Source of the DNA: Curtobacterium herbarum | Lineage (GTDB): Bacteria; Actinomycetota; Actinomycetes; Actinomycetales; Microbacteriaceae | Direction of reading: 5' to 3' | Assembly: GCF_016907335.1 (NCBI RefSeq) | Contig: NZ_JAFBBT010000001.1 | Location: 1,736,001-1,800,000, forward strand | Length of the DNA: 64,000 nucleotides | Shown here: positions 1 through 64,000 of the stretch, piece after piece | How the letters are laid out: each line of letters opens with the position of its first letter | Position numbering within the stretch: the stretch's first letter is position 1 | The notes under the pieces: generated by a model | What the model saw: only the letters and a program-made list of their open reading frames with translations | Databases searched by the model: none | What the model was told of the DNA's origin: nothing | Made by a program: the position numbers and the translations under genes

Positions 1-132
1 GGCTTCGTGCCGCTGCAGCTGCCGGCCGGCGTGGACTTCCCGGCCATGTTCCACGGCGTCGACGAGCGCGTCCCGCTCGAGTCGTTGGCGTTCGGCCGCC
101 GCGTCCTCGGGGACCTGTTCGCGACCTACTGA
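1..132 (+). CDS. M20-family metallopeptidase, C-terminal end (partial)
   Basis: Only the last 43 codons are present; the gene enters from the left edge and stops at TGA. The visible tail reads through FHGVDERVPLESL and ends GRRVLGDLFATY. This resembles the C-terminus of M20/M25/M40 dipeptidases and deacetylases, where a conserved GVDERV-type segment near the end contributes to the active-site pocket. The metal ligands would lie upstream of the window and cannot be checked. Family assignment is inference from this short tail. The gene is separated from uppP by 64 bases and is probably not needed for its expression. Confidence 0.6.
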   Translation, partial: GFVPLQLPAGVDFPAMFHGVDERVPLESLAFGRRVLGDLFATY

Positions 133-196
133 TACCGTGCATAGTCGTCGTCGGTGACGGCACAACCGAGTCCAGCACCGGCGAAAGGCCGCACAC

Positions 197-1024
197 GTGC
201 ACATCTTCGAGGCGATCTTCCTCGGCTTCGTCCAGGGGCTGACGGAGTTCCTGCCGGTCTCCTCCAGCGCCCACCTGCGCATCGTCGGACTGTTCCTGCC
301 CGACGCGCAGGACCCCGGCGCGGCCTTCACGGCGGTGACGCAGCTCGGCACCGAGACCGCCGTGCTCATCTACTTCTGGAAGGACATCGTCCGGATCGTC
401 CGGAAGTGGTTCGGCGCGCTGGCCGGCAAGGTCCCGCGCAACGACCCGGACGTCCGGGTCGGCTGGCTGGTGATCATCGGCACGATCCCGATCGGGGTCG
501 TCGGACTGCTGCTGCAGGACACCATCGAGACCACGTTCCGGTCGCTGTGGATCGTCGCGATCGTCCTCATCGTCTTCGGTGTCGTCCTCGGCGTGCTGGA
601 CCGGGTCGGCCGTAAGGTCCGTCCGATCGAGCAGATGACGTTCGGCGGGGGCATCCTCATCGGCCTGGCGCAGGTCCTGGCGCTCGTGCCGGGTGTCTCC
701 CGCTCCGGGGCCACCGTGTCGATGGGCCTCGCCCTCGGGTACACCCGCCCCGCCGCGGCGCGGTTCGCGTTCCTCCTGGCCATCCCCGCCGTGTTCCTGT
801 CGGGCCTGTACGAGGCCGCGACGAGCCTCGGGGACACCGGCGCACCGTTCGGCCTCGCCGACACCCTCATCGCGACCGTGGTGGCGTTCGTCGTCGGCTT
901 CGTCGTCATCGCCGCGTTCATGAACTACATCAGCAAGCGGAGCTTCATGCCGTTCGTCGTCTACCGGATCCTGCTCGGGATCGTCCTCATCGTGCTGCTC
1001 TCGCTCGGGGTGGTGCAGGCATGA
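197..1024 (+). CDS. uppP: Undecaprenyl-diphosphatase UppP (BacA)
   Basis: An integral membrane phosphatase of 275 residues, the normal family length. It converts undecaprenyl diphosphate to undecaprenyl phosphate, recycling the lipid carrier for peptidoglycan and other wall polymers, and gives background bacitracin resistance. Both diagnostic motifs are present: the Glu-rich segment [14 protein letters not shown] at about residues 13-26 and the phosphatase loop PGVSRSG at 165-171. Multiple hydrophobic segments fill the rest. The GTG start is chosen because GAAAGG lies a few bases upstream and the protein then begins as family members do ([10 protein letters not shown]). Its stop overlaps the ATG of mshC in an ATGA junction, so the two are probably translationally coupled. 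Confidence 0.96.
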
Positions 1025-2277
1025 GGGCCTGGTCGACACCGTCCGTCCCGGAGGTCCCCGGCACCGGCCCCCGCCCGGTCGTCCACGACACCGCCACCGG
1101 CAAGCCCGTCGACCCGACCCAGGGCGCCGACCGCGCGGCGCTGTACGTCTGCGGCATCACCCCGTACGACGCCACGCACCTGGGCCACGCCGCCACCTAC
1201 CTGGCGTTCGACACGCTCGGCCGGGTCTGGCGCGACGCCGGCCTGCAGGTGCAGTACGCCCAGAACACCACCGACGTCGACGACCCGCTGCTCGAGCGCG
1301 CCACCCGCGACGGCGTCGACTGGCAGGAGCTCGCCGCCTCGCAGATCGACCTGTTCCGCCGCGACATGGAGGCCCTGCGCGTCCTGCCGCCGGACGACTA
1401 CGTGGCCGTCACGGACGAGGTCGACCGCGTCGCCGAGGCCGTCGCGTACCTGGAGGAGACCGGCTACGCCTACACCGTGCCGACGCCGGACTCCGACGGC
1501 GAGGACCTGTACTTCGACGTGCTGCGGGCGAACGACGTCTGGACGCTCGGCGACGAGAGCCGCCTGGACCGCGACACGATGCTCGCCCTCTCCGCCGAGC
1601 GCGGCGGCGACCCCGACCGACCCGGTAAGCGCGACCCCCTCGACCCGCTGCTGTGGCGCGCCGAGCGGCAGGGCGAGCCGAGCTGGGACACCGAGATCGG
1701 ACCGGGTCGTCCCGGCTGGCACATCGAGTGCAGCGTCATCGCCGGCGACCGCCTGGGGCTGCCGATCAGCGTGCAGGGTGGCGGCAGCGACCTGGTGTTC
1801 CCGCACCACGAGATGAGCGCCGGGCACGCTGCGGCCCTGGCCCAGCAGCCGCTCGCGAACGCCTACGTGCACACCGGCATGGTCGCGTACCAGGGCACGA
1901 AGATCTCGAAGTCGCTCGGCAACCTGGTCACCGTCCGCGGCCTCCTCGACGACGGCGCCGACCCGCGCGCCATCCGCCTGGCGCTGCTGTCGCACCGGTA
2001 CTCGGACGACTGGGAGTGGTTCGACGGCGACCTCGAGGACGCCGAGCGCCGCCTGGCGTCGTGGGACGCCTGGGCCGCCGCCCGGAGCGACGCCGAGCAG
2101 CCCGAGGGGGAGCAGCCCGCCGCCGACGTGGTTGCACGCCTCCGGGCCCGCGTCGCGGACGACCTCGACACGCCCGGTGCAGTCGCGGTCGTCGACACCG
2201 CGATCGCCGCCGGCACGACGGCGACGCCGGAGCTCGTCGACCTGGTCGACGCGCTCCTCGGCATCCGCATCGGCTGA
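1021..2277 (+). CDS. mshC: Cysteine:GlcN-Ins ligase MshC (mycothiol synthesis)
   Basis: A 418-residue ATP-dependent ligase that joins L-cysteine to 1-D-myo-inosityl-2-amino-2-deoxy-alpha-D-glucopyranoside, the penultimate step of mycothiol synthesis. It is a paralogue of cysteinyl-tRNA synthetase without the tRNA-binding C-terminus. Visible class-I features are YVCGITPYD (zinc ligand Cys44), the HIGH-like THLGHA at 52-57, the second zinc ligand in GWHIECS (Cys237) with PHHE nearby, and KISKS at 294-298. The length separates it from full CysRS (about 460 or more residues). It is coupled to uppP by a 4-base overlap and followed by a strong perfect hairpin. Its presence implies mycothiol as the low-molecular-weight thiol, consistent with an actinobacterium. 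Confidence 0.96.
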
Positions 2278-2301
2278 CGCAGAACCGTCACCGGCACGCC
2301 G

Positions 2302-2353
2302 CTGACGGACGGGAGGCCCGGGACCAGCTGGTCCCGGGCCTCCCGTCCGTCAG
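2302..2353. terminator. Perfect 52-bp palindromic bidirectional terminator
   Basis: Two 26-base arms meet with no spacer; the left arm contains GACGGGAGGCCCG and the right arm its exact complement. It lies between the convergent ends of mshC (+) and the PAC2 gene (-), where a bidirectional terminator is expected. No T-tract follows, as is common in GC-rich actinobacteria. It is the clearest member of the repeated 13-mer hairpin family in this window. Confidence 0.85.
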
Positions 2354-2381
2354 GTGCTCGCGTCCCCGACGCGGCTCGCGC

Positions 2382-3314
2382 CTACTGGGGCGGCTGCGGC
2401 GGACGCCACGGCCCTTCACCGGCCGCGCCGTTGCCGTCCTTGCCGTCCTTGTGCTCGCGGCGCCGGAGGTACTGCTCGAACTCCTGCGCGATGGCGTCGC
2501 CGGAGGCCTCGGGGGAGTCGACGGTGTCGCGTGCCTGCTCGAGCTGCCCGATGTACGAGGCCATGTCCTCGTCGTCCGAGGCGAGGGCGTCGATGCCCTC
2601 CTCCCACTGCGCGGCGTCGTCGAGCAGGGTGCCGCGTGGCACGGTGACGTCGGTGAGCTCCTCCATCTTGTCGAGGAGCGAGAGCGTGGCCTTCGGCGAC
2701 GGGGCGTTGTGGACGTAGTGCGGCACCGACGCCCAGAGCGACAGGGTCGTCAGGCCGGCCTTGTCCATCGAGTCGGCCAGGACCCCGAGGATGCCGGTCG
2801 GCCCCTCGTACGTCGACTTGTCCACGTCGAACGCGGCGCGGACGGTCGCGTTCTCGCTCGAGACGAACACCGAGATCGGGCGGGTGTGCGGCACGTCGGC
2901 GAGCATCGCGCCGACGAAGACCACCGCGTCGATCGAGTAGACGTCGGCCAGGTCGATGATCTCGGCGCAGAACGCACGCCAGGTGCGCGAGGGCTCCGGT
3001 CCGACGAGGACGAAGACGTCACGCTCGGTCGGAGCGCCGGTCGCACCGATCACCGGGCGACCCTCGGCGCTGGGGCCGTGCAGGACGATCCGCGGCCACT
3101 GCACGCCGCGTTCGCCCTCGTCGTCGAAACCGACCTCGGGCCGGTTGAACTGGTAGTCGACGTAGCGTTCCCCGTCGATCTCACGGAGCTCGGACAGCTC
3201 GAGAGCGTCGACGATGCGCCGGGCGAGACCGCTCGCGGCCTCTCCCGCGTCGTTCCAGCCCTCGAACGCGACGACGAGCAGCCGTCCGTCGTTGAAGGGG
3301 GAGTGCTGTGGCAC
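2382..3314 (-). CDS. PAC2-family (proteasome assembly chaperone-like) protein
   Basis: A 310-residue cytoplasmic protein of the PAC2 family, related in fold to proteasome assembly chaperones and widespread in actinobacteria, where its role is not established. Typical features are the N-terminal LLVVAFEGWNDAGEAASG, the motif VLVGPEPSRTWRAF, the segment VVFVGAMLADVPHTRPI and the C-terminal helix ending in a basic tail. I chose the GTG that gives VPQHSPFNDGR because GGAGG sits seven bases upstream; a longer reading frame to about 3419 adds only low-complexity, arginine-rich residues. It stands alone on the minus strand between plus-strand genes. Confidence 0.85.
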   Translation of the reverse strand: MPQHSPFNDGRLLVVAFEGWNDAGEAASGLARRIVDALELSELREIDGERYVDYQFNRPEVGFDDEGERGVQWPRIVLHGPSAEGRPVIGATGAPTERDVFVLVGPEPSRTWRAFCAEIIDLADVYSIDAVVFVGAMLADVPHTRPISVFVSSENATVRAAFDVDKSTYEGPTGILGVLADSMDKAGLTTLSLWASVPHYVHNAPSPKATLSLLDKMEELTDVTVPRGTLLDDAAQWEEGIDALASDDEDMASYIGQLEQARDTVDSPEASGDAIAQEFEQYLRRREHKDGKDGNGAAGEGPWRPPQPPQ

Positions 3315-3596
3315 GGCAGGGCCTCCTGGTGGTGGAGTGGTCCGCCGCGCTCGCGCGCGCGCCGACCGGACACGATCAGGCATCCACGATAGTCCCGCCG
3401 TCGACCCGCCGCCCTCCACGGGGCTGGCGGCGGCGGGCCTCCGACGCGCCCGCCCGGCGGCGGCGACCGGTCACGTCCTGTCGGGTACGGGCCTCCAGAC
3501 CGACAGTCCGTGACCGGTCGGCGGGAGTGAGCGGGGTGTCCTGACCGCTCGACGGGCAAGCCTGCGGGGCCGGAGCGCCGCGGACGGTGCCGCCGG

Positions 3597-3602
3597 TAGA
3601 CT
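3597..3602 (+). promoter_or_regulatory. -10 element (TAGACT) for a leaderless HAD-trmI transcript
   Basis: TAGACT lies eight bases before the GTG chosen for the HAD gene, the spacing expected if transcription starts at or next to the start codon. No ribosome-binding site is visible, which supports leaderless initiation. Confidence 0.6.
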
Positions 3603-3610
3603 CGTCGCCC

Positions 3611-4384
3611 GTGACCGAGCAACCTCCTGCCCCCGCCCAGCCCACGAGCGTGCTGCCCGATGCCGTGCTGTGGGACATGGACGGCACGATCATCGACACC
3701 GAGCCGATCTGGCAGGAGTCGCAGGTCGTCCTCACCGCCCGCTACGGCGCCGAGTGGACCCACCAGGACGGTCTGTCGCTCGTCGGCAGCGGGCTCGAGC
3801 GCTCGGGCGAGATCCTCCGCGACAAGGGCGTCGACATGGGGGTCGAGGAGATCGTCCAGTGGATGACCGACTACGTGGTCGAGCGGCTGCACGGCGACGA
3901 CCTGCCCTGGCGTCCCGGCGCCCGTGAACTCGTCGAGGAACTGCACGACCGCGGCATCCCGACCGCGCTCGTGACGATGTCCCGGCGGGCGATGGCGCTC
4001 GTGACCGCCGAGGCGTTCGGCGCCCGCGGCTTCCGGGTCGTCGTGGCCGGGGACGACGTCGATCGTCCGAAGCCGCACCCCGACGCGTACCTGGCCGCCG
4101 CCGCACAGCTCGGCGTCGAGCCCACCGCCTGCATCGCGATCGAGGACTCCGCCACCGGCGTCGCCTCGGCTCGCGCCTCGGGCGCCGTCACCGTCGCGGT
4201 CGAGCACATCGTGCCGATCGCCGAGGGCGCGGGTGACGTGCACCTCACCACCCTCGGTGGCGTCGACGTCGACCGCCTGCTCGAACTCACCGGTCCGGCG
4301 CTCAGCGCGCGTGCCGCCGAACGCCAGGGAGGCCCGGCCTCCGTCCCGACGTCGGCCCCCGTCACCGAAGGGGACGCGCGATGA
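3611..4384 (+). CDS. HAD-superfamily phosphatase
   Basis: A 257-residue HAD hydrolase of the beta-phosphoglucomutase/phosphatase-like subgroup; the substrate cannot be deduced. Motif I is LWDMDGTIID, with the nucleophile and acid/base aspartates close to the N-terminus; motif II is the Thr/Ser in ALVTMS; motif III/IV is the Lys in RPKPHPDAYL followed by IEDSATGVASA. A helical cap lies between motifs I and II. The GTG start at 3611 is preferred over an in-frame GTG 24 bases upstream because TAGACT sits at leaderless spacing. The stop overlaps the ATG of trmI (ATGA), so the two are co-expressed. A functional link to tRNA methylation is not obvious. Confidence 0.88.
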   Translation: MTEQPPAPAQPTSVLPDAVLWDMDGTIIDTEPIWQESQVVLTARYGAEWTHQDGLSLVGSGLERSGEILRDKGVDMGVEEIVQWMTDYVVERLHGDDLPWRPGARELVEELHDRGIPTALVTMSRRAMALVTAEAFGARGFRVVVAGDDVDRPKPHPDAYLAAAAQLGVEPTACIAIEDSATGVASARASGAVTVAVEHIVPIAEGAGDVHLTTLGGVDVDRLLELTGPALSARAAERQGGPASVPTSAPVTEGDAR

Positions 4385-5493
4385 GCGACGACACCACCAC
4401 GACGCCCGACAGCGGCGCGCACGACGACACCGTCTCCCTTGCGGAGGTCGAGCTGCCGCACACCGCCGGCGGCGCACCGCACACGCCGCCGCGCGGACCG
4501 TTCCGCGCCGGCGACCGGGTGCAGCTGACCGGGCCGAAGGGCAAGCTCACGACGCTCTCGCTCGAGCCCGGCGTGGTCTACCACACGCACCGCGGCATGC
4601 TCGCGCACGACGACGTCATCGGGCAGCCCGACGGCTCGGTCATCCGGGCCAGCACCGGCGACGAGTACCTGGCGCTCCGCCCGCTGCTGAACGACTACGT
4701 CATGTCGATGCCGCGCGGTGCCGCGATCGTCTACCCGAAGGACGCGGCCCAGATCGTCGCCTTCGCGGACGTCTTCCCCGGAGCCCGTGTCGTCGAGGCC
4801 GGCGTCGGCTCGGGCGCGCTGTCGCTCTGGCTGCTCCGCGCGATCGGCCCGACCGGCAGCCTGCAGTCCTTCGAGCGTCGCGAGGAGTTCGCGGCGATCG
4901 CCCGGGGCAACGTCGGCACCTTCCTCGGCGCGGTCCCCGACAACTGGTCCGTCACCGTCGGCGACCTGGTGGAGGAACTGCCCGACGCCGTCGAGCCGCA
5001 GAGCATCGACCGCGTCGTGCTCGACATGCTCGCGCCCTGGGAGTGCGTCGACGAGGCGGCCGACGCCCTCGCACCCGGTGGCCTCATCGTCTGCTACGTC
5101 GCCACGGTGACGCAGCTCTCCCGCACCGCCGAGGCGCTCCGCGACACCGGACGCTTCACCGATCCGCAGTCGAGCGAGACCCTGGTGCGGACCTGGCACG
5201 TCGAGGGACTCGCGGTCCGCCCGGACCACCGCATGGTGGCGCACACCGGCTTCCTGATCACCGCCCGTCGTCTGGCGGACGGGGTCGTGCTGCCGAACCT
5301 CAAGCGTCGTGCCGGCAAGGCCGAGTTCTCCGACGAGGACGTCGAGGCCTGGACGCCCGGTGCGGTCGGCGAACGCGGCGCCAGCGACAAGAAGCTCCGC
5401 AAGGTCGCCCGTCAGGCGGCTGCCCAGGCCCGCAAGGTCGCCGCTGCCGAAGCGTCGTCGGCAGCGTCCGACCCCGCCGACGACGACCGGTAG
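4381..5493 (+). CDS. trmI: tRNA (adenine(58)-N1)-methyltransferase TrmI
   Basis: A 370-residue SAM-dependent enzyme that makes m1A58 in the T-loop of tRNAs. Residues 39-100 form the small N-terminal beta domain typical of TrmI (RVQLTGPKGKLTTLSLEPG). The Rossmann SAM site is VVEAGVGSGALSLWL at about 137-151, and the catalytic Asp lies in VVLDMLAPWE. The C-terminus carries an alanine- and lysine-rich low-complexity tail of about 40 residues beyond the catalytic core, common in actinobacterial versions. In other actinobacteria the gene is usually near proteasome genes; here the PAC2 gene and pafBC lie close by, a weak echo of that neighbourhood. Confidence 0.93.
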   Translation: MSDDTTTTPDSGAHDDTVSLAEVELPHTAGGAPHTPPRGPFRAGDRVQLTGPKGKLTTLSLEPGVVYHTHRGMLAHDDVIGQPDGSVIRASTGDEYLALRPLLNDYVMSMPRGAAIVYPKDAAQIVAFADVFPGARVVEAGVGSGALSLWLLRAIGPTGSLQSFERREEFAAIARGNVGTFLGAVPDNWSVTVGDLVEELPDAVEPQSIDRVVLDMLAPWECVDEAADALAPGGLIVCYVATVTQLSRTAEALRDTGRFTDPQSSETLVRTWHVEGLAVRPDHRMVAHTGFLITARRLADGVVLPNLKRRAGKAEFSDEDVEAWTPGAVGERGASDKKLRKVARQAAAQARKVAAAEASSAASDPADDDR

Positions 5494-5536
5494 GCTTCCC
5501 ACCGTGCCCGCCCTGCATCGACCGGAAAGAGGATCC

Positions 5537-6466
5537 GTGCGCGCCATCCCCGCACTCGTCGTCACCATCGGACTCCTCGCGTCGCTGACCGCGTGCGCCA
5601 CGCCCGGAGCGGGATCGGCCAGCACGTGCGCCACCTCCGGTGCCGCGTCCGGGTCCGTGTCGGCGACGGGCGCCTTCGGTTCGGAGCCGAAGGTCAGCGT
5701 GCCCGCCGGCCTCACCGTCCGCGGCACGCAGGTGTCGGTCCTCCGCCAGGGCGACGGTCGCACGATCGGCGACGGCACCCCGGTGCTGATCGAGTACACG
5801 CTCGTCGACGGCGCCACCGGTGCGGTCGCGCAGACCACCGGGTACACCGGCAGCACCGCCCCGGTGACGGTCGGGTCGACCAACGCCGGCGCGCTCGGCA
5901 AGGCGCTCGAGTGCGCCCGGGTCGGCGACCGCCTGGCCGTGGCCCTGCCGAAGTCCGCGCTCTCCGGCACGGCCGCCACCGCCGACTCGGGGTCGTCAAA
6001 GTCCAAGGCCGAGGACGCCGCCGTCTTCGTCATCGACGTCAAGCGGGCCTTCGACTCCCGCGCCACCGGCACGCCGCAGCTCGCGGGCGACGGCATGCCC
6101 GCCGTCGTGCTCGCACCGAACGGCGCGCCCGGCATCACGATCCCGTCCTGGTCGGCCCCGAAGGACGACGAGCAGCACCTGCTCCGCAAGGGCGACGGCG
6201 TGACACTCACGGCGAAGGACACCGTCGTCGTGAAGTACACCGCCGTCTCGTGGGGCAGCACCACGGCCGACTCGGCCGTCGTGGGCTCCAGCTGGACCGA
6301 CGGCTCCGGCGCACAGCCGCTGCCGCTGGCGAAGGGCCAGATCGCCGAGGGCATCCGGAAGGCCCTCCTCGGGCGCCACGTCGGCGACCAGGTCCTGGCC
6401 ATCGACCACCAGCAGGGTGCCGCGTCGGCGTACGTCATCGACGTGCTCGGCGTGATGCCGCGCTGA
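5537..6466 (+). CDS. FKBP-type peptidyl-prolyl isomerase lipoprotein, two domains
   Basis: A 309-residue exported protein. Residues 1-20 form a lipoprotein signal peptide with lipobox LTAC, so the mature protein is predicted to be lipid-anchored outside the membrane. Two FKBP-like domains follow: the first around GDGRTIGDGTPVLIEYTLVD, the second around KGDGVTLTAKDTVVVKYTAV and ending ASAYVIDVLGVMPR. Some aromatic residues of the rapamycin-binding pocket are not obvious in the first copy, which may be degenerate. I chose the GTG preceded by AAAGAGG; another GTG 33 bases upstream lies at leaderless distance from TAGGCT (5491-5496) but would place a charged stretch before the signal peptide. Likely role: folding of exported proteins. 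Confidence 0.85.
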   Translation: MRAIPALVVTIGLLASLTACATPGAGSASTCATSGAASGSVSATGAFGSEPKVSVPAGLTVRGTQVSVLRQGDGRTIGDGTPVLIEYTLVDGATGAVAQTTGYTGSTAPVTVGSTNAGALGKALECARVGDRLAVALPKSALSGTAATADSGSSKSKAEDAAVFVIDVKRAFDSRATGTPQLAGDGMPAVVLAPNGAPGITIPSWSAPKDDEQHLLRKGDGVTLTAKDTVVVKYTAVSWGSTTADSAVVGSSWTDGSGAQPLPLAKGQIAEGIRKALLGRHVGDQVLAIDHQQGAASAYVIDVLGVMPR

Positions 6467-6484
6467 CGCGCACCCCAGGCTGCG

Positions 6485-6490
6485 TAGGAT
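6485..6490 (+). promoter_or_regulatory. -10 element (TAGGAT), leaderless pafB
   Basis: TAGGAT is six bases before the GTG of pafB with no Shine-Dalgarno between them, so the mRNA probably begins at the start codon. The same TAGGAT-6-start arrangement recurs at tatC. Confidence 0.6.
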
Positions 6491-6496
6491 CGGCAC

Positions 6497-7579
6497 GTGC
6501 CCACCACTCGTGCTCCCCGTGTGCCCGCTGAGGAACGGCTGTTCAGCCTGGTCCTGGCGCTCCTGTCGACGGAGTCCGGGCTGACGAAGTCCGAGATCCT
6601 GGCGAACGTCCAGGGCTACCGGCAGCGCTACAGCTCCGGCGGCGACAACGCCTCGCTCGAGCGACAGTTCGAGCGCGACAAGGACGACGTCCGCGAACTC
6701 GGCATCCCGCTCGAGACGATCGAGACCCCGGGCGCGGCCGGCAACAACCAGACGCTGCGTTACCGGATCCCGAAGGGCGAGTACGACCTGCCCCTGGACG
6801 TCCGGTTCACCCCGGACGAGTCCGCGCTGCTCTCCCTCGCCGCGATGGCCTGGCGTGAGGGCGCGCTCTCCGCCGACTCCCGCCGCGGGCTGCTGAAGGT
6901 CCGCTCCGCCGGGTCCGACGACGACGGGTCGGAGCACGACGCCGGCGACGGGGCCTCCGCCATCGGCGCGTACGCCCCGCGGCTGCGCACCCGTGACGCC
7001 GCCTTCGAGCCGCTGCGTTCGGCGCTCGACCGGGCGGCCGCCGTCCGGTTCTCGTACATCACGCCCGGGCACCACGAGGCCCGCGTCCGCGAACTCGCAC
7101 CGCTCGCGCTCGTGCAGCACGGCGGTCGGTGGATGCTCGCCGCGCACGAGTTCGCGACCGACTCCGACAAGAACTACCTGCTCGCCCGGATCGTCGGGCC
7201 GGTGACGCAGTACGAGGTCGGACAGCACCCGGCGCCCCCGGAAGCGGGGGACCGGGCATTGGCGGGACTCGACCGGGTCTGGGCCGAGCGCACCGCGACC
7301 GTGCACGTCGTCCCGGGCTCCGACGCCGAGCGACGGCTCACGCGGCGACGGGACACGACCTCGACGACCGAGGGCGAACTGGTGATCCACCACGTCGACC
7401 CGCAGATCCTGGCCGAGGAACTGGCCGCCTTCGGGCCCGAGCTCCGGGTCGTCGAGCCCGAGGACCTGCGGCAGCGCGTGGTCGACCGCCTCCGGGTGCT
7501 GGTCGAGGACCACACCGGCGCCGCGGACCGCGGTGCCGTGCACGACACCACGGGGAACGACGGAGCGACACATGGCTGA
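6497..7579 (+). CDS. pafB: WYL-domain transcriptional regulator PafB
   Basis: A 360-residue protein with an N-terminal winged helix-turn-helix (about residues 10-75, ERLFSLVLALLSTESGLTKSEI), a central WYL domain (about 165-260, with RFSYITPGHH and a short WMLAAHEF strand) and a WCX-type C-terminal extension. Together with PafC it is expected to form the PafBC activator, which in mycobacteria controls the LexA-independent DNA-damage response; the ligand is thought to be single-stranded DNA. The two genes overlap by 8 bases, consistent with a heterodimer. The name comes from linkage to proteasome factor PafA, which is not in this window. Confidence 0.9.
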   Translation: MPTTRAPRVPAEERLFSLVLALLSTESGLTKSEILANVQGYRQRYSSGGDNASLERQFERDKDDVRELGIPLETIETPGAAGNNQTLRYRIPKGEYDLPLDVRFTPDESALLSLAAMAWREGALSADSRRGLLKVRSAGSDDDGSEHDAGDGASAIGAYAPRLRTRDAAFEPLRSALDRAAAVRFSYITPGHHEARVRELAPLALVQHGGRWMLAAHEFATDSDKNYLLARIVGPVTQYEVGQHPAPPEAGDRALAGLDRVWAERTATVHVVPGSDAERRLTRRRDTTSTTEGELVIHHVDPQILAEELAAFGPELRVVEPEDLRQRVVDRLRVLVEDHTGAADRGAVHDTTGNDGATHG

Positions 7580-8543
7580 CGCGCAACCCTTGCAGGCACA
7601 GGACAAGCTCGCGTTCCTGCTGGCCCTGGTGCCGTACCTGATCGACCGCGAGCGCGTCTCGGTGTCCGAGGCCGCCCGGCACTTCGGCGTGCCGGAGGCC
7701 CGTATCCGCCGAGCCGTCGAGCTGATCGCGGTCTCCGGCGTCCCGGGCGAGACCATGCAGTACCAGCACGGTGACCTGTTCGACATCGCCTGGGACGACT
7801 TCGACCAGAACGACATGATCGTCCTGACGAACCTCGTGGCGATCGACGACGCCCCGCGGCTGTCGGCCCGCGAGGCCTCGGCGCTCATCGCCGGGCTGCA
7901 GTACCTCTCGGCGCTGCCCGAGGCGGCCGACAAGGACGCCATCCGTGCCCTGATGGCGAAGCTGTCCCGCGGCGCCGGGGGCGCATCCGGCAACGTCGCG
8001 GTCGGGCAGGACCTGCACGATGCCACCCTGACCGTGATCCGGCAGGCCATGTCCGGCCGCCGCGGGCTGCAGTTCGAGTACGTCGGACCGCGGACCCAGG
8101 GCAGCACCCGCCGGGTCGATCCGCTCCGGGTGGAGTCGATCGACGCCGACTGGTACCTCCGTGCCTGGGACCTCGACCGCGCCGCCGTCCGGACGTTCCG
8201 CCTGGACCGGATGTCCGGCGTCCGCGTCGACGACCGGCCCGCGGAACGGACCCTCGACGACGTCGTGCTGCCGGACACGCTGTTCCAGCAGAGTGCCCAG
8301 GACGTCATCGTCACCGTCGAGCTCGACGGGTCGTCACTGCCGTTGGTCGCCGACTTCCTGGCCGACACCGCGGACGCGCCGGACGAGGGCGGCCGGGTGC
8401 GCATCCGGCTCGCCGCGTCGGCCGGGTTCGACGGGGTCGTCCGCCTGGTCGCCGGGTTGCCGGGCCGGGCCGTGGTGCTCGACCCGCCGGCGGCCCGCCA
8501 GGCCGTGCACGACTTCGCCGCGGCCGCGCTCGACATCCACTGA
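7572..8543 (+). CDS. pafC: WYL-domain transcriptional regulator PafC
   Basis: A 323-residue partner of PafB. It opens with a helix-turn-helix (KLAFLLALVPYLIDRERVSV...AARHFGV), followed by a WYL domain with LQFEYVGPRTQGSTRRVDPL and ADWYLRAWDLDRAAVRTFRL, and a C-terminal WCX domain. The ATG lies inside the last codons of pafB, so translation is coupled. In mycobacteria PafB and PafC act together as one activator; the tight overlap supports the same here. Transcription is probably shared with pafB from the leaderless promoter upstream, while tatC downstream has its own TAGGAT element. Confidence 0.9.
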   Translation: MADAQPLQAQDKLAFLLALVPYLIDRERVSVSEAARHFGVPEARIRRAVELIAVSGVPGETMQYQHGDLFDIAWDDFDQNDMIVLTNLVAIDDAPRLSAREASALIAGLQYLSALPEAADKDAIRALMAKLSRGAGGASGNVAVGQDLHDATLTVIRQAMSGRRGLQFEYVGPRTQGSTRRVDPLRVESIDADWYLRAWDLDRAAVRTFRLDRMSGVRVDDRPAERTLDDVVLPDTLFQQSAQDVIVTVELDGSSLPLVADFLADTADAPDEGGRVRIRLAASAGFDGVVRLVAGLPGRAVVLDPPAARQAVHDFAAAALDIH

Positions 8544-8556
8544 CGGAGCGCTGCCG

Positions 8557-8562
8557 TAGGAT
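8557..8562 (+). promoter_or_regulatory. -10 element (TAGGAT), leaderless tatC
   Basis: TAGGAT lies six bases before the tatC ATG and directly after the pafC stop. No ribosome-binding site is visible. It gives tatC and the coupled helicase gene a transcript separate from pafBC. Confidence 0.6.
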
Positions 8563-8568
8563 CGCACC

Positions 8569-9390
8569 ATGGCTTCGACGACCGCGAGCGGGCGAGAGAA
8601 GCGGCAAGGGCGCCGTCCCAAGGAGCCCGAAGGCCGCATGTCACTCGGTCAGCACCTGATCGAGCTGCGCAACCGCCTGTTCAAGGCCGTCGTCGCGGTC
8701 CTGATCGGTGCGGTCGGCGGCTGGTTCCTGACGCCCTTCGTGCTCGACTCGCTCCGTGCTCCGGTCACCCAGCTGGCCCGGGTCGGCGGACACACCGCCG
8801 AGCTGAACTTCCCGATGATCACCGGGGCGTTCGACCTCCGGCTGCAGATCGCGATCACGATTGGCGTCGTCCTGGCCAGCCCGGTGTGGCTCTACCAGAT
8901 CTGGGCCTTCATCGTCCCGGCCCTGGTCCGCCGTGAGAAGCAGTACGTGTGGGGCTTCCTCGGCACTGCGATCCCGCTGTTCTTCGCCGGGTGTGCGTTC
9001 GGCTGGTACGTCCTGCCGCACGTGGTCGGGATCCTCGGCAGCTTCGTCTCCGCGCAGGACACCTCGATCGTCGACGCGAAGGCGTACTACGACTTCGTCA
9101 TCAAGCTCATCGTCGCGGTCGGCATCGCCTTCGTCCTGCCGGTGTTCCTGGTGCTGCTGAACTTCGTCGGGGTCCTGACGGCCGCGGCGATCATCCGCTC
9201 CTGGCGGGTGGCGATCGTCCTCATCCTGATCTTCACCGCCGTGGTGACCCCGTCGGCGGACATCCTGTCGATGTTCATCCTGGCGATCCCGATGGTCGTG
9301 CTGTACTTCGCGGCCTGCCTGGTCACGTGGATCCACGACCGCCGTGCGGCGAAGCGCCAGGCGAAGCTCGACGAGGAGTACGGCCTGTGA
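8569..9390 (+). CDS. tatC: Sec-independent translocase subunit TatC
   Basis: A 273-residue polytopic membrane protein, the receptor for twin-arginine signal peptides. After a basic N-terminal tail of about 22 residues comes the hallmark SLGQHLIELRNRLFKA. Six hydrophobic segments follow, with conserved periplasmic loop features around FNFPMITGAFDL-like sequence and PVWLYQIWAFIVPAL, and the motif VVTPSADILSMFILAIPM near the end. The ATG is placed at leaderless distance from TAGGAT. No tatA lies next to it, although a small tatA gene commonly precedes tatC in related genomes. The stop overlaps the GTG of the helicase gene (GTGA). Confidence 0.95.
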   Translation: MASTTASGREKRQGRRPKEPEGRMSLGQHLIELRNRLFKAVVAVLIGAVGGWFLTPFVLDSLRAPVTQLARVGGHTAELNFPMITGAFDLRLQIAITIGVVLASPVWLYQIWAFIVPALVRREKQYVWGFLGTAIPLFFAGCAFGWYVLPHVVGILGSFVSAQDTSIVDAKAYYDFVIKLIVAVGIAFVLPVFLVLLNFVGVLTAAAIIRSWRVAIVLILIFTAVVTPSADILSMFILAIPMVVLYFAACLVTWIHDRRAAKRQAKLDEEYGL

Positions 9391-11822
9391 CCGAGACGAG
9401 CTTGAGCCCCGCCGAGCGGTTCGCCGCCGCGAAGGTCCGGTCCCGCTCGCGCAACCTCGAGCTGTTCCGGACCGACCTGCGCTTCGACCTCGACCCGTTC
9501 CAGCTGGCGGCGTGCGACTCCGTCGACCAGGGCCGGAGCGTCCTGGTGGCCGCGCCGACCGGCGCCGGCAAGACGATCATCGCCGAGTTCGCGATCTGGC
9601 TGGCGATGCGACAGCCGACCGCGAAGGTGTTCTACACGACGCCGATGAAGGCGCTGAGCAACCAGAAGTACGCCGAGCTCGTGCAGGCCTACGGTGAGAC
9701 CGAGGTCGGTCTGCTCACCGGCGACACGAACGTCAACCCGCGGGCCCGCGTCGTCGTGATGACGACCGAGGTGCTGCGGAACATGATCTACGCCGACTCC
9801 GACCTGCTCGACGACCTGGCCTGGGTCGTCCTCGACGAGGTGCACTACCTGGCGGACCGGTTCCGCGGTGCCGTGTGGGAAGAGGTCATCCTGCACCTGC
9901 CGACCGAGGTCCGGCTGGTCTCGCTCTCCGCCACGGTGTCGAACGCCGAGGAGTTCGGCGACTGGCTGCAGACGGTCCGGGGCGACACCGACGTCATCGT
10001 GTCGGAGGACCGGCCGGTGCCGCTCGACCAGCACGTCCTCGTCGGCAACAAGATGGTCGACCTGTTCGACTCGTCGGGTGCGGCGGCGACCAACCGCGTC
10101 AACCCGGAGCTGCTCCGTCTGGTGGGTAGCGCCTCCCGGGGGTCCGGCGGTCCGCGCGGCCGACGCGGTCGTGGTGGGTTCCCGGAACGTCGGGGCCCGC
10201 GCACCGAGAAGGCGCACCGTGAGCAGATCGCGAAGATGCTCGACGAACGGATGCTGCTGCCCGCGATCTTCTTCGTCTTCAGTCGCAACGGCTGCGACCA
10301 GGGTGTCCGCCACGTCGTCCGCTCCGGGCTCTCCCTGACGACGTCCGACGAGCGTCGTGAGATCCGCGAGACGGCCGAGTACCACTGCCGGACGCTCCTC
10401 GACGAGGACCTGGCCGTGCTCGGCTACTGGGAGTGGCTCGAGGGCCTGGAGCGCGGTGTCGCCGCGCACCACGCCGGCCTGCTGCCCGCCTTCAAGGAGG
10501 TGGTCGAGGACCTGTTCCAGCGCAAGCTCGTCAAGGTCGTCTTCGCCACCGAGACCCTGGCGCTCGGCGTGAACATGCCCGCGCGCACGGTCGTGCTCGA
10601 GAAGCTCGAGAAGTTCAACGGCGAGGCCCGGGTGCCGATCACGCCGGGGGAGTACACGCAGCTCACCGGTCGCGCCGGCCGCCGTGGCATCGACGTCGAG
10701 GGCCACTCGGTCGTGCAGTGGACGGACGGACTCGAGCCGCAGGCGGTGGCCTCGCTCGCGAGCCGTCGGACGTACCCGCTCAACTCGTCGTTCAAGCCGA
10801 CGTACAACATGGCCGTCAACCTCATCGAGCAGTTCGGTCGGGACCGGACGCGCGAGGTCCTCGAGACCTCGTTCGCGCAGTTCCAGGCGGACCGGTCGGT
10901 CGTCGACCTGGCGCGCAAGGTCCGCTCGCAGCAGGAGTCGCTCGACGGCTACCAGAACGCCATGCAGTGCCACCTCGGCGACTTCACCGAGTACGCGGCG
11001 CTCCGTCGGCAGCTCTCGGACCTCGAGCGCACGAACGTCCCCGGCGGTCGTGAGGCGTCGCACGGTGCCCGGCAGGAGCGCCAGGCCGCGATCAGCGAGG
11101 TCCGCCGTCAGCTCCAGCGGCACCCCTGCCACGCCTGCCCGGACCGCGAGGCACACGCCCGCTGGGCCGAGCGCTGGTACAAGCTCAAGCGCACCAACGA
11201 CAAGCTCGTGCAGCAGATCCGCTCCCGGACGGGTGCGGTCGCGACGACGTTCGACCGTGTGACCGACGTGCTGCTGGCACTCGGCTACCTGGTGCAGGAC
11301 GCGCAGGGCGACGTCACGGTGGCAGCCGGTGGCCGCCGGCTGCAACGCATCTACGGCGACCGGGACCTGCTGGTCGCCGAGTGCCTGGAGGCCGGGGTCT
11401 GGAAGGAGCTCACGCCCGCACAGCTCGCCGGCATGGCCGCCACGATCGTCTACCAGCCGCGTCGTGAGGACGCCCCGGGCACCGAGCACGCCGTCCCGCG
11501 CGGGGCCTTCCGTCCGGCGCTCGACGAGACGCTGACGATCTGGTCGCGCCTGGACGACGTCGAGCGCGACGCCCGGCTCGCCGGGTCCGAGCCGCCGACC
11601 CCGGCCATCGCACTCGGCATGTTCCGCTGGGCGTCCGGCTCGCCGCTCGACGACGTGCTGCGCTCGCTCGACCTGGCCGCCGGCGACTTCGTCCGCTGGT
11701 CGAAGCAGGTCATCGACCTCCTCGACCAGATCCGGAACGCCGGCGACCCGGACCTGGCGCAGGTCGCCCGACGTGCCACCGACGCGGTCCGGCGCGGCAT
11801 CGTCGCGTACGCGACGGTCTGA
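9387..11822 (+). CDS. Ski2/Mtr4-like DEAD/DEAH-box helicase
   Basis: An 811-residue superfamily-2 helicase resembling actinobacterial HelY. Domain 1 carries Walker A APTGAGKT at 56-63, the DEVH box at 150-153 and motif III SAT at 181-183. Domain 2 carries LALGVNMPARTVV and motif VI YTQLTGRAGRRGID. A glycine/arginine-rich insertion (about 250-275, [13 protein letters not shown]) precedes domain 2, and a helical C-terminal region contains the motif HPCHACPDREAHARWAERW. Expected activity is ATP-dependent RNA unwinding in RNA processing or decay. The GTG start overlaps the tatC stop, the same order seen in other Microbacteriaceae. Confidence 0.92.
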   Translation: MTETSLSPAERFAAAKVRSRSRNLELFRTDLRFDLDPFQLAACDSVDQGRSVLVAAPTGAGKTIIAEFAIWLAMRQPTAKVFYTTPMKALSNQKYAELVQAYGETEVGLLTGDTNVNPRARVVVMTTEVLRNMIYADSDLLDDLAWVVLDEVHYLADRFRGAVWEEVILHLPTEVRLVSLSATVSNAEEFGDWLQTVRGDTDVIVSEDRPVPLDQHVLVGNKMVDLFDSSGAAATNRVNPELLRLVGSASRGSGGPRGRRGRGGFPERRGPRTEKAHREQIAKMLDERMLLPAIFFVFSRNGCDQGVRHVVRSGLSLTTSDERREIRETAEYHCRTLLDEDLAVLGYWEWLEGLERGVAAHHAGLLPAFKEVVEDLFQRKLVKVVFATETLALGVNMPARTVVLEKLEKFNGEARVPITPGEYTQLTGRAGRRGIDVEGHSVVQWTDGLEPQAVASLASRRTYPLNSSFKPTYNMAVNLIEQFGRDRTREVLETSFAQFQADRSVVDLARKVRSQQESLDGYQNAMQCHLGDFTEYAALRRQLSDLERTNVPGGREASHGARQERQAAISEVRRQLQRHPCHACPDREAHARWAERWYKLKRTNDKLVQQIRSRTGAVATTFDRVTDVLLALGYLVQDAQGDVTVAAGGRRLQRIYGDRDLLVAECLEAGVWKELTPAQLAGMAATIVYQPRREDAPGTEHAVPRGAFRPALDETLTIWSRLDDVERDARLAGSEPPTPAIALGMFRWASGSPLDDVLRSLDLAAGDFVRWSKQVIDLLDQIRNAGDPDLAQVARRATDAVRRGIVAYATV

Positions 11823-11833
11823 CGGGAGGCCCG

Positions 11834-13429
11834 GTGTCGGTCCTCGGGACAGCCGTGCGCCCGACACGGGCGGCCGTCCCGCGCGCGCACGGGCCGTCGG
11901 TGCCGGACGTCCCGGCGTCGGCGTCCGTCTTCGCCGCGCTCCCGCTCGGCCAGGCGATCCCGCTGTCGGTGATCGGCGGACTGCTCTTCGCCCTGTCGTT
12001 CCCGTCGCCCGGCTGGTGGTTCCTGGCCTACCCGGCCGTGGCCTGCCTGCTGCTGGCCGCGATGGGGCAGCGCGCCCGTCGCGCGTCCTGGCTCGGGCTG
12101 CTCGCCGGTGCCGTGTTCTGGGTGCCCGCGATCTCGTGGGCCGGGCGGTACCTCGGACCGGTGCCGTGGTTCGCGCTGGCGCTCCTCGAGGCGGCGCTCT
12201 TCGCCCTCGGCACGGTCGCGATCGCCCTGGCCTACCGCTGGGTGCCGCGTGTGGTGACCTCGACCGCCGGGCGGGTGTGGGGCCTCCCGTCCGTGGTGGC
12301 CGCACTGTGGACCGGACGCGAGTGGTTCTCCGGCAGCTGGCCGTACGGCGGGTTCGCCTGGGGGCGCGTCGGCCTGTCGCAGTCGCAGGGACCCTTCACC
12401 CACCTGGTCGCGTACGTCGGTGTGCTCGGGCTGAGCTTCGTCGTCGTGTACTGCGTCGCCGTGGTGGTCTCGCTCGGGTTGGTCGCCGGCGTCCGGCTGC
12501 CGATGCGCATCGCGACCGCCGGACTGCTGGTGTCCGCGGTGCTCGCCGTGCCGGCCTGGCCGACCGCGGTCCACGGCACCGTCCGCATCGAGTCGGTGCA
12601 GGGCAACGGTCCGGCGGGGTACTTCGACCGCGCGCAGCCCGGCGACGTGCTGCGGTCCCAGGTCGCCGCGACCGACGTCGACGCCCGCGGGGTGGACCTG
12701 GTCGTCTGGCCCGAGGCCAGCGCCGAGTACGACCCGCGCCGTCAGCCGGTCATCGCCGGGGCCCTCGACGCGGTCGTGCAGAGCGTCGGCGCCCCGATCG
12801 TCGCCGGCGCCGTGACGCAGACCTCGTCGGGCGTGCTCCACAACACCTCGTTCGTCTGGGGCGCGGACGGCTGGCAGGCCTCCTACGACAAGAAGCGACC
12901 GGTGCCGTTCGGCGAGTACGTGCCGGACCGCTGGCTCTACTCGAAGCTCGCGCCCTCGCTGATCGGCCTGCTGCAGCGCGACTACACGCCGGGGACCAAG
13001 CCGAACGTCCTGCCGGTCGCGGGCATCCGGGCGGGCGTGATGATCTGCTTCGACGTCGTCGACGACGGCCTGACCGCCGACCTGGCACGCGGGGGAGCGC
13101 AGGTGATCCTGGCGCAGACGAACAACGCGGACTTCGACGGCACCGATGAGAACCTGCAGCAGCTCGAGATCGCGCGGATGCGGGCCGTCGAGACCGGCCG
13201 GTCGCTCGTCAACGTCTCGACCGTCGGCGCGTCGCAGGTCATCGACCCGGACGGACGCACCATCGACCGGGTGCCCGCGTACACGGCGACCTCGATGGTG
13301 ACCGACGTCCCGCTCGGCACCTCGACGACCCCCGCCACGGTGGCCTCCGGCGGCGTCACGCTGGTGCTGTCGCTCGGTGGGCTGCTCGTGCTGCTGGCCT
13401 GCGCTCCGGGGCGTCGACGCCGCAGTTGA
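11834..13429 (+). CDS. lnt: Apolipoprotein N-acyltransferase Lnt
   Basis: A 531-residue membrane enzyme that transfers an acyl chain to the N-terminal cysteine of lipoproteins. After about 40 polar residues, several transmembrane helices run to about residue 240, followed by an external carbon-nitrogen hydrolase domain. The Glu-Lys-Cys catalytic triad is visible: Glu294 in VVWPEASAEYD, Lys353/354 in YDKKRPVPFGEYVP, and Cys405 in VMICFDVV. A last hydrophobic helix lies near the C-terminus. The GTG start has GGGAGG five bases upstream; that site belongs to an exact copy of the 13-mer GACGGGAGGCCCG directly after the helicase stop. Confidence 0.94.
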   Translation: MSVLGTAVRPTRAAVPRAHGPSVPDVPASASVFAALPLGQAIPLSVIGGLLFALSFPSPGWWFLAYPAVACLLLAAMGQRARRASWLGLLAGAVFWVPAISWAGRYLGPVPWFALALLEAALFALGTVAIALAYRWVPRVVTSTAGRVWGLPSVVAALWTGREWFSGSWPYGGFAWGRVGLSQSQGPFTHLVAYVGVLGLSFVVVYCVAVVVSLGLVAGVRLPMRIATAGLLVSAVLAVPAWPTAVHGTVRIESVQGNGPAGYFDRAQPGDVLRSQVAATDVDARGVDLVVWPEASAEYDPRRQPVIAGALDAVVQSVGAPIVAGAVTQTSSGVLHNTSFVWGADGWQASYDKKRPVPFGEYVPDRWLYSKLAPSLIGLLQRDYTPGTKPNVLPVAGIRAGVMICFDVVDDGLTADLARGGAQVILAQTNNADFDGTDENLQQLEIARMRAVETGRSLVNVSTVGASQVIDPDGRTIDRVPAYTATSMVTDVPLGTSTTPATVASGGVTLVLSLGGLLVLLACAPGRRRRS

Positions 13430-13493
13430 GCCCGTTCGGAGCCCGCCCGTCGGACGCTGCGCACTGGGAAGGGACTGTGAATGCAACCCCACC

Positions 13494-13519
13494 GGAACGA
13501 AACCCGGGTGGTGTGGGTT
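13494..13519 (+). promoter_or_regulatory. Sigma-R/sigma-H type promoter of rbpA (GGAAC-N18-GTT)
   Basis: GGAAC at 13494-13498 is followed after exactly 18 bases by GTT at 13517-13519, the consensus arrangement of the thiol-stress ECF sigma factor SigR (SigH in mycobacteria). It ends 31 bases before the rbpA start. In Streptomyces coelicolor rbpA is a known sigma-R target, so promoter and gene agree. The cognate sigma factor gene is not in this window. Confidence 0.72.
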
Positions 13520-13550
13520 GGACCGGGGGAACGAGCGAGAGGAGTCGGAC

Positions 13551-13901
13551 ATGGCTGATCGGAGTCTCCGAGGCATGCGGCTCGGGAGCCAGAGCCTCCA
13601 GAGCGAGGACGGTGTCGAGCTCTCCGAGCGGAAGCGCGCCGTCTACCAGGCGGCATCGGGCGAGACCTTCGACGTGGTGTTCTCCGCCGACGCCGAGGTC
13701 CCGCAGATGTGGTCGGACCCACGCAGCGGGTGGGAAGGGCGTCTCCTCGGTGAGGACGGCAAGCCCGTCGAGATCGCTGCGGAGGACGTGAAGGCACCGC
13801 GTACCCACTGGGACATGCTGCTCGAACGGCGGTCCCGCGAAGAGCTCGAGGAACTGCTGGAGGAACGTCTGCAGGTCCTCCGCGCCCGTCGCGGCGCGTA
13901 G
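13551..13901 (+). CDS. rbpA: RNA polymerase-binding protein RbpA
   Basis: A 116-residue actinobacterial transcription factor that binds RNA polymerase and the primary sigma factor and stabilises open complexes. The start MADRSLRGMRLGSQSL, the core beta domain, the basic linker and the C-terminal sigma-interaction domain THWDMLLERRSREELEELLE are all recognisable. No cysteine occurs, so this is the zinc-free form, as in mycobacteria rather than Streptomyces. The ATG follows a good AGAGGAG site. Expression is probably boosted under thiol or oxidative stress through the GGAAC-N18-GTT promoter. Confidence 0.96.
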   Translation: MADRSLRGMRLGSQSLQSEDGVELSERKRAVYQAASGETFDVVFSADAEVPQMWSDPRSGWEGRLLGEDGKPVEIAAEDVKAPRTHWDMLLERRSREELEELLEERLQVLRARRGA

Positions 13902-13922
13902 CAACACCGGTACGGACGAGAG

Positions 13923-13952
13923 CGGCCCGCTCCCCAGCAGGGGAGCGGGCCG
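13923..13952. terminator. Bidirectional terminator between rbpA and the SPFH gene
   Basis: A perfect 13-bp stem (arms 13923-13935 and 13940-13952) with loop AGCA, between convergent genes. It is not a member of the GACGGGAGGCCCG family. Confidence 0.8.
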
Positions 13953-13976
13953 TCGTCGTGTTCGGCGCAGGACGGC

Positions 13977-15140
13977 TCAGTCGCGCGTCGGGTCCGTCCC
14001 GAACGCTGCGTCGGCCTCACGGTCCGCCGCGGACATGCGCTCGTCCATGCTGCGGTCCGACTGCGCCAGGCGGTCGTCGAGCTCCGACGGCGGCACGATG
14101 TCCGCGACCGAGGCGTCGGCCGCGGGGGAGCCGGAGCGTCCGGCACCGTCCCGTGCCTGGGTGTTCGCGAGGCTCTCGTCGGCGAGCTTCGAGATGCGGG
14201 ACAGGAAGTCCGATCCCGCAGCGCCGCCGGCCGCCGAGCCACCGGACCCGGTCCGCTGGGCGCTGAAGCCCTTCGCGATGCCGGACAGTGCCTCGGTGAA
14301 CTCGCTCGGGATCATCCAGAGCTTGTTCGAGTTGCCCTCGGCGATCTTCGGGAGCATCTGCAGGTACTGGTAGGACAGCAGCTTCTCGTCGGGGTCGCCC
14401 TGGTGGATGGCGTCGAAGACGGTGGCGATGGCCTGTGCCTCACCCTCGGCCCGGAGGACCTGGGCCTTCGCGTCACCCTCGGCACCGAGGATCGCGGCCT
14501 GCCGCTGGCCCTCGGCCTCGAGGATCTGCGACTGCTTCGTGCCCTCGGCCTGCAGGATCGCCGCACGACGGTTCCGCTCCGCGCGCAGCTGCTGCTCCAT
14601 CGCGTCGACGATCGACACGGGCGGCTCGATGGCCTTGAGCTCGACGCGGCCGACGCGGATGCCCCACTTGCCGGTCGCCTCGTCGAGGACGACACGGAGC
14701 TGGCCGTTGATGTTGTCGCGGCTGGTCAGCGCCTCTTCGAGGTTCAGACCACCGACGACGTTGCGGAGCGTGGTCGTCGTGAGCTGCTCGACGGCGCCGA
14801 GGTAGTTCGCGATCTCGTAGGTCGCCGCGCGGGCGTCGGTGACCTGGAAGTAGACGACCGTGTCGATCGAGACGACCAGGTTGTCCTCGGTGATGACGGG
14901 CTGGGGCGGGAACGAGACGACCTGCTCACGCATGTCGATGAGCGGCCGGAGCCGGTCGATGAACGGCACCAGCAGGTTCAACCCCGGGTTGAGGGTCTTG
15001 TGGTACTTGCCGAGCCGTTCGACCACACCGGCCGTGGCCTGGGGGACGATCCGGATGGCCTTCGCGAGGACCGTGATCACGAAGATCACGATGACCACGA
15101 TCAGGACGATGAGCACGACCGTCCCGGTGGAGAGCGTCAT
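13977..15140 (-). CDS. SPFH/band-7 domain membrane protein (slipin-like)
   Basis: A 387-residue protein with one N-terminal membrane anchor (about residues 7-27), an SPFH domain (about 30-215: VPQATAGVVERLGKYHKTLN, LTSRDNINGQLRVVLDEATG) and an alanine/glutamate-rich coiled-coil with repeats such as EGQRQAAILGAEGDAKAQVL. The C-terminal 80 residues are low-complexity and acidic. Such proteins form large oligomers at membrane microdomains and often pair with NfeD proteins, as here: the ATG overlaps the stop of the upstream nfeD-like gene. Probable role: quality control or organisation of membrane proteins; the exact target is unknown. Confidence 0.9.
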   Translation of the reverse strand: MTLSTGTVVLIVLIVVIVIFVITVLAKAIRIVPQATAGVVERLGKYHKTLNPGLNLLVPFIDRLRPLIDMREQVVSFPPQPVITEDNLVVSIDTVVYFQVTDARAATYEIANYLGAVEQLTTTTLRNVVGGLNLEEALTSRDNINGQLRVVLDEATGKWGIRVGRVELKAIEPPVSIVDAMEQQLRAERNRRAAILQAEGTKQSQILEAEGQRQAAILGAEGDAKAQVLRAEGEAQAIATVFDAIHQGDPDEKLLSYQYLQMLPKIAEGNSNKLWMIPSEFTEALSGIAKGFSAQRTGSGGSAAGGAAGSDFLSRISKLADESLANTQARDGAGRSGSPAADASVADIVPPSELDDRLAQSDRSMDERMSAADREADAAFGTDPTRD

Positions 15141-15610
15141 TGGGCTGCCTTCTGTTCGATGCGGACGACGGCGGTGGAACCTTCGATGGACTCGACGACG
15201 ACACGCGTGCCGAGCGGCGGCGTGCGGTCGACGGCGCCGGGCGCGAACCGGGCGCTCCAGGTCTCACCGTTGGCCAGGCGGACCTGGCCGGGGGCGGACG
15301 GCGTGAACGCGAGGGCGACCGTGCCGGCCATGCCGACCAGTCCCTCGACGCCGGTGCGGTGCGGGTCGGCACCGCGGTTCAGCGCCTGCAGCACCCGGGG
15401 ACGGACGACGGCGAGCAGCAGCAGAGCGAGCACCGCTGCGATGATCGCGCTGAGCCACCACGGGGCGCCGATCAGCGCGGCGATCAGCCCGCCGGCGGCA
15501 CCGGCCGCGAGCATCAGGAAGATGAAGTCGAGCGTGAAGACCTCGACCACCCCCAGCACGAGCACCAGGGCGATCCACACGATCACCTGGGTCCAATCCG
15601 AGACGTTCAC
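15137..15610 (-). CDS. NfeD-like membrane protein
   Basis: A 157-residue protein with about three hydrophobic helices at residues 8-75 and a C-terminal OB-fold of the NfeD type (GMAGTVALAFTPSAPGQVRL...GTRVVVESIEGSTAVVRI). NfeD proteins partner SPFH/band-7 proteins, and this gene is fused by an ATGA overlap to the SPFH gene downstream. It is a short NfeD, without the long form's N-terminal ClpP-like protease. The GTG is chosen because GGGGAGGGAG lies just upstream and the protein begins at the hydrophobic region; a longer in-frame reading starts in low-complexity sequence. A TACGTT -10-like element sits at 15678-15683 on the minus strand. Confidence 0.88.
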   Translation of the reverse strand: MNVSDWTQVIVWIALVLVLGVVEVFTLDFIFLMLAAGAAGGLIAALIGAPWWLSAIIAAVLALLLLAVVRPRVLQALNRGADPHRTGVEGLVGMAGTVALAFTPSAPGQVRLANGETWSARFAPGAVDRTPPLGTRVVVESIEGSTAVVRIEQKAAQ

Positions 15611-15697
15611 GCGATCTCCCTCCCCTTGCACCGCGCACGGCCTTCGCAGCATCGCGATGTCCGGTCCTGTTGCGTCCAACGTATCAGCGACCACTGA

Positions 15698-15737
15698 GCG
15701 GGACACGGCAGGCGGCGCGCGGGACACGGCAGGCGGC
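15698..15737. repeat. Two-copy 21-bp tandem direct repeat
   Basis: The 19-base segment GCGGGACACGGCAGGCGGC occurs at 15698-15716 and again at 15719-15737 (period 21). It lies between the divergent nfeD-like and SDR genes. No function is evident; it could be a paired binding site or replication slippage. Confidence 0.7.
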
Positions 15738-15790
15738 AGGCCGTCCTGCCCGGCACGTGGCACCGCCCCGCCGCGGGCGGGCGCGCTTGC

Positions 15791-15796
15791 TAGGCT
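15791..15796 (+). promoter_or_regulatory. -10 element (TAGGCT) upstream of the SDR gene
   Basis: TAGGCT is followed by about 50 bases before the chosen GTG, which has its own AGGAGA site, so this would give a short leader rather than a leaderless mRNA. Confidence 0.45.
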
Positions 15797-15851
15797 CGAT
15801 GCCGCCCGGGACGACCAGGACCGGCGCCGCCCCATGACAGGAGACAGCACT

Positions 15852-16613
15852 GTGAGCAGCCCCCTCGCCCCCGGATCCCTCGACGGCACGCGCGCCCTCG
15901 TCACCGGCTCCTCCCGCGGCATCGGTGCGGACACGGTCGGGTACCTTGCCGAGGCCGGCGCGAAGGTCGTCGTCAACTACCGCAACAAGGCCCGTCGCGC
16001 CGAGCAGATCGTCGAGAAGGTCGTCGCCGCCGGGGGAGCGGCCCTGGCACTGCAGGCCGACCTCACCGACCACGACTCGGTGCAGGCCATGGTCGACGCG
16101 GTCGTCGCCGAGTGGGGCGGCATCGACCTGCTCGTCCTCAACGCGTCCGGCGGCATGGAGTCCGGCATGGGCGAGGACTACGCGCTCCGCCTGAACCGCG
16201 ACGCCCAGGTCGACATGCTGCAGACCGCGGTGCCGCACATGCCGTCGGGCTCGCGCGTCGTCTTCGTCACGAGCCACCAGGCCCACTTCGTCGAGACCGC
16301 CGAGACCATGCCTGAGTACGTCCCGGTCGCGAAGAGCAAGCGCGCCGGTGAACTCGCACTGCGCGAGCTCCTGCCCCAGCTCGAGGCGGCGGGCATCGAG
16401 TTCGTCACCGTCTCCGGCGACATGATCGAGGGCACCATCACCGCGACCCTGCTGAACCGGCTGAACCCCGGCGCGATCGAGGGTCGTCGGGACGCCGTCG
16501 GCAAGCTCTACAGCGTCTCCGAGTTCGCGGCCGAGATCGCCCTCGCCGCCGTCGAGCCGATCCCCGCCGACCACACCAAGCTCGTCGGCGACGTCAGCTC
16601 CTTCACGGCCTGA
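15852..16613 (+). CDS. SDR-family oxidoreductase
   Basis: A 253-residue short-chain dehydrogenase/reductase. The nucleotide site TGSSRGIG is at 18-25, NAS at 98-100, and the catalytic serine is in VTSHQAHF (Ser141). The catalytic Tyr is in EYVPVAKSKRAGE (Tyr156), but the lysine expected four residues later is displaced to 161, with another at 163, so the canonical YxxxK is not met. The substrate is unknown. I chose the GTG with AGGAGA upstream; an in-frame ATG 18 bases earlier is possible. A Nudix gene starts five bases after the stop, so the two probably share a transcript. Confidence 0.85.
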   Translation: MSSPLAPGSLDGTRALVTGSSRGIGADTVGYLAEAGAKVVVNYRNKARRAEQIVEKVVAAGGAALALQADLTDHDSVQAMVDAVVAEWGGIDLLVLNASGGMESGMGEDYALRLNRDAQVDMLQTAVPHMPSGSRVVFVTSHQAHFVETAETMPEYVPVAKSKRAGELALRELLPQLEAAGIEFVTVSGDMIEGTITATLLNRLNPGAIEGRRDAVGKLYSVSEFAAEIALAAVEPIPADHTKLVGDVSSFTA

Positions 16614-16618
16614 CGGAC

Positions 16619-17071
16619 GTGACCGCCGCACCCGGCCTGCGCCGGACCTCCCGGATCCTGCTGCTCGACCCCGACGGCCGCGTGTTCCTGATGGACACGA
16701 AGGCCCCGTCGTCCGACGGTGCCCACCGCTGGATCACGCCCGGCGGCGGTGTCGACCCGGGGGAGTCGCACCGTGACGCCGCGATCCGGGAGCTCCGCGA
16801 GGAGACCGGCATCGTCATCGACGAACCCGGCGAGCCGGTCTGGTCGTGGGACTTCGCCGTCGACTGGGACCAGGCCGACCACGACCGCGGTCACGCCGAG
16901 TTCTACGTCGTCCGGACGCCCGGCTTCGCGCTGTCCGACGCCGGGTGGACCGACGACGAGCGGGTCGACATCCTCGCCTCCCGCTGGTGGACGGCCGACG
17001 AGCTCGACGCCACCGACGAGCCCTTCGAACCGGCGGAACTGCCGGAGCTGGTGCGTCGCCACCGCGACTGA
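16619..17071 (+). CDS. Nudix hydrolase
   Basis: A 150-residue Nudix protein. The Nudix box is complete at residues 43-65 (GGVDPGESHRDAAIRELREE followed by TGI), giving the metal-binding glutamates for hydrolysis of a nucleoside diphosphate linked to another moiety. The early strand SRILLLDPDGRVFLMDTK and a C-terminal WWTADEL element are typical of small housecleaning Nudix enzymes. The substrate is not deducible. It begins five bases after the SDR stop with no clear ribosome-binding site, so translation is probably coupled. Confidence 0.9.
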   Translation: MTAAPGLRRTSRILLLDPDGRVFLMDTKAPSSDGAHRWITPGGGVDPGESHRDAAIRELREETGIVIDEPGEPVWSWDFAVDWDQADHDRGHAEFYVVRTPGFALSDAGWTDDERVDILASRWWTADELDATDEPFEPAELPELVRRHRD

Positions 17072-17079
17072 CCACGGGC

Positions 17080-17115
17080 CGGGAGGCACGGTGCCGGGCC
17101 GCCACGGGCCTCCCG
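17080..17115. terminator. Hairpin downstream of the Nudix gene
   Basis: Arms CGGGAGGC (17080-17087) and GCCTCCCG (17108-17115) flank a GC-rich interior with further partial pairing. The right side contains the complement of GACGGGAGGCCCG at 17105-17117, marking it as a degenerate member of the 13-mer hairpin family. Confidence 0.6.
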
Positions 17116-17161
17116 TCCGACGGCTGGCAGCGTCCCTGCGAGCGGCGACCCGCCGCGGGCG

Positions 17162-17167
17162 TAGCGT
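17162..17167 (+). promoter_or_regulatory. -10 element (TAGCGT), leaderless small gene
   Basis: TAGCGT is seven bases before the ATG of the small acidic protein; no ribosome-binding site is present. Confidence 0.45.
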
Positions 17168-17174
17168 CCCGGCC

Positions 17175-17336
17175 ATGACCTACAGCCAGCCGGATCCGGC
17201 AGAAGAGACCACGCAGGCAGCGCCCGAGCAGCCCGACACGGAGCAGTCCACCGTCGGCGAGCAGGGCGGGGAGCACGCAGCCCTCGAGATCGACAGCTCG
17301 GACGTCCCGACGACGTCCGACGACTCGTCGAACTGA
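17175..17336 (+). CDS. Small acidic low-complexity protein (53 residues)
   Basis: An unrecognised 53-residue protein rich in Glu, Asp, Gln, Thr and Ser, without hydrophobic core or cysteines; it is predicted to be disordered. The reading frame begins MTYSQPDPAEETTQ and ends DDSSN. Support comes from the leaderless TAGCGT-ATG arrangement and its position between a terminator and arsC. No function is proposed. Confidence 0.5.
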   Translation: MTYSQPDPAEETTQAAPEQPDTEQSTVGEQGGEHAALEIDSSDVPTTSDDSSN

Positions 17337-17380
17337 CGCGAGCGCGCTCGCACACCACGCCGGACGCCTGGTGACGGCAC

Positions 17381-17836
17381 TCAGACGAGTGTCGACACCA
17401 GGCGTTCGACGCGTCCGCGGACGTCGTCGCGGATCGGGCGCACGGCCTCGAGCGGCAGTCCCGCGGGGTCGGTGAGCTCCCAGTCCTCGTAGCGCTTGCC
17501 GGGGAACACCGGGCAGGCGTCACCGCACCCCATCGTCACGACGACGTCGGCGTGCCGGACGGCATCCGTGGTGAGGATCGCGGGGGTCTGGCCCACGATG
17601 TCGATGCCGACCTCCTGCATGGCGGCCACCGCGACCTGGTTCACCTGGTCAGCGGGCTCGGACCCGGCGGAGAACACGTCGACGCGGTCACCGGCGATCG
17701 CGCGGAGGAACCCGGCTGCCATCTGCGAGCGGCCGGCGTTGTGCACGCAGACGAAGAGGACGGACGGCCGGCGCTCGTGCGTGGCGGCGGTGTCGGCTGT
17801 GTCGGCGGGCGCGTGCGGATCCGGTGCGTCGGTCAT
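17381..17836 (-). CDS. arsC: Arsenate reductase ArsC (LMW protein-tyrosine-phosphatase fold)
   Basis: A 151-residue protein with a 23-residue polar N-terminal extension followed by the LMW-PTP phosphate loop CVHNAGRS (Cys30, Arg36). Two further cysteines, Cys104 and Cys108 in TMGCGDACPVFPG, sit where redox-cycling arsenate reductases have theirs, and DPAG follows (Asp123). These make arsenate reduction more likely than phosphotyrosine hydrolysis; electrons would come from thioredoxin or mycothiol/mycoredoxin. No arsB, acr3 or arsR lies adjacent, so this is an isolated ars gene. It is divergent from the ECF sigma gene across a 388-base spacer. Confidence 0.85.
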   Translation of the reverse strand: MTDAPDPHAPADTADTAATHERRPSVLFVCVHNAGRSQMAAGFLRAIAGDRVDVFSAGSEPADQVNQVAVAAMQEVGIDIVGQTPAILTTDAVRHADVVVTMGCGDACPVFPGKRYEDWELTDPAGLPLEAVRPIRDDVRGRVERLVSTLV

Positions 17837-17934
17837 GCGTCCATCGTGCCGCACGCGCCCGGCGTCCGGCCGTGGTGTGGGCCGAGGCTCCGTCCGCCGC
17901 CGCTCGGCCTCCCGTGGTTCCGGCCGCCGCCGCA

Positions 17935-17988
17935 CAACAGGAACCCGCTCGAACCACGGGATGCCACGGTTCGGACGGGTTGCTGTTG
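17935..17988. repeat. Imperfect 21-base inverted repeat, 12-base loop
   Basis: Arms 17935-17955 and 17968-17988 match at 18 of 21 positions (CAACAGGAACCCG on the left, complement on the right). It lies about 100 bases upstream of arsC, so it would be in its 5' leader or promoter region. Confidence 0.6.
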
Positions 17989-18059
17989 GGCGCAGGCATC
18001 TCGTGCTGGCCGGCGGGCGGCTCGTGGGCCCGGTCGGCACCAGCCAAACCAGCGCGCCG

Positions 18060-18073
18060 ATAATGCATATTAT
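18060..18073. promoter_or_regulatory. AT-rich dyad ATAAT-GCAT-ATTAT
   Basis: Two 5-base complementary arms with a 4-base spacer form an unusual AT-only island in a very GC-rich region. It could be a -10 region on either strand or an ArsR/SmtB-like operator. Assignment is speculative. Confidence 0.4.
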
Positions 18074-18093
18074 GTCAGCTCGGACGGATCCGA

Positions 18094-18114
18094 GAGGTGG
18101 TGATCCACCACCTC
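18094..18114. repeat. Perfect hairpin, 8-bp arms
   Basis: GAGGTGGT and ACCACCTC are separated by GATCC, about 110 bases before the ECF sigma start. The left arm contains an anti-SD-like purine run; it may be an operator or mRNA leader stem. Confidence 0.4.
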
Positions 18115-18224
18115 GACGGGCCCCGCGCTCCCCTCGTCGTCGCTGTGGCACGATCGGGCCGACGACAGCAGAACGGATCTGTCACACGGGGGCGGTCGAC
18201 GACACCTCATGATCGGAGGTGGTC

Positions 18225-18806
18225 GTGAACAGACCGAGGGGGCCGGGCGAGATCCCGGACACAGAACTCATCACGTCGATCGGGCGCGGTGACGCCGAGG
18301 CGTACACCGAGATGCTCGACCGACACAGCCGCGCGGTGTTCCGGTACGCCTGGGGGCTCGCCGATCAACGGTCGGACGTCGACGACATCGTGCAGGAGAC
18401 GTTCCTCGTCGCCTGGCGCCGTCGGAAGGACATCCGGATCGTCGGGTCGAGCGCACTCCCCTGGCTGCTCACCAGCGCCCGGAACATCGCGATGAACACG
18501 AACCGTCAACGCCGGTCGCACCGCATCGACGATATCGACGAACACACGGGTGCATCGGACGCGTGGTACCGGCAGGTCGAGCACGACGAGGCCGCACAGC
18601 AGCTGCGGTGGGTGCAGAACGAGATCGCCGCGCTCGACTCCCCCGACCGGGAACTCTGCGAGCTCTGCCTCCTGCAGGACCGGACCTACGACGAGGCCGC
18701 CGCCGTGCTCGGCCTCTCCCCCGTCAACGCGCGCAAGCGCATCCAACGATCCCGCGCCCGGCTCCGGACGAACCGCGCAGCGCAGGGGATGGAGAACATC
18801 TCATGA
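18225..18806 (+). CDS. ECF (group 4) RNA polymerase sigma factor
   Basis: A 193-residue extracytoplasmic-function sigma factor. Region 2 is visible in SRAVFRYAWGLADQRSDVDD IVQETFLVAW (the DDIVQETF signature), and region 4 in LDSPDRELCELCLLQDRTYD followed by the recognition helix VLGLSPVNARKRIQRSRARL. The GTG at 18225 is chosen because GGAGG is five bases upstream; a GTG six bases earlier overlaps that site. The stop overlaps the ATG of the membrane protein downstream (ATGA), the usual arrangement of an ECF sigma with its anti-sigma factor. The signal and regulon are unknown. Confidence 0.92.
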   Translation: MNRPRGPGEIPDTELITSIGRGDAEAYTEMLDRHSRAVFRYAWGLADQRSDVDDIVQETFLVAWRRRKDIRIVGSSALPWLLTSARNIAMNTNRQRRSHRIDDIDEHTGASDAWYRQVEHDEAAQQLRWVQNEIAALDSPDRELCELCLLQDRTYDEAAAVLGLSPVNARKRIQRSRARLRTNRAAQGMENIS

Positions 18807-19786
18807 TCACCATGCCGCCGCCCGAGGGTGCTGCCCTCGACGCCGCCATCACGCCGATCCGCCGAGCGGTCCTGGAGCAGACCGTCGCCCGCCGCCGGAC
18901 CCGTTCGCGCTGGACCTTCGGCGCGCTGGGCACCGTCGCCGCCGTGACGGTCACGGCCACCGTGCTCGTCGTCGGGAACGTCACCGGGGCCTCGGACTCG
19001 GTGCCGATCGTGGGCTCGGGACCGCAGGCCGCGACCGCCGCCGAGGTGCTCCAGCGTGCCGCCGACGTCACGGTCCGGACGAGCGACCCCGTCGTCGTCC
19101 CCGGCCAGTTCCGCAAGGTGGAGGTGCAGGAGGCCAGCCAGGCCTTCTTCACCGAGGACATGTCCGCGCTCGTGCCCTACTCGATCACCGTGTACCAGCC
19201 GGCTGACCCGTCGGCCCAGTGGACCCTCGTCCGCGACTCCGGACAGCCGACCCAGTACTTCCCGGCAGCGAAAGCGGCCGAGGCGGAGTCGGTCTGGAAC
19301 CGTGACCCGCAGGGGTACCCGGTGGAGACCCTGCACGCGGCCGGCGGCGCCTTCTACGGCACGCCGTGGACCCCGGCCGAGCTCGCCGAGATGCCCCGCG
19401 ACCCGGCGGCGCTCTACGGGTGGGTGTCCGACCACGCGACCGGTTCGGCCAGCCACGAGGAGGCGATGACCACCCTGATCACCGACGACCTGGGCACCGG
19501 GATGGTCCCGGCCGACCTCCGGAGCGCGATGTACCAGGTACTCGCGAAGATCCCGGGCACGACGATCACCCACGACGCGGTGACCCTCGACGGGCGCACG
19601 GGCATCGGCATCGGCCGTGACGAGGCGGCGCGACAGGGCGAGCACTCGGAGATCGTCATCGACCCGCAGTCCGGGGACTTCATCGGCACCCGCACGCTCG
19701 TCGGGGCCGGCAACCCGACGCTGCCCGAGGGCACGGTGTTCGACTCGACCGCCGTGACGACGACGGTGGTCGACAGTGCCCCCTGA
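18803..19786 (+). CDS. CU044_5270-like membrane protein, candidate anti-sigma factor
   Basis: A 327-residue protein with a cytoplasmic N-terminus of about 37 residues (ALDAAITPIRRAVLEQTVAR), one transmembrane helix (about 38-60, GALGTVAAVTVTATVLVVG) and a large extracytoplasmic domain of about 260 residues. The external part resembles the CU044_5270 family, which in actinobacteria commonly follows ECF sigma genes. The cytoplasmic segment is short and lacks a recognisable zinc-binding anti-sigma (ZAS) HxxxCxxC motif, so anti-sigma function rests on operon position and topology. The downstream hairpin ends the operon. Confidence 0.72.
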   Translation: MITMPPPEGAALDAAITPIRRAVLEQTVARRRTRSRWTFGALGTVAAVTVTATVLVVGNVTGASDSVPIVGSGPQAATAAEVLQRAADVTVRTSDPVVVPGQFRKVEVQEASQAFFTEDMSALVPYSITVYQPADPSAQWTLVRDSGQPTQYFPAAKAAEAESVWNRDPQGYPVETLHAAGGAFYGTPWTPAELAEMPRDPAALYGWVSDHATGSASHEEAMTTLITDDLGTGMVPADLRSAMYQVLAKIPGTTITHDAVTLDGRTGIGIGRDEAARQGEHSEIVIDPQSGDFIGTRTLVGAGNPTLPEGTVFDSTAVTTTVVDSAP

Positions 19787-19814
19787 GGGCACGCCGGAAC
19801 GCGACCAGTGAACC

Positions 19815-19856
19815 GGCCGGGAGGCCCGTGGCGACCCCGCCACGGGCCTCCCGGCC
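19815..19856. terminator. Terminator after the ECF operon
   Basis: Perfect 18-bp arms (19815-19832, 19839-19856) with a 6-base loop. The stem core is CGGGAGGCCCG, a variant of the recurrent 13-mer. No T-tract. Confidence 0.8.
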
Positions 19857-19875
19857 GTTCCGCGTCCCGACGTGT

Positions 19876-19881
19876 TAGGTT
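19876..19881 (+). promoter_or_regulatory. -10 element (TAGGTT)
   Basis: TAGGTT lies nine bases before the ATG of the membrane protein gene, compatible with a leaderless or near-leaderless mRNA. Confidence 0.5.
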
Positions 19882-19890
19882 GTGCGCAAC

Positions 19891-20325
19891 ATGATTGCAC
19901 GCAGCAGGATCACCCGCGCGGTCGGTACCGCCCTCACCGCGCACGGCACGGCGACGTTCGTCGCCGACCCGCTCCGCCAGCGCGCCGGCCGGATGGCCGA
20001 CCGCGGCTTCGCCCCCGGCGTCCCGCACGCGGTCCTCGTCCCGCTGCTCGAGGTCGCGTCCGGCACGCTGCTCCCCCGCACCGGACTGGTCGGCGCTGCC
20101 GCAGCCGGGGCGGCCACCGCGCTCGGTGCAGTCCGCGTCGGTGCGGACGTCGAGGACCGCACGGTGACCACCGCCACCGCTGCTGCAGCCGGCCTGACCG
20201 TCGCCGGGCTGAGCGCTGCCGTCCGCGCCACCCGAGGCCGTCTGCGCGTCGGACTCCTCGCCGTGATCGGCACCGTCGTCGTGTTCGAACTCGTCCGCCG
20301 ACGTCGCGTGCTCCGGGCCCGCTGA
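19891..20325 (+). CDS. Small membrane protein, function unknown
   Basis: A 144-residue alanine/valine-rich protein with about three or four hydrophobic segments (GFAPGVPHAVLVPLLEVASG, LVGAAAAGAATALGAV, LTVAGLSAAV, LLAVIGTVVVFELV) and a basic C-terminus. I do not recognise the family. A DoxX-type gene follows after 54 bases, and the two have similar size and topology, so they may work together in the membrane. ATG is preferred over a GTG nine bases upstream because of its distance from TAGGTT. Confidence 0.6.
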   Translation: MIARSRITRAVGTALTAHGTATFVADPLRQRAGRMADRGFAPGVPHAVLVPLLEVASGTLLPRTGLVGAAAAGAATALGAVRVGADVEDRTVTTATAAAAGLTVAGLSAAVRATRGRLRVGLLAVIGTVVVFELVRRRRVLRAR

Positions 20326-20379
20326 CCCGATCGACCTCCTTCCCCTCCCGCTCCCCTCCAATGAAAGGCACCCGAACCG

Positions 20380-20796
20380 ATGTCCCGTCGCCGTTCCGCC
20401 CGACCCTCCGTCCCCCGCACCGTCGTCCGCATCCTGCTCGGCGCGACGATGACCTGGGCCGGCATCAGCCACCTCACCGTCGCCCGTGAGGAGTTCCGCG
20501 CCCAGGTGCCGAAGTTCGTGCCGCTCGACCCCGACGTGACGGTCCTGGCCTCCGGCATCGCCGAGATCTCCCTCGGCGCCGCACTCATGCTGCTCGTGCG
20601 TCGCCAGGCGACGGTCGGCTGGGTCGCCGCGGTGTTCTTCACGGCGATCTTCCCGGGCAACATCGCGCAGTGGATGCACCACCGCGACGGTTTCGGGCTG
20701 GACACCGACACCAAGCGCTTCGTCCGTCTGCTGTTCCAGCCGGTGCTCATCGCCGTCGCCCTCTGGGCCACCAACGCACTCCGCAAGCGCCGCTGA
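20380..20796 (+). CDS. DoxX-family membrane protein
   Basis: A 138-residue protein with four predicted transmembrane helices: about 12-30 (VVRILLGATMTWAGISHL), 55-75, 80-98 (VGWVAAVFFTAIFPGNIAQW) and 115-132. The GISHLTV segment after helix 1 and PGNIAQWMHHRD are typical of DoxX-like proteins, some of which associate with thiosulfate:quinone reductase or with redox stress complexes. No partner enzyme is adjacent. AAAGG lies about 12 bases before the ATG, a weak site, so coupling to the upstream gene is likely. Confidence 0.78.
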   Translation: MSRRRSARPSVPRTVVRILLGATMTWAGISHLTVAREEFRAQVPKFVPLDPDVTVLASGIAEISLGAALMLLVRRQATVGWVAAVFFTAIFPGNIAQWMHHRDGFGLDTDTKRFVRLLFQPVLIAVALWATNALRKRR

Positions 20797-20815
20797 GCCA
20801 CGTCTCGCGGTGGGC

Positions 20816-20821
20816 TAGCCT
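20816..20821 (+). promoter_or_regulatory. -10 element (TAGCCT), leaderless
   Basis: TAGCCT is eight bases before the ATG of the pentapeptide-repeat gene, with no ribosome-binding site. Confidence 0.5.
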
Positions 20822-20829
20822 CGACCGCG

Positions 20830-21708
20830 ATGACGACACGAACCCGGGTCACCCTCGGCCGCCGCGAGGACCTCGGGGCCGACTGCGCCAACTGCTTCGG
20901 TCTGTGCTGCGTCGCACTGGCGTTCACCCGTTCGGTGGACTTCCCGGTGGACAAGGACGCCGGCGACCCGTGCGCGAACCTCGACCCTACCGACGGCTGC
21001 ACGATCCACCCACGCCTGCGGTCCGAGGGGTTCCGCGGCTGCACGGTCTTCGACTGCTCGGGCGCCGGGCAGAAGGTGTCCCGGCACACCTTCGCCGGCC
21101 GGTCCTGGCGTGACGACACGGCGACCCGCGACGCGATGTTCGCGGTCTTCCCCGTCGTCCGCCGGCTGCACGAGCTGCTCCGCTACCTGGACGAGGCGAT
21201 CACCCTCGCCCACGACGCCCACGACGCCCACGCAGCCGCACCGCTGACGGAGCGGTTCGACCGGGTGCGCGCCCTCAGCGACGCCGATCCGGACACCCTG
21301 CTGGCTGCCGACGTGGACGCGGAGTACGACGCCGCCCGGCCGCTCCTGCTCGGCGCGAGCCGGGATGCCCGCGCCCGCGACGGCAGCGTTCATGACGGCA
21401 GCGGCGACGACCGGCGCATCGGCCGCCTGCGCGTCGGCCCCGGCGCGGACCTGCTCGGAGCCGACCTGCGGCGCGCGGACCTGCAGGGTGCGAGCCTCCG
21501 CGGTGCGCTCCTCATCGATGCCGACCTGATGGGTGCCGACCTCCGCCGGTGCGAGTGCATCGGTGCCGACCTCCGCGACGCCGACCTTTCCGGAGCCGAC
21601 CTCCGCGGCGCGGTCTACCTGACACAGATGCAGGTGAACGCGGCTCGAGGGGATGCACGGACCCGCCTCGACGACGGCTTCCAGCGGCCGTCCCACTGGG
21701 CGGGCTGA
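20830..21708 (+). CDS. Cysteine-cluster / pentapeptide-repeat fusion protein
   Basis: A 292-residue soluble protein in two parts. Residues 15-80 hold eight cysteines (19, 22, 26, 27, 48, 57, 71, 76), beginning CANCFGLCC, a YkgJ-like metal- or Fe-S-binding cluster. Residues 85-195 are helical and charged, with a short DAHDAHAA repeat. Residues about 205-265 are pentapeptide repeats of A(D/N)LxG type (ADLRRADLQGASLRGALLID), predicted to form a right-handed quadrilateral beta-helix. Pentapeptide proteins may mimic DNA and protect gyrase, but this combination has no assigned role. It is transcribed alone from a leaderless promoter. Confidence 0.75.
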   Translation: MTTRTRVTLGRREDLGADCANCFGLCCVALAFTRSVDFPVDKDAGDPCANLDPTDGCTIHPRLRSEGFRGCTVFDCSGAGQKVSRHTFAGRSWRDDTATRDAMFAVFPVVRRLHELLRYLDEAITLAHDAHDAHAAAPLTERFDRVRALSDADPDTLLAADVDAEYDAARPLLLGASRDARARDGSVHDGSGDDRRIGRLRVGPGADLLGADLRRADLQGASLRGALLIDADLMGADLRRCECIGADLRDADLSGADLRGAVYLTQMQVNAARGDARTRLDDGFQRPSHWAG

Positions 21709-21838
21709 CCCGCACGATCGCGCTCCGCACCGCGCCGCAGCCCGTCGACGACACGGCCGGACGACGGCACGGCCGCGTGACGAAACGGCCGGAGGACCAC
21801 TCGGTGCGTCGACGACGCAGCGCGACGCACCCCGACCC

Positions 21839-21868
21839 GACGCACCGGAACCCGACGCACCGGAACCC
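21839..21868. repeat. Two 15-bp tandem repeats (GACGCACCGGAACCC)
   Basis: Two exact adjacent copies, followed by a truncated third start (GACGC). They are just before the terminator hairpin, downstream of the pentapeptide gene. No coding role is seen. Confidence 0.75.
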
Positions 21869-21878
21869 GACGCGACCC

Positions 21879-21932
21879 GCTGACGGACGGGAGGCCCATG
21901 GCGGATCCGCCACGGGCCTCCCGTCCGTCAGC
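21879..21932. terminator. Near-perfect 54-bp palindromic terminator
   Basis: Two 27-base arms meet at the centre with a single A-C mismatch. The right arm contains the complement of GACGGGAGGCCCG; the left has GACGGGAGGCCCA. It lies between the convergent pentapeptide (+) and SDR (-) genes. Confidence 0.85.
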
Positions 21933-21957
21933 CGGCGACGTCCGCCGGCCGGCGACG

Positions 21958-22638
21958 TCAGTAGTCGACGCGCCCGTGCCGGTTGTGGAACTCCCCGGTC
22001 GGCCCGTCCGGTCCGAGGAGCGCGAGCGCAACTGTGGCGTCGGTCCCCTCGGTCACCGTCTGGTGGCCGGAGTGCCCGTTGAAGTCCGTCGCGGTGTAGC
22101 CCGGGTCGCTGACGTTCACGCGGAACCCGGGCAGGTTCTTGGCGTACTGCACGGTGAGGGTGATGACGGCGGCCTTCGACGCGGCGTACGGGATGCTCGG
22201 CACGGGGAACTCGTCGTGTCCCGGGGTGCTGAGGAACCGCGGCCAACCGACGCCGGAGGCGACGTTCACGATGACGGGGTTCCCGGAGGCGCGGAGCAGC
22301 GGCAGGGCGGCCTGCGTGACGCGGACGATGCCGGTGACGTTGGCATCGAGGACGGATGCCATCGCGTCCGCCGTCAGGTCGTCGACACCGTGTGAGGTGC
22401 CGAGCACGCCGGCGTTGTTGACGAGGACGTCGAGAGCGGGGATCGACGCGAACGCCTCGTCGATGCTCGACTGGTCGGTGACGTCGATCCGGACGACGGT
22501 GGCGCCGAGGGCACGCACCTCGGCCGCGTCGTCCGGGTTGCGGACGCCGGCGTACACGGTGTGGCCGGCCTCGATGAGTCGGCGGGCGGTCTCGAGTCCC
22601 AGGCTGCGGTTCGCCCCGGTGATGAGTGTGGTGGTCAT
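21958..22638 (-). CDS. SDR-family oxidoreductase
   Basis: A 226-residue classical SDR. The cofactor motif TGANRSLG is at 7-14 with VRNPDD downstream suggesting NADP(H). NNAG is in VLVNNAGVLG; the catalytic Ser is in VNVASGVGW, and the active-site pair is in YAASKAAV (YxxxK intact). It resembles carbonyl reductases that act on small ketones or quinones. It is divergent from an XRE/MmyB-type regulator 118 bases away, the usual arrangement of an SDR and its regulator. ATG at 22638 is chosen over one nine bases upstream. Confidence 0.88.
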   Translation of the reverse strand: MTTTLITGANRSLGLETARRLIEAGHTVYAGVRNPDDAAEVRALGATVVRIDVTDQSSIDEAFASIPALDVLVNNAGVLGTSHGVDDLTADAMASVLDANVTGIVRVTQAALPLLRASGNPVIVNVASGVGWPRFLSTPGHDEFPVPSIPYAASKAAVITLTVQYAKNLPGFRVNVSDPGYTATDFNGHSGHQTVTEGTDATVALALLGPDGPTGEFHNRHGRVDY

Positions 22639-22756
22639 GGGGACCATCGTGCTCGCTCCGCCCGGACTCCCCCAGGCCTCGTTCGACGTGCTGTCCGACG
22701 GACCCTGGGACTGCGAGTACCAGCCTCCGGTTGCAGATCCGCGCGAGGATGGGCCC

Positions 22757-23581
22757 ATGAGCGAGTTCGCGGACGTCCTGCGGTCCTGGCGTGACCGGGT
22801 CAGTCCCGCCGAGGTCGGCCTGCCCGCCGGTGCCGGGCGACGGACCGCGGGCCTCCGGCGTGAGGAGCTGGCGGCCCTCGCGGGGGTCAGCGTCGACTAC
22901 GTCGTGCGGCTCGAGCAGGGCCGCGCGACGAACCCGTCACCGCAGCTGCTCGCCGCCCTGGCCACCGCGCTCCGTCTGACCGAGCAGGAGCGGGACCACC
23001 TGTTCCGCGTCGCCGGTGCCGCTCCCCCGTCCCGCGGGCTCGTCCCCCGGCACATCACGCCCGGTGTGCAGCGCATCATCGACCGGTTGACCGACGTGCC
23101 GCTGGCCGTGTTCACCGCCAGTCACGACCTGCTGCACCGCAACGAGCTGTGGGCCGCGGCGACGGGTGACGGCGACCGGTGGCAGGGGCGCTCCGCGAAC
23201 CTCGTCTGGCAGTTCTTCACCGAGGGCCACGCCGGGGTGGAGTTCGACGACGAGCACGCCGAGGCGTTCGCGTCCGACCTGGCCGCGGACCTCCGCAGTG
23301 CCCTCGGCCGCTACCCCGACGACCGGCACCTCGTCGAGCTCGTGCGGGACCTCCGGGCGACGAGCCCGGAGTTCGAGCGGCGCTGGGGCGAGGCCCGGAT
23401 CGCCGAGCACCGGACCAGCCGGAAGACCCTGCGGACGCCGGTCGGCTCGATCGAGGTCGACTGCGACACCCTCTCGGTGCCCGGCAGTGACCTGCGCATC
23501 GTCGTCTACACGGTGGTGCCCGGCAGCGAGGACGCGTCGCGACTCGACCTGCTGCGCGTCACGGGCCTCCAGCGCGTCTGA
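22757..23581 (+). CDS. XRE-family regulator with MmyB-like ligand domain
   Basis: A 274-residue regulator. Residues 10-75 form a helix-turn-helix (RRTAGLRREELAALAGVSVD, YVVRLEQGRATNPS), and the rest is the MmyB/MLTR-type ligand domain with NLVWQFFTEGHA, RYPDDRHLVELVRDL and TPVGSIEVDCDTLSVPGSDL. Members of this family often control a divergent SDR gene, as here. GAGGAT lies six bases before the ATG, so the mRNA may be leaderless. The ligand is unknown. Confidence 0.9.
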   Translation: MSEFADVLRSWRDRVSPAEVGLPAGAGRRTAGLRREELAALAGVSVDYVVRLEQGRATNPSPQLLAALATALRLTEQERDHLFRVAGAAPPSRGLVPRHITPGVQRIIDRLTDVPLAVFTASHDLLHRNELWAAATGDGDRWQGRSANLVWQFFTEGHAGVEFDDEHAEAFASDLAADLRSALGRYPDDRHLVELVRDLRATSPEFERRWGEARIAEHRTSRKTLRTPVGSIEVDCDTLSVPGSDLRIVVYTVVPGSEDASRLDLLRVTGLQRV

Positions 23582-23592
23582 CCCTCCGCGAA

Positions 23593-23652
23593 ACGCAACG
23601 TGGGCGGCACGGCGCAACGGAGTACCGCCGCGAGGAACCGCCCACGTTGCGT
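23593..23652. terminator. Bidirectional hairpin of the GCAACG/CGCAAGACGCAA type
   Basis: Perfect 15-bp arms (23593-23607 and 23638-23652) flank a 30-base loop, with further imperfect outer pairing to 23662. It lies between the convergent XRE and dhaM genes. The segment TTGCGTCTTGCGGG (23647-23660) recurs as its exact complement at 51541-51554. Confidence 0.75.
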
Positions 23653-23664
23653 CTTGCGGGAGGA

Positions 23665-24384
23665 CTACTCGCCGAAGCCGGAACGGACCAGGTCCGCCAG
23701 GTCGTCGACCGCGTCGCGGGCGTCCGGGCCGGAGGCCTCGATCGTCACGGTCGCACCCTGCGGCAGCGCGAGGGCCATGATCGCCAGCAGGCTCTTCGCG
23801 TCGACCCCGTTGACCCGCACCGACGCGTCGTGCTTCGCGGCGGTCTTCACGAACTCCGCGGCGGGACGTGCGTGCAGGCCGGACGCGTTGACCAGCTCGA
23901 CGGTGGCGGAGGCGTGGGTCCCGTCGGCCGCAGCGGCGTCGGTGACGTCGGTCGCGCCTCCCGGGAGGCCCGTGGTCGCGTCGTCGGGACCGGTGTCGGT
24001 CCCGGCACCGGCAGCGCTCGCGGCCGCAGCGAGGACCGCGTCGACGTCACCGCCGGTCTGGGCGGCGACCGCCGCGGCGACCGTGCCCTCGACCACCGGC
24101 GCGTCCGAGACGTGCACGCGGGCACGGAGCTCGTCGTCCAGGAAGTCGAGCGCGGTGTCCGTCGTCAGGTAGGCGGATCCGAGGTCGCAGAGCACGACGA
24201 TGCCGTCTGCGGCGGCCAGCTCCTCGATGCCGGCGGTGATCGCCGCGAAGGACGTGCCGATGCCGCCCTCGTCGGTGCCGCCCGCTGCGACGAGCTGCAC
24301 GTCGCCGGCCATCTGCCGGGCGATGTCGACCGTGCCCTGGGCGACGGCGGCGCTGTGCGAGACGACCAGGATGCCGACGCTCAT
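23665..24384 (-). CDS. dhaM: DhaM PTS phosphotransferase fused to HPr
   Basis: A 239-residue phosphocarrier in two domains. Residues 1-120 are the mannose-type EIIA domain of DhaM, with active His10 in VVSHSAAVAQG and LCDLGSAYL. A 35-residue Ala/Asp/Thr linker follows. Residues 160-239 are an HPr domain with active His171 in ASGLHARPAAEF and the serine segment AKSLLAIMAL. Phosphate from PEP would flow EI to HPr to EIIA to the ADP held by DhaL. No enzyme I domain is attached, unlike the three-domain E. coli DhaM, so EI must be supplied elsewhere. It is coupled to dhaL by an ATGA overlap. Confidence 0.93.
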   Translation of the reverse strand: MSVGILVVSHSAAVAQGTVDIARQMAGDVQLVAAGGTDEGGIGTSFAAITAGIEELAAADGIVVLCDLGSAYLTTDTALDFLDDELRARVHVSDAPVVEGTVAAAVAAQTGGDVDAVLAAAASAAGAGTDTGPDDATTGLPGGATDVTDAAAADGTHASATVELVNASGLHARPAAEFVKTAAKHDASVRVNGVDAKSLLAIMALALPQGATVTIEASGPDARDAVDDLADLVRSGFGE

Positions 24385-25007
24385 GCCGCGTCCACGGCCG
24401 CGCGCAGGACGTAGGCGCTCGACTGTGCGCCCGGGTCGCGGTGCCCGACGGCGCGGTCGCCGAGGTAGCTCGCACGACCCTTGCGGGCGACGAGCGCGTC
24501 GGTCGACTCCGCACCGGTGGCGGCGGCGTCGGCGGCGGCGGCGAGCACGCGCTCCGGGGTCTCCCCCGCGGCGGCGGCCGCTGCTGCCGCGTCGACGGCC
24601 GGAGTCCATGCGTCGATCATCGTCTTGTCGCCGACCTCGGCCTTGCCACGCGACACGACTCCGTCGCGCGCCGCGGTGAGGACCGCGACCAGCGTGTCGG
24701 CGTCGAGCTCGGTGGCGTCACCCGCGGCCTGGGCCGCCTTGAGGTACGCGGTGCCGAAGAGCGGGCCGGCCGCACCGCCCACGGTGGAGATGAGCTTCGT
24801 CGCGACGAGCTTGAACACCGCACCCGGGGACTCGAGGTCCGCGTCGTCGAGCGCGACGAGCACCGCCCGGAACCCGCGGTCGAGGTTCTCACCGTGGTCG
24901 CCGTCGCCGATCTCACGGTCCAGCGTGATCAGCTCCGCCCGGTGCTCGTCGATGGTGGCGGCGGTCCGGCGGACCCAGTCGATGGCCCAGGCGGTGTCGA
25001 GCGACAA
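24381..25007 (-). CDS. dhaL: Dihydroxyacetone kinase ADP-binding subunit DhaL
   Basis: A 208-residue subunit that carries ADP as a permanent coenzyme, rephosphorylated by DhaM and used to phosphorylate DHA bound to DhaK. The metal-binding aspartates are in LDREIGDGDHGENL (Asp30, Asp35, Asp37), followed by the helical barrel with STVGGAAGPLFGTAYL and GKAEVGDKTMIDAW. The start is TTG (LSLDTAW), preceded by AAGGGA; no ATG or GTG fits the expected N-terminus. A 62-base gap separates it from dhaK upstream. Confidence 0.94.
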   Translation of the reverse strand: MSLDTAWAIDWVRRTAATIDEHRAELITLDREIGDGDHGENLDRGFRAVLVALDDADLESPGAVFKLVATKLISTVGGAAGPLFGTAYLKAAQAAGDATELDADTLVAVLTAARDGVVSRGKAEVGDKTMIDAWTPAVDAAAAAAAAGETPERVLAAAADAAATGAESTDALVARKGRASYLGDRAVGHRDPGAQSSAYVLRAAVDAA

Positions 25008-25069
25008 GGTGTGTCCCTTCGTGCGGCCGACCGGTGGGTCGGCGTCGTGAGCGGAGTCGTCGTGCGGTG

Positions 25070-26071
25070 TCAGCGTCCCCAGCGGAGCGACGGCGTCTCC
25101 ACCGGCGCGTCCCAGAGTGCCGTGAGGTCCTCGTCGAGCACCGTGACGGTGAGCGAGAACCCCTGCATCTCGAGGGAGGTGACGTAGTTGCCGACCAGGC
25201 TACGCGCGACCGTGTGGCCGCGATCCGACAGGACCTCGGCGGCGCGTCGGTAGGCGATGTAGAGCTCAGACTGCGGCGTGCCGCCCATGCCGTTGACGAG
25301 CAGGAGCAGCTGCGAGCCGGCGGGTGCCTGCAGGTCGGTCAGGATCGGCTCGAGCACGCGGTCGACCAGTTCGTCGGCCGGTGCCATCGGGATCCGCTCA
25401 CGGCCCGGCTCGCCGTGGATGCCGATGCCGAGCTCGACCTCATCGTCGGCCAGCGTGAACGAGGGCTCCCCGGCGTGCGGCACGGTGCCGGAGGCCAGCG
25501 CGAGTCCCATGGACCGGGTCACGTCGTTCACGTGCCGGGCCACGGCCGCGACGGCGTCCAGGTCGTCGCCCCGCTCGGCGGCGGCGCCCGCGCACTTCTC
25601 GACGACGACGGTGCCGGCGACACCACGACGGCCGGCGGTGAAGAGCGAGTCCTGCACGGCGACGTCGTCGTCCACCACGACGCTCTCGACCCGGACGTCG
25701 TCCATCGCGGCGAGCTCGGCGGCGGTCTCGAAGTTCAGGACGTCGCCGGTGTAGTTCTTCACGATGTGCAGGACACCGGCTCCCCCGTCGACGGCCTTCG
25801 TGGCGGCGACGATCGGGTCGGGTGTCGGGCTGGTGAACACCGGGCCGGGGACCGCGGCGTCGAGCATGCCGAACCCGACGAAGCCGGCGTGCAGGGGCTC
25901 GTGTCCGCTGCCGCCACCGCTGACGATGCCGACCTTGCCGCGGACGGGGGCGTCTCGGCGGTGCAGGTGCACGGGGTCCTCGACGAGCACCACGTGGTCG
26001 GCATGGGCGAGGGCGAACCCCCGGACGGTCTCGATGACGACGTCGTGCGGGTCGTTGATGAGCTTCTTCAT
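25070..26071 (-). CDS. dhaK: Dihydroxyacetone kinase DHA-binding subunit DhaK
   Basis: A 333-residue subunit that binds dihydroxyacetone covalently as a hemiaminal on a histidine. Visible features are the start MKKLINDPHDVV, the glycine loop SGGGSGHEPLH (51-61), KNYTGD (105-110) and the catalytic His219 in GIGIHGEPG. It is full length for a PTS-type DhaK, without an attached DhaL domain. GGAGG sits just upstream of the ATG. It is the first gene of the dhaKLM operon, facing away from glpF across a 368-base control region. Confidence 0.95.
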   Translation of the reverse strand: MKKLINDPHDVVIETVRGFALAHADHVVLVEDPVHLHRRDAPVRGKVGIVSGGGSGHEPLHAGFVGFGMLDAAVPGPVFTSPTPDPIVAATKAVDGGAGVLHIVKNYTGDVLNFETAAELAAMDDVRVESVVVDDDVAVQDSLFTAGRRGVAGTVVVEKCAGAAAERGDDLDAVAAVARHVNDVTRSMGLALASGTVPHAGEPSFTLADDEVELGIGIHGEPGRERIPMAPADELVDRVLEPILTDLQAPAGSQLLLLVNGMGGTPQSELYIAYRRAAEVLSDRGHTVARSLVGNYVTSLEMQGFSLTVTVLDEDLTALWDAPVETPSLRWGR

Positions 26072-26232
26072 GCTGCGCCTCCGGCAGAGCGACGTGGGGG
26101 TGACGCGGGTACGACACCGTTGTCCGGCACCGGTCCACCGTCTGCACACCGCCGACGTCGTCCGGAGTCGGCTCACTGTACCGCCGGGACCCGTCCGCGC
26201 CAGGGCAGCTCCGGGTGCCTGTGCCACCGTTC

Positions 26233-26246
26233 TGCACGTTCGTGCA
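26233..26246. promoter_or_regulatory. Palindrome TGCACG-TT-CGTGCA, candidate operator
   Basis: Perfect 6-base arms with a 2-base spacer, placed centrally between the divergent dhaKLM and glpFK operons. Position fits a shared operator for a glycerol/DHA-responsive regulator; the protein family is not deducible. Confidence 0.45.
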
Positions 26247-26362
26247 ACGGCCGGGTGGCTCGGCCCGGCCCCCGCGTCCTCGCGCATCCACGACCGGTGC
26301 ACGTCCGTTCACTTTCGCGCGATTGCGGTTCGTGACCAGCACCCACCGGAAATCCCCAGCAC

Positions 26363-26368
26363 TATGCT
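26363..26368 (+). promoter_or_regulatory. -10 element (TATGCT) for glpF
   Basis: TATGCT lies about 70 bases before the glpF start, giving a leader with a good ribosome-binding site. No convincing -35 at 16-18 bases is seen, consistent with an activator-dependent or weak promoter. Confidence 0.45.
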
Positions 26369-26439
26369 CGGGCTCAATCACTCGACGGGGAGTGCCGGTG
26401 CTCAGCCGGGTCCCCGACCACAGCAAATCGGAGGTACCG

Positions 26440-27162
26440 GTGGACGACATCGGCGTCAAATTCCTGTCTGAGCTCGTCGGCACGGCGATGCTCATCATCC
26501 TGGGTGGCGGCGTGGTCGCCGCCGTCTCGCTCACGAAGTCCAAGGGCTTCGGCGCAGGCTTCCTCATGGTCACCATCGGTTGGGGCTTCGCGGTCTTCGC
26601 CGGCGTCACCGTCTCGTACAAGTCCGGCGGCCAGCTGAACCCGGCCGTGACCATCGCGCAGGCCATCCTCGGCAAGATCACCGTCGGCGAGATGTTCCTC
26701 TTCTGGCTCGCGCAGCTCATCGGCGCGATCATCGGTGCCGTCATCGTCTGGCTCGCCTACAAGCAGCACTTCGACGAGGAGCCCGACCCGGCCGCCAAGC
26801 TCGGCGTCTTCTCGACCGGGCCCGCGATCCGCAACTACGCGTGGAACCTGGTCACCGAGATCATCGGCACGTTCGTCCTCGTGTTCGTGGTCCTCGCCTT
26901 CACGAACGGCAAGACCCCGTCCGAGCTCGGTGCCATCCCGGTCGCCTTCCTGGTGATCGCGATCGGTGTCTCGCTCGGTGGCCCGACCGGCTACGCGATC
27001 AACCCGGCCCGTGACCTCGGCCCGCGCATCGCGCACGCCTTCCTGCCGATCAAGGGCAAGGGCACCAGCGACTGGTCCTACGCCTGGGTCCCGGTCGTCG
27101 GCCCGCTCGTCGGTGGTGCGCTCGCCGCGCTGCTCTCCGGCCCGCTGCTCCCGCTGGCGTAG
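26440..27162 (+). CDS. glpF: Glycerol facilitator GlpF (MIP family)
   Basis: A 240-residue six-helix channel. Both pore NPA motifs are present: SGGQLNPAVTIAQ (NPA 67-69) and GYAINPARDLGPR (NPA 188-190), the second followed by Asp192, which favours a glycerol-type pore over a pure water channel. The GTG start follows CGGAGG at ideal spacing. It precedes glpK by a 216-base spacer and is divergent from dhaKLM, so glycerol and other small polyols entering here can be used by either kinase route. Confidence 0.93.
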   Translation: MDDIGVKFLSELVGTAMLIILGGGVVAAVSLTKSKGFGAGFLMVTIGWGFAVFAGVTVSYKSGGQLNPAVTIAQAILGKITVGEMFLFWLAQLIGAIIGAVIVWLAYKQHFDEEPDPAAKLGVFSTGPAIRNYAWNLVTEIIGTFVLVFVVLAFTNGKTPSELGAIPVAFLVIAIGVSLGGPTGYAINPARDLGPRIAHAFLPIKGKGTSDWSYAWVPVVGPLVGGALAALLSGPLLPLA

Positions 27163-27170
27163 GCCGCGCA

Positions 27171-27200
27171 GCACCAGCACCAGCACCAGCACCAGCACCA
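27171..27200. repeat. Hexanucleotide tandem repeat (GCACCA)5
   Basis: Five exact copies directly after the glpF stop. In the same spacer a 16-bp unit CACCGCACCACCCGAA is repeated twice (27283-27298, 27299-27314). The 216-base spacer holds no gene; these repeats are its main content. Copy number could vary between strains. Confidence 0.85.
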
Positions 27201-27378
27201 CGCACGACCAGCACCGCCCGCGCGGCCGCCGCACTGCACCTCCCACGTGGCGGCCGCGTCCCACCCAGCGCGTCCAGGCGCGCACCGCACCACCCGAACA
27301 CCGCACCACCCGAACCACCTGAGCGACCGGGTCGACCCGTCCCGGTCGCAGCACCGAACACCGTCGTAAGGAGCACCA

Positions 27379-28890
27379 ATGGCCGACTACATCGTCGCCA
27401 TCGACCAGGGCACGACCAGCACGCGAGCGATCGTCTTCGACCACTCCGGGTCGATCGTCTCCGTCGGTCAGAAGGAACACGAGCAGATCTTCCCGCGCGC
27501 CGGTTGGGTCGAGCACGACCCCGCGGAGATCTGGGACAACACCCGTGAGGTCATCGGCCAGGCACTCTCCCGCGCCGACATCACCCGTCACGACGTCGCC
27601 GCCGTCGGCATCACGAACCAGCGCGAGACCGCCGTCGTCTGGGACCGCACCACCGGCAAGGCCGTCTACAACGCCATCGTCTGGCAGGACACCCGCACCC
27701 AGGCGCTCGTCGACAAGCTCGCCGACGGCGACACCGACCGCTACAAGGCCATCGTGGGCCTGCCCCTGGCGACGTACTTCGCCGGCACCAAGATCATGTG
27801 GATCCTCGAGAACGTCGAGGGTGCCCGTGAGAAGGCCGAGGCGGGCGACCTGCTCTTCGGCACCACCGACACCTGGGTCCTCTGGAACCTGACCGGTGGC
27901 ACCGACGGCGGCGTCCACAAGACCGACGTCACCAACGCCTCGCGCACCCTGTTCATGGACCTCGAGACGCTGCAGTGGCGCGACGACATCCTGGCCGACT
28001 TCGGGGTGCCGAAGTCGATGCTCCCCGAGATCGTCAGCTCCTCCGAGGTCTACGGCCACGTCGAGTCCTCGAGCCTCCTCCGCGAGGTCCCGATCGCCGG
28101 CATCCTGGGCGACCAGCAGGCAGCGACGTTCGGCCAGGCGGCCTTCGACCAGGGCGAGTCGAAGAACACCTACGGCACCGGTAACTTCCTCATCTTCAAC
28201 ACGGGCACCGACATCGTCCGCTCGGAGAACGGGCTGCTCACCACCGTCGGCTACAAGCTCGGCGACCAGGAGACGCACTACGCACTCGAGGGGTCGATCG
28301 CCGTCACCGGGTCGCTCATCCAGTGGCTCCGCGACAACCTCGGCATCATCGGCAGCGCGCCCGAGGTCGAGACCCTCGCCAAGTCGGTCGAGGACAACGG
28401 TGGCGTCTACTTCGTCCCCGCCTTCTCGGGCCTCTTCGCCCCCTACTGGCGTCCGGACGCCCGTGGCGCGCTCGTCGGCCTCACCCGCTACGTCAACAAG
28501 GGCCACATCGCGCGTGCCGCCCTCGAGGCGACGGCCCTCCAGACCCGTGAGGTCCTGGACGCCGTCAACGCGGACTCCGGCGTCGAGCTCACCGAGCTCA
28601 AGGTCGACGGCGGCATGACCGCCAACGACGCGCTCATGCAGTTCCAGGCCGACATCCTCGACGTCCCCGTGGTCCGCCCGGTCGTCGCCGAGACGACGGC
28701 CCTCGGCGCCGCCTACGCCGCCGGCCTGGCCGTCGGGTTCTGGGCGAACCTCGACGAGCTCCGCGCCAACTGGCAGGAGGACAAGCGGTGGACGCCGTCC
28801 ATGGACGCCGAGGAGCGCGAGCGCACGCTGCGCCTCTGGAAGAAGGCCGTCACGAAGACCTTCGACTGGGTCGACGAGGACGTCCGCTGA
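27379..28890 (+). CDS. glpK: Glycerol kinase GlpK
   Basis: A 503-residue FGGY-family kinase that makes sn-glycerol 3-phosphate from glycerol and ATP. The N-terminal phosphate site [13 protein letters not shown], the glycerol site with [20 protein letters not shown], the segment IVWQDTRT, and the C-terminal ATP domain with [24 protein letters not shown] and [19 protein letters not shown] are all intact. AAGGAG precedes the ATG. It is probably co-expressed with glpF. No glpD lies in the window, so oxidation of glycerol 3-phosphate must be encoded elsewhere. Confidence 0.97.
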
Positions 28891-28918
28891 CCCAGGTCGC
28901 CTGACCGACCACGCGACA

Positions 28919-28966
28919 GACGGGAGGCCCGTACCGGTTCTGCGGAACCGGTACGGGCCTCCCGTC
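28919..28966. terminator. Bidirectional terminator glpK/trpD
   Basis: Perfect 22-bp arms with a TGCG loop. Both arms carry an exact copy of GACGGGAGGCCCG (28919-28931, complement 28954-28966). It separates convergent genes. Confidence 0.88.
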
Positions 28967-29003
28967 GTCGCGTGGTGGGAACGTCCGGAGCGGACGCCGA
29001 GGC

Positions 29004-30080
29004 TCAGGCCGGGACGGCGGACGGGGTGGAGGCCGGCGGCACGCCGACCCACTCGTCCAGTTTGCGCATGGCCGCCCCGGAATCGATCGAGTCCGACGCG
29101 ACGACGAGCTGCTCGCGGAACCGCTGCAGGATCGGACGGTCGGCCTCGGTCGGGTCCTGCGCGAGCCGGAAGGACACCAGGCCGGCCGCGGCGTTGAGCA
29201 GGACGATGTCGCGCACCGGGCCGGTCTCCCCCGCCAGGACCCGGCGGACGATCGCGGCGTTCTCCGCTGGCTCGCCGCCGAGCAGGTCCTCGGTCCGGGC
29301 ACGGGCGATGCCGAGGTCGCGCGGGTCGAGGTCGTGCTCGGTGATGCGCCCGCCGGACACCTCCCAGATGTGGCTGTGGCCGGTCGTGGTGAGTTCGTCG
29401 AGCCCGTCGTCGCCGCGGAACACGAGCGCGGTCGCCCCACGGGTCTGGAACACGCCCGTGATGATCGGCACGAGTTCGAGCTGCGCCACGCCGACCGCGT
29501 TCGCCTCGCACCGTGCCGGGTTCACCAGCGGGCCGAGGAAGTTGAACACCGTGGGGACGCCGATCTCGCGCCGGACCGGGGCTGCGTGGGCGAATCCGGG
29601 GTGGAACGCGCTGGCGAACGCGAAGGTCAGACCGACACGCCGGAACGTCTCGGCGACACGCGCGGCGTCCATCGTGAGGTCGAGGCCGAGCGCGGCCAGC
29701 ACGTCGCTGGAGCCGGACTTCGAGGAGCTCGCGCGGTTGCCGTGCTTGACGACGGGGACGCCCGCGGCGGCGATGACGATCGCGGCCATGGTCGAGACGT
29801 TGACCGTGCCGACCACGTCACCACCGGTGCCGACGATGTCGAGGGCCATCGGGTCGACGTCGAGCGGGACCGCGGCGTCGAGGATCGCGTCGCGGAACCC
29901 GACCACCTCGTCGACGGTCTCGCCTTTCGCGCGGAGGGCCACGGCGAAGGCGGCGATCTGTGCGGAGGTGGCCTTCCCCTGCACGATCTGCTCCATGGCC
30001 CATGTGGACTGCCTGATCGAGAGGTCCTCGCGCGCCATGAGCGCGCTGATCACGGCCGGCCAGGAGAGTGCGTCAGACAT
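29004..30080 (-). CDS. trpD: Anthranilate phosphoribosyltransferase TrpD
   Basis: A 358-residue enzyme of tryptophan synthesis that joins anthranilate and PRPP. The PRPP loop DIVGTGGDVVGTVNVSTMAA, the anthranilate-site KHGNRASSSKSGSSDVL and the metal motif DDGLDELTT are intact. It stands alone rather than in a trp operon, divergent from the respiratory cluster, an arrangement common in Microbacteriaceae. The ATG lies six bases after a TACGAT element with no ribosome-binding site, so the mRNA is probably leaderless. Confidence 0.96.
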   Translation of the reverse strand: MSDALSWPAVISALMAREDLSIRQSTWAMEQIVQGKATSAQIAAFAVALRAKGETVDEVVGFRDAILDAAVPLDVDPMALDIVGTGGDVVGTVNVSTMAAIVIAAAGVPVVKHGNRASSSKSGSSDVLAALGLDLTMDAARVAETFRRVGLTFAFASAFHPGFAHAAPVRREIGVPTVFNFLGPLVNPARCEANAVGVAQLELVPIITGVFQTRGATALVFRGDDGLDELTTTGHSHIWEVSGGRITEHDLDPRDLGIARARTEDLLGGEPAENAAIVRRVLAGETGPVRDIVLLNAAAGLVSFRLAQDPTEADRPILQRFREQLVVASDSIDSGAAMRKLDEWVGVPPASTPSAVPA

Positions 30081-30086
30081 GGCTCG

Positions 30087-30092
30087 ATCGTA
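30087..30092 (-). promoter_or_regulatory. -10 element (TACGAT), leaderless trpD
   Basis: On the minus strand TACGAT is followed by six bases and then the trpD ATG. Confidence 0.55.
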
Positions 30093-30146
30093 CTGATTCT
30101 GGAGGACCCGCCAGTTGCCTGCGAAAACACTGTCGGGGGTTTCCGC

Positions 30147-30152
30147 CATAAT
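30147..30152 (+). promoter_or_regulatory. -10 element (CATAAT) for the ctaE-qcrCAB operon
   Basis: CATAAT is seven bases before the GTG chosen for ctaE, a close match to consensus and leaderless spacing. This probably drives the respiratory operon. Confidence 0.6.
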
Positions 30153-30159
30153 GGAAGAC

Positions 30160-30789
30160 GTGACAAGCACCCCTCTCTCCAGATCCGTCAGCGGTCCGGT
30201 CCTGAACAGGCCGAACCCCGTTGCCGTGGGGACGATCGTGTGGCTGGGCAGCGAGGTCATGTTCTTCGCCGGCCTGTTCGCGATCTACTTCACGCTGCGA
30301 AGCACCTCCCCCGAGCTCTGGGCAACCGAGAGCGCCAAGCTCGAGGTGCCGTTCGCGTCGGTGAACACCATCGTCCTGGTGCTGTCGAGCTTCGCCTGCC
30401 AGTTCGCGGTCTTCGCCGCCGAGCGGTTCCAGGTGCACCGCACCAGCTGGAACCCCCGGGACTGGGGCATGACGGAGTGGTTCTTCGTCACCTACTGCAT
30501 GGGCGCGATCTTCGTCTGTGGGCAGATCTTCGAGTACGCCAACCTCTGGCACGAGGGCATGACGCTCTCCTCGAGCGCCTACGGCTCCGCGTTCTACATG
30601 ACCACCGGCTTCCACGGTCTGCACGTGACCGGCGGTCTCATCGCCTTCCTCCTCACGCTCGGGCGTGGGTTCGCCGCGAAGAACTTCGGCCACAAGGAAG
30701 CCACCACGGCGATCGTCGTGTCCTACTACTGGCACTTCGTCGACGTCGTGTGGATCGGTCTCTTCGCCGTCATCTACCTCCTCAAGTGA
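30160..30789 (+). CDS. ctaE: Cytochrome c oxidase subunit III (CtaE)
   Basis: A 209-residue membrane protein with five predicted helices, the usual actinobacterial form of subunit III of the aa3 oxidase. Recognisable stretches are [50 protein letters not shown] and the C-terminal [14 protein letters not shown]. The GTG ([10 protein letters not shown]) is preferred because of the CATAAT spacing; an in-frame ATG nine bases upstream overlaps the -10. It heads the ctaE-qcrC-qcrA-qcrB order typical of actinobacteria, where complexes III and IV form one supercomplex. Confidence 0.95.
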
Positions 30790-30809
30790 GAATCAGGCAC
30801 CCCCACAGC

Positions 30810-31625
30810 ATGTTCAACACATCGAAGAAGAACAAGAAGGGCCGTCGCTCCCCCCTGGCGACCGTGTCCCTCCTCGCCGTCGCCCTCATGACGACGGGTG
30901 GTGCCTACGCACTGTTCAGCACCTCGGCCAACGCCGACGACAGCACCAACACGACCCTGGCCGCATCCAGCCAGTCGCAGGTCAACGAGGGCCAGAAGCT
31001 CTTCGCGTCGAACTGCGCCACCTGCCACGGACTGTCGGCCCAGGGGACCAGCGAGGGCCCGTCCCTCATCGGTGTCGGCGCCGCCTCGGTCGACTTCCAG
31101 GTCGGCACCGGCCGCATGCCGCTCGCCGCCCAGGGTCCCCAGGGTGAAGAGAAGCCCGCGCAGTTCACGGACCAGCAAGTCGACGCGATGGCCTCCTACG
31201 TCGCCTCGCTCGGCCCCGGCCCGTCGATCCCCTCGTCGAAGCTCACCGACGGTGCCGAGGGTGACGCAGCCGAAGGCGCCGAGCTCTTCCGCATCAACTG
31301 CGCGATGTGCCACAACGTCGCCGGCGCCGGTGGCGCACTGACCGAGGGCAAGTACGCGCCGAACCTGCGCGACGTCTCCGGCAAGCACATCTACGAGGCC
31401 ATGCTCACCGGCCCGCAGAACATGCCGGTCTTCAACGACCTGAACCTGACCCCCGACCAGAAGGCCGACGTCATCACGTACCTCAAGTACGTGCAGGACA
31501 ACAAGTCACCCGGTGGCTTCGGCCTGGGTGACCTCGGCCCGGTCGCCGAGGGTCTGTTCATCTGGATCTTCGGTCTCGGAGCGGTCGTCGCGATGACCGT
31601 CTGGCTGACCGCGAAGACCAACTGA
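30810..31625 (+). CDS. qcrC: Di-haem cytochrome c subunit QcrC of the bc1 complex
   Basis: A 271-residue protein with a basic N-terminus, a signal/anchor helix (about 14-36), two c-type haem sites, CATCH (69-73) and CAMCH (164-168), and a C-terminal membrane helix (about 245-266). Two haems in one subunit are the actinobacterial hallmark: the protein replaces soluble cytochrome c and passes electrons directly to the oxidase. The start is uncertain. ATG gives MFNTSKKNKKGRR with a weak upstream site; an in-frame GTG 24 bases earlier overlaps the ctaE stop (GTGA) and would couple translation. Confidence 0.95.
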   Translation: MFNTSKKNKKGRRSPLATVSLLAVALMTTGGAYALFSTSANADDSTNTTLAASSQSQVNEGQKLFASNCATCHGLSAQGTSEGPSLIGVGAASVDFQVGTGRMPLAAQGPQGEEKPAQFTDQQVDAMASYVASLGPGPSIPSSKLTDGAEGDAAEGAELFRINCAMCHNVAGAGGALTEGKYAPNLRDVSGKHIYEAMLTGPQNMPVFNDLNLTPDQKADVITYLKYVQDNKSPGGFGLGDLGPVAEGLFIWIFGLGAVVAMTVWLTAKTN

Positions 31626-31658
31626 TCGTCCGTGTCGCACGACACTGAAGGGAACACC

Positions 31659-32726
31659 ATGGCAGAGCACGACGACGACGCGCTGAGCTCGTCCTCGGCT
31701 GTCGAGAAGCACGGCGCCACGGAGCCGGTCGGGACCGCTGTCCTGCCGCACGAGCCGTTCGAGAACCCGGGCGAGCCGCCGCACCGTGCCCGCCGCACCG
31801 ACGTCGACCCGAAGAAGCAGCGTCTGGCCGAGCGCCAGGTCGCCACGTTCTTCTACGTGTCGATCGTCGCGAGCGTCCTGTCGATCGCCGCGTACATCGC
31901 CTTCCCGATCGACCCGAACGACTTCGGGACGGTCCGTACCGCGAACCTCTTCCTCGGTCTCTCCATCACCCTCGCGCTCCTGGCCCTGGGCATCGGTGCC
32001 GTCTACTGGTCGAAGACGCTCGTCTCCGACCGCGAGATCACCGAGATGCGCCACACCACACGTGGCACGGACGCGACCCGCGCCAAGGCGGTCGAAGCGT
32101 TCCAGCTCGCCGACAAGGAGTCCGGCTTCAGCCGTCGCAAGCTGATCCGCAACTCCCTCATCGGCGCCCTGGTCGCCTTCCCCCTCCCCGGCATCGTCCT
32201 GGTGCGCGACCTCGCGCCGAAGGACGACCCGAACGAGCTGCTCCGTCACACCTTCTGGAAGTCGGGCCTCCGCCTGACCAAGGACCCGACGGGTCTGCCG
32301 ATCAAGGCCTCCGACGTCACCATCGGCTCGGTCTTCCACGTCATCCCCGAGGGCATGCTCGACTCCGAGGACATGCTCGAGGAGAAGGCCAAGGCCGCAG
32401 TCCTGCTGATGCGCCTCGACCCGAAGGACCTCAACCCCGCCAAGGGCCACGAGAACTGGGGCTACGACGGCATCGTCGCGTACTCCAAGATCTGCACCCA
32501 CGTCGGATGCCCGGTCGCGCTCTACGAGCAGCAGACGCACCACCTGCTGTGCCCGTGCCACCAGTCCACCTTCGATGTCTCGAACAACTGCGAGGTCATC
32601 TTCGGACCGGCGGCCCGCCCCCTTCCCCAACTTCCGATCTCGGTCGATGACGACGGCTACCTGGTCGCACAGAGCGACTTCCACGAGCCGGTCGGCCCGT
32701 CCTTCTGGGAGCGTGCCCGCTCATGA
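31659..32726 (+). CDS. qcrA: Rieske iron-sulfur subunit QcrA of the bc1 complex
   Basis: A 355-residue membrane-bound Rieske protein. A charged N-terminal region of about 60 residues precedes three membrane helices (about 62-82, 96-117, 163-182), again an actinobacterial form. The [2Fe-2S] ligands are in CTHVGC (279-284) and CPCH (298-301), with the disulfide cysteines present. GAAGGG precedes the ATG; an in-frame GTG 27 bases earlier lacks a site. The stop overlaps qcrB (ATGA). Confidence 0.95.
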   Translation: MAEHDDDALSSSSAVEKHGATEPVGTAVLPHEPFENPGEPPHRARRTDVDPKKQRLAERQVATFFYVSIVASVLSIAAYIAFPIDPNDFGTVRTANLFLGLSITLALLALGIGAVYWSKTLVSDREITEMRHTTRGTDATRAKAVEAFQLADKESGFSRRKLIRNSLIGALVAFPLPGIVLVRDLAPKDDPNELLRHTFWKSGLRLTKDPTGLPIKASDVTIGSVFHVIPEGMLDSEDMLEEKAKAAVLLMRLDPKDLNPAKGHENWGYDGIVAYSKICTHVGCPVALYEQQTHHLLCPCHQSTFDVSNNCEVIFGPAARPLPQLPISVDDDGYLVAQSDFHEPVGPSFWERARS

Positions 32727-34414
32727 GCAGCACAACGACCACATCCCCCACCACCGAGTCGACGAACAAGCCGACTCCTGACCGTGGTTCGCGCCTGATC
32801 AACTACACCGCGAACTACATCGACGAGCGCACCAGCATCTCCGGCCTGGTGAAGGAGGTCGGTCGCAAGATCTTCCCCGACCACTGGAGCTTCATGCTCG
32901 GTGAAGTCGCGCTCTACAGCTTCGTCGTCGTCCTGCTCTCGGGGACCTTCCTGACGTTCTTCTACCAGGCGTCCATGGCCGAGGTCGTCTACAACGGCAC
33001 CTACGTCCCGCTCAAGGGCGTCGACATGTCGGTGGCGCTGCAGTCGACGCTGAACATCTCGTTCGAGATCCGCGGCGGTCTGTTCGTCCGACAGATCCAC
33101 CACTGGGCAGCCCTGCTGTTCGTGGCCTCCGTCATGCTGCACATGGCCCGCGTCTTCTTCACCGGCGCGTTCCGCAAGCCGCGTGAGCTCAACTGGGTCT
33201 TCGGCTTCGTGCTCTGGGTCCTCGCGATGGCCGAGGGCTTCACCGGCTACTCGCTCCCCGACGACCTGCTCTCCGGCAACGGTCTGCGCATCATCGTCGG
33301 TATGATCGAGGGTGTCCCGGTCATCGGCGTGTGGATCGCCTACCTGCTCTTCGGCGGCGAGTTCCCCGGGACCGACATCGTCGGCCGCCTGTACACGCTG
33401 CACATCCTGCTGCTGCCGGCGATCCTCGTCGCGGTGCTCGGTGTCCACCTCGTGCTCGTCGTCATCAACAAGCACACCCAGTACGCAGGTCCGGGCAAGA
33501 CCAACGACAACGTCGTGGGTGTCCCGATCCTCCCGGCGTTCGCCGCGAAGGCCGGTGGCTTCTTCTTCATCGTCGCCGGCATCCTGGCCGCCATCGCGTC
33601 GTTCTTCACGATCAACCCGATCTGGAACTACGGCCCGTACGACCCCTCCCCCGTGTCCGCCGGTACCCAGCCCGACTGGTACATCGGCTTCGCGGACGGC
33701 GCGCTCCGTCTGGTGCCGCCGCACTGGGAGGTCAACTGGTTCGGCTACACGGTCTCGTTCAACATCCTCGTGCCGATCGCGATCCTCATGGGTCTCATCG
33801 TGACGATCTTCGTGTACCCGTTCATCGAGGCCTGGGTCACCGGCGACAAGCGTGAGCACCACATCGCCGACCGCCCGCGCAACGCCCCGACCCGCACCGC
33901 GATCGGTGTCGCCGGCATCACGCTCTACGGCGCACTGTTCACCGCGGCCTCGTCGGACCTCATCGCGACCCACTTCATGGTGTCGATCAACCACGTGATC
34001 CACGTGCTCCAGGCGACGACGGTCCTCGGTCCGTTCGTGGCGTTCTGGATCACGAAGCGTGTCTGCCTGGCGCTGCAGAAGAAGGACCGCGAGATCGTCC
34101 TCCACGGGTACGAGTCGGGCCGCATCGTCCGACTGCCGCACGGTGAGTACATCGAGGTCCACGAGCAGCTCGACGAGTACGAGCGCTGGCGTCTGCTGGA
34201 GTTCAACGACTACAAGCCGCTGATGATCCGCCCGGACTCCCGCGGCCGCATCACCTCGCTGCAGAAGGCCCGTGCACGCGCCTCCCGCTTCTTCTTCGAA
34301 GACCGCATCGAACCGGTGTCGAAGAACGAGCTCGAAGCGGCACACGCCGCCCACCACGGTCCGGACCTCGAGGGGACCCACCAGGCCCCGCAGGTCGGTG
34401 CCGGTACGCGGTAA
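32723..34414 (+). CDS. qcrB: Cytochrome b subunit QcrB of the bc1 complex
   Basis: A 563-residue menaquinol-oxidising cytochrome b. It has the haem-ligating helices (IHHWAALLFVASVMLHMARV and TLHILLLPAILVAVLGVHL), the PDWY quinol-site motif in QPDWYIGFADG, and an actinobacterial C-terminal extension of about 120 residues after the last helix. The ATG overlaps the qcrA stop. QcrB is the known target of imidazopyridine-type inhibitors in mycobacteria. A strong hairpin closes the operon. Confidence 0.96.
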   Translation: MSSTTTTSPTTESTNKPTPDRGSRLINYTANYIDERTSISGLVKEVGRKIFPDHWSFMLGEVALYSFVVVLLSGTFLTFFYQASMAEVVYNGTYVPLKGVDMSVALQSTLNISFEIRGGLFVRQIHHWAALLFVASVMLHMARVFFTGAFRKPRELNWVFGFVLWVLAMAEGFTGYSLPDDLLSGNGLRIIVGMIEGVPVIGVWIAYLLFGGEFPGTDIVGRLYTLHILLLPAILVAVLGVHLVLVVINKHTQYAGPGKTNDNVVGVPILPAFAAKAGGFFFIVAGILAAIASFFTINPIWNYGPYDPSPVSAGTQPDWYIGFADGALRLVPPHWEVNWFGYTVSFNILVPIAILMGLIVTIFVYPFIEAWVTGDKREHHIADRPRNAPTRTAIGVAGITLYGALFTAASSDLIATHFMVSINHVIHVLQATTVLGPFVAFWITKRVCLALQKKDREIVLHGYESGRIVRLPHGEYIEVHEQLDEYERWRLLEFNDYKPLMIRPDSRGRITSLQKARARASRFFFEDRIEPVSKNELEAAHAAHHGPDLEGTHQAPQVGAGTR

Positions 34415-34427
34415 CACTTCTCGGCAA

Positions 34428-34474
34428 GAACACACGAGCCCCCGTTCGCTTCGCGAACGGGGGCTCGTGTGTTC
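34428..34474. terminator. Terminator of the ctaE-qcrCAB operon
   Basis: Perfect 21-bp stem with loop CTTCG (22 bp with a TTC loop if the next pair closes). It has no GACGGGAGGCCCG core. Confidence 0.85.
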
Positions 34475-34613
34475 GCCTCATGTCGTTTCGCCTCAGGACA
34501 CCGGACACGCCGCCCCAGTTCACGGGGCGTTCAGACACCGGTGCTGGAATCGTCGAGGACGGTGTGGCACTGTGTTGCACCACGCACCCGCTGCCAACGG
34601 AAGAAGAGACCCG

Positions 34614-35573
34614 ATGGACGCCCGGACGGCTGAACACCCCAGGCCGAACCACTTCCTGCTCCACCTCAGCGACACCCACCTCGTCGCCGGGGACGGCGCG
34701 CTCTACGGAGCCGTCGACTCCGCCGCACGTCTCGGCCAGATCATCGCCGAGATCGAAGCCTCCGGATCCCGCCCGGAAGCGATCATCATCACCGGTGACG
34801 TCGCCGACAAGGGCGAAGCCGGTGCGTACGTCAAGGTGCGCGACATCATCGAACCGGCTGCGGAACGCCTCGGCGCGCAGGTCATCTGGGCGATGGGCAA
34901 CCACGACGAGCGCGGCGCCTTCCGACAGCAGCTCTTCGGCCTGCAGCCCACCGACCGTCCGGTCGACTTCGTCTACGACGTCAACGGGCTCCGGGTCATC
35001 ACGCTCGACACCAGCGTCCCCGGACACCACCACGGTGAGGTCTCCCCCGAACAGCTCGACTGGCTCGCCGAGGTCCTCTCCGAAGCGGCCCCGCACGGCA
35101 CCATCCTGGCGATGCACCACCCGCCTGTGCCGAGCGTGCAGGACCTCACCGTCCTCGTCGAACTCCGCGACCAGCCGGCCCTCGCCGAGGTGGTGGAGGG
35201 CAGCGACATCCTCACCATCATCGCCGGCCACCTGCACTACTCGACCAGTGCCGTGTTCGCCGGCATCCCGGTCTCGGTCGCCAGCGCCACGTGCTACACG
35301 CAGGACCTCAACGAGTTCCAGGGCGGCACCCGCGGCCGCGACGGTGCACAGTCGTTCAACCTGATGCACGTGTACGGCCACCAGGTCGTGCACTCGGTCG
35401 TCCCGATCGGCACCTACCCGACCGTCGGCGAACCCGTCTCGTCGATCGAGACCGAGGCCCGTCTGGCCGCCGCCGGGGTCGTCATCCCGGCAGCCGTCGA
35501 GCCGGCGCCCGTCACGGCCTCGATGCCGGTGTTCACCCTCGACTCGGTGCCGGTGTCCCCGATCCACCGGTGA
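34614..35573 (+). CDS. Calcineurin-like metallophosphoesterase (CpdA-like)
   Basis: A 319-residue class III phosphodiesterase. The dimetal motifs are HLSDTHL (Asp20, His22), ITGDVAD, MGNHDERGAF, AMHHPPVP and AGHLHYST, in the order found in CpdA-type cyclic-nucleotide phosphodiesterases. The extra C-terminal 60 residues are proline/alanine-rich. The substrate could be cAMP or 2',3'-cyclic nucleotides; this is not decided by sequence. The ATG follows a purine-rich AAGAAGAGA run. The preceding 139 bases hold no gene. Confidence 0.88.
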   Translation: MDARTAEHPRPNHFLLHLSDTHLVAGDGALYGAVDSAARLGQIIAEIEASGSRPEAIIITGDVADKGEAGAYVKVRDIIEPAAERLGAQVIWAMGNHDERGAFRQQLFGLQPTDRPVDFVYDVNGLRVITLDTSVPGHHHGEVSPEQLDWLAEVLSEAAPHGTILAMHHPPVPSVQDLTVLVELRDQPALAEVVEGSDILTIIAGHLHYSTSAVFAGIPVSVASATCYTQDLNEFQGGTRGRDGAQSFNLMHVYGHQVVHSVVPIGTYPTVGEPVSSIETEARLAAAGVVIPAAVEPAPVTASMPVFTLDSVPVSPIHR

Positions 35574-35579
35574 CGACCC

Positions 35580-35605
35580 AGGAGGGCCTCCAGGGGCCCT
35601 CCTGA
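35580..35605. terminator. Bidirectional terminator, phosphoesterase/Stealth
   Basis: Perfect 10-bp arms (CAGGAGGGCC and complement) with a 6-base loop between convergent genes. Confidence 0.7.
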
Positions 35606-35612
35606 GCGCGTC

Positions 35613-37166
35613 CTAGGCGCCCGGTCGCTCCCAGGGCGCAGGGAACGGGAAGTACCGCTCCAGGAAGTCCGTGACGCGCTCGGTCCGCTCCTCGTCACTG
35701 ACCTCCGGGAAGCTGCCGTCGTTCAGGCAGAACATGTCGACGTTCCGCTTCTTCAGCAGCTCGTCGAGTTCGCGGAGCCCGGCCTCCATCGTGGTGTCGA
35801 CGTAGCCGACGGTGGCGTTCTCCTGGATGATCGCCCGACCGGTGAGCAGCGCGTAGTAGTGGTACAGCGAGTTCGTCACCGAGATGTTGTCCGCCGCACG
35901 GAACCGGGAGCCGGCGGTGGCCGCGAACTCCGCCGCGAACTCGTGCTCCATCTCGGTCATGATGCTCTTCCGCAGCGGGGTCGCGGAGTGCTCGAGGTGC
36001 CGCGTCGTGACCGCTCCGAACCGCTGCTGCAGGAGCTTCCGGTTCACGCGTGCCGAGTTCTCGAACCCACTGCGTGCCGGGTTGTTCGAGCCGAGGCCGA
36101 TGCGCGTGATCGCGAGGATGAACTTCGTCACCGAGCCCGGGCTGAAGAACATCGACGGATCGACCGGACGCCCGAAGAACATGTCGTCGTTCGAGTAGAT
36201 GAAGTGCTCGCTGAGGTCCGGGATGTGGTGCAGCTGCGCCTCGACGGCCTGCGAGTTGTGCGTCGGCAGGACCGAGGGGTCGGCGAAGAACTCCTCGCTG
36301 CGGACGATCCGCACCTTCGGGTGGTCCGCCAGCCACTCCGGCGCCGGTGAATCGGTGGCGATGAAGATGCGACGGATCCACGGGGCGAAGATGTGGACCG
36401 ACCGGAGCGCGTACTTCAGCTCGTTGATCTGGCGGAAGCGGGCGGGGGCGTCGTCGCCCTCCCCCAGCACGGCCGTCGCCTGCGCGGCCTGGCGGGCACG
36501 CTGGTACTCGACCGCGTTGCCGTCCACCCACGAGAACACGATGTCGATCGGGAAGCGGATGTCGGACACGTGGTCGTCGAACATGTGCTCGACGGTGGAC
36601 CAGCCGCGACCGTAGCGTTCGATGTCGACGAGGACGAACTCCTCGATCGGCAGGCTGCGGCGCATCAGGGCGTTCTCGACGGGCGCCAGGACCTCGGTCT
36701 CGGTGACGCGCCAGAACTCGAGCTGCACGCTCGTCTCGGCGCCGTAGCGCAGGCGCCCCATCGGCTCGAGGCGCGGACGGAACAGCCGGAGCACGGGCTC
36801 GTCGGCCGAACCGAAGCCGTCGTCGACGACGAGCAGGGCAGCCTTGCCCGGCGGCTTCGCGTAGAACGGCTCCCCCGCGGCGGCGTCCATCACGGCGCTC
36901 TCGGCACGCTGACGGTCGCGCTCGTCGACGGCGACGACCGGCCGCTGGTCGTTCCCGCGGATGAGCAGGTGGTCGACGTCCGCCGCGGTGAGGGCGTCGT
37001 CGAGGAACAGCAGGTCCTCGATCATCGACTGCTGGGGCGTGAGGTGCCCGTTGATGAGGGTGAGCCGTCCCTTGCGGAGGACGACGTCAGGACGGTCGAG
37101 ACCGCCGGAGGACGGTCGAGGGGTCAGCAGAGGACTCTCGGTCACCGGCTCGGTCTCGTTGCTCAT
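35613..37166 (-). CDS. Stealth-family sugar-phosphate transferase
   Basis: A 517-residue protein with the conserved Stealth regions: CR1 IDIVFSWVDGN (207-217), CR2 RFRQINELKYALRSVHIFAP (from 243) ending RRIFIATD, CR3 HNSQAVEAQLHHIPDLSEHF (from 303) ending YSNDDMFFG, and a C-terminal CR4-like part with NSLYHYYALLTGR. Stealth proteins transfer hexose-1-phosphate from nucleotide sugars to build phosphoglycan capsule or wall polymers, so an envelope glycan role is likely. The first 200 residues are less conserved. ATG (MSNETEP) follows GGAAGG; an ATG 42 bases upstream lies five bases after TAAGAT and could serve as a leaderless start. Confidence 0.87.
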   Translation of the reverse strand: MSNETEPVTESPLLTPRPSSGGLDRPDVVLRKGRLTLINGHLTPQQSMIEDLLFLDDALTAADVDHLLIRGNDQRPVVAVDERDRQRAESAVMDAAAGEPFYAKPPGKAALLVVDDGFGSADEPVLRLFRPRLEPMGRLRYGAETSVQLEFWRVTETEVLAPVENALMRRSLPIEEFVLVDIERYGRGWSTVEHMFDDHVSDIRFPIDIVFSWVDGNAVEYQRARQAAQATAVLGEGDDAPARFRQINELKYALRSVHIFAPWIRRIFIATDSPAPEWLADHPKVRIVRSEEFFADPSVLPTHNSQAVEAQLHHIPDLSEHFIYSNDDMFFGRPVDPSMFFSPGSVTKFILAITRIGLGSNNPARSGFENSARVNRKLLQQRFGAVTTRHLEHSATPLRKSIMTEMEHEFAAEFAATAGSRFRAADNISVTNSLYHYYALLTGRAIIQENATVGYVDTTMEAGLRELDELLKKRNVDMFCLNDGSFPEVSDEERTERVTDFLERYFPFPAPWERPGA

Positions 37167-37234
37167 CCATGCCTTCCAGGTCACGCTGCCGTGCGCGATG
37201 CACAGCATGTGCGATCTTACCGGGAGGCGCGGTG

Positions 37235-37666
37235 TCAGTCCGCCGCGCGCGGCACCTTCACCGCGATGCCGACGACGATGAAGAGCGCCGCCGCCACGAG
37301 CTGCAGTGCTGCCCAGAGCTGGCCCGGGATCGGGAGGACCACGACCGGGTTCCAGCAGACCGCGACGGCTGCGGTGAGGACCGCCGCCCACCAGGCGCGC
37401 CCCCGGATCGCGAAGACCAGCACGATGAGCGCCAGCACCGTGACGCCCCAGCGTGCGAAGACGAAGGCCGACGAGTCGAGGAACGCCACGCAGGCCAGGA
37501 GGACCACGGCGGCCAGCAGGGACGGTGCCAGTGCCGGTCGGGTGAAGTCCGGCAGCGCCGGACGAGCGGCCCCGGCGCGGGACGACGGTCGCGGGGACGA
37601 CGCCGGCGCGCCCGACGACGCCTGCTGTGACGACCCGATCGCGGGCCGCCCCTTCCGTGCCGTCAT
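37235..37666 (-). CDS. Small membrane protein, unknown
   Basis: A 143-residue protein. About 45 polar Ser/Ala/Pro-rich residues are followed by four hydrophobic segments (PSLLAAVVLLACVAFL, FARWGVTVLALIVLVFAI, WWAAVLTAAVAVCWNPVVVL, LWAALQLVAAALFIVVGIAV). The pattern WWAAVL...WNPVV recalls small DUF6804-type proteins of Microbacteriaceae, but this is tentative. It overlaps the SGNH hydrolase stop by 4 bases, so the two are translated together. Confidence 0.7.
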   Translation of the reverse strand: MTARKGRPAIGSSQQASSGAPASSPRPSSRAGAARPALPDFTRPALAPSLLAAVVLLACVAFLDSSAFVFARWGVTVLALIVLVFAIRGRAWWAAVLTAAVAVCWNPVVVLPIPGQLWAALQLVAAALFIVVGIAVKVPRAAD

Positions 37667-38274
37667 CGGTCCTGCGCGTCGCGGAGGTCGGCCAGGGAGA
37701 TCGGCCGCGACATCGGCGGCAGCTCCCGGACCCGCTCGAGCGCGGGGACGAGCTCGCCCACGTAGGCGCGGTACCCGTCCTCGTTGAGGTGCAGGCCGTC
37801 GTTCGTGAACTGCTCGGCCAGGTGGTCGCCGTCCGCCAGGGCCGGCCACACGTCGAGGTACTGGGCGTGGCACGTCGCGACGAACTGGCGGAGGTGCCGG
37901 TTCGCCTGCTCGGTCTTCGACGCGTACTCCGCTTGGCGCGGCAGGATCGAGACCAGCAGCAGCCGGACGCCCGGCAGCGCCCGACGCAGCTGCACGAGGG
38001 TCGACTCGACGTTCCGGACGACGTGCTCGGCGCTCGCCCGGTGGTGGCCGAAGTCGTTCGTGCCGATCAGCAGGACGATGACCTCGGGTGCCGCTTGCAC
38101 GACCTCGTCCAGGCGTGCCAGGACGCCGTCGGTGGTGTCGCCGTCGATGCCGAGGTTGATCGTGTGCTCGCCGGGGAGCCACTGTCCCCAGTCGCCGCCG
38201 GCCGTGATGCTGTCACCGAGGAACAGGACACCGCCGTCACCGGCGCCGCCGGTCTTCGTGTCGTCGTCGCTCAT
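37663..38274 (-). CDS. SGNH/GDSL hydrolase
   Basis: A 203-residue cytoplasmic-looking esterase of the SGNH fold. Block I has FLGDSITAGG (nucleophile Ser22), block III LLIGTNDFG (Asn73) and block V NDGLHLNEDGY (Asp159, His162). No signal peptide. Substrates of this family include acetylated sugars and short-chain esters. Its stop and start are both in ATGA overlaps with neighbours, forming a tight three-gene unit with the upstream epimerase-like gene and the downstream membrane protein. Confidence 0.9.
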   Translation of the reverse strand: MSDDDTKTGGAGDGGVLFLGDSITAGGDWGQWLPGEHTINLGIDGDTTDGVLARLDEVVQAAPEVIVLLIGTNDFGHHRASAEHVVRNVESTLVQLRRALPGVRLLLVSILPRQAEYASKTEQANRHLRQFVATCHAQYLDVWPALADGDHLAEQFTNDGLHLNEDGYRAYVGELVPALERVRELPPMSRPISLADLRDAQDR

Positions 38275-39803
38275 GCGGCCTCCTCGTGCGCTGGCTGCGC
38301 GTCGTCATTCTGGTACGTGGAGTTGCGCTGCGTCGAGTCGGTGTGGTGCGCCTCCCGCTCGGCACGGGCGGTGATCCGCTCGACCATGCCGGGGAAGATC
38401 ACCCCGTGGAACGGCAGGATGCCGTACCAGTAGAGCCGTCCGGCCAGTCCCTGCGGGAAGTAGATCGCCCGCTGGTGGTAGTCGCTGCCACCGTCGTCGG
38501 CCGGCGTGACGGTCATCTCGAGCCAGGCGCGGCCCGGCGACTTGAACTCGGCACGGAGGCGCAGGTACCGGCCGCGGACCAGCCGCTCGACCCGCCACCA
38601 GTCGAGCGCGTCGCCCTGTTCCAACCGCTTCGGGTCACGACGACCACGGCTGAGGCCGACACCACCGGCGATCTTGTCGAGCCACCCGCGGGCAACCCAC
38701 GCGAGCGGGAACGAGTACCAGCCGTTCTCGCCGCCGATCGACTCGACGACGCTCCACACGGCCTCCGGCGGGGCGGACGAGTGCCGCTTCCGGTCGTCGA
38801 CGTAGACCGTGTGGCCGGCCCAGTCCGGGTCGCTCGGCAGCGGGTCGGCCGAACCGCTCGAGAGTGTCGCGTTCCGCCAGCTGGTCAGGACCTCGCCCGT
38901 GCGCATCTTCGCCAGGGCGAGCCGGACAGCTCGGCGGTACGAGGTCAGTCCACCCTCGGGCTGCGGGACGACGTCGTCGATGTCGTGCTCGCGCTGCACG
39001 CACTCGAACTGCAGCGACTCGATGATCGGTGTCGCGAGCTTGCGCGGGATCGGCGTCACGACGTTGAACCAGTGCGCGGCGAGCCGCGGGGTCAGGACCG
39101 GGAGGACCGTGATCGGTCGCTGGGGCAGCTTCGCCTCGACCGCGTACCCGTTGAGCATCTGCCCGTACCGCAGGACGTCGGGGCCGCCGATGTCGAAGGT
39201 ACGGTTGACGTCGGCCGGGATCGTGAGTGCCTCGACGAGGTAGTACAGGACGTCGCGGACCGCGATCGGCTGGATGCGGTTCCGGACCCAGCGGGGTGCC
39301 GGCATCCAGGGCAGGACGTCGGTGACGTGGCGGATCATCTCGAACGAGGTGCTGCCCGACCCGATGACGACGCCGGCCTGCAGTGCGATCGTCGGGACGC
39401 CGGAGCCGAGGAGGATCTCCCCGACCTCTTTCCGGCTGCGCAGGTGCTTGCTGAGTTCGCCGTCCGGGTGCAGACCGCCGAGGTAGACGAACCGCCGGAC
39501 CCCGGCGTCGTGGGCGACTCGGGCCATCGTCTGCGCGGCGTCCCGTTCGGCCTGCTCGAAGTCACCGTCCGCGCCCATCGCGTGCGCCAGGTAGTAGACC
39601 GCCTCGGTGCCGTCGACGGCGGTGGCGACCGCGTCGGCGTCCTGCAGGTCACCCTCGGCGACGGTGACACGGTCGCTCCAGGGGACGTCCTGCAGCTTGC
39701 GGGGGTTGCGGACGAGGACCCGGACGTCGTGACCGGCATCGAGGAGTCTGGGGACCAGTCGACCACCGATGTAGCCGGTGGCCCCGGTGACGAGGACGCG
39801 CAT
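38271..39803 (-). CDS. NAD(P)-binding epimerase-like protein with DUF2867 domain
   Basis: A 510-residue two-domain protein. Residues 1-290 are an atypical/extended SDR with TGATGYIGGRLV near the N-terminus and YYLAHAMGADGDF. Residues about 350-480 match DUF2867-type sequence (SVVESIGGENGWYSFPLAWV, LYWYGILPFHGVIFPGMVER). Such fusions occur in actinobacteria; the reaction is unknown. The C-terminal 25 residues are polar. It is the first gene of the three-gene minus-strand unit and divergent from deoC with only 42 bases between. Confidence 0.83.
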   Translation of the reverse strand: MRVLVTGATGYIGGRLVPRLLDAGHDVRVLVRNPRKLQDVPWSDRVTVAEGDLQDADAVATAVDGTEAVYYLAHAMGADGDFEQAERDAAQTMARVAHDAGVRRFVYLGGLHPDGELSKHLRSRKEVGEILLGSGVPTIALQAGVVIGSGSTSFEMIRHVTDVLPWMPAPRWVRNRIQPIAVRDVLYYLVEALTIPADVNRTFDIGGPDVLRYGQMLNGYAVEAKLPQRPITVLPVLTPRLAAHWFNVVTPIPRKLATPIIESLQFECVQREHDIDDVVPQPEGGLTSYRRAVRLALAKMRTGEVLTSWRNATLSSGSADPLPSDPDWAGHTVYVDDRKRHSSAPPEAVWSVVESIGGENGWYSFPLAWVARGWLDKIAGGVGLSRGRRDPKRLEQGDALDWWRVERLVRGRYLRLRAEFKSPGRAWLEMTVTPADDGGSDYHQRAIYFPQGLAGRLYWYGILPFHGVIFPGMVERITARAEREAHHTDSTQRNSTYQNDDAQPAHEEAA

Positions 39804-39833
39804 GCTCCGAACGGTACGCCCCACGCCTGCTTG

Positions 39834-39839
39834 TAGGCT
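39834..39839 (+). promoter_or_regulatory. -10 element (TAGGCT), leaderless deoC
   Basis: TAGGCT lies six bases before the GTG of deoC, with no ribosome-binding site. Confidence 0.6.
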
Positions 39840-39845
39840 TGCACG

Positions 39846-40592
39846 GTGGACAACGCAGCGAACTCCGACACCTCAGCCGCCGTCGATGCGGACGCGGTGC
39901 GTCGACTCATCGACCACGCGATCCTCAAGCCCGAGCTGAGTCGGACCCAGGTCGACGCGCAGCTCGACGAGGCCGCCGCGCACCGGGTGTTCAGCGTCTG
40001 CGTCCGTCCGGGCGACGTGCTGCACGCCGTCGAGCGCCTCCAGGGCACCGGCGTCGGCGTCGGTACCGTGATCGGCTTCCCGCACGGCACCACCTCCACG
40101 GCGGCCAAGGTCGCCGAGTCGCTGCAGGCCCTCGCCGACGGCGCCTTCGAGCTCGACATGGTGCAGGACATCGGTGCCGCGAAGTCCGGCGACTGGCAGC
40201 GGGTCGAGCGCGACGTCCGTGCCGTGGTCGACGCCGCCGGCGACACGATCGTCAAGGTGATCCTCGAGACCGCGTACCTGACCGACGACGAGGTCGTCGC
40301 CGCCAGCCGTGCAGCCGTCGCCGGGGGTGCCGCGTTCGTGAAGACCTCGACCGGGTTCGCCGGTGGTGGTGCGACCGCCGAGCACATCCGCCTGATGCGC
40401 GAGACCGTCGGCCCCGACACCGGCGTGAAGGCCTCGGGCGGCGTCCGCGGGCTCGACACGCTGCTCGAGATGGTCCAGGCCGGCGCGACCCGCATCGGCA
40501 CCAGCGCCTCCGCGCGCATCCTCGACGAGGTCGCGCACCGCGTCGCCACGGGTGCGTCCTCGGACCGCGGCGACGACACCTCGTCCTACTGA
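39846..40592 (+). CDS. deoC: Deoxyribose-phosphate aldolase DeoC
   Basis: A 248-residue class I aldolase that splits 2-deoxyribose 5-phosphate to acetaldehyde and glyceraldehyde 3-phosphate in deoxynucleoside salvage. The Schiff-base lysine is Lys166 in AAFVKTSTGF, the proton-relay lysine is Lys195 in GVKASGGVR, and Asp104 lies in FELDMVQDIG. The N-terminal extension of about 18 residues is polar. No other deo gene is adjacent. The GTG start is set by the TAGGCT spacing. Confidence 0.95.
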   Translation: MDNAANSDTSAAVDADAVRRLIDHAILKPELSRTQVDAQLDEAAAHRVFSVCVRPGDVLHAVERLQGTGVGVGTVIGFPHGTTSTAAKVAESLQALADGAFELDMVQDIGAAKSGDWQRVERDVRAVVDAAGDTIVKVILETAYLTDDEVVAASRAAVAGGAAFVKTSTGFAGGGATAEHIRLMRETVGPDTGVKASGGVRGLDTLLEMVQAGATRIGTSASARILDEVAHRVATGASSDRGDDTSSY

Positions 40593-40631
40593 CGTCCCTC
40601 CCCCGCCCGACCTGAACCAGGCCGGCCGCGT

Positions 40632-40653
40632 CCGGACGTGACGTCACGTCCGG
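40632..40653. repeat. Perfect 22-bp palindrome around TGACGTCA
   Basis: Arms CCGGACGTGAC and its complement meet without spacer between deoC and the kinase gene, both on the plus strand. It could be a terminator for deoC or an operator for the kinase, 41 bases upstream of its start. A half-copy of the 13-mer family (GGGCCTCCCG) follows at about 40664-40673. Confidence 0.6.
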
Positions 40654-40693
40654 GACCGCTGCCGGGCCTCCCGACCGCCACACCGGAGTGCGC

Positions 40694-41653
40694 ATGTCCA
40701 GCCCCACCACCCCGTCCGCGCCCGCGGACCTGGCCCTCGCCGTCGACCTCGGTGGCACGAAGGTCGAAGCGGCCCTCGTCACCGACCAGGGCGTCGTCCT
40801 GCCGGCCACCCGGCACCGCAGCCCGACCGGTGCGGGGCGCACGTCCGAGGAACTGCAGGCCGCGGTCGACGAGGTCGTCGTCGCCACCCTCGCCACCCTG
40901 CCGTCGGACGCGACCCTGGTCGGCGTCGGCATCGGCTCCGCCGGCCCGGTCGACGAGGAGCACGGCCTGGTCTCGCCGCTGAACATGCCGGTCTGGCGCG
41001 ACTACCCGCTGCGTGACCGTGTCGCGGCCCACGTCCCCGACGGGGTGCCGGTCACGCTGCGCATGGACGGCCTGGCGATCACCCTCGCCGAACACTGGGT
41101 CGGTGCCGCGCAGGGCTCCGATCACGTGATGGGCATGATCGTGTCCACGGGCGTCGGCGGCGGGCTCATCCTGCACGGCCGCACCGTCAGCGGGCCGACC
41201 GGCAACGCCGGTCACATCGGCCACGTCGAGTGCGGCGGGTACGACGACCCGTGCGCCTGCGGCGGCACCGGCTGCCTGGAGGCCGTGGCCAGCGGTCCGA
41301 AGACCGTCGCCTGGGCGCGTCGTCAGGGGTTCGCCGGCAGCACCGGCGAGGACCTCGCGGCCGCCTACGCCGCCGGGGACGAGGTCGCCGTGGCTGCCGT
41401 CGAGCGGAGCGGGCGTGCGCTCGGTCAGGCCATCGCGGCGGCGACGAGCCTGGTCGACCTGGAGGTCGTGGCGATCGGCGGCGGGTTCTCGCACGTCTCC
41501 CCCGACCTGTTCGAGTACGCCCGGCAGGCCGTCGCGGAGCGGGTCGAGTTCCCGTTCGTGACGAAGGTGCGGATCGTGCCGACCGGGTTGTCGCAGGACG
41601 GGCCGCTCATCGGTGCGGCGGCGCTCGTGCACCGGGCCGACGTCCTGCGCTGA
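40694..41653 (+). CDS. ROK-family sugar kinase (glucokinase-like)
   Basis: A 319-residue ROK protein. The ATP phosphate site is AVDLGGTKVEAALV, the sugar-binding region includes TGNAGHIGHVECGG, and the zinc motif is CACGGTGCLEAV. No helix-turn-helix is present, so it is a kinase rather than a ROK repressor. It resembles glucokinases but could also act on other hexoses. GGAG precedes the ATG at a spacing of five bases. Confidence 0.87.
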   Translation: MSSPTTPSAPADLALAVDLGGTKVEAALVTDQGVVLPATRHRSPTGAGRTSEELQAAVDEVVVATLATLPSDATLVGVGIGSAGPVDEEHGLVSPLNMPVWRDYPLRDRVAAHVPDGVPVTLRMDGLAITLAEHWVGAAQGSDHVMGMIVSTGVGGGLILHGRTVSGPTGNAGHIGHVECGGYDDPCACGGTGCLEAVASGPKTVAWARRQGFAGSTGEDLAAAYAAGDEVAVAAVERSGRALGQAIAAATSLVDLEVVAIGGGFSHVSPDLFEYARQAVAERVEFPFVTKVRIVPTGLSQDGPLIGAAALVHRADVLR

Positions 41654-41717
41654 CCCGCCCGGGAGGTGCACGGCTTGTCCACACCGGCGTGCTCGCTCAC
41701 GCCGGGTGCGGGATCAT

Positions 41718-42275
41718 GTGGTCGTGCACTCCTCCCGCCTCGTGACGACGGACGACTGGCCGGCGGCGGAACTGCACGCAGCCGTCCTCGCCGGTGACCT
41801 GGTCGCGGTCGGTGCCTGCTGGGCGTCGATCGCGGAGCCGCAGGACGCCGGCCTTCGAGCTGCGTCCTTCGCCTGGAGCGTCGGGGACACCCGGATCGTC
41901 GCCGGCGGGTTGAGCGCGGCGTGGATCTGGGGGGCGTGTTCGCGCCCGCCGGTCCCCCACGACGGTTGTGTCCCGGCGGACGAGCGTTTCCGGAGCCGTG
42001 GAGCGTGGACGGCGGTGCGCGAGATCGCCCTCGAGGACGACGACGTCACCACCAGTGTCGGGGCGCGCGTGCTGACACCGGGCGCGACGGCACTCGATCT
42101 GCTCCGCGTGCGTCGGCGCTTCGGTCCGCGGGACGCCGATGCGCTCCGTGGGCTCGTGGTCACCGCCGGGGTCGACCCGGCAGAGCTGGCACGCTGCCTG
42201 GAGCAGAGCGAGCGGGTGCCGATGGGGCGGCAGGCGCAGCGTCGGTTCCGCGACGCCGGGTTCGCCACGCCCTGA
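41718..42275 (+). CDS. Uncharacterised protein, AbiEi-like region
   Basis: About 185 residues; not confidently recognised. It begins VVVHSSRLVTTDDWPAAELH, has a middle with GGLSAAWIWG and a segment TSVGARVLTPGATALDLLRV, and ends basic (MGRQAQRRFRDAGFATP). The layout (short winged-helix-like N-terminus, then strand-rich core with LTPGATALDLLR) resembles actinobacterial proteins annotated as AbiEi-type antitoxin-like or DUF559-linked, here without a nuclease domain. No toxin-like partner is adjacent. Start choice between GTG codons at 41718 and 41724 is open; no ribosome-binding site is seen. Confidence 0.55.
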   Translation: MVVHSSRLVTTDDWPAAELHAAVLAGDLVAVGACWASIAEPQDAGLRAASFAWSVGDTRIVAGGLSAAWIWGACSRPPVPHDGCVPADERFRSRGAWTAVREIALEDDDVTTSVGARVLTPGATALDLLRVRRRFGPRDADALRGLVVTAGVDPAELARCLEQSERVPMGRQAQRRFRDAGFATP

Positions 42276-42335
42276 GCCGCCCCTGACGAGCTTCCTGCCG
42301 GCGGTTGCCCCAGAGCTCAGCCCGCCGACCCGGGC

Positions 42336-44690
42336 TCAGCCCGCGCTCACCCGGTAGACGTCGTAGACGGCGTCGATGCGGCGGACCGCGTTGAGCACGC
42401 GGTCGAGGTGCGTGGTGTCACCCATCTCGAACACGAACCGTGACAGCGCCAGCCGGTCGGACGAGGTCGAGACCGTGGCGGACAGGATGTTCACGTGGTG
42501 GTCGGTGAGGACGCGCGTCACGTCGCTGAGCAGCCCCGACCGATCGAGCGCCTCGATCTGGATCTGCACGAGGAACACCGACTTCGACGACGGCGCCCAC
42601 TCGACCTCGATCATCCGGTCGGGCTCGTTCATCAGCGACTTGACGTTCGTGCAGGCCGCCTGGTGCACGGAGACGCCCTGACCGCGGGTGATGAAGCCCA
42701 CGATCTGGTCCCCCGGCACCGGGGTGCAGCACTTCGCCAGCTTCACGAGGATGTCGGGCGCACCACGGACCAGCACACCGCTGTCGCTGTTGCGCAGCTG
42801 GCGGCTCGTGACGTGCCGGGGGAACGACAGTTCCGGCTCGTCCGTCTCGGTCTCGGTCTGGATGCTGCCGAGGGCCTTCTCGATGACGGACTGGCTCGAC
42901 ACGTGGCCTTCGCCGACCGCCGCGTACAGCGCGGCGACGTCGTCGTACCGCATCGCCGAGGCCACCTCGGAGATGGTGTCCTGGCTCATGATCCGCTGGA
43001 GCGGCAGGTTCTGCTTCCGCATCGCCCGGGCGATGGCGTCGCGGCCCTGCTCGATCGCCTCTTCGCGCCGTTCCTTCGTGAACCACTGCTTGATCTTGTT
43101 CCGCGCGCGCGGGCTGCGGACGAAGGTCAACCAGTCCTGGCTCGGCCCGGAGTCGGGGTTCTTCGACGTGAAGATCTCGACGACGTCACCACTCGACAGC
43201 GCACTCTCGAGGGGCACCAGGCGCCCGTTGACCTTGGCGCCCATCGTCCGGTGCCCGATCTCGGTGTGCACGGCGTAGGCGAAGTCGACCGGGGTCGCGC
43301 CGGCGGGCAGACCGATGACCTTGCCCTGCGGGGTGAAGACGTAGGTCTCCTTGGCGCCGATCTCGTACCGCAGCGAGTCGAGGAACTCCGCCGGGTCGCT
43401 GGTCTCCGCCTGCCAGTCGGTGATGTGCGCCAGCCACGCCATGTCCTGGTCGGACTGCGTGGAGGTCTCGGCGTCCCGGCCGGTGATCCGCTGCTTGTAC
43501 TTCCAGTGCGCGGCGACACCGAACTCGGCGCGCTGGTGCATCTCGTGCGTGCGGATCTGGATCTCGACCGCACGGCCCTGGGGTCCCAGCACCGAGGTGT
43601 GCAGCGACTGGTACAGGTTGAACTTCGGCGTCGCGATGTAGTCCTTGAAGCGGCCGGGGAGCGGTGTCCACCGGGCGTGCACGGCACCGAGCATGGCGTA
43701 GCAGTCACGGACCGTGGGGACCAGGACGCGGATGCCGACCAGGTCGTAGATCTCGTCGAACTCACGCCCGCGGACGATCATCTTCTGGTAGATCGAGTAG
43801 TACTGCTTCGGACGCCCCATGACGTCGCCGCGGATCTTGGCGGCCTTCAGGTCCTTCTTCAGGGTCCCGGTGACGTCCTGCACGAACTGCTCGCGCTTGG
43901 GCTGGCGTTCCTTGACCAGGCTGTCGATCTCGACGTAGAGCTTCGGGTGCAGCACCGCGAAGGACAGGTCCTCGAGCTCGAGCTTGATCATCTGGATGCC
44001 GAGGCGGTGCGCCAGGGGCGCGTAGATCTCGAGCGTCTCCTTCGCCTTGCGCGAGGCGGAGGCGGACTCCACGAAGCCCCACGTCCGGGCGTTGTGCAGC
44101 CGGTCCGCGAGCTTGATGACGAGCACACGGATGTCCTTCGACATCGCGATGACCATCTTGCGGACGGTCTCGGCCTGCGCGCTGTCGCCGTACTTGACCT
44201 TGTCGAGCTTGGTGACGCCGTCGACGAGCATGGCGATCTCGTCGCCGAAGTCCTCGCGCAGCTGGTCGAGCTGGTAGTCGGTGTCCTCCACCGTGTCGTG
44301 CAGCAGTGCGGCGGCGATGGTGATCGTGCCGATGCCCAGGTCGGCCAGGATCTGCGCCACGGCGACGGGGTGCGTGATGTACGGCTCCCCCGACTTCCGC
44401 TTCTGCCCGTCGTGCGCGCGCTCCGCGACGGAGTACGCACGCTCGATGAGGGTCGTGTCCGCCTTCGGGTGGTGCGAGCGGACCGTGCGGATCAGGGTGT
44501 CGACGGCCCCAGCGGGCTGCGCGCGCGAGAACAGCCGCGGCAGCAGGGACCGGAGCGACCCGAGGTTGCCCGTGGTGTTCGTCCCGAGCGGCGGGCTCGA
44601 CGGCCGCGGCGACGATCCGGGCAGCGCACCGTCTCCGGGCCGGGAAGCTGCGCCGGCATCCGGCTGCGAGGACTCACGCGTGTCGGTCAT
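42336..44690 (-). CDS. rel: Bifunctional (p)ppGpp synthetase/hydrolase Rel
   Basis: A 784-residue long RSH protein controlling the stringent response. The HD hydrolase domain keeps its metal ligands (AHDGQKRKSGEPYITHPVA, with His93, His107 and HDTVED at 131-136), so hydrolysis should be active. The synthetase domain includes GRPKQYYSIYQKM and YDLVGIRVLVPTVRDCYAML, followed by TGS (FTPQGKVIGLPAGATPVDFA), helical, zinc-finger-like (CCTPVPGDQIVGF) and ACT domains. GGAGG lies upstream of the ATG. It is downstream of yajC-secDF-rhodanese and ends convergently with the previous gene. Confidence 0.96.
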   Translation of the reverse strand: MTDTRESSQPDAGAASRPGDGALPGSSPRPSSPPLGTNTTGNLGSLRSLLPRLFSRAQPAGAVDTLIRTVRSHHPKADTTLIERAYSVAERAHDGQKRKSGEPYITHPVAVAQILADLGIGTITIAAALLHDTVEDTDYQLDQLREDFGDEIAMLVDGVTKLDKVKYGDSAQAETVRKMVIAMSKDIRVLVIKLADRLHNARTWGFVESASASRKAKETLEIYAPLAHRLGIQMIKLELEDLSFAVLHPKLYVEIDSLVKERQPKREQFVQDVTGTLKKDLKAAKIRGDVMGRPKQYYSIYQKMIVRGREFDEIYDLVGIRVLVPTVRDCYAMLGAVHARWTPLPGRFKDYIATPKFNLYQSLHTSVLGPQGRAVEIQIRTHEMHQRAEFGVAAHWKYKQRITGRDAETSTQSDQDMAWLAHITDWQAETSDPAEFLDSLRYEIGAKETYVFTPQGKVIGLPAGATPVDFAYAVHTEIGHRTMGAKVNGRLVPLESALSSGDVVEIFTSKNPDSGPSQDWLTFVRSPRARNKIKQWFTKERREEAIEQGRDAIARAMRKQNLPLQRIMSQDTISEVASAMRYDDVAALYAAVGEGHVSSQSVIEKALGSIQTETETDEPELSFPRHVTSRQLRNSDSGVLVRGAPDILVKLAKCCTPVPGDQIVGFITRGQGVSVHQAACTNVKSLMNEPDRMIEVEWAPSSKSVFLVQIQIEALDRSGLLSDVTRVLTDHHVNILSATVSTSSDRLALSRFVFEMGDTTHLDRVLNAVRRIDAVYDVYRVSAG

Positions 44691-44735
44691 GCTGCGCCTC
44701 CCGGGACTCGATCCGTCAACAGTACGCGCGTCGCG

Positions 44736-45095
44736 TCAGTGCTCGTGACCACGTTCGCCGTCAGCGGCGGCGTCCGCACCGGCACGGACGACGGGGGCGC
44801 CGGACTGCTCCCAGGCGACCATGCCGCCCGCCAGGCTGACCGCGGGGACGCCGGCCCGCTCGAGTGCCGCGACGACCTGCGCCGAGCGGTACCCGCTGTG
44901 GCAGACGACCACGGCGGGGTGCTCGTCGTCGGCCGGGACCTCGGCCCACCGAGCCTGCAGCTCGGACATCGGCAGCAGCGTGGCCTGCGGTGCGTGCACC
45001 TCGTCCCACTCCGACTGCTCGCGCACGTCGATCAGGGGCGCGCCGGCCTCGAGACGGGCGAGCGCCTCGGTGAGGTCGACCTCGGCGGCCCCCAT
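44736..45095 (-). CDS. Rhodanese-like sulfurtransferase
   Basis: A 119-residue single-domain rhodanese. The active-site loop is CHSGYRS (cysteine nucleophile with a six-residue loop, as in sulfurtransferases), and LIDVREQSEWDEVHAPQATL is the conserved entry motif. The C-terminus has an acidic/glycine tail ending GHEH. Its ATG overlaps the secF stop (ATGA). The position between secF and rel is where several actinobacteria carry apt; here apt is next to thrS instead. Likely role: sulfane sulfur handling, partner unknown. Confidence 0.9.
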   Translation of the reverse strand: MGAAEVDLTEALARLEAGAPLIDVREQSEWDEVHAPQATLLPMSELQARWAEVPADDEHPAVVVCHSGYRSAQVVAALERAGVPAVSLAGGMVAWEQSGAPVVRAGADAAADGERGHEH

Positions 45096-46093
45096 CAGAC
45101 GTCCGCCCCGGCTTCGACCGGACGCTTCTTCGCGGCGGCCTGCTGCTTCTTGGCGTCGGCGGCGATGATCTTCGGCTCCTTCTCGCGGAGGTGCGCGTAC
45201 ATCGGCGACGCCAGGAAGATCGTGGAGTACGTGCCGACGATGATGCCGATGAACAGGGCGAGCGAGATGTCGCGGAGCGTCCCGGCGCCGAGCACGTACG
45301 ACCCGATGAACAGGATCGCCGCGACCGGCAGCAGCGCCACGATCGAGGTGTTGATCGACCGGACCAGCGTCTGGTTCACGGCGAGGTTCACCGACTGCTG
45401 GAACGTGCGGATCGACTCGATCGCGGTGTTCTCGCGCACCTTGTCGAACACCACCACGGTGTCGTAGAGCGAGTACCCGAGGATCGTGAGGAATCCGATC
45501 ACCGCGGCCGGCGTGACCTCGAGCCCGACGATGCCGTAGACACCCGCCGTGATGAGCAGGTCGTGGATCAGAGCGACCATGGCGGCCAGCGACATCTTCC
45601 AGGTGCGGAAGTACAGCGCCATGAACACGGCCGCCAGCGCCAGGAAGATCACGAGACCCCGGATCGCCTGCGCCAGGACGTCGGCACCCCAGGTCGCGCC
45701 GATGAACGTCGCGGCGACCTTCTCGGCCGGCACCTTGTACGCCGTCGCGAGCTCGGACGCGATCTCGTCGGTCTGCTTGTTCGTCAGCTGCCCGGTCTGG
45801 ACGCGGATGCCGTGCTGGCCGAGCTGCGAGACACGCGGGATGACGTCCGGGACGACCCGCTCCACCGTCTCGGTCGCGATGCCCTGGTCGGTCGACTTCG
45901 CGTCGGAGATCGTGAACTCGGAACCACCGGTGAACTCGATGCCGAGCTGGTACCCACCACGGAGCCACGGGATCGCCAGCGACAGCACGATGCAGACGAT
46001 CGCGACGATGTACCAGGTCTTGCGGCGCCCGACGATGTCGTAGGACCGCTTGCCCGTGTAGAGGTCGCTGCCGAACTGGCTGAAGCTCGCCAT
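45095..46093 (-). CDS. secF: Protein translocase subunit SecF
   Basis: A 332-residue RND-type membrane protein with six helices that, with SecD, uses the proton gradient to pull exported chains outwards. Helix 1 is VAIVCIVLSLAIPWL, the P1 periplasmic loop has the conserved IEFTGGSEFTI, and the C-terminal five helices contain DLLITAGVYGIVGLEVTPAA and YDTVVVFDKVRENT. The C-terminus is lysine/alanine-rich. The stop/start junction with secD shares one base (TGATG). Confidence 0.95.
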   Translation of the reverse strand: MASFSQFGSDLYTGKRSYDIVGRRKTWYIVAIVCIVLSLAIPWLRGGYQLGIEFTGGSEFTISDAKSTDQGIATETVERVVPDVIPRVSQLGQHGIRVQTGQLTNKQTDEIASELATAYKVPAEKVAATFIGATWGADVLAQAIRGLVIFLALAAVFMALYFRTWKMSLAAMVALIHDLLITAGVYGIVGLEVTPAAVIGFLTILGYSLYDTVVVFDKVRENTAIESIRTFQQSVNLAVNQTLVRSINTSIVALLPVAAILFIGSYVLGAGTLRDISLALFIGIIVGTYSTIFLASPMYAHLREKEPKIIAADAKKQQAAAKKRPVEAGADV

Positions 46094-47850
46094 CAGCTGT
46101 CCTTCCCGTTGCCGGTGCCGTTGCCCGTGCCGTTGTCGGAGCCGGCGGCCTTGCGCTCGGCGATGGTCTGGCGACGCGCGGCCTCACGCGCACTGCGCTG
46201 CCGCTTGCCGTCCACGATCGGGGCGCGGAACTGCGCACGACCGCGGTACACCGCACCGAGGGCGGCCGGGTCGAGTCCGCTGAAGCGGTGCCCTTCGCCG
46301 AAGAAGCGGGTGCGGGCGATGAGCTGCATCATCGGGTGCGTGAAGAGCGCGACCACGACGACGTCGATCAGGGTGGTGAGGAGCAGCGTGAACGCGAAGC
46401 CCTTCACGTCACTGACCGCGAGGACGTAGAGCGTCACGGCGGCGAGGAAGTTCACCGAGTCGGACGCCAGGATCGTGCGGAGTGCACGCTTCCACCCGGA
46501 CTCGACCGCGCTCTCGAGGGCACGACCGTCACGGAGTTCGTCACGGATGCGCTCGAAGTACACGATGAACGAGTCCGCCGTGATGCCGATCGCCACGATC
46601 AGCCCCGCGACCCCCGCCAGCGAGAGCCGGTAGTCGACGCGCCACGACATGATCGCGATCACCAGGTACGTCAGCGCGGCGGCGACACCGAGGGACAGGA
46701 CCGTGACGAACGCCAGGGACCGGTACTGGATGACCGAGTAGATGACGACCAGGATCAGACCGATCAGACCGGCGACGAGACCGCCGACGAGCTGCGCGGT
46801 CCCGAGCGTCGAGGAGATGACCTCGTTCGACTGCACCTGGAAGTTGATCGGCAGGGCGCCGTACTTCAGCTGGTCGGCGAGGGTCTTCGAGGAGTCGGCG
46901 GTGAAGTTGCCGGTGATCTGCGCCTTGCCGTTGGTGATCGCGGAGTTCGTCGTCGGCGCCGTGATGACGGTCCCGTCGAGGACGATCGCGAACTGGTTCT
47001 GCGGCTGCGTGAGCTTGACCAGGCGGTTGGTGACCGAACCGAAGTCCTTCGTGCCGGCACCGTTGAAGGACAGGTTGACCGCCCACTCACCGGTGGTCGT
47101 GCCCTGCGAGTTCGACGCGAGGCCGGAGGTGGCGTTGCTGATGTCGGCACCCGACACCTCGACCGGGCCGAGGATGTACTTCGCGGCACCGTCGTTGTCA
47201 CACGTGACCAGGGGCTCGTCGTCCGGGGCCGACGTGACGTCGTCCGGGGCCGAGCACTTGTAGTTCGTGTACAGGTCCTGCAGCTTCGGCGTCACCCAGG
47301 CCAGGTCGCTGCCGTTCGTCGGCTTCGAGCTCGGCGTCGCCTGCAGCGATGCGGGCGGCGAGTACGGCGTCGGCGAGGCCGTGGACCCCTTGCCGGAGTC
47401 CCCCACGGCGCTGTCGGACGCGGCCTCGGTGTAGAGGACCGGGCGGAAGGTCAGCTTCGCCGCTGCCTCGATGCGCTGGATCGTCTGCTGGTCCGGCTTG
47501 CCCGGGATCGACACGACGATGTTGTTGGCGCCCTGGGTGTTGATCTCGGACTCCGAGACACCGGTGGCGTCGATGCGCTGGCGGATGATGTTCACCGCCT
47601 GCTGCAGCTGCTGCGAGGTGACTGCCGAGCCCTCGGTGCTCTGCGCCGCCAGGGTGATCTGCGTGCCGCCCTGCAGGTCGAGCGCCAGCTCGGGGACCCA
47701 GCTCGCGCCGGCGTACCACTTGTCGGAGGTGTCCTTGGTGCTGCCCGCGAGGACCGATGCGGCGGTGTTCAGCCCCGCGAGGACCGCGATGAGGATCACC
47801 AACCAGGTGAGCGAGCGGAGCGCCTTCTTGACGGGTGTCGATCGTGCCAC
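46093..47850 (-). CDS. secD: Protein translocase subunit SecD
   Basis: A 585-residue partner of SecF. Helix 1 is at about 12-33, the large periplasmic domain runs to about 360 with ELALDLQGGTQITL and an unusually Ser/Thr/Pro-rich insertion around 130-165, then five helices with SLAGVAGLIVAIGITADSFI and VYFERIRDELRDG. The C-terminal tail is Gly/Asn-rich (GTGNGTGNGKDS). It is separated from yajC by 91 bases that contain a hairpin, so the ratio of YajC to SecDF may be set there. Confidence 0.95.
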   Translation of the reverse strand: MARSTPVKKALRSLTWLVILIAVLAGLNTAASVLAGSTKDTSDKWYAGASWVPELALDLQGGTQITLAAQSTEGSAVTSQQLQQAVNIIRQRIDATGVSESEINTQGANNIVVSIPGKPDQQTIQRIEAAAKLTFRPVLYTEAASDSAVGDSGKGSTASPTPYSPPASLQATPSSKPTNGSDLAWVTPKLQDLYTNYKCSAPDDVTSAPDDEPLVTCDNDGAAKYILGPVEVSGADISNATSGLASNSQGTTTGEWAVNLSFNGAGTKDFGSVTNRLVKLTQPQNQFAIVLDGTVITAPTTNSAITNGKAQITGNFTADSSKTLADQLKYGALPINFQVQSNEVISSTLGTAQLVGGLVAGLIGLILVVIYSVIQYRSLAFVTVLSLGVAAALTYLVIAIMSWRVDYRLSLAGVAGLIVAIGITADSFIVYFERIRDELRDGRALESAVESGWKRALRTILASDSVNFLAAVTLYVLAVSDVKGFAFTLLLTTLIDVVVVALFTHPMMQLIARTRFFGEGHRFSGLDPAALGAVYRGRAQFRAPIVDGKRQRSAREAARRQTIAERKAAGSDNGTGNGTGNGKDS

Positions 47851-47872
47851 CGGTCGTCTCGTCTTTCTGTCG

Positions 47873-47904
47873 TGAGCCCCGCACGTCGCAACGCACGGGG
47901 CTCA
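47873..47904. terminator. Hairpin between yajC and secD (attenuator or terminator)
   Basis: Nine-bp perfect arms TGAGCCCCG and complement with a 14-base loop, in the spacer of a co-directional operon. It may partly terminate after yajC or stabilise mRNA ends. Confidence 0.5.
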
Positions 47905-47941
47905 TGGTGTCGCACCACCGGTCAGCCGGCGGCGTCGGAGG

Positions 47942-48331
47942 TCAGTCTTCGGTCTTGCGCTTCGTGCTGTCGACGTCCTCGACACGCTCGCCGTAGATCG
48001 GCTCGCCGTTGAGTTCGGTGACGTGGGAGTCCGACTCGGTCTCGGTCGTGACGGTGGTGTCGACGGCCTCCGTGGTCTCGTCCGGGACGACGCGGGACAG
48101 GGTCTGGCGGTGCACGGTGATGACGGTGCCGGGCGCGATCTCGACGTCCGCGGTGACCTTCTCGTCATCGACCGACACGAGCGTGCCGTACAGGCCGAAC
48201 GAGAGCATGACGCGCGCGCCCGGGACCATCTGGCTGGCGGTCTCGGTCTGCTGCTTCTTGCGCTTGCGGCTGCTGTAGAACATGAAGGCCGCGAACGCCA
48301 CGACGATGATGATGAGGAAGTACTGGTCCAT
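47942..48331 (-). CDS. yajC: Preprotein translocase subunit YajC
   Basis: A 129-residue protein with one N-terminal helix (QYFLIIIVVAFAAFMFYSS), a basic stretch RKRKKQQ, the conserved VPGARVMLSFGLYGTLVSVD domain, and an acidic Thr/Glu-rich tail. It accompanies SecDF. The ATG (MDQYF) is chosen because GAAGG lies upstream and the helix then starts at the N-terminus; upstream in-frame sequence is not helix-like. A TAGACT element at 48370-48375 gives a leader of about 35 bases. Confidence 0.93.
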   Translation of the reverse strand: MDQYFLIIIVVAFAAFMFYSSRKRKKQQTETASQMVPGARVMLSFGLYGTLVSVDDEKVTADVEIAPGTVITVHRQTLSRVVPDETTEAVDTTVTTETESDSHVTELNGEPIYGERVEDVDSTKRKTED

Positions 48332-48369
48332 GGGAGCCTTCGGTCGGTCGAGCGGTTTCGGGCGCGAGC

Positions 48370-48375
48370 AGTCTA
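48370..48375 (-). promoter_or_regulatory. -10 element (TAGACT) for yajC-secDF
   Basis: On the minus strand TAGACT lies 38 bases upstream of the yajC ATG, in the short gap after ruvB, giving the sec genes a promoter separate from ruvCAB. Confidence 0.5.
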
Positions 48376-48397
48376 GAGCACGCACATGTGCAGTACT

Positions 48398-49435
48398 TCA
48401 CGCATCGTCGGCGGCGAAGAGTCCGGGCTGCGCGGCGGCCTGACCCGGGGTCAGACCGAAGTGGCGCCAGGCCTGGGGCGTCGCGATCCGGCCCCGCGGT
48501 GTCCGCGTCACCAGGCCGATCCGCACCAGGAACGGCTCCACGACGGACTCGATGGTCTCGGACTCCTCGCCCACCGACACCGCGAGGGTGTTCAGGCCGA
48601 CGGGGCCGCCGTCGAAGCGGGTGAGCATCGTCTCGAGCACCGCGCGGTCGAGCCGGTCCAGGCCGTACTCGTCGACGTCGTACAGCTCGAGCGCCCCCTG
48701 GACCGCGGCCATGCCGTCCCGGGTGCCGTGCACGAGCGCGAAGTCCCGGACCCGGCGGAGCAGCCGGTTCGCGATGCGCGGGGTGCCGCGGGAACGCCCG
48801 GCGATCTCACGCAGCGCGTACCGGTCGAAGTCGAGCTCGAGCAGGTGTGCGGCCCGGATCAGGACCTGTTCGAGTTCGTCGCGCTCGTAGAACTCGAGGT
48901 GCGCGGTGAACCCGAAGCGGTCGCGGAGCGGGTTCGGCAGGAGCCCGGCACGGGTGGTCGCGCCGACGAGGGTGAACGGCGCCAGGTCGAGCGGGATGCT
49001 CGTCGCCCCGGCGCCCTTGCCCACCATCACGTCGATGCGGAAGTCCTCCATCGCCAGGTAGAGCATCTCCTCCGCCGAACGCGCCATGCGGTGGATCTCG
49101 TCGATGAACAGGACGTCACCGGGCATCAGCGACGACAGCACCGCGGCGAGGTCACCCGCGTGCTGGATCGCCGGCCCGCTCGACATCCGCAGGGGCCGCG
49201 CGGACTCGTGCGCGACGATCATCGCCAGCGTGGTCTTGCCGAGTCCGGGAGGCCCGGCCATCAGGATGTGGTCCGGCGTCCGGTCCTGCATCGCCGCGGC
49301 CTTGAGCAGCAGATCGAGCTGCCCGCGGACCTTGCGCTGCCCGACGAACTCGTCCAGCGACTTCGGGCGGAGCGCGCCCTCGAACGCCAGCTCTTCCGGC
49401 GACTGCGCGTCGGCGGCGGTGATCCCGCCGCTCAC
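48398..49435 (-). CDS. ruvB: Holliday junction branch-migration ATPase RuvB
   Basis: A 345-residue AAA+ motor. Walker [10 protein letters not shown] is at 61-69, Walker B with LFIDEIHR at 109-116, sensor 1 in [10 protein letters not shown], the arginine finger region in PLRDRFG, and the C-terminal winged helix [16 protein letters not shown]. The start is GTG ([11 protein letters not shown]), overlapping the ruvA stop (GTGA). Confidence 0.96.
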
Positions 49436-50049
49436 CGGCCGGCACCCGTGGGTCGGAGGGTCCCGAGCGCGGCGCGGAGCAGCGCCTGCGTCCCCATCTG
49501 CTCGACGCCGGGTTCGTTCGCGACGGCGTCGTCGACCGCGCTGCGGGCCGCGTCCTCGCGCCAGCCGAGGCCGACCAGCGCGATGACGACGTCCTCGGTG
49601 GCGGGGTGGGCGACCGCGGCGGCGGCGCCGGTGCTCGTGGGCGCCTCGAAGGCGGCGAGCTTGCCGGCGAGGGCCACGATGATGAGCTTGGCGGTCTTCG
49701 GGCCGATGCCGGAGACCTTGCGGAACGCCCCGTCGTCGTCGTGCGCGACGGCGTTCGCGACCTGTGCGGCGGTCATCTGCCCGAGCACGCCGAGCGCGGA
49801 CTTCGGCCCGACGCCGGAGACGCTCCGCAGCAGGTCGAAGACGCGCAGGGCATCGGTCGACTCGAAGCCGAACAGCTCGAACGCGTCGTCGCGGACGATC
49901 AGTGCCGTCCGGACGAAGACCTCGGACCCGTGCCGCATCGTCAGGGCGTGTGCGGGCGTCACCGTGACGGCGTACCCGACCCCGCCGACCTCGATCACGG
50001 CGGTCGACCCGGCGACGTCGATGCAGGTGCCCCGGAGACTCGCGATCAT
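49432..50049 (-). CDS. ruvA: Holliday junction DNA-binding subunit RuvA
   Basis: A 205-residue tetramer subunit that holds the four-way junction for RuvB. The N-terminal OB domain ([20 protein letters not shown]), the helix-hairpin-helix motifs ([20 protein letters not shown] and [15 protein letters not shown]) and the C-terminal RuvB-binding domain ([20 protein letters not shown]) are all present. It overlaps ruvC and ruvB at both ends. Confidence 0.96.
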
Positions 50050-50669
50050 GCCCCGAGCCTAGGGCGGGCCGGGGACGTCCTCGCGCCGCCGCTCCGCACG
50101 AGGGGCGACGCGGCGCTGCGTCCGGCCGCACCAGCCTGCGCGTCCCGCCACGCCCGCTGCGCCGGGGTGAGGGTCCCGGGGCCGGAGCTGACCGCGTCGG
50201 GTGAGCCGAGCCTCCAGGCATGGCAGACCGCCAGGGCCAGCGCGTCCGCGGCGTCCGCGGGCTTCGGCGCCTCGGCGAGTCCGAGCACCCGGGCGACCAT
50301 CGCCTGGACCTGGCGCTTGTCGGCGTTGCCGTAGCCGGTGATCGCGGCCTTGACCTCGGACGGGGTGTGCAGCCCGACCGGCAGCCCGCGCGCGGCGGCG
50401 GCGTGCAGGGCGAGACCGGACGCCTGCGCCGTCCCCATCACGGTGCGGACGTTCGCCTGCGCGAACACCCGCTCCACCGCCACGGCGTCCGGCCGGTGCG
50501 CGTCGATCTGTTCGGCGATGCCCTCGGCGATCGCGAGGAGCCGCAGTTCCAGCGCCATGTCGGCGGGGGTGCGGACGACGGTCACGTGCACCAGGCGCGC
50601 GCGCCGGTCCGGCGTGACCTCGACCACGCCGACGCCGCAGCGGGTGAGCCCGGGGTCGACCCCGAGCAC
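50046..50669 (-). CDS. ruvC: Holliday junction endonuclease RuvC
   Basis: A 207-residue resolvase with the RNase H fold. Catalytic acidic residues are visible in [11 protein letters not shown] (Asp5), [11 protein letters not shown] and the late [12 protein letters not shown]. The C-terminal 45 residues are extra, Arg/Ser/Ala-rich. The start is uncertain: the GTG used gives VLGVDPG, while family members usually begin two residues earlier (RVLG), where this sequence has CTG-CGG. No ATG, GTG or TTG exists between that point and the yebC stop, so either GTG is used or CTG is a rare start. Confidence 0.92.
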
Positions 50670-50695
50670 CCGCAGCGCGCCGGCCCTGGCCGTGA

Positions 50696-51460
50696 TCAGT
50701 CCTCGTCTTCGTCGAGCTCGGCCTGCACGTCCGCCGGCACGTCGAAGTTGGCGTAGACGTTCTGGACGTCGTCGCTGTCCTCGAGCGCGTCGATCAGCTT
50801 GAACACCTTGCGGGCGGTGTCCGCGTCGACCTCGACCTTGAGGTTCGGCACGAACTCGGCGTCCGCGGCGTCGTAGTCGATGCCGGCTGCCTGCAGGGCG
50901 GTGCGCGCCTCGACCAGGTCACTCGCCTCGGTGATGACCTCGAAGCCACCGCCCTGGTCGATGACGTCCTCGACACCGGCGTCCAGGACGGCCGTCATGA
51001 CGTCGTCCTCGGTCAGCGCGTCGGTCTTGGTGACCGAGATGACGCCCTTGCGGTTGAAGTTGTACGCGACGCTGCCCGGGTCGGCCATGGTGCCGCCGTT
51101 GCGGTTCATCGCCGTCCGGACCTCGGCCGCGGCACGGTTCTTGTTGTCGGTCAGGCACTCCACCAGGAGCGCGACGCCGTTCGGGCCGTACCCCTCGTAC
51201 ATGATGGTCGTGTACTCGATCGACTCACCGGTCAGGCCGGCACCGCGCTTGATGGCGCGGTCGATGTTGTCGTTCGGCACCGAGGTCTTCTTGGCCTTCT
51301 GGACCGCGTCGACGAGGGTCGGGTTGCCCGACATGTCGGCCCCGCCCATCTTGGCCGCGACTTCGATGTTCTTGATGAGCTTGGCGAACGACTTCGCACG
51401 GCGACCGTCGATGACGGCCTTCTTGTGCTTCGTCGTCGCCCACTTGGAATGCCCGGACAC
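50696..51460 (-). CDS. yebC: YebC/TACO1-family protein
   Basis: A 254-residue protein with the family signature [20 protein letters not shown] at the N-terminus, then [20 protein letters not shown] and [12 protein letters not shown]. YebC proteins are described both as DNA-binding regulators (often of ruvCAB) and as ribosome-associated factors that help translate proline-rich stretches. It ends with an acidic tail ELDEDED. The start is GTG with AAGGAG upstream. It leads the yebC-ruvC-ruvA-ruvB unit. Confidence 0.95.
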
Positions 51461-51493
51461 GGATCTCCTTGCGTCGTGCGGAAAGTCTCCGAC

Positions 51494-51499
51494 AGTTTA
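51494..51499 (-). promoter_or_regulatory. -10 element (TAAACT) for yebC-ruvCAB
   Basis: TAAACT on the minus strand lies 33 bases before the yebC GTG and just inside the hairpin that ends pdxST, so the ruv unit has its own promoter. Confidence 0.5.
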
Positions 51500-51536
51500 C
51501 CGGCCCGGGAGGCGCGGTGTGCGTCCGCCTCGCGCG

Positions 51537-51619
51537 CTCCCCCGCAAGACGCAAGGGCAGCGCCTGCTCGCAGCGGTACAACCCGGCGGGCAAGCGCCAC
51601 GGTTGCGTTCTGCGGGAGG
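51537..51619. terminator. Long imperfect hairpin after pdxT, second repeat family
   Basis: The segment around CCCGCAAGACGCAA (51541-51554) pairs imperfectly with TTGCGTTCTGCGGGAGG (51603-51619) over about 30 bases. The first 14-mer is the exact complement of 23647-23660, in the hairpin between the XRE and dhaM genes. Confidence 0.65.
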
Positions 51620-51624
51620 GTTGG

Positions 51625-52224
51625 TCAAGCGCGGCGGACGATGTCGAGGAAGCGGCGGTGGAACCGGTCCTCGCCCGCGACCTCGGGGTGGAACGCACTC
51701 GCGAGCACGTTGCCCTGCTGCACGGCGACGACCTGGCCGTCGGGCAGCGCCCCGATGACGTCGACGCCGGACCCGTGCTGCTCGACGACCGGTGCGCGGA
51801 TGAACACCGCGTGCACCGGCTCGGCGCCGAGGTCGGGCATCGGGATGTCGATCTCGAACGAGTCGTTCTGGTTGCCGAACGCGTTCCGGCGCACCGTGGT
51901 GTCGAGGACGTCGAGGGTGTGCTGCCCGGCGATGCCGTCGGTGATCCGCGCACTGAGCATGATCATGCCAGCGCAGGTGCCGTAGGTCGGCAGCCCTGCT
52001 CGGATGGCAGCGCCCAGCGGCTCGGCGACCCCGAACGCACGGGACAGCTTGTCCATCACGCTCGACTCGCCGCCGGGGATCACGACACCGTCGAGGCTGT
52101 CGATCTCCTCCGGGCGGCGGAGCGGGACGACGTCCGCACCGAGTCCGGTGAGCGAGGCGATGTGCTCACGGAAGTCGCCCTGCAGGGCGAGGACGCCGAT
52201 CCGGGGCGAGGGCCTACCAGCCAC
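51625..52224 (-). CDS. pdxT: PLP synthase glutaminase subunit PdxT
   Basis: A 199-residue class I glutaminase that supplies ammonia to PdxS for pyridoxal 5'-phosphate. The nucleophile Cys84 is in [10 protein letters not shown], the oxyanion/glycine segment is [13 protein letters not shown], and the His-Glu pair is in [11 protein letters not shown]. The GTG start lies inside the end of pdxS (11-base overlap), enforcing co-translation. A terminator follows. Confidence 0.96.
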
Positions 52225-53131
52225 GCTCGGCGAGGCGGTGCGGTGCGGGGACGTCGGCGACGTTGATGCCGACCATGGCCTCGCCCAGACCGCGGGAAAC
52301 CTCGGCGATGACCTTGGGGTCGTCGTGGAAGGTCACGGCCTTGACGATGGCGGCGGCACGCTTGGCGGGGTCGCCCGACTTGAAGATGCCGGAGCCGACG
52401 AACACACCGTCGGCACCGAGCTGCATCATCATCGCGGCGTCGGCCGGGGTGGCGACACCACCGGCGGTGAAGAGCACGACGGGCAGCTTGCCGGTCTGGG
52501 CGACTTCCTTCACCACGTCGTACGGCGCCTGCAGCTCCTTGGCGGCGACGTAGAGCTCGTCTTCCTTGAGGTTGCGCAGTGCCGCGATCTCCTTCGAGAT
52601 GGTGCGGATGTGGCGCGTCGCCTCGGACACGTCACCGGTTCCGGCTTCGCCCTTGGAACGGATCATGGCCGCGCCCTCGGTGATGCGACGGAGCGCTTCG
52701 CCGAGGTTGGTGGCACCGCAGACGAAGGGGGTCGTGAACTTCCACTTGTCGATGTGGTTCACGTAGTCGGCCGGCGAGAGGACCTCGGACTCGTCGATGT
52801 AGTCGACGCCGAGCTCCTGCAGCACCTGCGCCTCGACGAAGTGGCCGATGCGGGCCTTCGCCATGACGGGGATCGACACGGCGGCGATGATCTCCTCGAT
52901 CATCGACGGGTCGGACATGCGGGCGACACCACCCTGGGCGCGGATGTCGGCGGGGACGCGCTCGAGGGCCATGACGGCGGTGGCGCCGGCTTCCTCGGCG
53001 ATGCGTGCCTGGTCGGCGTCGATCACGTCCATGATGACGCCGCCCTTGAGCATCTCCGCGAGACCGCGCTTGACACGCGAGGACCCGGTGGTCGAAGTGG
53101 CGTTGACGGTGCTGGGGGTGCTGTCGCTCAT
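52214..53131 (-). CDS. pdxS: PLP synthase subunit PdxS
   Basis: A 305-residue TIM-barrel enzyme that builds PLP from ribose 5-phosphate, glyceraldehyde 3-phosphate and ammonia. The segments [40 protein letters not shown], the catalytic lysine region in [12 protein letters not shown], and the phosphate-binding [15 protein letters not shown] are all intact. GAGGGGATC precedes the ATG. A TAGACT element overlaps the stop codon of the upstream HIT gene, so it can be transcribed independently. Confidence 0.97.
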
Positions 53132-53140
53132 GATCCCCTC

Positions 53141-53146
53141 AGTCTA
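53141..53146 (-). promoter_or_regulatory. -10 element (TAGACT) for pdxS overlapping the HIT stop codon
   Basis: The TAG of TAGACT on the minus strand is itself the stop codon of the HIT gene. Nine bases separate the element from the pdxS ATG; these include a ribosome-binding site, so the transcript may start very close to the gene. Confidence 0.45.
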
Positions 53147-53722
53147 GTCCGACGGCCACCCCTCGGCGACGAGTCGACGGGTGTCGCCGAGCATCTGGGA
53201 GAGCGACTTCGTCCGGGCGATGATCGGGAAGAAGTTCGCGTCCGACTGCCACCGCGGCACGATGTGCTGGTGCAGGTGGGCGGCGACGCCGGCTCCGGCG
53301 ACCTCACCCTGGTTCATGCCGATGTTGAAGCCGTCGCAGTGCGAGACCTCCCGCAGGACCCGCATCGCCGTCTGGGTGAGTTCGCCGATCTCCTGCAGCT
53401 CCTCGGGCGTCGCTTCGTCGTAGAGCGGGACGTGCCGGTAGGGGCAGACCAGCAGGTGGCCGTTGTTGTACGGGTACAGGTTGAGCAGGACGTAGGCGTG
53501 CTCGCCCCGCGCGACGATGAGGGCGTCCTCGTCGGACTTCCGCGGTGCCTCGCAGAACGGGCAGTCGTCGCGGTGGCCGCGGCCCTCCCCCGCACGGCCG
53601 GCGTCGATGTACGCCATCCGGTGCGGGTTCCACAGGCGCTGGAAGGCGTCCGGGACCGCCGCCTGGGTGGCGGCGTCCCGGATCTCCAGCGGGTCGCCCT
53701 CGTCGTCGAGCGGGCCGGGCAT
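53144..53722 (-). CDS. HIT-domain nucleotide hydrolase/transferase
   Basis: A 192-residue histidine-triad protein. The triad is in GVAAHLHQHIVPRW, and a zinc-type pair occurs in CPFCEAPRKSDED earlier, typical of actinobacterial HIT proteins near thrS. The expected activity is hydrolysis or phosphorolysis of diadenosine polyphosphates (Ap4A phosphorylase-like). The ATG shares one base with the thrS stop (TGATG), matching the conserved thrS-HIT pairing. Confidence 0.9.
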   Translation of the reverse strand: MPGPLDDEGDPLEIRDAATQAAVPDAFQRLWNPHRMAYIDAGRAGEGRGHRDDCPFCEAPRKSDEDALIVARGEHAYVLLNLYPYNNGHLLVCPYRHVPLYDEATPEELQEIGELTQTAMRVLREVSHCDGFNIGMNQGEVAGAGVAAHLHQHIVPRWQSDANFFPIIARTKSLSQMLGDTRRLVAEGWPSD

Positions 53723-55752
53723 CAGACCTGCACGCGGTCGCGGATGGCGGTGGTGATGCGCTCGACCGCTTCGTCCACGGGCACGCCGTTGTCCTGTCGG
53801 CCGTCACGGAAGCGGAAGCTCACGGCCCCGGCGTCGCGGTCGTCCCCGCCCGCGATGAGCTGGAACGGCACCTTGGCCTTGGTGTGCGTGCGGATCTTCT
53901 TCTGCATGCGGTCGTCCGAGTGGTCGACCTCGGCGCGGACGCCCTGGGCACGGAGCTTCGCGACGACCTGGTCGAGGTAGTCGCCGTACTCCTCGGCCAC
54001 CGGGATGGCGACGACCTGCACGGGCGACAGCCACGCGGGGAACGCACCGGCGTAGTGCTCGGTGAGGACGCCGAAGAACCGCTCGATCGAGCCGAACAGG
54101 GCGCGGTGGATCATCACCGGGCGCTGGCGGGTGCCGTCGGCAGCGGCGTACTCGATACCGAAGCGCTCCGGCAGGTTGAAGTCGAGCTGCACGGTCGACA
54201 TCTGCCAGGTGCGGCCGATGGCGTCACGGGCCTGCACCGAGATCTTCGGGCCGTAGAACGCCGCTCCGGCGGGGTCCGGCACGAGTTCGAGTCCGGTCTC
54301 CTCGGCGACCTCGCGCAGGGTGTTCGTCGCCTCGTCCCAGACGTCGTCGTCGCCGACGTACTTCTCCGGGTCCTTCGTGGAGAGCTCGAGGTAGAAGTCG
54401 TCGAGGCCGTAGTCACGGAGCAGCGACAGCACGAACTGCAGGGTCGTGGTGAGCTCCTCCTTCATCTTCTCCTTCGTGGTGAAGATGTGGGCGTCGTCCT
54501 GGGTCAGGCCGCGCACCCGGGTGAGGCCGTGGATGACGCCGGACTTCTCGTTGCGGTAGACCGTGCCGAACTCGAACATCCGCAGGGGCAGGTCGCGGTA
54601 GGAGCGGGCCTGCGACCGGTACGCCAGGATGTGCATCGGGCAGTTCATCGGCTTGAGGTAGTAGTCCGCGCCCTGGCGGGTGATGTTGCCGTCCTCGTCG
54701 CGTGCCTCGTCCATGTGCATGGGCGGGAACATGCCGTCCTTGTACCAGCCGAGGTGGCCGGACTGCTCGAACAGGTCGCCCTTGGTGATGTGCGGCGTGT
54801 AGACGAACGAGTAGCCCTCCTGCTCGTGCCGACGGCGCGAGTAGTCCTCCATCTCGCGGCGGATGATGCCGCCCTTGGGGTGGAAGATCGCCAGGCCCGA
54901 GCCGATCTCGTCCGGGAACGAGAACAGGTCGAGCTCGGCACCGAGCTTGCGGTGGTCGCGCTTGGCGGCTTCCTCGAGACGGACGAGGTACGCCTTGAGC
55001 TGGTCCTTGTCGGGCCAGGCGGTGCCGTAGACGCGCTGCAGCTGCGGGTTCTTCTCGGAGCCACGCCAGTAGGCCGCGGCGACGCGCATGAGCTTGGCGG
55101 CGTTGCCGATCCAGCGGGTGTGCGGGACGTGCGGGCCACGGCAGAGGTCCTGCCAGAGGACGTCGCCGGACTTCGGGTCGACGTTCTCGTAGACGGTCAG
55201 TTCACCGGCGCCGACCTCGACGCTCTCACCCGAGTCGCCCTCTGACGCGGCGCCCTTCAGGCCGATGAGCTCCTGCTTGTAGGGCTCCCCCGCCATCAGT
55301 TCGCGCGCCTCGTCGTCGGTCACGACCCTGCGGCGGAAGCGCTGGGCCTGCTTGACGATGCGGTCCATGCCCTTCTCGATCGCCTTGAGGTCCTCCGGCG
55401 TGAAGGGCTCGGCGACGTCGAAGTCGTAGTAGAAGCCGTCGGTGACGGGCGGCCCGATGCCGAGCTTGGCGTCCGGGTTGATCTGCTGCACGGCCTGCGC
55501 CAGCACGTGGGCCGCGCTGTGGCGGAGGATGTCCAGGCCGTCCTGCTCGTCGAGCGTCACCGGCTCGGCGGTCTCGCCCGCCTGCACGTCCGCGGCGAGG
55601 TCCTTCAGGACCCCGTCGACACGGATGGCGACGACGCCGCGGACGCCGTCGAACAGCTCGGTGCCCGTCGTGGTGGTCGTCGCGGTGCGCGGCTCGGGTG
55701 CCTGAGGCACGGCGTCGGGCTCGGCGGACTCGGCGGCGACTGACTCGGTCAC
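53722..55752 (-). CDS. thrS: Threonyl-tRNA synthetase ThrS
   Basis: A 676-residue class II synthetase. After about 30 non-conserved residues comes the TGS domain, then the editing domain with HSAAHVLAQ and the zinc/editing region, the catalytic domain with motif 1 around [20 protein letters not shown], motif 2 in [13 protein letters not shown], the zinc cysteine in KPMNCPMHI, motif 3 in [15 protein letters not shown], and the anticodon domain. The start is GTG with a GGAG site. No T-box leader is seen. It heads the HIT-pdxS-pdxT direction. Confidence 0.96.
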
Positions 55753-55805
55753 GATGGTGGGGCTCCCTCGGTCTGGTGGTACGTCGATGGTAGTGGCGGG
55801 CCGGG

Positions 55806-56348
55806 TCAGGCGGGCACGCGGCCGAGCGTGGTGACGGGCAGGCGCGGCTCGATGCGTTCGCGGCCGGACAGCCCGTCGAGTTCGAGCAGCGCGGCGAAGC
55901 CGATGGCCTGGTACCCGGCGCGCTCGAGCAGCGTCACGGTGGCGGCCGCGGTGCCGCCGGTGGCCAGGACGTCGTCGACGACGAGCACCCGGGTGCCGGG
56001 CTCGAGCTGGCCCGGGCGGAGTTCGAGTTCGGCCTCACCGTACTCGAGCGCGTACTGCTCGCTGAGGACCTCGCCCGGCAGCTTGCCGGCCTTGCGGACG
56101 GTGAGCACGCCGACCTGGTGCTGCGCGGCGATCCCGCCGGCGAGGGCGAACCCGCGCGCCTCGATGCCGGCGACGGCGGCGAACCCGGCACCCACGGCGA
56201 ACGGCGCGGCGAGGGCCTCGCACACGCGTCCGAAGGCGATCGGGTCGGCGAACACCGGCGTCACGTCGCGGAAGAGCACGCCCGGCTTCGGGAAGTCGGG
56301 GACGATCGTGGTGAGGCGCTCGACGAGGGCAGCGGCGGAGTCGGTCAT
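55806..56348 (-). CDS. apt: Adenine phosphoribosyltransferase Apt
   Basis: A 180-residue salvage enzyme making AMP from adenine and PRPP. The PRPP loop [18 protein letters not shown], the adenine loop region [20 protein letters not shown] and [13 protein letters not shown] are all present. The ATG is seven bases after TACGGT with no ribosome-binding site, so the mRNA is likely leaderless. In other actinobacteria apt often sits between secF and rel; here it lies beside thrS, 53 bases away. Confidence 0.95.
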
Positions 56349-56355
56349 GCCCTCA

Positions 56356-56361
56356 ACCGTA
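56356..56361 (-). promoter_or_regulatory. -10 element (TACGGT), leaderless apt
   Basis: On the minus strand TACGGT is followed by seven bases and the apt ATG. Confidence 0.5.
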
Positions 56362-56409
56362 CGGGGCTGACCGGGTCCCGCCGTTCCGCGGGCGGGCGTG
56401 CGGGTGGTG

Positions 56410-56455
56410 CCGGACGGGAGGCGCGACACCGGTCGGTGCCGCGCCTGCCGTCCGG
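56410..56455. terminator. Hairpin after the small minus-strand gene
   Basis: Twenty-two-base arms match at 20 positions with a 2-base loop; the core GACGGGAGGCGCG is a variant of the 13-mer. It separates the small gene from apt. Confidence 0.75.
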
Positions 56456-56484
56456 CGCTGCTCGCGAGCGCGGGCCCACGTCGG

Positions 56485-56730
56485 TCACCGCCACATGTGC
56501 ATGGCGGCGCCGAGGATCACCCACTCGGCTTCGCGGGCGAGGCGGGCCTGCTCTTCGCGGTGCCGCCGGAGCTCGGCGGCGGGGTCGATCTCGTGCGGCT
56601 GGCGCCGGGTGCGGCGACTCCACACGATCAGGGCGAGTCCGATCCGGAGGGCGATCCGGTCCGGCAGCGACACCCGGGAGGGTCGTCCGGTCGGTGGCCG
56701 TACGGGGCGGAGGAGGGTCTTCGACGACAT
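56485..56730 (-). CDS. Small basic protein of 81 residues, unknown
   Basis: Not recognised. It begins MSSKTLLRPVRPPTGRPSRV, has a moderately hydrophobic segment IALRIGLALIVW, a charged helix (AAELRRHREEQARLAREAEW) and ends GAAMHMWR. GGAAG lies upstream of the ATG and a terminator follows, so it is a complete transcription unit. It could be a small membrane-associated or nucleic acid-binding protein. Confidence 0.55.
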   Translation of the reverse strand: MSSKTLLRPVRPPTGRPSRVSLPDRIALRIGLALIVWSRRTRRQPHEIDPAAELRRHREEQARLAREAEWVILGAAMHMWR

Positions 56731-56941
56731 GGTGTCTTCCTGTTCGGAGAATGGCGTACAACACGGGAATCGGGGTCGACGGATCGACCCGGGACACGCC
56801 GTGGATCGATCGATGGCGCGACAGGATGATCCGCGACGAAGCGCAGGCGGAAATGCGTTCGGATGAATGCCCGAATGAATGCGTGCGCATTCGACGGAAA
56901 TGATGAAAGGTGCGGAACCGTCGCGTGACGAACCGCCCGGT

Positions 56942-56989
56942 CAGCGCGGCCGAGGAGCCAGCGCGGCCGAGGAATCAGCGCGGCCGACC
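56942..56989. repeat. 17-bp tandem repeat, nearly 3 copies
   Basis: Unit CAGCGCGGCCGAGGA plus two variable bases, copies at 56942, 56959 and a partial one at 56976. Confidence 0.8.
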
Positions 56990-57146
56990 AGCCCGTGTGG
57001 ACGACGAGCCGCACCAGCGACGAGCCCCGGCCGGACCGATGAGCGCCGATCCGGTCCATCCGAACGGACAGGCGGGTCGGACACGAGCGGCAGATCGGCA
57101 ACCGGCTGCGGAACGCGGATGCCCGCGGCACGACGTCGACTGGGGC

Positions 57147-57200
57147 ACGAGCCTGGCTGACGAGACGAGCCTGGCTGACCAGACGAGCTTGTCGGACCAG
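57147..57200. repeat. 18-bp tandem repeat, 3 copies
   Basis: Unit ACGAGCCTGGCTGACGAG with drift in the third copy. The period is a multiple of three; on the plus strand one frame reads as a repeated TSLADQ hexapeptide, but no credible gene around it is seen. Confidence 0.8.
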
Positions 57201-57260
57201 CCAGCCTGGCTCGCCAGGCGAACCGGTCAGCCCTGGTCGTGGTTCAGGACGGGGTGTTCA

Positions 57261-57329
57261 TCAGCACGACCGGGCGAAGAGGCCGGCGGTCCCACGGACT
57301 GCTCGGAACGGCGTCTGCGTGGTGATCAT
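57261..57329 (-). CDS. Possible 22-residue small ORF
   Basis: Starts MITTQTPFRAV and ends ARSC. The only reasons to list it are a strong GAAAGGGGG six bases before the ATG and a plausible promoter upstream. Its stop overlaps a second ATG (TGATG) that opens a five-codon frame. It may be a leader peptide, a small protein, or chance. Confidence 0.25.
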   Translation of the reverse strand: MITTQTPFRAVRGTAGLFARSC

Positions 57330-57398
57330 TGTCGGCCCCCTTTCGGCACGGGTTGCTGGTTCTCGACGGCGGATCGGCGATCCGTTCGCGTCGAGAGA

Positions 57399-57428
57399 AC
57401 ACTATCCAGGTCGAGAACAGACGCGCAA
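57399..57428 (-). promoter_or_regulatory. Candidate sigma-70-type promoter TTGCGC-N18-TAGTGT
   Basis: On the minus strand TTGCGC (57428-57423) is followed after 18 bases by TAGTGT (57404-57399), about 70 bases upstream of the small ORF. Three TCGAGAAC-like words lie around it (also as GTTCTCGA). Confidence 0.35.
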
Positions 57429-57469
57429 CCCTTTTCCCGCATTTCTCCGAGATTGCACTCGCGAACACA

Positions 57470-57507
57470 CGAGAAGCCCCCGGTACCGCAGTACCGGGGG
57501 CTTCTCG
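57470..57507. terminator. Terminator of the clp gene
   Basis: Perfect 17-bp arms with a CGCA tetraloop, 13 bases beyond the clp stop codon. Confidence 0.88.
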
Positions 57508-57519
57508 AGGAACAGCTGA

Positions 57520-60108
57520 CTAGACCACGACCGGTGCGTCGACCACCGCGACGAGCTCGTCGTCGGCGACGTCGATCCGGACGGTCTCACCCTCGTGCGC
57601 CGACCCGTCGACGACGAGTTCGGCGATCCGGTCGTCGACCTCGCGCTGGATCAGCCGACGGAGCGGACGGGCGCCGTACTCCGGCTCGTAGCCGTGCTGC
57701 GCGAGCCAGTCCGTCGCGGCCTCGGACACCGACAGGACCATGCCCTGCGCGGCGACCCGGAAGGCCGTGTCCTGCAGCAGCAGCGACACGATGGACCGCA
57801 GCTGCCCGCGCTCGAGCTTGCGGAAGAGCACGATCTCGTCGATGCGGTTGATGAACTCCGGCCGCATCGACTCGCGGAGCTTGCCCATCACCCGGTTGCG
57901 CAGGTCGTCCTCGGCGTACCCACCGTCCGCGGACACCGAGAACCCGAGCGCACCCGTCCGGGACGCCAGGAACTCCGAGCCGATGTTCGAGGTCATGATG
58001 ACGACCGTGTTGCGGAAGTCGACCGTGCGCCCCTGCCCGTCGGTGAGTCGCCCGTCGTCGAGCACCTGCAGCAGCAGGTTGAACACGTCGGGGTGGGCCT
58101 TCTCGACCTCGTCGAGCAGGATCACCGAGTACGGGTTCCGACGGACGCGCTCGGTGAGCTGCCCGGCCTCGTCGTAGCCGACGTACCCCGGAGGGGCACC
58201 GACCAGCCGGGACACCGTGTGCCGTTCGCCGAACTCGCTCATGTCGAAGCGCAGCATCGCCGACTCGTCACCGAACAGCGACGCCGCCAGGGCCTTGGCG
58301 AGCTCGGTCTTGCCGACACCGGTCGGGCCGAGGAACAGGAAGCTGCCGACTGGGCGACGCGGGTCCCCCATGCCGGTGCGGCTGCGGCGGACCGCCTTCG
58401 CGACGGCGCGCACCGCGTCGTCCTGCCCGACCACACGGTCGTGCAGTTCGGGTTCCAGGGCGGCCAGGCGGGTCTTGTCGGCGGAGCCGAGGCGTGCCAC
58501 CGGGATGCCGGTGGCCCGGGACACCACGGCGGCGATGTCCGCTTCCGTGATGACGTCGTCCGCGGCCGCCGGACGGGAGGCCCGCTCGGCGTCACCGGTG
58601 GAGGCGGCGGTGATCCGCGCCTCCAGTCCGGCGATCTCGTCGCGCAGGCCCGACGCCGCCTCGTACTGCTCCTCGGCGACCGCGTGGTCCTTCCGGGCGC
58701 TCAGCTCCGCGACCTGGGCCCGGAGCGCCTCGACGTCGACGTCACCGGAGCGGGCGAGACGGCGGCGGGCACCGGCCTGGTCGATCAGGTCGATCGCCTT
58801 GTCCGGCAGGTGCCGGTCGGTCACGTAGCGGTGCGACAGCTCGACGGACGCGCGGATGGCGTCGTCGGCGTAGGTCACGCCGTGGTGCTCGGCGTAGCGG
58901 GGGCTCAGTCCGGTGAGGATGGCGACCGCGTCCTCGACACCGGGCTCCCCCACCGTGACGGGCTGGAAGCGGCGCTCGAGGGCTGCGTCCTTCTCGATGC
59001 GGCGGTACTCGGTGAGCGTCGTCGCACCGACCAGGTGCAGGTCCCCGCGGGCCAGACGCGGCTTGAGGATGTTGCCCGCGTCCATCGAGCCGCCCTCGCC
59101 ACCGCCACCGGCGCCGACGACGGTGTGGAGTTCGTCGACGAAGACGATGAGCTCGTCCGCGTGCGCGGCGATCTCGTCCATCGCGTTCGTCAGGCGCTCC
59201 TCGAAGTCCCCGCGGTAGCGGGTGCCGGCGAGCATGCCGGGCAGGTCGAGGGCGACGACCCGCTTGCCCTGCAGCAGGGTGGGGACGTCACCGTCGACGA
59301 TGCGCTGGGCGAGGCCCTCGACGATCGCGGTCTTGCCGACACCGGGCTCGCCGATGAGGACGGGGTTGTTCTTGGTGCGCCGGAGCAGGATCTCGACGGC
59401 CTGCTCGATCTCGTCCGCGCGGCCGATGACCGGGTCGATGCGACCCTCGCGGGCGCGGGCGCTGAGGTCGGTGCCGTACTGGTCCAGCGTCGGGGTCTCC
59501 GACCGCTCTTCCTGCCGGTCGGTCGCGCCGGGCACGGGACGCCCCTCCCGTGCGGCCTCGGCCGCTTCCTGTGCGTACGACTGCATCACCTGCGGGGTGA
59601 CGCCGGCACTCGCGAGCAGCTGACCGGCGACGGTATCCTGGTCCGTGACGAGCGCGAAGAAGACGTGCTCGGGGTCGGTGTACGTGCTGCCGAACCCGCG
59701 CGCGGCCTGGGTGGCCTCGAGCAGGATGCGCTGCGCGGACGGGGTCAGCGCGGGGCGGCCCTCGACGGTGTCGCCCGAGGGCATCGGCAGGCGCTGCTCG
59801 ACCTCGGCGGCGAAGCGCTCCGGGTCGGCGCCCGCGGACCGCAGGACGGCCGCGAAGGGCTCGGTGCCGACGAGCACGTGCAGCACGTGCAGGGCGTCGA
59901 TCTCGTGCTGCCCCTGCTCGACGGCGTACTCGGACGTCTGCTGGAGCAGTTCGTGGGTCCGCCGGCTGAGCAGCCGGGTGATGTCGACCGGTCGCCCGAA
60001 CGGCACGGACCGCTGGGACTGGCCGGGGTTCTGTGAAGCCGCAAGCAGTCGAGCGAGGAACTCGTCGAACGAGTCGTTGCCGCCGGTCGGGCCGAACGTC
60101 TGTGGCAA
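57520..60108 (-). CDS. ClpC-type AAA+ unfoldase, HspR-controlled
   Basis: An 862-residue class I Clp ATPase. Residues about 45-190 are a Clp N-domain. D1 has Walker A GEPGVGKT and [13 protein letters not shown]; a short middle region holds a UVR motif ([20 protein letters not shown]); D2 has Walker [29 protein letters not shown] and a C-terminal D2-small domain. The UVR motif, short middle domain and GALGFSV loop before the D2-small domain indicate a ClpC/ClpP-partner protein rather than ClpB, whose middle domain is long. The start is TTG with GGAGG upstream. A HAIR operator lies 18 bases above it. Likely role: heat- or misfolding-induced protein degradation or refolding. Confidence 0.9.
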
Positions 60109-60125
60109 AGGGACCTCCTGAGGAA

Positions 60126-60146
60126 CTTGAGTGCCTTCGACTCAAT
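60126..60146 (-). promoter_or_regulatory. HAIR operator for HspR (CTTGAGT-N7-ACTCAAT)
   Basis: The inverted repeat CTTGAGT-N7-ACTCAA matches the HspR-associated inverted repeat of actinobacteria (CTTGAGT-N7-ACTCAAG) at 13 of 14 positions. It lies directly upstream of the clp ribosome-binding site, so HspR would block transcription at or near its start. HspR itself is not in this window. Confidence 0.85.
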
Positions 60147-60204
60147 GCAACGCAGGGGTGCCGTCCTCATTCCCGCTCGGCGGAAGAAGTTGCGGCGGGC
60201 CGAC

Positions 60205-60690
60205 TCAACTCCGGGTGATGGCTGCCGTGCTCGCGTCGGTGACCCGGGCCAGGTCCGCCGGCGACAGCTCGATGTCGAACCCGCGGCGCCCGCCCGACAC
60301 GAAGATCGTGGCGTGCTCGGCGGCCGACGCGTCGAGGACCGTGCGGATCCGGGTCTTCTGCCCGACCGGGCTGATGCCGCCGACGACGTACCCGGTGCGA
60401 CGCTCCGCCAGGGTCGGATCCGCCAGCGAGGCCTTCTTGCCACCGACGGCGGCCGCGATCGCCTTGAGGTCGAGACGGTCGGCCACCGGCACGATCGCAA
60501 CCGCGAGGTCGCCGTCCACCGACACCACCAGCGTCTTGAACACCTGCTCCTCGCGCAGTCCGAGCGCAGCAGCCGCCTCTTCGCCGAAGTTCGTGGCGCT
60601 CTCGTGGTGCTCGTACACGTGCGGGGTGAAGGGCACGCCGGCCCGCTCCAGTGCGAGCGTCGCCGGGGTGCTCGGGGATGCTGCGCTCAT
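60205..60690 (-). CDS. ybaK: YbaK/EbsC-family Cys-tRNA(Pro) deacylase
   Basis: A 161-residue editing-domain protein that hydrolyses Cys-tRNA(Pro) formed by ProRS. Core features are FGEEAAAALGLREEQVFKTL, the catalytic-lysine strand, RLDLKAIAAAVGGKKASLAD and TGYVVGGISPVGQKTRIRT. It is divergent from the next plus-strand gene. GAGGAT is six bases before the ATG, a near-match to the leaderless TAGGAT pattern. Confidence 0.9.
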   Translation of the reverse strand: MSAASPSTPATLALERAGVPFTPHVYEHHESATNFGEEAAAALGLREEQVFKTLVVSVDGDLAVAIVPVADRLDLKAIAAAVGGKKASLADPTLAERRTGYVVGGISPVGQKTRIRTVLDASAAEHATIFVSGGRRGFDIELSPADLARVTDASTAAITRS

Positions 60691-60741
60691 GCACCGATCC
60701 TCCCCCGGCCGACCGTCCCGCCCCGGGAGGCTCGCGGGCGC

Positions 60742-60747
60742 TACGCT
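60742..60747 (+). promoter_or_regulatory. -10 element (TACGCT)
   Basis: TACGCT lies ten bases upstream of the ATG of the following small membrane protein gene, without a ribosome-binding site. Confidence 0.45.
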
Positions 60748-60757
60748 GAGCCGCACC

Positions 60758-61075
60758 ATGACCGTCATCGAGGTGCTGCTCCGCGGGGTCTCCGCCCTGC
60801 ACGGCCTCGACCCGGCCGCCCTCGGCTCACTGCCCGGGCTGACCATCGCGGCCCTCGGGCTCGGCGCGCTCGGCATCACCGTCGCCGCGGTCGGGGCCGT
60901 CGCCGCCGCGCTGCTCGTGCTGCGACTCGTCGCCCTGCTGACCGGAGCCGACGCTGCGGACGCGGGACGGGCCTCCCGGACGGCACCGGACCTCGTGACC
61001 CGGATCGCCTGGAGCGACCCGGACGCCGATGGGCACCCGCGACCGCGGGCACCGGGAGCCGTCCCGGCGGTCTGA
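60758..61075 (+). CDS. Small hydrophobic protein (DUF6412-like), upstream of yidC-type gene
   Basis: A 105-residue protein with two hydrophobic stretches (about 28-60, LTIAALGLGALGITVAAVG and AAALLVLRLVALLTG) and a polar Pro/Arg-rich tail. The size and pairing with a YidC/Oxa1 gene suggest the DUF6412 family of Microbacteriaceae, but I cannot confirm this. A perfect 16-bp palindrome spans its stop codon. Confidence 0.6.
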   Translation: MTVIEVLLRGVSALHGLDPAALGSLPGLTIAALGLGALGITVAAVGAVAAALLVLRLVALLTGADAADAGRASRTAPDLVTRIAWSDPDADGHPRPRAPGAVPAV

Positions 61076-61089
61076 CACCGATCGGTGTC
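61074..61089. promoter_or_regulatory. Perfect 16-bp palindrome GACACCGATCGGTGTC
   Basis: It begins inside the stop codon of the small hydrophobic gene and lies 43 bases before the yidC-type start. It resembles dimeric repressor operators; a short hairpin is the alternative. Confidence 0.45.
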
Positions 61090-61131
61090 GGGCCGCAGAC
61101 GCTCCCGACCCGCGATCGAAGGACCTCCGTC

Positions 61132-61875
61132 ATGGACATCACCACCCTGCCCGGCCTCAGCACGCTGCTGCACGCCGGCACCGCACTCGTCACCACCCTC
61201 ACCGACCTGCTCACCCCGCTCGCTGGGACGGCCGCCGCGGCGCTCGCCGTGGTCCTGCTGACCCTGGCGGTCCGGGTGCTGCTCGTCCCGCTCGCCGTCC
61301 TGCAGGTGCGCGCGGAGCGGGACCGGCGCCGCCTCGCGCCCCGGATCGCCGAACTGCGGCGGCGGGCCGGGAAGGACACCGCCCGGTTCCAGCGGTCCCT
61401 GCAGGAGCTGTACACGAGCGAACGGGTGTCGCCACTCGCCGGGTGCCTGCCGGTGCTCGCGCAGGCACCGGTCGTGTCGCTGCTGTACACGCTGTTCACC
61501 CACGCGAGCATCGACGGGACGGTCAACACCCTGCTGCGGGCGACCCTGGCGGGCATACCGCTCGCGCAGTCCGCGGTGGTGGTCGTCACCTCGCCGCTGT
61601 GGGTGCACGGCTGGCTGGTGCTCCTGCTGCTCGCCACCATGGCCGTCGTCGTCGAGCTGACCCGGCGGGCGCAGCTGCACTGGAACCCGGTCCCCGCGGA
61701 GCCGACCGACCCGAGCCTGCCCGGCGCCGCGGCTGTGAGCGGCATCGCCCGGTGGGTGCCGTTCGTCTCGGTCGGGTTCGCCGCGATCGCACCGCTGGCC
61801 GCGGCGCTGTACGTCGTGACGAGTGCGGTGTGGACGCTCGGCGAACGGGCGGTGCTGCGGCGGGTGCTGCGGTAG
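61132..61875 (+). CDS. YidC/Oxa1/Alb3-family membrane insertase paralogue
   Basis: A 247-residue Oxa1-fold protein with five hydrophobic segments. The first is LAVVLLTLAVRVLLVPLAVL, containing the arginine used by YidC-type insertases, and the cytoplasmic coiled hairpin RRLAPRIAELRRRAGKDTAR, the CLPVLAQAPVVSLLYTLFTH helix and WVHGWLVLLLLATMAVVVE follow. It is shorter than the main actinobacterial YidC and lies outside the rpmH-rnpA locus, so it is probably a second, specialised insertase. GAAGGACC precedes the ATG. Confidence 0.85.
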   Translation: MDITTLPGLSTLLHAGTALVTTLTDLLTPLAGTAAAALAVVLLTLAVRVLLVPLAVLQVRAERDRRRLAPRIAELRRRAGKDTARFQRSLQELYTSERVSPLAGCLPVLAQAPVVSLLYTLFTHASIDGTVNTLLRATLAGIPLAQSAVVVVTSPLWVHGWLVLLLLATMAVVVELTRRAQLHWNPVPAEPTDPSLPGAAAVSGIARWVPFVSVGFAAIAPLAAALYVVTSAVWTLGERAVLRRVLR

Positions 61876-61905
61876 CGCGGGGCGGTCGGGGTGCTCGTCC
61901 TCGGA

Positions 61906-62166
61906 CTAGCCGCCCTGGCCCTCCTGCTGCGGCCCCTGGTCGACCGGGTCGTACTCGGTGCCGCGGCCCTGCTCCTCCTCCGGCAGCGGGACGTGCCGCT
62001 CGGTGCCGCTGCCGCCCGGGCTCGTCGCCACGTAGTCGGCCTCGCCGGACTGGGTGTCGTGGCTGAGCGGTTCGAGCGTCTCCTCGTCGACCTCGTGCGG
62101 GGTCGCGTCGGCGGCGTCGGCGGGGTCGGTCGGGTCGGCGGCCTGGTCGTTCTGCGCATCGGTCAT
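61906..62166 (-). CDS. Small acidic protein (86 residues), unknown
   Basis: A disordered, acidic protein (MTDAQNDQAADPTDPADAAD start; EEEQGRGTEYDPVDQGPQQE near the end) without cysteine or hydrophobic core. CGAGGG precedes the ATG. It is convergent with the yidC-type gene and divergent from the membrane protein gene. No function is proposed. Confidence 0.6.
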   Translation of the reverse strand: MTDAQNDQAADPTDPADAADATPHEVDEETLEPLSHDTQSGEADYVATSPGGSGTERHVPLPEEEQGRGTEYDPVDQGPQQEGQGG

Positions 62167-62252
62167 CCCTCGGGCGTACTCCCCCCGGTCTGGGTGCGCG
62201 CCGTCGCCGCACCGGTGGCAGCATGAGGGCAGGCGTGACGACGAGGAGCGCG

Positions 62253-63212
62253 ATGAGCCGGACCGACGACGACGCGGCAGCACGAGCCCGTCTCGAACGC
62301 ATCGCCTGGGGCGCAGGGGCGTCCCCGGCCGAGGCGGCGCGCGCTCGCATCGCGCTGGCAGACCTCGACCGGGAGGCCCGCACGCGGCCCGCCACGGCCG
62401 TCACCGCCGCCGCGGGGTCGCGTCGCGGGCGCCGGGCAGGTGCGGCGTCGTCCGTTCCGGAGGTGGAGTCCGCGGCGCCAGTGCAGCCGGAGGAATCGGC
62501 GCAGCCGGTAGGGCCCGCTGTGCCGGTGGAGCGCGCCGAGCCGGTGCACGGCGCTCCGGACAGCCGACCCGACCCCGTACCGGGCGGTGGCGTCGAGGAC
62601 GGCGACCAGACGCCCGAGGCGAGTGGTGCCGGCGGGGGTGGGGCGGGCCTCCTGGCCGGCAGCCGGCGGGTGCTGGGTCGGACGCGCGTGCTGCTGGGGC
62701 GCATCCGGCACACCGACCGGACCGTGCTCTGGGCGCTCGGGGGCGCCGCGGTCGTGATCGGCCTCGTGGCCGGCACCGGTGTCGGTCTGTCGATCGGCAC
62801 CCGCACGACGGCCGAGCCGGCGTCCGCGGTGACGACGCCCGCTGCCGGGACCGTGACGCTCGAACAGATGCTCGACCTGCCGCAGACCTACGCCGACCAG
62901 CTGCCCGGCGGGATCGACGCGCCGGTGTCACTGCACACCACCCGGCTCGTGTTCACGAACCGGTCGCTGGCGGGCGACGACGCCGCGACGCCGTGGAACG
63001 TCTGGGCCGGGGTCGGCCGGGACACCTCGACGCTCTGCCTGGTGGCGACGGCCGACCGGCTGCAGGGCACGAGCGCCTGCTACCCCCGCGACGACGTCCT
63101 GCACGGCGTGGTGTCGTTGTCCGCGACCTCGCTGAGCGGCACGCTCTGGATCCGGGTCGTCGGCGGGGCCGTCCGCGGCACCGTGACCAGCTCGCCGCCG
63201 CCGCTGTACTGA
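62253..63212 (+). CDS. Uncharacterised membrane-anchored protein
   Basis: A 319-residue protein, not recognised. Residues 1-60 are an Ala/Arg-rich helical region (RARLERIAWGAGASPAEAAR), 61-135 are low-complexity Pro/Glu/Ala/Gly, one transmembrane helix lies at about 157-181 (TVLWALGGAAVVIGLVAGTG), and about 135 residues outside follow with two cysteines (TLCLVATADRLQGTSAC) that may form a disulfide. The C-terminus is IRVVGGAVRGTVTSSPPPLY. The ATG (MSRTDDD) has GAGGAG five bases upstream; upstream ATG and GTG codons lack one. Confidence 0.7.
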   Translation: MSRTDDDAAARARLERIAWGAGASPAEAARARIALADLDREARTRPATAVTAAAGSRRGRRAGAASSVPEVESAAPVQPEESAQPVGPAVPVERAEPVHGAPDSRPDPVPGGGVEDGDQTPEASGAGGGGAGLLAGSRRVLGRTRVLLGRIRHTDRTVLWALGGAAVVIGLVAGTGVGLSIGTRTTAEPASAVTTPAAGTVTLEQMLDLPQTYADQLPGGIDAPVSLHTTRLVFTNRSLAGDDAATPWNVWAGVGRDTSTLCLVATADRLQGTSACYPRDDVLHGVVSLSATSLSGTLWIRVVGGAVRGTVTSSPPPLY

Positions 63213-63463
63213 CCCGCGGTCGTCCGTTCGGGCCGCTCCCCGCCACGACGGCATTGGAGCGCTCCTGAGAGCATCGCGAGAACGGCCCGAGAGCCCTCGC
63301 GCGATCGCCGTGCGTCGTGCAACACTGGATGAAGCGCACTCGCCGTGGAGTGGCCAGAACCACATCTCCACATCCTTAGTCCACCACCCGAGCGCGCTCC
63401 GACCGGTCGAACAGTTCGTCGTTCCCGCGCGCTCCTCGTACGTCCTCGAGGAGGTCAGCCGCC

Positions 63464-64000
63464 GTGTCCACCACCAGCAACCGAACCGTGCACCCGCACA
63501 CGACGCCGATCACCGTCACGACGTCGTCGGTGATCGGGATCGCCGTCCTCGGCCTCGCCACGTTCTTCGCCATCACGACCGAGCTCATGCCGGTCGGCCT
63601 GCTCGGCACCATGAGCCAGGACCTCGGCGTCACCGAGTCGACCATGGGCATCGTCATCACCGTGTACGCGGCAGCCGTCGCGCTGCTGGCCCTCCCCCTG
63701 ACCTCCCTCACCGCGAAGCTGCCGCGGAAGACTGTGCTCGTCGCGACCCTCGTCGGCTACACGGTGTCGAACGCGCTGGTCGCACTCGCGCCGTCGTTCG
63801 CCGTCGTCTGTGTCGGCCGGGTCGTCGGCGGCATCGCACACGCCCTGTTCTTCTCGGTCGCGTCGGCCTACGCCACCCGGATCGTGCCGCCGCGCCTCGC
63901 CGGCCGGGCGATCGCGTTCGTCTACTCCGGCAGCTCGCTCGGCTTCGTGATCGGCGTCCCGCTCGCCACCGGAGTCGGCCAGTCCGTCGGGTGGCGTCCG
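63464..64000 (+). CDS. MFS transporter, N-terminal part (runs off the edge)
   Basis: The first 179 residues of a major facilitator protein. Hydrophobic helices include VIGIAVLGLATFFAITTELM, IGIVITVYAAAVALLALP-like, and VLVATLVGYTVSNALVALAP; the TELMPVGLL segment is typical of DHA1/AraJ-like sugar or drug effluxers. The loop 2-3 motif (LTAKLPRKTVL) fits the MFS family. GTG (MSTTSNRTV) follows GAGGAGG. The sequence continues past the window, so length and substrate class are unknown. The 251 bases upstream hold no gene. Confidence 0.88.
   Translation, partial: MSTTSNRTVHPHTTPITVTTSSVIGIAVLGLATFFAITTELMPVGLLGTMSQDLGVTESTMGIVITVYAAAVALLALPLTSLTAKLPRKTVLVATLVGYTVSNALVALAPSFAVVCVGRVVGGIAHALFFSVASAYATRIVPPRLAGRAIAFVYSGSSLGFVIGVPLATGVGQSVGWRP

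Follow-up and report, generated by a model that had tools for sequence, protein, structure and literature searches.

A short word repeated in hairpins and genes of Curtobacterium: a probable uptake-sequence-like self tag

Introduction

Why should one 13-nt sequence recur both as the arms of hairpins and as single copies within 64 kb of the Curtobacterium herbarum genome? A preliminary description of this stretch, the whole of which was analysed and is called the window here, offered two answers, a DNA-uptake signal or simply a favoured terminator stem.

Results and Discussion

Copies in the window

The eight exact copies named in the preliminary description are all present, at 2308, 11821, 28919 and 58572 on the plus strand and at 2335, 17105, 21913 and 28954 on the minus strand. 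That well under one would be expected also holds, as dinucleotide shuffling predicts 0.05 copies and none of 100 shuffles of the window reached eight. It belongs to a broader word, C(G/T)GGAGGCnCG, of which the 13-mer is a single spelling; written as CKGGAGGCNCG, this word is present 26 times in the window, where 2.2 would be expected.

Two exact 13-mers form a perfect inverted pair between convergent genes (2302..2353, −58.7 kcal/mol) and a perfect hairpin lies 3′ of glpK (28919..28966), where it is kept with compensatory changes across Curtobacterium, while the hairpin at 21879..21932, again between convergent genes, carries one mismatch. The two variant stems described before are real, with refined borders: a perfect hairpin with the stem variant GCCGGGAGGCCCG between co-directional plus-strand genes (19814..19857) and a hairpin in the GCG spelling between co-directional minus-strand genes (56409..56456). 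The copy at 17105-17117, which had been said to end a hairpin, does belong to an inverted pair between co-directional genes (17078..17117), but its partner CGGGAGGCACG is degenerate and the pair folds weakly (−29.3 kcal/mol, z −0.7). Strong folds (z −8.4 to −11.8) were obtained for the remaining five of the six window hairpins. No Rfam family matched in the window at gathering scores.

Of two copies thought to stand alone, the one at 11821..11833 (plus strand), between a helicase-like gene and lnt, is indeed unpaired. It stops just upstream of the GTG start of lnt, as set by our own gene caller, and its GGGAGG may double as a ribosome-binding site. The other, antisense in a variable linker of the gene for a ClpB-like ATPase (58572..58584, plus strand), is however accompanied in the same gene by CTGGAGGCGCG in opposite orientation (58616..58626, minus strand). 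Further copies lie inside genes, namely a one-mismatch 13-mer in lnt (12279..12291, minus), unpaired CGGGAGGCCCG in antisense at 49246..49256 (plus) and 60968..60978 (minus), unpaired CGGGAGGCGCG at 34277..34287 (minus) and two overlapping copies of opposite orientation at 23953..23972. Another unpaired CGGGAGGCCCG (62370..62380, plus) is genic according to the caller for the larger sample and intergenic when only the window is called. Unpaired copies between divergent genes are CTGGAGGCCCG (3488..3498, minus) and CGGGAGGCTCG (60724..60734, plus), and an unpaired CGGGAGGCCCG at 40663..40673 (minus) lies between co-directional genes.

Abundance across the genome and inside genes

In the whole genome of the window (G000) the exact 13-mer occurs 240 times (116 forward, 124 reverse), 122 of these in 61 exact inverted pairs, and the reversed string used as control occurs 0 times. 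For C(G/T)GGAGGCnCG we arrive at about 1,160 copies in this genome, extrapolated from one third of it. The word is found in two forms, as inverted pairs giving stable hairpins and as unpaired copies inside genes. The latter were compared with null models in 1,022 of 1,122 genes, those of at least 300 nt, called by our own script trained on the samples. In this 1.01 Mb of coding DNA CGGGAGGCCCG was observed 64 times against 14.1 by synonymous shuffle and 2.4, 2.0 and 5.7 by phased Markov models of orders 3, 4 and 5. Rather than occurring near expectation outside terminators, the word or its overlaps rank at the top for k=10 and 11 under shuffle and Markov nulls alike, the Markov rankings covering words seen at least 10 times in the main sample or at least 5 times in the cross-genome comparison; under the shuffle null it is not top-ranked at k=8 and 9. 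The 186 ortholog-backed genes hold 34 copies of C(G/T)GGAGGCnCG, with 9.4 expected and a maximum of 15 in 100 shuffles.

Could a functionless mutational or codon-context bias produce this excess? Other words are also about two-fold above the shuffle null at k=8-9, and the GC-rich codons CGG GAG GCC suit one of the frames. Nevertheless the excess survives the order-5 phased context and the coding copies are present in all six frames, and the spelling shifts together with that of the hairpins while the word excess was not seen in the other genera searched; such a bias is extremely improbable.

The coding copies are not restricted to 3′ ends, as they lie mid-gene in both orientations, and they show no orientation bias (63 sense/66 antisense, 67 plus/62 minus) and no shift by genome quarter. 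We therefore rejected a polar signal for recombination or segregation, Chi-like or of another kind, which the frequency and conservation of the word inside genes might have suggested and for which the paired form would also be unexpected; it is a very unlikely explanation.

Hairpins at gene ends

Across G000 and the compared Curtobacterium genomes G414, G425 and G412 we found 126 family hairpins, and none in the sample of a further genome, G610. Of these, 57 are located between convergent and 65 between co-directional genes, 122 of the 126 in all, with 1 between divergent genes and 3 inside genes. In the preliminary description most copies were said to pair into terminators, but the family hairpins have no T-run: after the stem of the 65 co-directional hairpins the T fraction is 0.162 compared to 0.152 in intergenic DNA, and one of the 65 shows at least five T within 10 nt. 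A role as terminators is suggested by position and structure. As a test at the RNA level, G-U and A-C mismatches in the sense strand of co-directional hairpins were counted; the ratios of 20:14 in family hairpins and 41:24 in the others lean no more than weakly towards RNA.

The glpK hairpin was looked at in 36 loci, some of the named ones apparently being the same genomes met twice. The pattern matched 30 and missed six (L253 with a visible hairpin, L260 with a hairpin further on, L273 and L099 ending early, L100 masked and L276 garbled), and exclusion of L271, which has a different stem, left 29 rows, 25 of them distinct. The hairpin shows covariation across these loci, although for two of five measures the observed values were reached by 73 of 500 shuffles (pairs changed on both sides) and 33 of 500 (further pair types).

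The position of the hairpins, their very stable folds and the compensatory changes at glpK are what would result if selection favoured strong hairpins at 3′ ends that lack a U-run, and a favoured terminator stem thus accounts for the paired copies. It leaves the unpaired ones to a few chance events, and here it fails: coding copies exceed all four nulls, are largely matched to their genome in spelling and are conserved, 36 unpaired intergenic copies lie between divergent genes in the four genomes, and the hairpin-poor G610 sample still holds 7 coding CGGGAGGCGCG against 0.6 expected. As the sole explanation a terminator stem is therefore quite improbable.

Genome-specific spellings

The coding copies largely follow the hairpin spelling of their own genome. 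Hairpins of G000 are spelled CCCG (59), CGCG (34) and CACG (5), with 86, 28 and 18 coding copies, respectively; those of G425 show 45 CGCG, 5 CACG and 0 CCCG, with 26, 1 and 3 coding copies, and those of G412 10 CACG, 5 ATCG and 4 CGCG, with 8, 7 and 8. The match is clear in G425, G412 and the two CCG genomes G000 and G414. It is incomplete because coding copies often have CTCG (29, 7, 5 and 7 in G000, G414, G425 and G412), a spelling that occurs in just two hairpins, both from G414. Over 36 genomes the counts of the CCG and GCG spellings are weakly correlated (rho −0.27, p 0.11).

A site bound by a protein that organises the chromosome, or by another sequence-specific protein with no part in uptake, the pairs being sites for a dimer, would agree with the perfect palindromes and their repeated interiors as well as with the non-polar and fairly even spread of the copies (CV 0.83 against 0.95, sd 0.05). 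Such a site would predict neither the near-restriction of hairpins to 3′ ends nor a change of spelling common to hairpins and coding copies, and we consider it unlikely.

Conservation within genes

The coding copies are conserved beyond codon constraint. In an ortholog comparison third-position identity was 72/86 at the word and 793/1196 in the flanks (p 0.0007), and in the reverse direction 49/55 against 454/675 (p 0.0004); this test keeps the directions separate, whereas the 61 comparisons of an earlier ortholog set pool both and are non-independent. The copies sit in variable regions of the proteins, with a flanking protein identity of 0.62 compared to a gene mean of 0.82 (n=39 comparisons). 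At the sites of G412 the strict word was retained in 2 of 12 comparisons, with 2.4 expected. Among 29 sequences from other Curtobacterium, 19 keep GCCTCC(A/C)G at the ClpB site and 14 keep the entire word. This site is conserved no better than its surroundings (0.85 against a 500-nt average of 0.84), and its codons are chosen in no unusual way; by itself codon choice is not decisive here.

Plasmids, phages and other genera

REP elements are associated with RAYT transposases, and a REP/MITE-type palindrome spread by such a Y1 transposase or another mobile element could leave many identical 40-nt palindromes, as seen here. We rejected a REP/RAYT element as the genome gave no Y1_Tnp match. Mobile origin in general is also highly unlikely given the single arms at conserved codons of ortholog-bearing genes and the apparent scarcity of the word on plasmids and phages. 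The Curtobacterium plasmid pTCL has 6 copies in 150 kb, near background (40 per Mb, control string 4), compared to 290-329 per Mb in four Curtobacterium chromosomes, all from strains other than its host. A hairpin is present on a small plasmid of Curtobacterium citreum. No phage record covered 80% of the hairpin, and five Arthrobacter phage records match in part.

Among the genomes searched the word is specific to the genus Curtobacterium. In small, regional samples of pooled glpK-region loci from other genera it was enriched in none of four pools, and other words lead there.

Competence and pilus genes

The com uptake genes asked for in the preliminary description are there: G000 encodes ComEC and ComEA, adjacent PilB-like and PilT ATPases and a TadA-like ATPase. 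Its relative G414 has a run of pilus genes with candidate minor pilins at L245:15775-17160 and 17160-17858. This machinery is not peculiar to Curtobacterium, with PilT above the cut-off in 77 of 150 Microbacteriaceae and ComEC matches in 10 of 14 control genomes. No report on competence of Curtobacterium was found in the literature searched.

A proposed self tag

Because of the coding and intergenic excess, the missing orientation bias, the shared spellings, the conservation at the DNA level and the near-background plasmid we think that C(G/T)GGAGGCnCG is probably an uptake-sequence-like self tag of Curtobacterium. The uptake-like pattern seen in the window thus finds support, and a function can be proposed from it. 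The word would be preferred by a DNA receptor on the cell surface, such as a minor pilin, and DNA carrying it would enter via a type IV pilus and ComEA/ComEC and then recombine, so that the uptake bias would spread and maintain copies at tolerant sites. Two inverted copies just behind a gene would give a very stable stem-loop in the transcript, which could be used as terminator or 3′ end, and therefore paired copies would accumulate there. If the receptor preference drifts, copies would slowly shift their spelling together. Counting against the uptake reading, about 1,160 copies are modest beside the approximately 1,900 given for N. meningitidis (PMC3630211).

More tentatively, and with somewhat more doubt than trust on our side, the tag might belong to a family-wide, independently evolved uptake-sequence system of Microbacteriaceae in which each genus has its dialect. 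Curtobacterium would use C(G/T)GGAGGCnCG, whereas Agromyces, Microbacterium and Cryobacterium would use CGGATGCCGCG, and minor pilins of a type IV pilus would recognise these words. If true, it would be the first in Gram-positive bacteria.

Comparison with known systems

Where a review treats sequence-specific DNA uptake, it is placed in two proteobacterial families (PMC5031613), and no report of an uptake-sequence system outside Neisseriaceae and Pasteurellaceae was found in the literature searched. If our reading is true, Curtobacterium would extend this independently to a third group, the high-GC monoderm bacteria, and receptor bias and drive could be tested against a benefit from self DNA. 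It would also mark this plant-associated genus as naturally transformable and make the word a practical tag for its genetics.

Actinobacterial U-less (I-shaped) terminators are strong 3′ stem-loops without a T-run; the Curtobacterium stem differs from them in being a fixed word that occurs as single copies in genes too. REP elements are likewise short palindromes in many copies (PMC3733652); the Curtobacterium word differs in that no Y1_Tnp match was found and single arms lie in genes. In the actinobacterium Micrococcus luteus tad genes are required for transformation and are discussed together with ComEA/ComEC (PMC4322843), a paper whose main text mentions neither an 'uptake sequence' nor an 'uptake signal'. 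G000 resembles this Flp/Tad-type transformation in having ComEA/ComEC and a TadA-like ATPase, and differs by the additional PilT. The uptake sequence of Pasteurellaceae is a repeated word as well, described as frequent in terminators (PMC13020248) and with a pilin proposed as receptor (PMC12616744), but the Curtobacterium candidate has a different sequence and comes from a host of a different phylum. The DNA uptake sequences of Neisseriaceae are described as a short word in large excess, which stands alone where genes are permissive, is doubled into inverted pairs at terminators and varies in dialect between species (PMC3630211). The Curtobacterium word, a candidate by its pattern, is unrelated to these sequences, GC-rich, with one free internal position and found in a high-GC monoderm actinobacterium, yet it shares with them the excess, the single genic copies, the inverted pairs at 3′ ends and the dialects.

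Results and Discussion

All eight exact 13-mers that the preliminary description had listed for the window were found again at their positions, with 0.05 expected from shuffles. The genome of Curtobacterium herbarum (G000, a single contig of 3,515,806 bases with the window at 1,736,001-1,800,000) contains 116 forward and 124 reverse copies, 122 of these 240 being taken up by 61 exact inverted pairs, and no copy of the reversed 13-mer used as control string. The nearest named relatives of its glycerol kinase gene (glpK) belong to Curtobacterium (95–96% protein identity). Across the phylum 84 of 396 sampled genomes possess the 13-mer and none except G000 has more than three copies. In a search of 59 relatives, 35 other Curtobacterium genomes showed 2 to 257 copies each and three of 23 genomes from other genera a single copy each, and the shorter word GGACGGGAGGC occurs 21 to 584 times in seven Curtobacterium genomes and at most 19 times in 292 family genomes outside the genus. 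These counts show that the word is a property of Curtobacterium, with copy numbers differing widely between genomes.

For G000 we took 56 evenly spaced 20-kb stretches (1.184 Mb including the window), and genes in all samples were called by script. From the 77 exact 13-mers in this collection 34 are present in exact pairs, 17 have a near partner and 26 are unpaired. The exactly paired copies are located between convergent (18) or co-directional genes (16), none being divergent or coding, and genes hold two of the near-partnered and 14 of the unpaired copies. Among the hairpins the outer arm is constant and the inner letters vary. Alignment of genic and intergenic copies gave a single motif, roughly CGG(A/C)CGGGAGGCnCG with n as free position, and a companion form CTGGAGGCnCG with the second G replaced by T; the broad word CKGGAGGCNCG is found 26 times in the window (2.2 expected).

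In 1.01 Mb of called G000 genes CGGGAGGCCCG occurs 64 times, compared to 14.1 after synonymous-codon shuffling and 2.4, 2.0 and 5.7 under three-phase Markov models of order 3, 4 and 5. At order 4, CGGGAGGCCCG and overlapping words are the top 10- and 11-mers of G000 coding DNA, the ranking being limited to words with at least 10 occurrences (28,998 10-mers and 17,072 11-mers). Under the synonymous shuffle CGGGAGGCCCG is first among 11-mers and GACGGGAGGC, by a small margin, among 10-mers; at k = 8 and 9 words other than the uptake-like word rank first. Gene-call errors as source of the coding excess could be rejected, as it persists in the 186 genes whose ortholog was found in one of the other Curtobacterium samples (broad word 34 versus 9.4; the highest of 100 shuffles gave 15). 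CGGGAGGCNCG has 129 coding copies without preferred orientation (sense 63 and antisense 66, plus 67 and minus 62), and the balance does not shift between genome quarters. Coding GACGGGAGGC was found in all six frames, and nine of 40 such copies have a nearby partner with at most two mismatches. Separately, 13-mers around ACCGTCCGTTCCGTGG are repeated 11–13 times in G000 genes (0.07–0.28 expected).

To follow the coding copies between genomes we used 201 ortholog pairs, with expected values derived from windows that lie in the same frame of these genes. The ten fixed letters are kept in 30 of 61 site comparisons (15.1 expected). By compared genome, the letters are kept in 14 of 20 cases for G414 (6.4 expected), 14 of 27 for G425 (6.3), 2 of 12 for G412 (2.4) and 0 of 2 for G610, all being other Curtobacterium genomes. 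Where both codons encode the same residue, third positions are identical in 72 of 86 cases within the word and in 793 of 1,196 in the flanks (p 0.0007), and in the reverse direction in 49 of 55 and 454 of 675 (p 0.0004); at the free position 10 of 22 agree. One orthologous site reads CGGGAGGCACG in G000, CGGGAGGCCCG in G414 and CGGGAGGATCG in G412, the latter bringing an alanine-to-aspartate change (codons read by eye). The words lie in variable protein parts (identity 0.62 over eight codons on each side versus a gene mean of 0.82, n = 39) and are rarer where codon use is most typical (199, 272, 170, 89 and 69 per Mb by quintile). The copy inside the ClpB-like ATPase gene of the window was compared with 29 other sequences, of which 19 retain GCCTCC(A/C)G and 14 the full word; the four preceding letters match in 13–50%. 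As conservation of the word is not better than the average over the whole 500 nt (0.85 versus 0.84) and no unusual codon choice was seen at this copy, constraint on the protein may account for its conservation.

The spelling of the word was analyzed in 400 kb each of G414 and G425 and 200 kb each of G412 and G610. As in G000, CGGGAGGCCCG is the top word of G414 at k = 11 (19 in genes versus 0.9 expected, 31 intergenic). In G425 it is CGGGAGGCGCG (15 in genes versus 0.75, 47 intergenic) and CTGGAGGCGCG is enriched too (9 in genes versus 0.33, 22 intergenic), the CCG spelling being present three times in genes and never between them. G412 has GGCCTGGAGGC as top word (8 versus 0.25), followed by the unrelated GGGCACGGGCA, together with an excess of CGGGAGGCACG (6 in genes versus 0.21, 14 intergenic) and CGGGAGGATCG (7 in genes versus 0.4, 6 intergenic). 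The signal of G610, a smaller genome with lower G+C and few hairpins, is weaker and spelled differently (CGGGAGGCGCG 7 versus 0.6, CGGAGGCGCG 16 versus 3.6). Sorted by spelling, the hairpins of G000 have CCCG 59, CGCG 34 and CACG 5 times and its coding copies 86, 28 and 18 times; the corresponding numbers are CCCG 20 and CGCG 13 (coding 23 and 16) in G414, CGCG 45, CACG 5 and CCCG 0 (coding 26, 1 and 3) in G425, and CACG 10, ATCG 5 and CGCG 4 (coding 8, 7 and 8) in G412. Thus, the coding copies largely follow the hairpin spelling of their own genome. The exception is CTCG with 29, 7, 5 and 7 coding copies in G000, G414, G425 and G412 and only two hairpin copies, both in G414. Genome-wide, CGGGAGGCGCG exceeds its control in all 60 Curtobacterium genomes (46–688 versus 5–38), including 368, 463 and 312 copies in three genomes poor in the 13-mer (2, 3 and 5 copies), and the inverse relation of the spelling counts over 36 genomes is weak (rho −0.27, p 0.11). 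Words of the CGGGGGAG type are also enriched in genes, with CGCGGGGGAG 15 versus 2.2 in G425 and CGGGGGAGTC 8 versus 0.4 in a pool of other Microbacteriaceae.

From 126 family hairpins (inverted pairs of word copies) in the samples 57 lie between convergent, 65 between co-directional and one between divergent genes, and three within called genes; the G610 sample has none. The hairpin 3′ of glpK matches the pattern in 30 of 36 Curtobacterium loci, and its 25 distinct rows are paired in 94.7% of cells, falling to 34–46% when the partner is slid along. Its covariation score is 0.154 (shuffles 0.073; none of 500 as high), and six pairs are altered on both sides, a number reached by 73 of 500 shuffles. 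Five of the six window hairpins have folding energies of −47 to −62 kcal/mol, and no T-run was found at family hairpins. Because of this position, pairing, stability and missing T-run we infer that they would act as U-less terminators or 3′ ends. A second hairpin family of G000 (about 60 nt, arms GCACAACAGGAACCsGCyCGAACC; L045:5400, L071:17162, L051:11930, L063:1977 and L073:15862 in the sampled stretches) is also located between gene ends, and a third palindromic family has arms like CGCAACGTnGGCGGC and about 60–78 nt (window 23586-23659; L082:5323, L034:3591 and L037:13131).

On 150 of the 163.8 kb of the Curtobacterium plasmid pTCL the broad word occurs six times (40 per Mb; control 4), compared to 329, 305, 290, 315 and 110 per Mb in five chromosome samples. 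Hairpin matches of any kind were detected in 10 of 72,556 plasmid records, near-complete ones of the Curtobacterium type (82–86% identity) on two plasmids of Microbacterium and one of Curtobacterium citreum (NZ_CP038257.1:112639-112687, NZ_CP064874.1:123813-123861 and NZ_CP126587.1:6517-6563). Along G000, 10-kb segments of the lowest G+C fifth have 1.5 copies and the rest 3.5–3.9, and the spacing is somewhat evener than random (CV 0.83 versus 0.95, sd 0.05).

As candidate uptake machinery G000 encodes a ComEC with lactamase domain, adjoined by an SLBB-HHH protein with the domains of ComEA, a PilT (463.9 bits, curated cut-off 319.1) with a PilB-like T2SSE match 0.4 kb ahead, and a TadA-like ATPase beside a T2SSF-family gene (names being our own assignment). 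G414 shows a run of pilus genes, namely PilB-like (607 bits, under the PilB cut-off of 676), PilT (over its cut-off), T2SSF/PilC-like, pilin, PilV-like (weak likeness, under cut-offs), a protein of 232 residues whose start reads by eye as pilin-type and which has no family match, a 609-residue protein and the start of a prepilin peptidase. The pilin-like genes at L245:15775-19689 of G414, with slight or no family match, are candidate DNA receptors. PilT exceeds its cut-off in 77 of 150 Microbacteriaceae including all three Curtobacterium.

In sister genera we analyzed de-duplicated genes around glpK, which are small pools from one neighbourhood. GGATGCCGCG is the top word in Microbacterium (70 kb; 16 versus 1.65), where CGGATGCCGC reaches 13 versus 1.4, and CGGATGCCGC is top at k = 10 in Cryobacterium (50 kb; 12 versus 1.1), where a palindrome ranks first at k = 9. 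Four Agromyces loci (L111, L112, L133 and L137) have 17 copies of CGGATGCCGC in genes and 11 intergenic (raw counts), some of the latter forming hairpins such as CGGATGCCGCGGCTCGCGCGAGCCGCGGCATCCG. CGGATGCCGC agrees with the Curtobacterium word at CGG..G.CnCG. The CGGATGCCGCG-type words of Agromyces, Microbacterium and Cryobacterium may represent a similar word in the dialect of these sister genera.

Conclusion

Judged from the genomes, the Curtobacterium word appears to work like an uptake sequence whose paired copies would double as 3′ hairpins, and the sequence-level features of uptake sequences that we looked for are present, the plasmid results on mobile-DNA scarcity pointing both ways. 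Among the matches listed for the open-licence literature, judged by their listings, we found no report of uptake sequences in actinobacteria, Curtobacterium transformation or Microbacteriaceae competence. Neisseriaceae and Pasteurellaceae are the two families named for sequence-specific DNA uptake in passages of a review (PMC5031613), and uptake words sit in terminators of some members of both according to parts of PMC13020248. For the DNA uptake sequence (DUS) of Neisseriaceae, sections of PMC3630211 describe excess, dialects, permissive intragenic sites and inverted pairs at terminators, the same four traits as for the Curtobacterium word.
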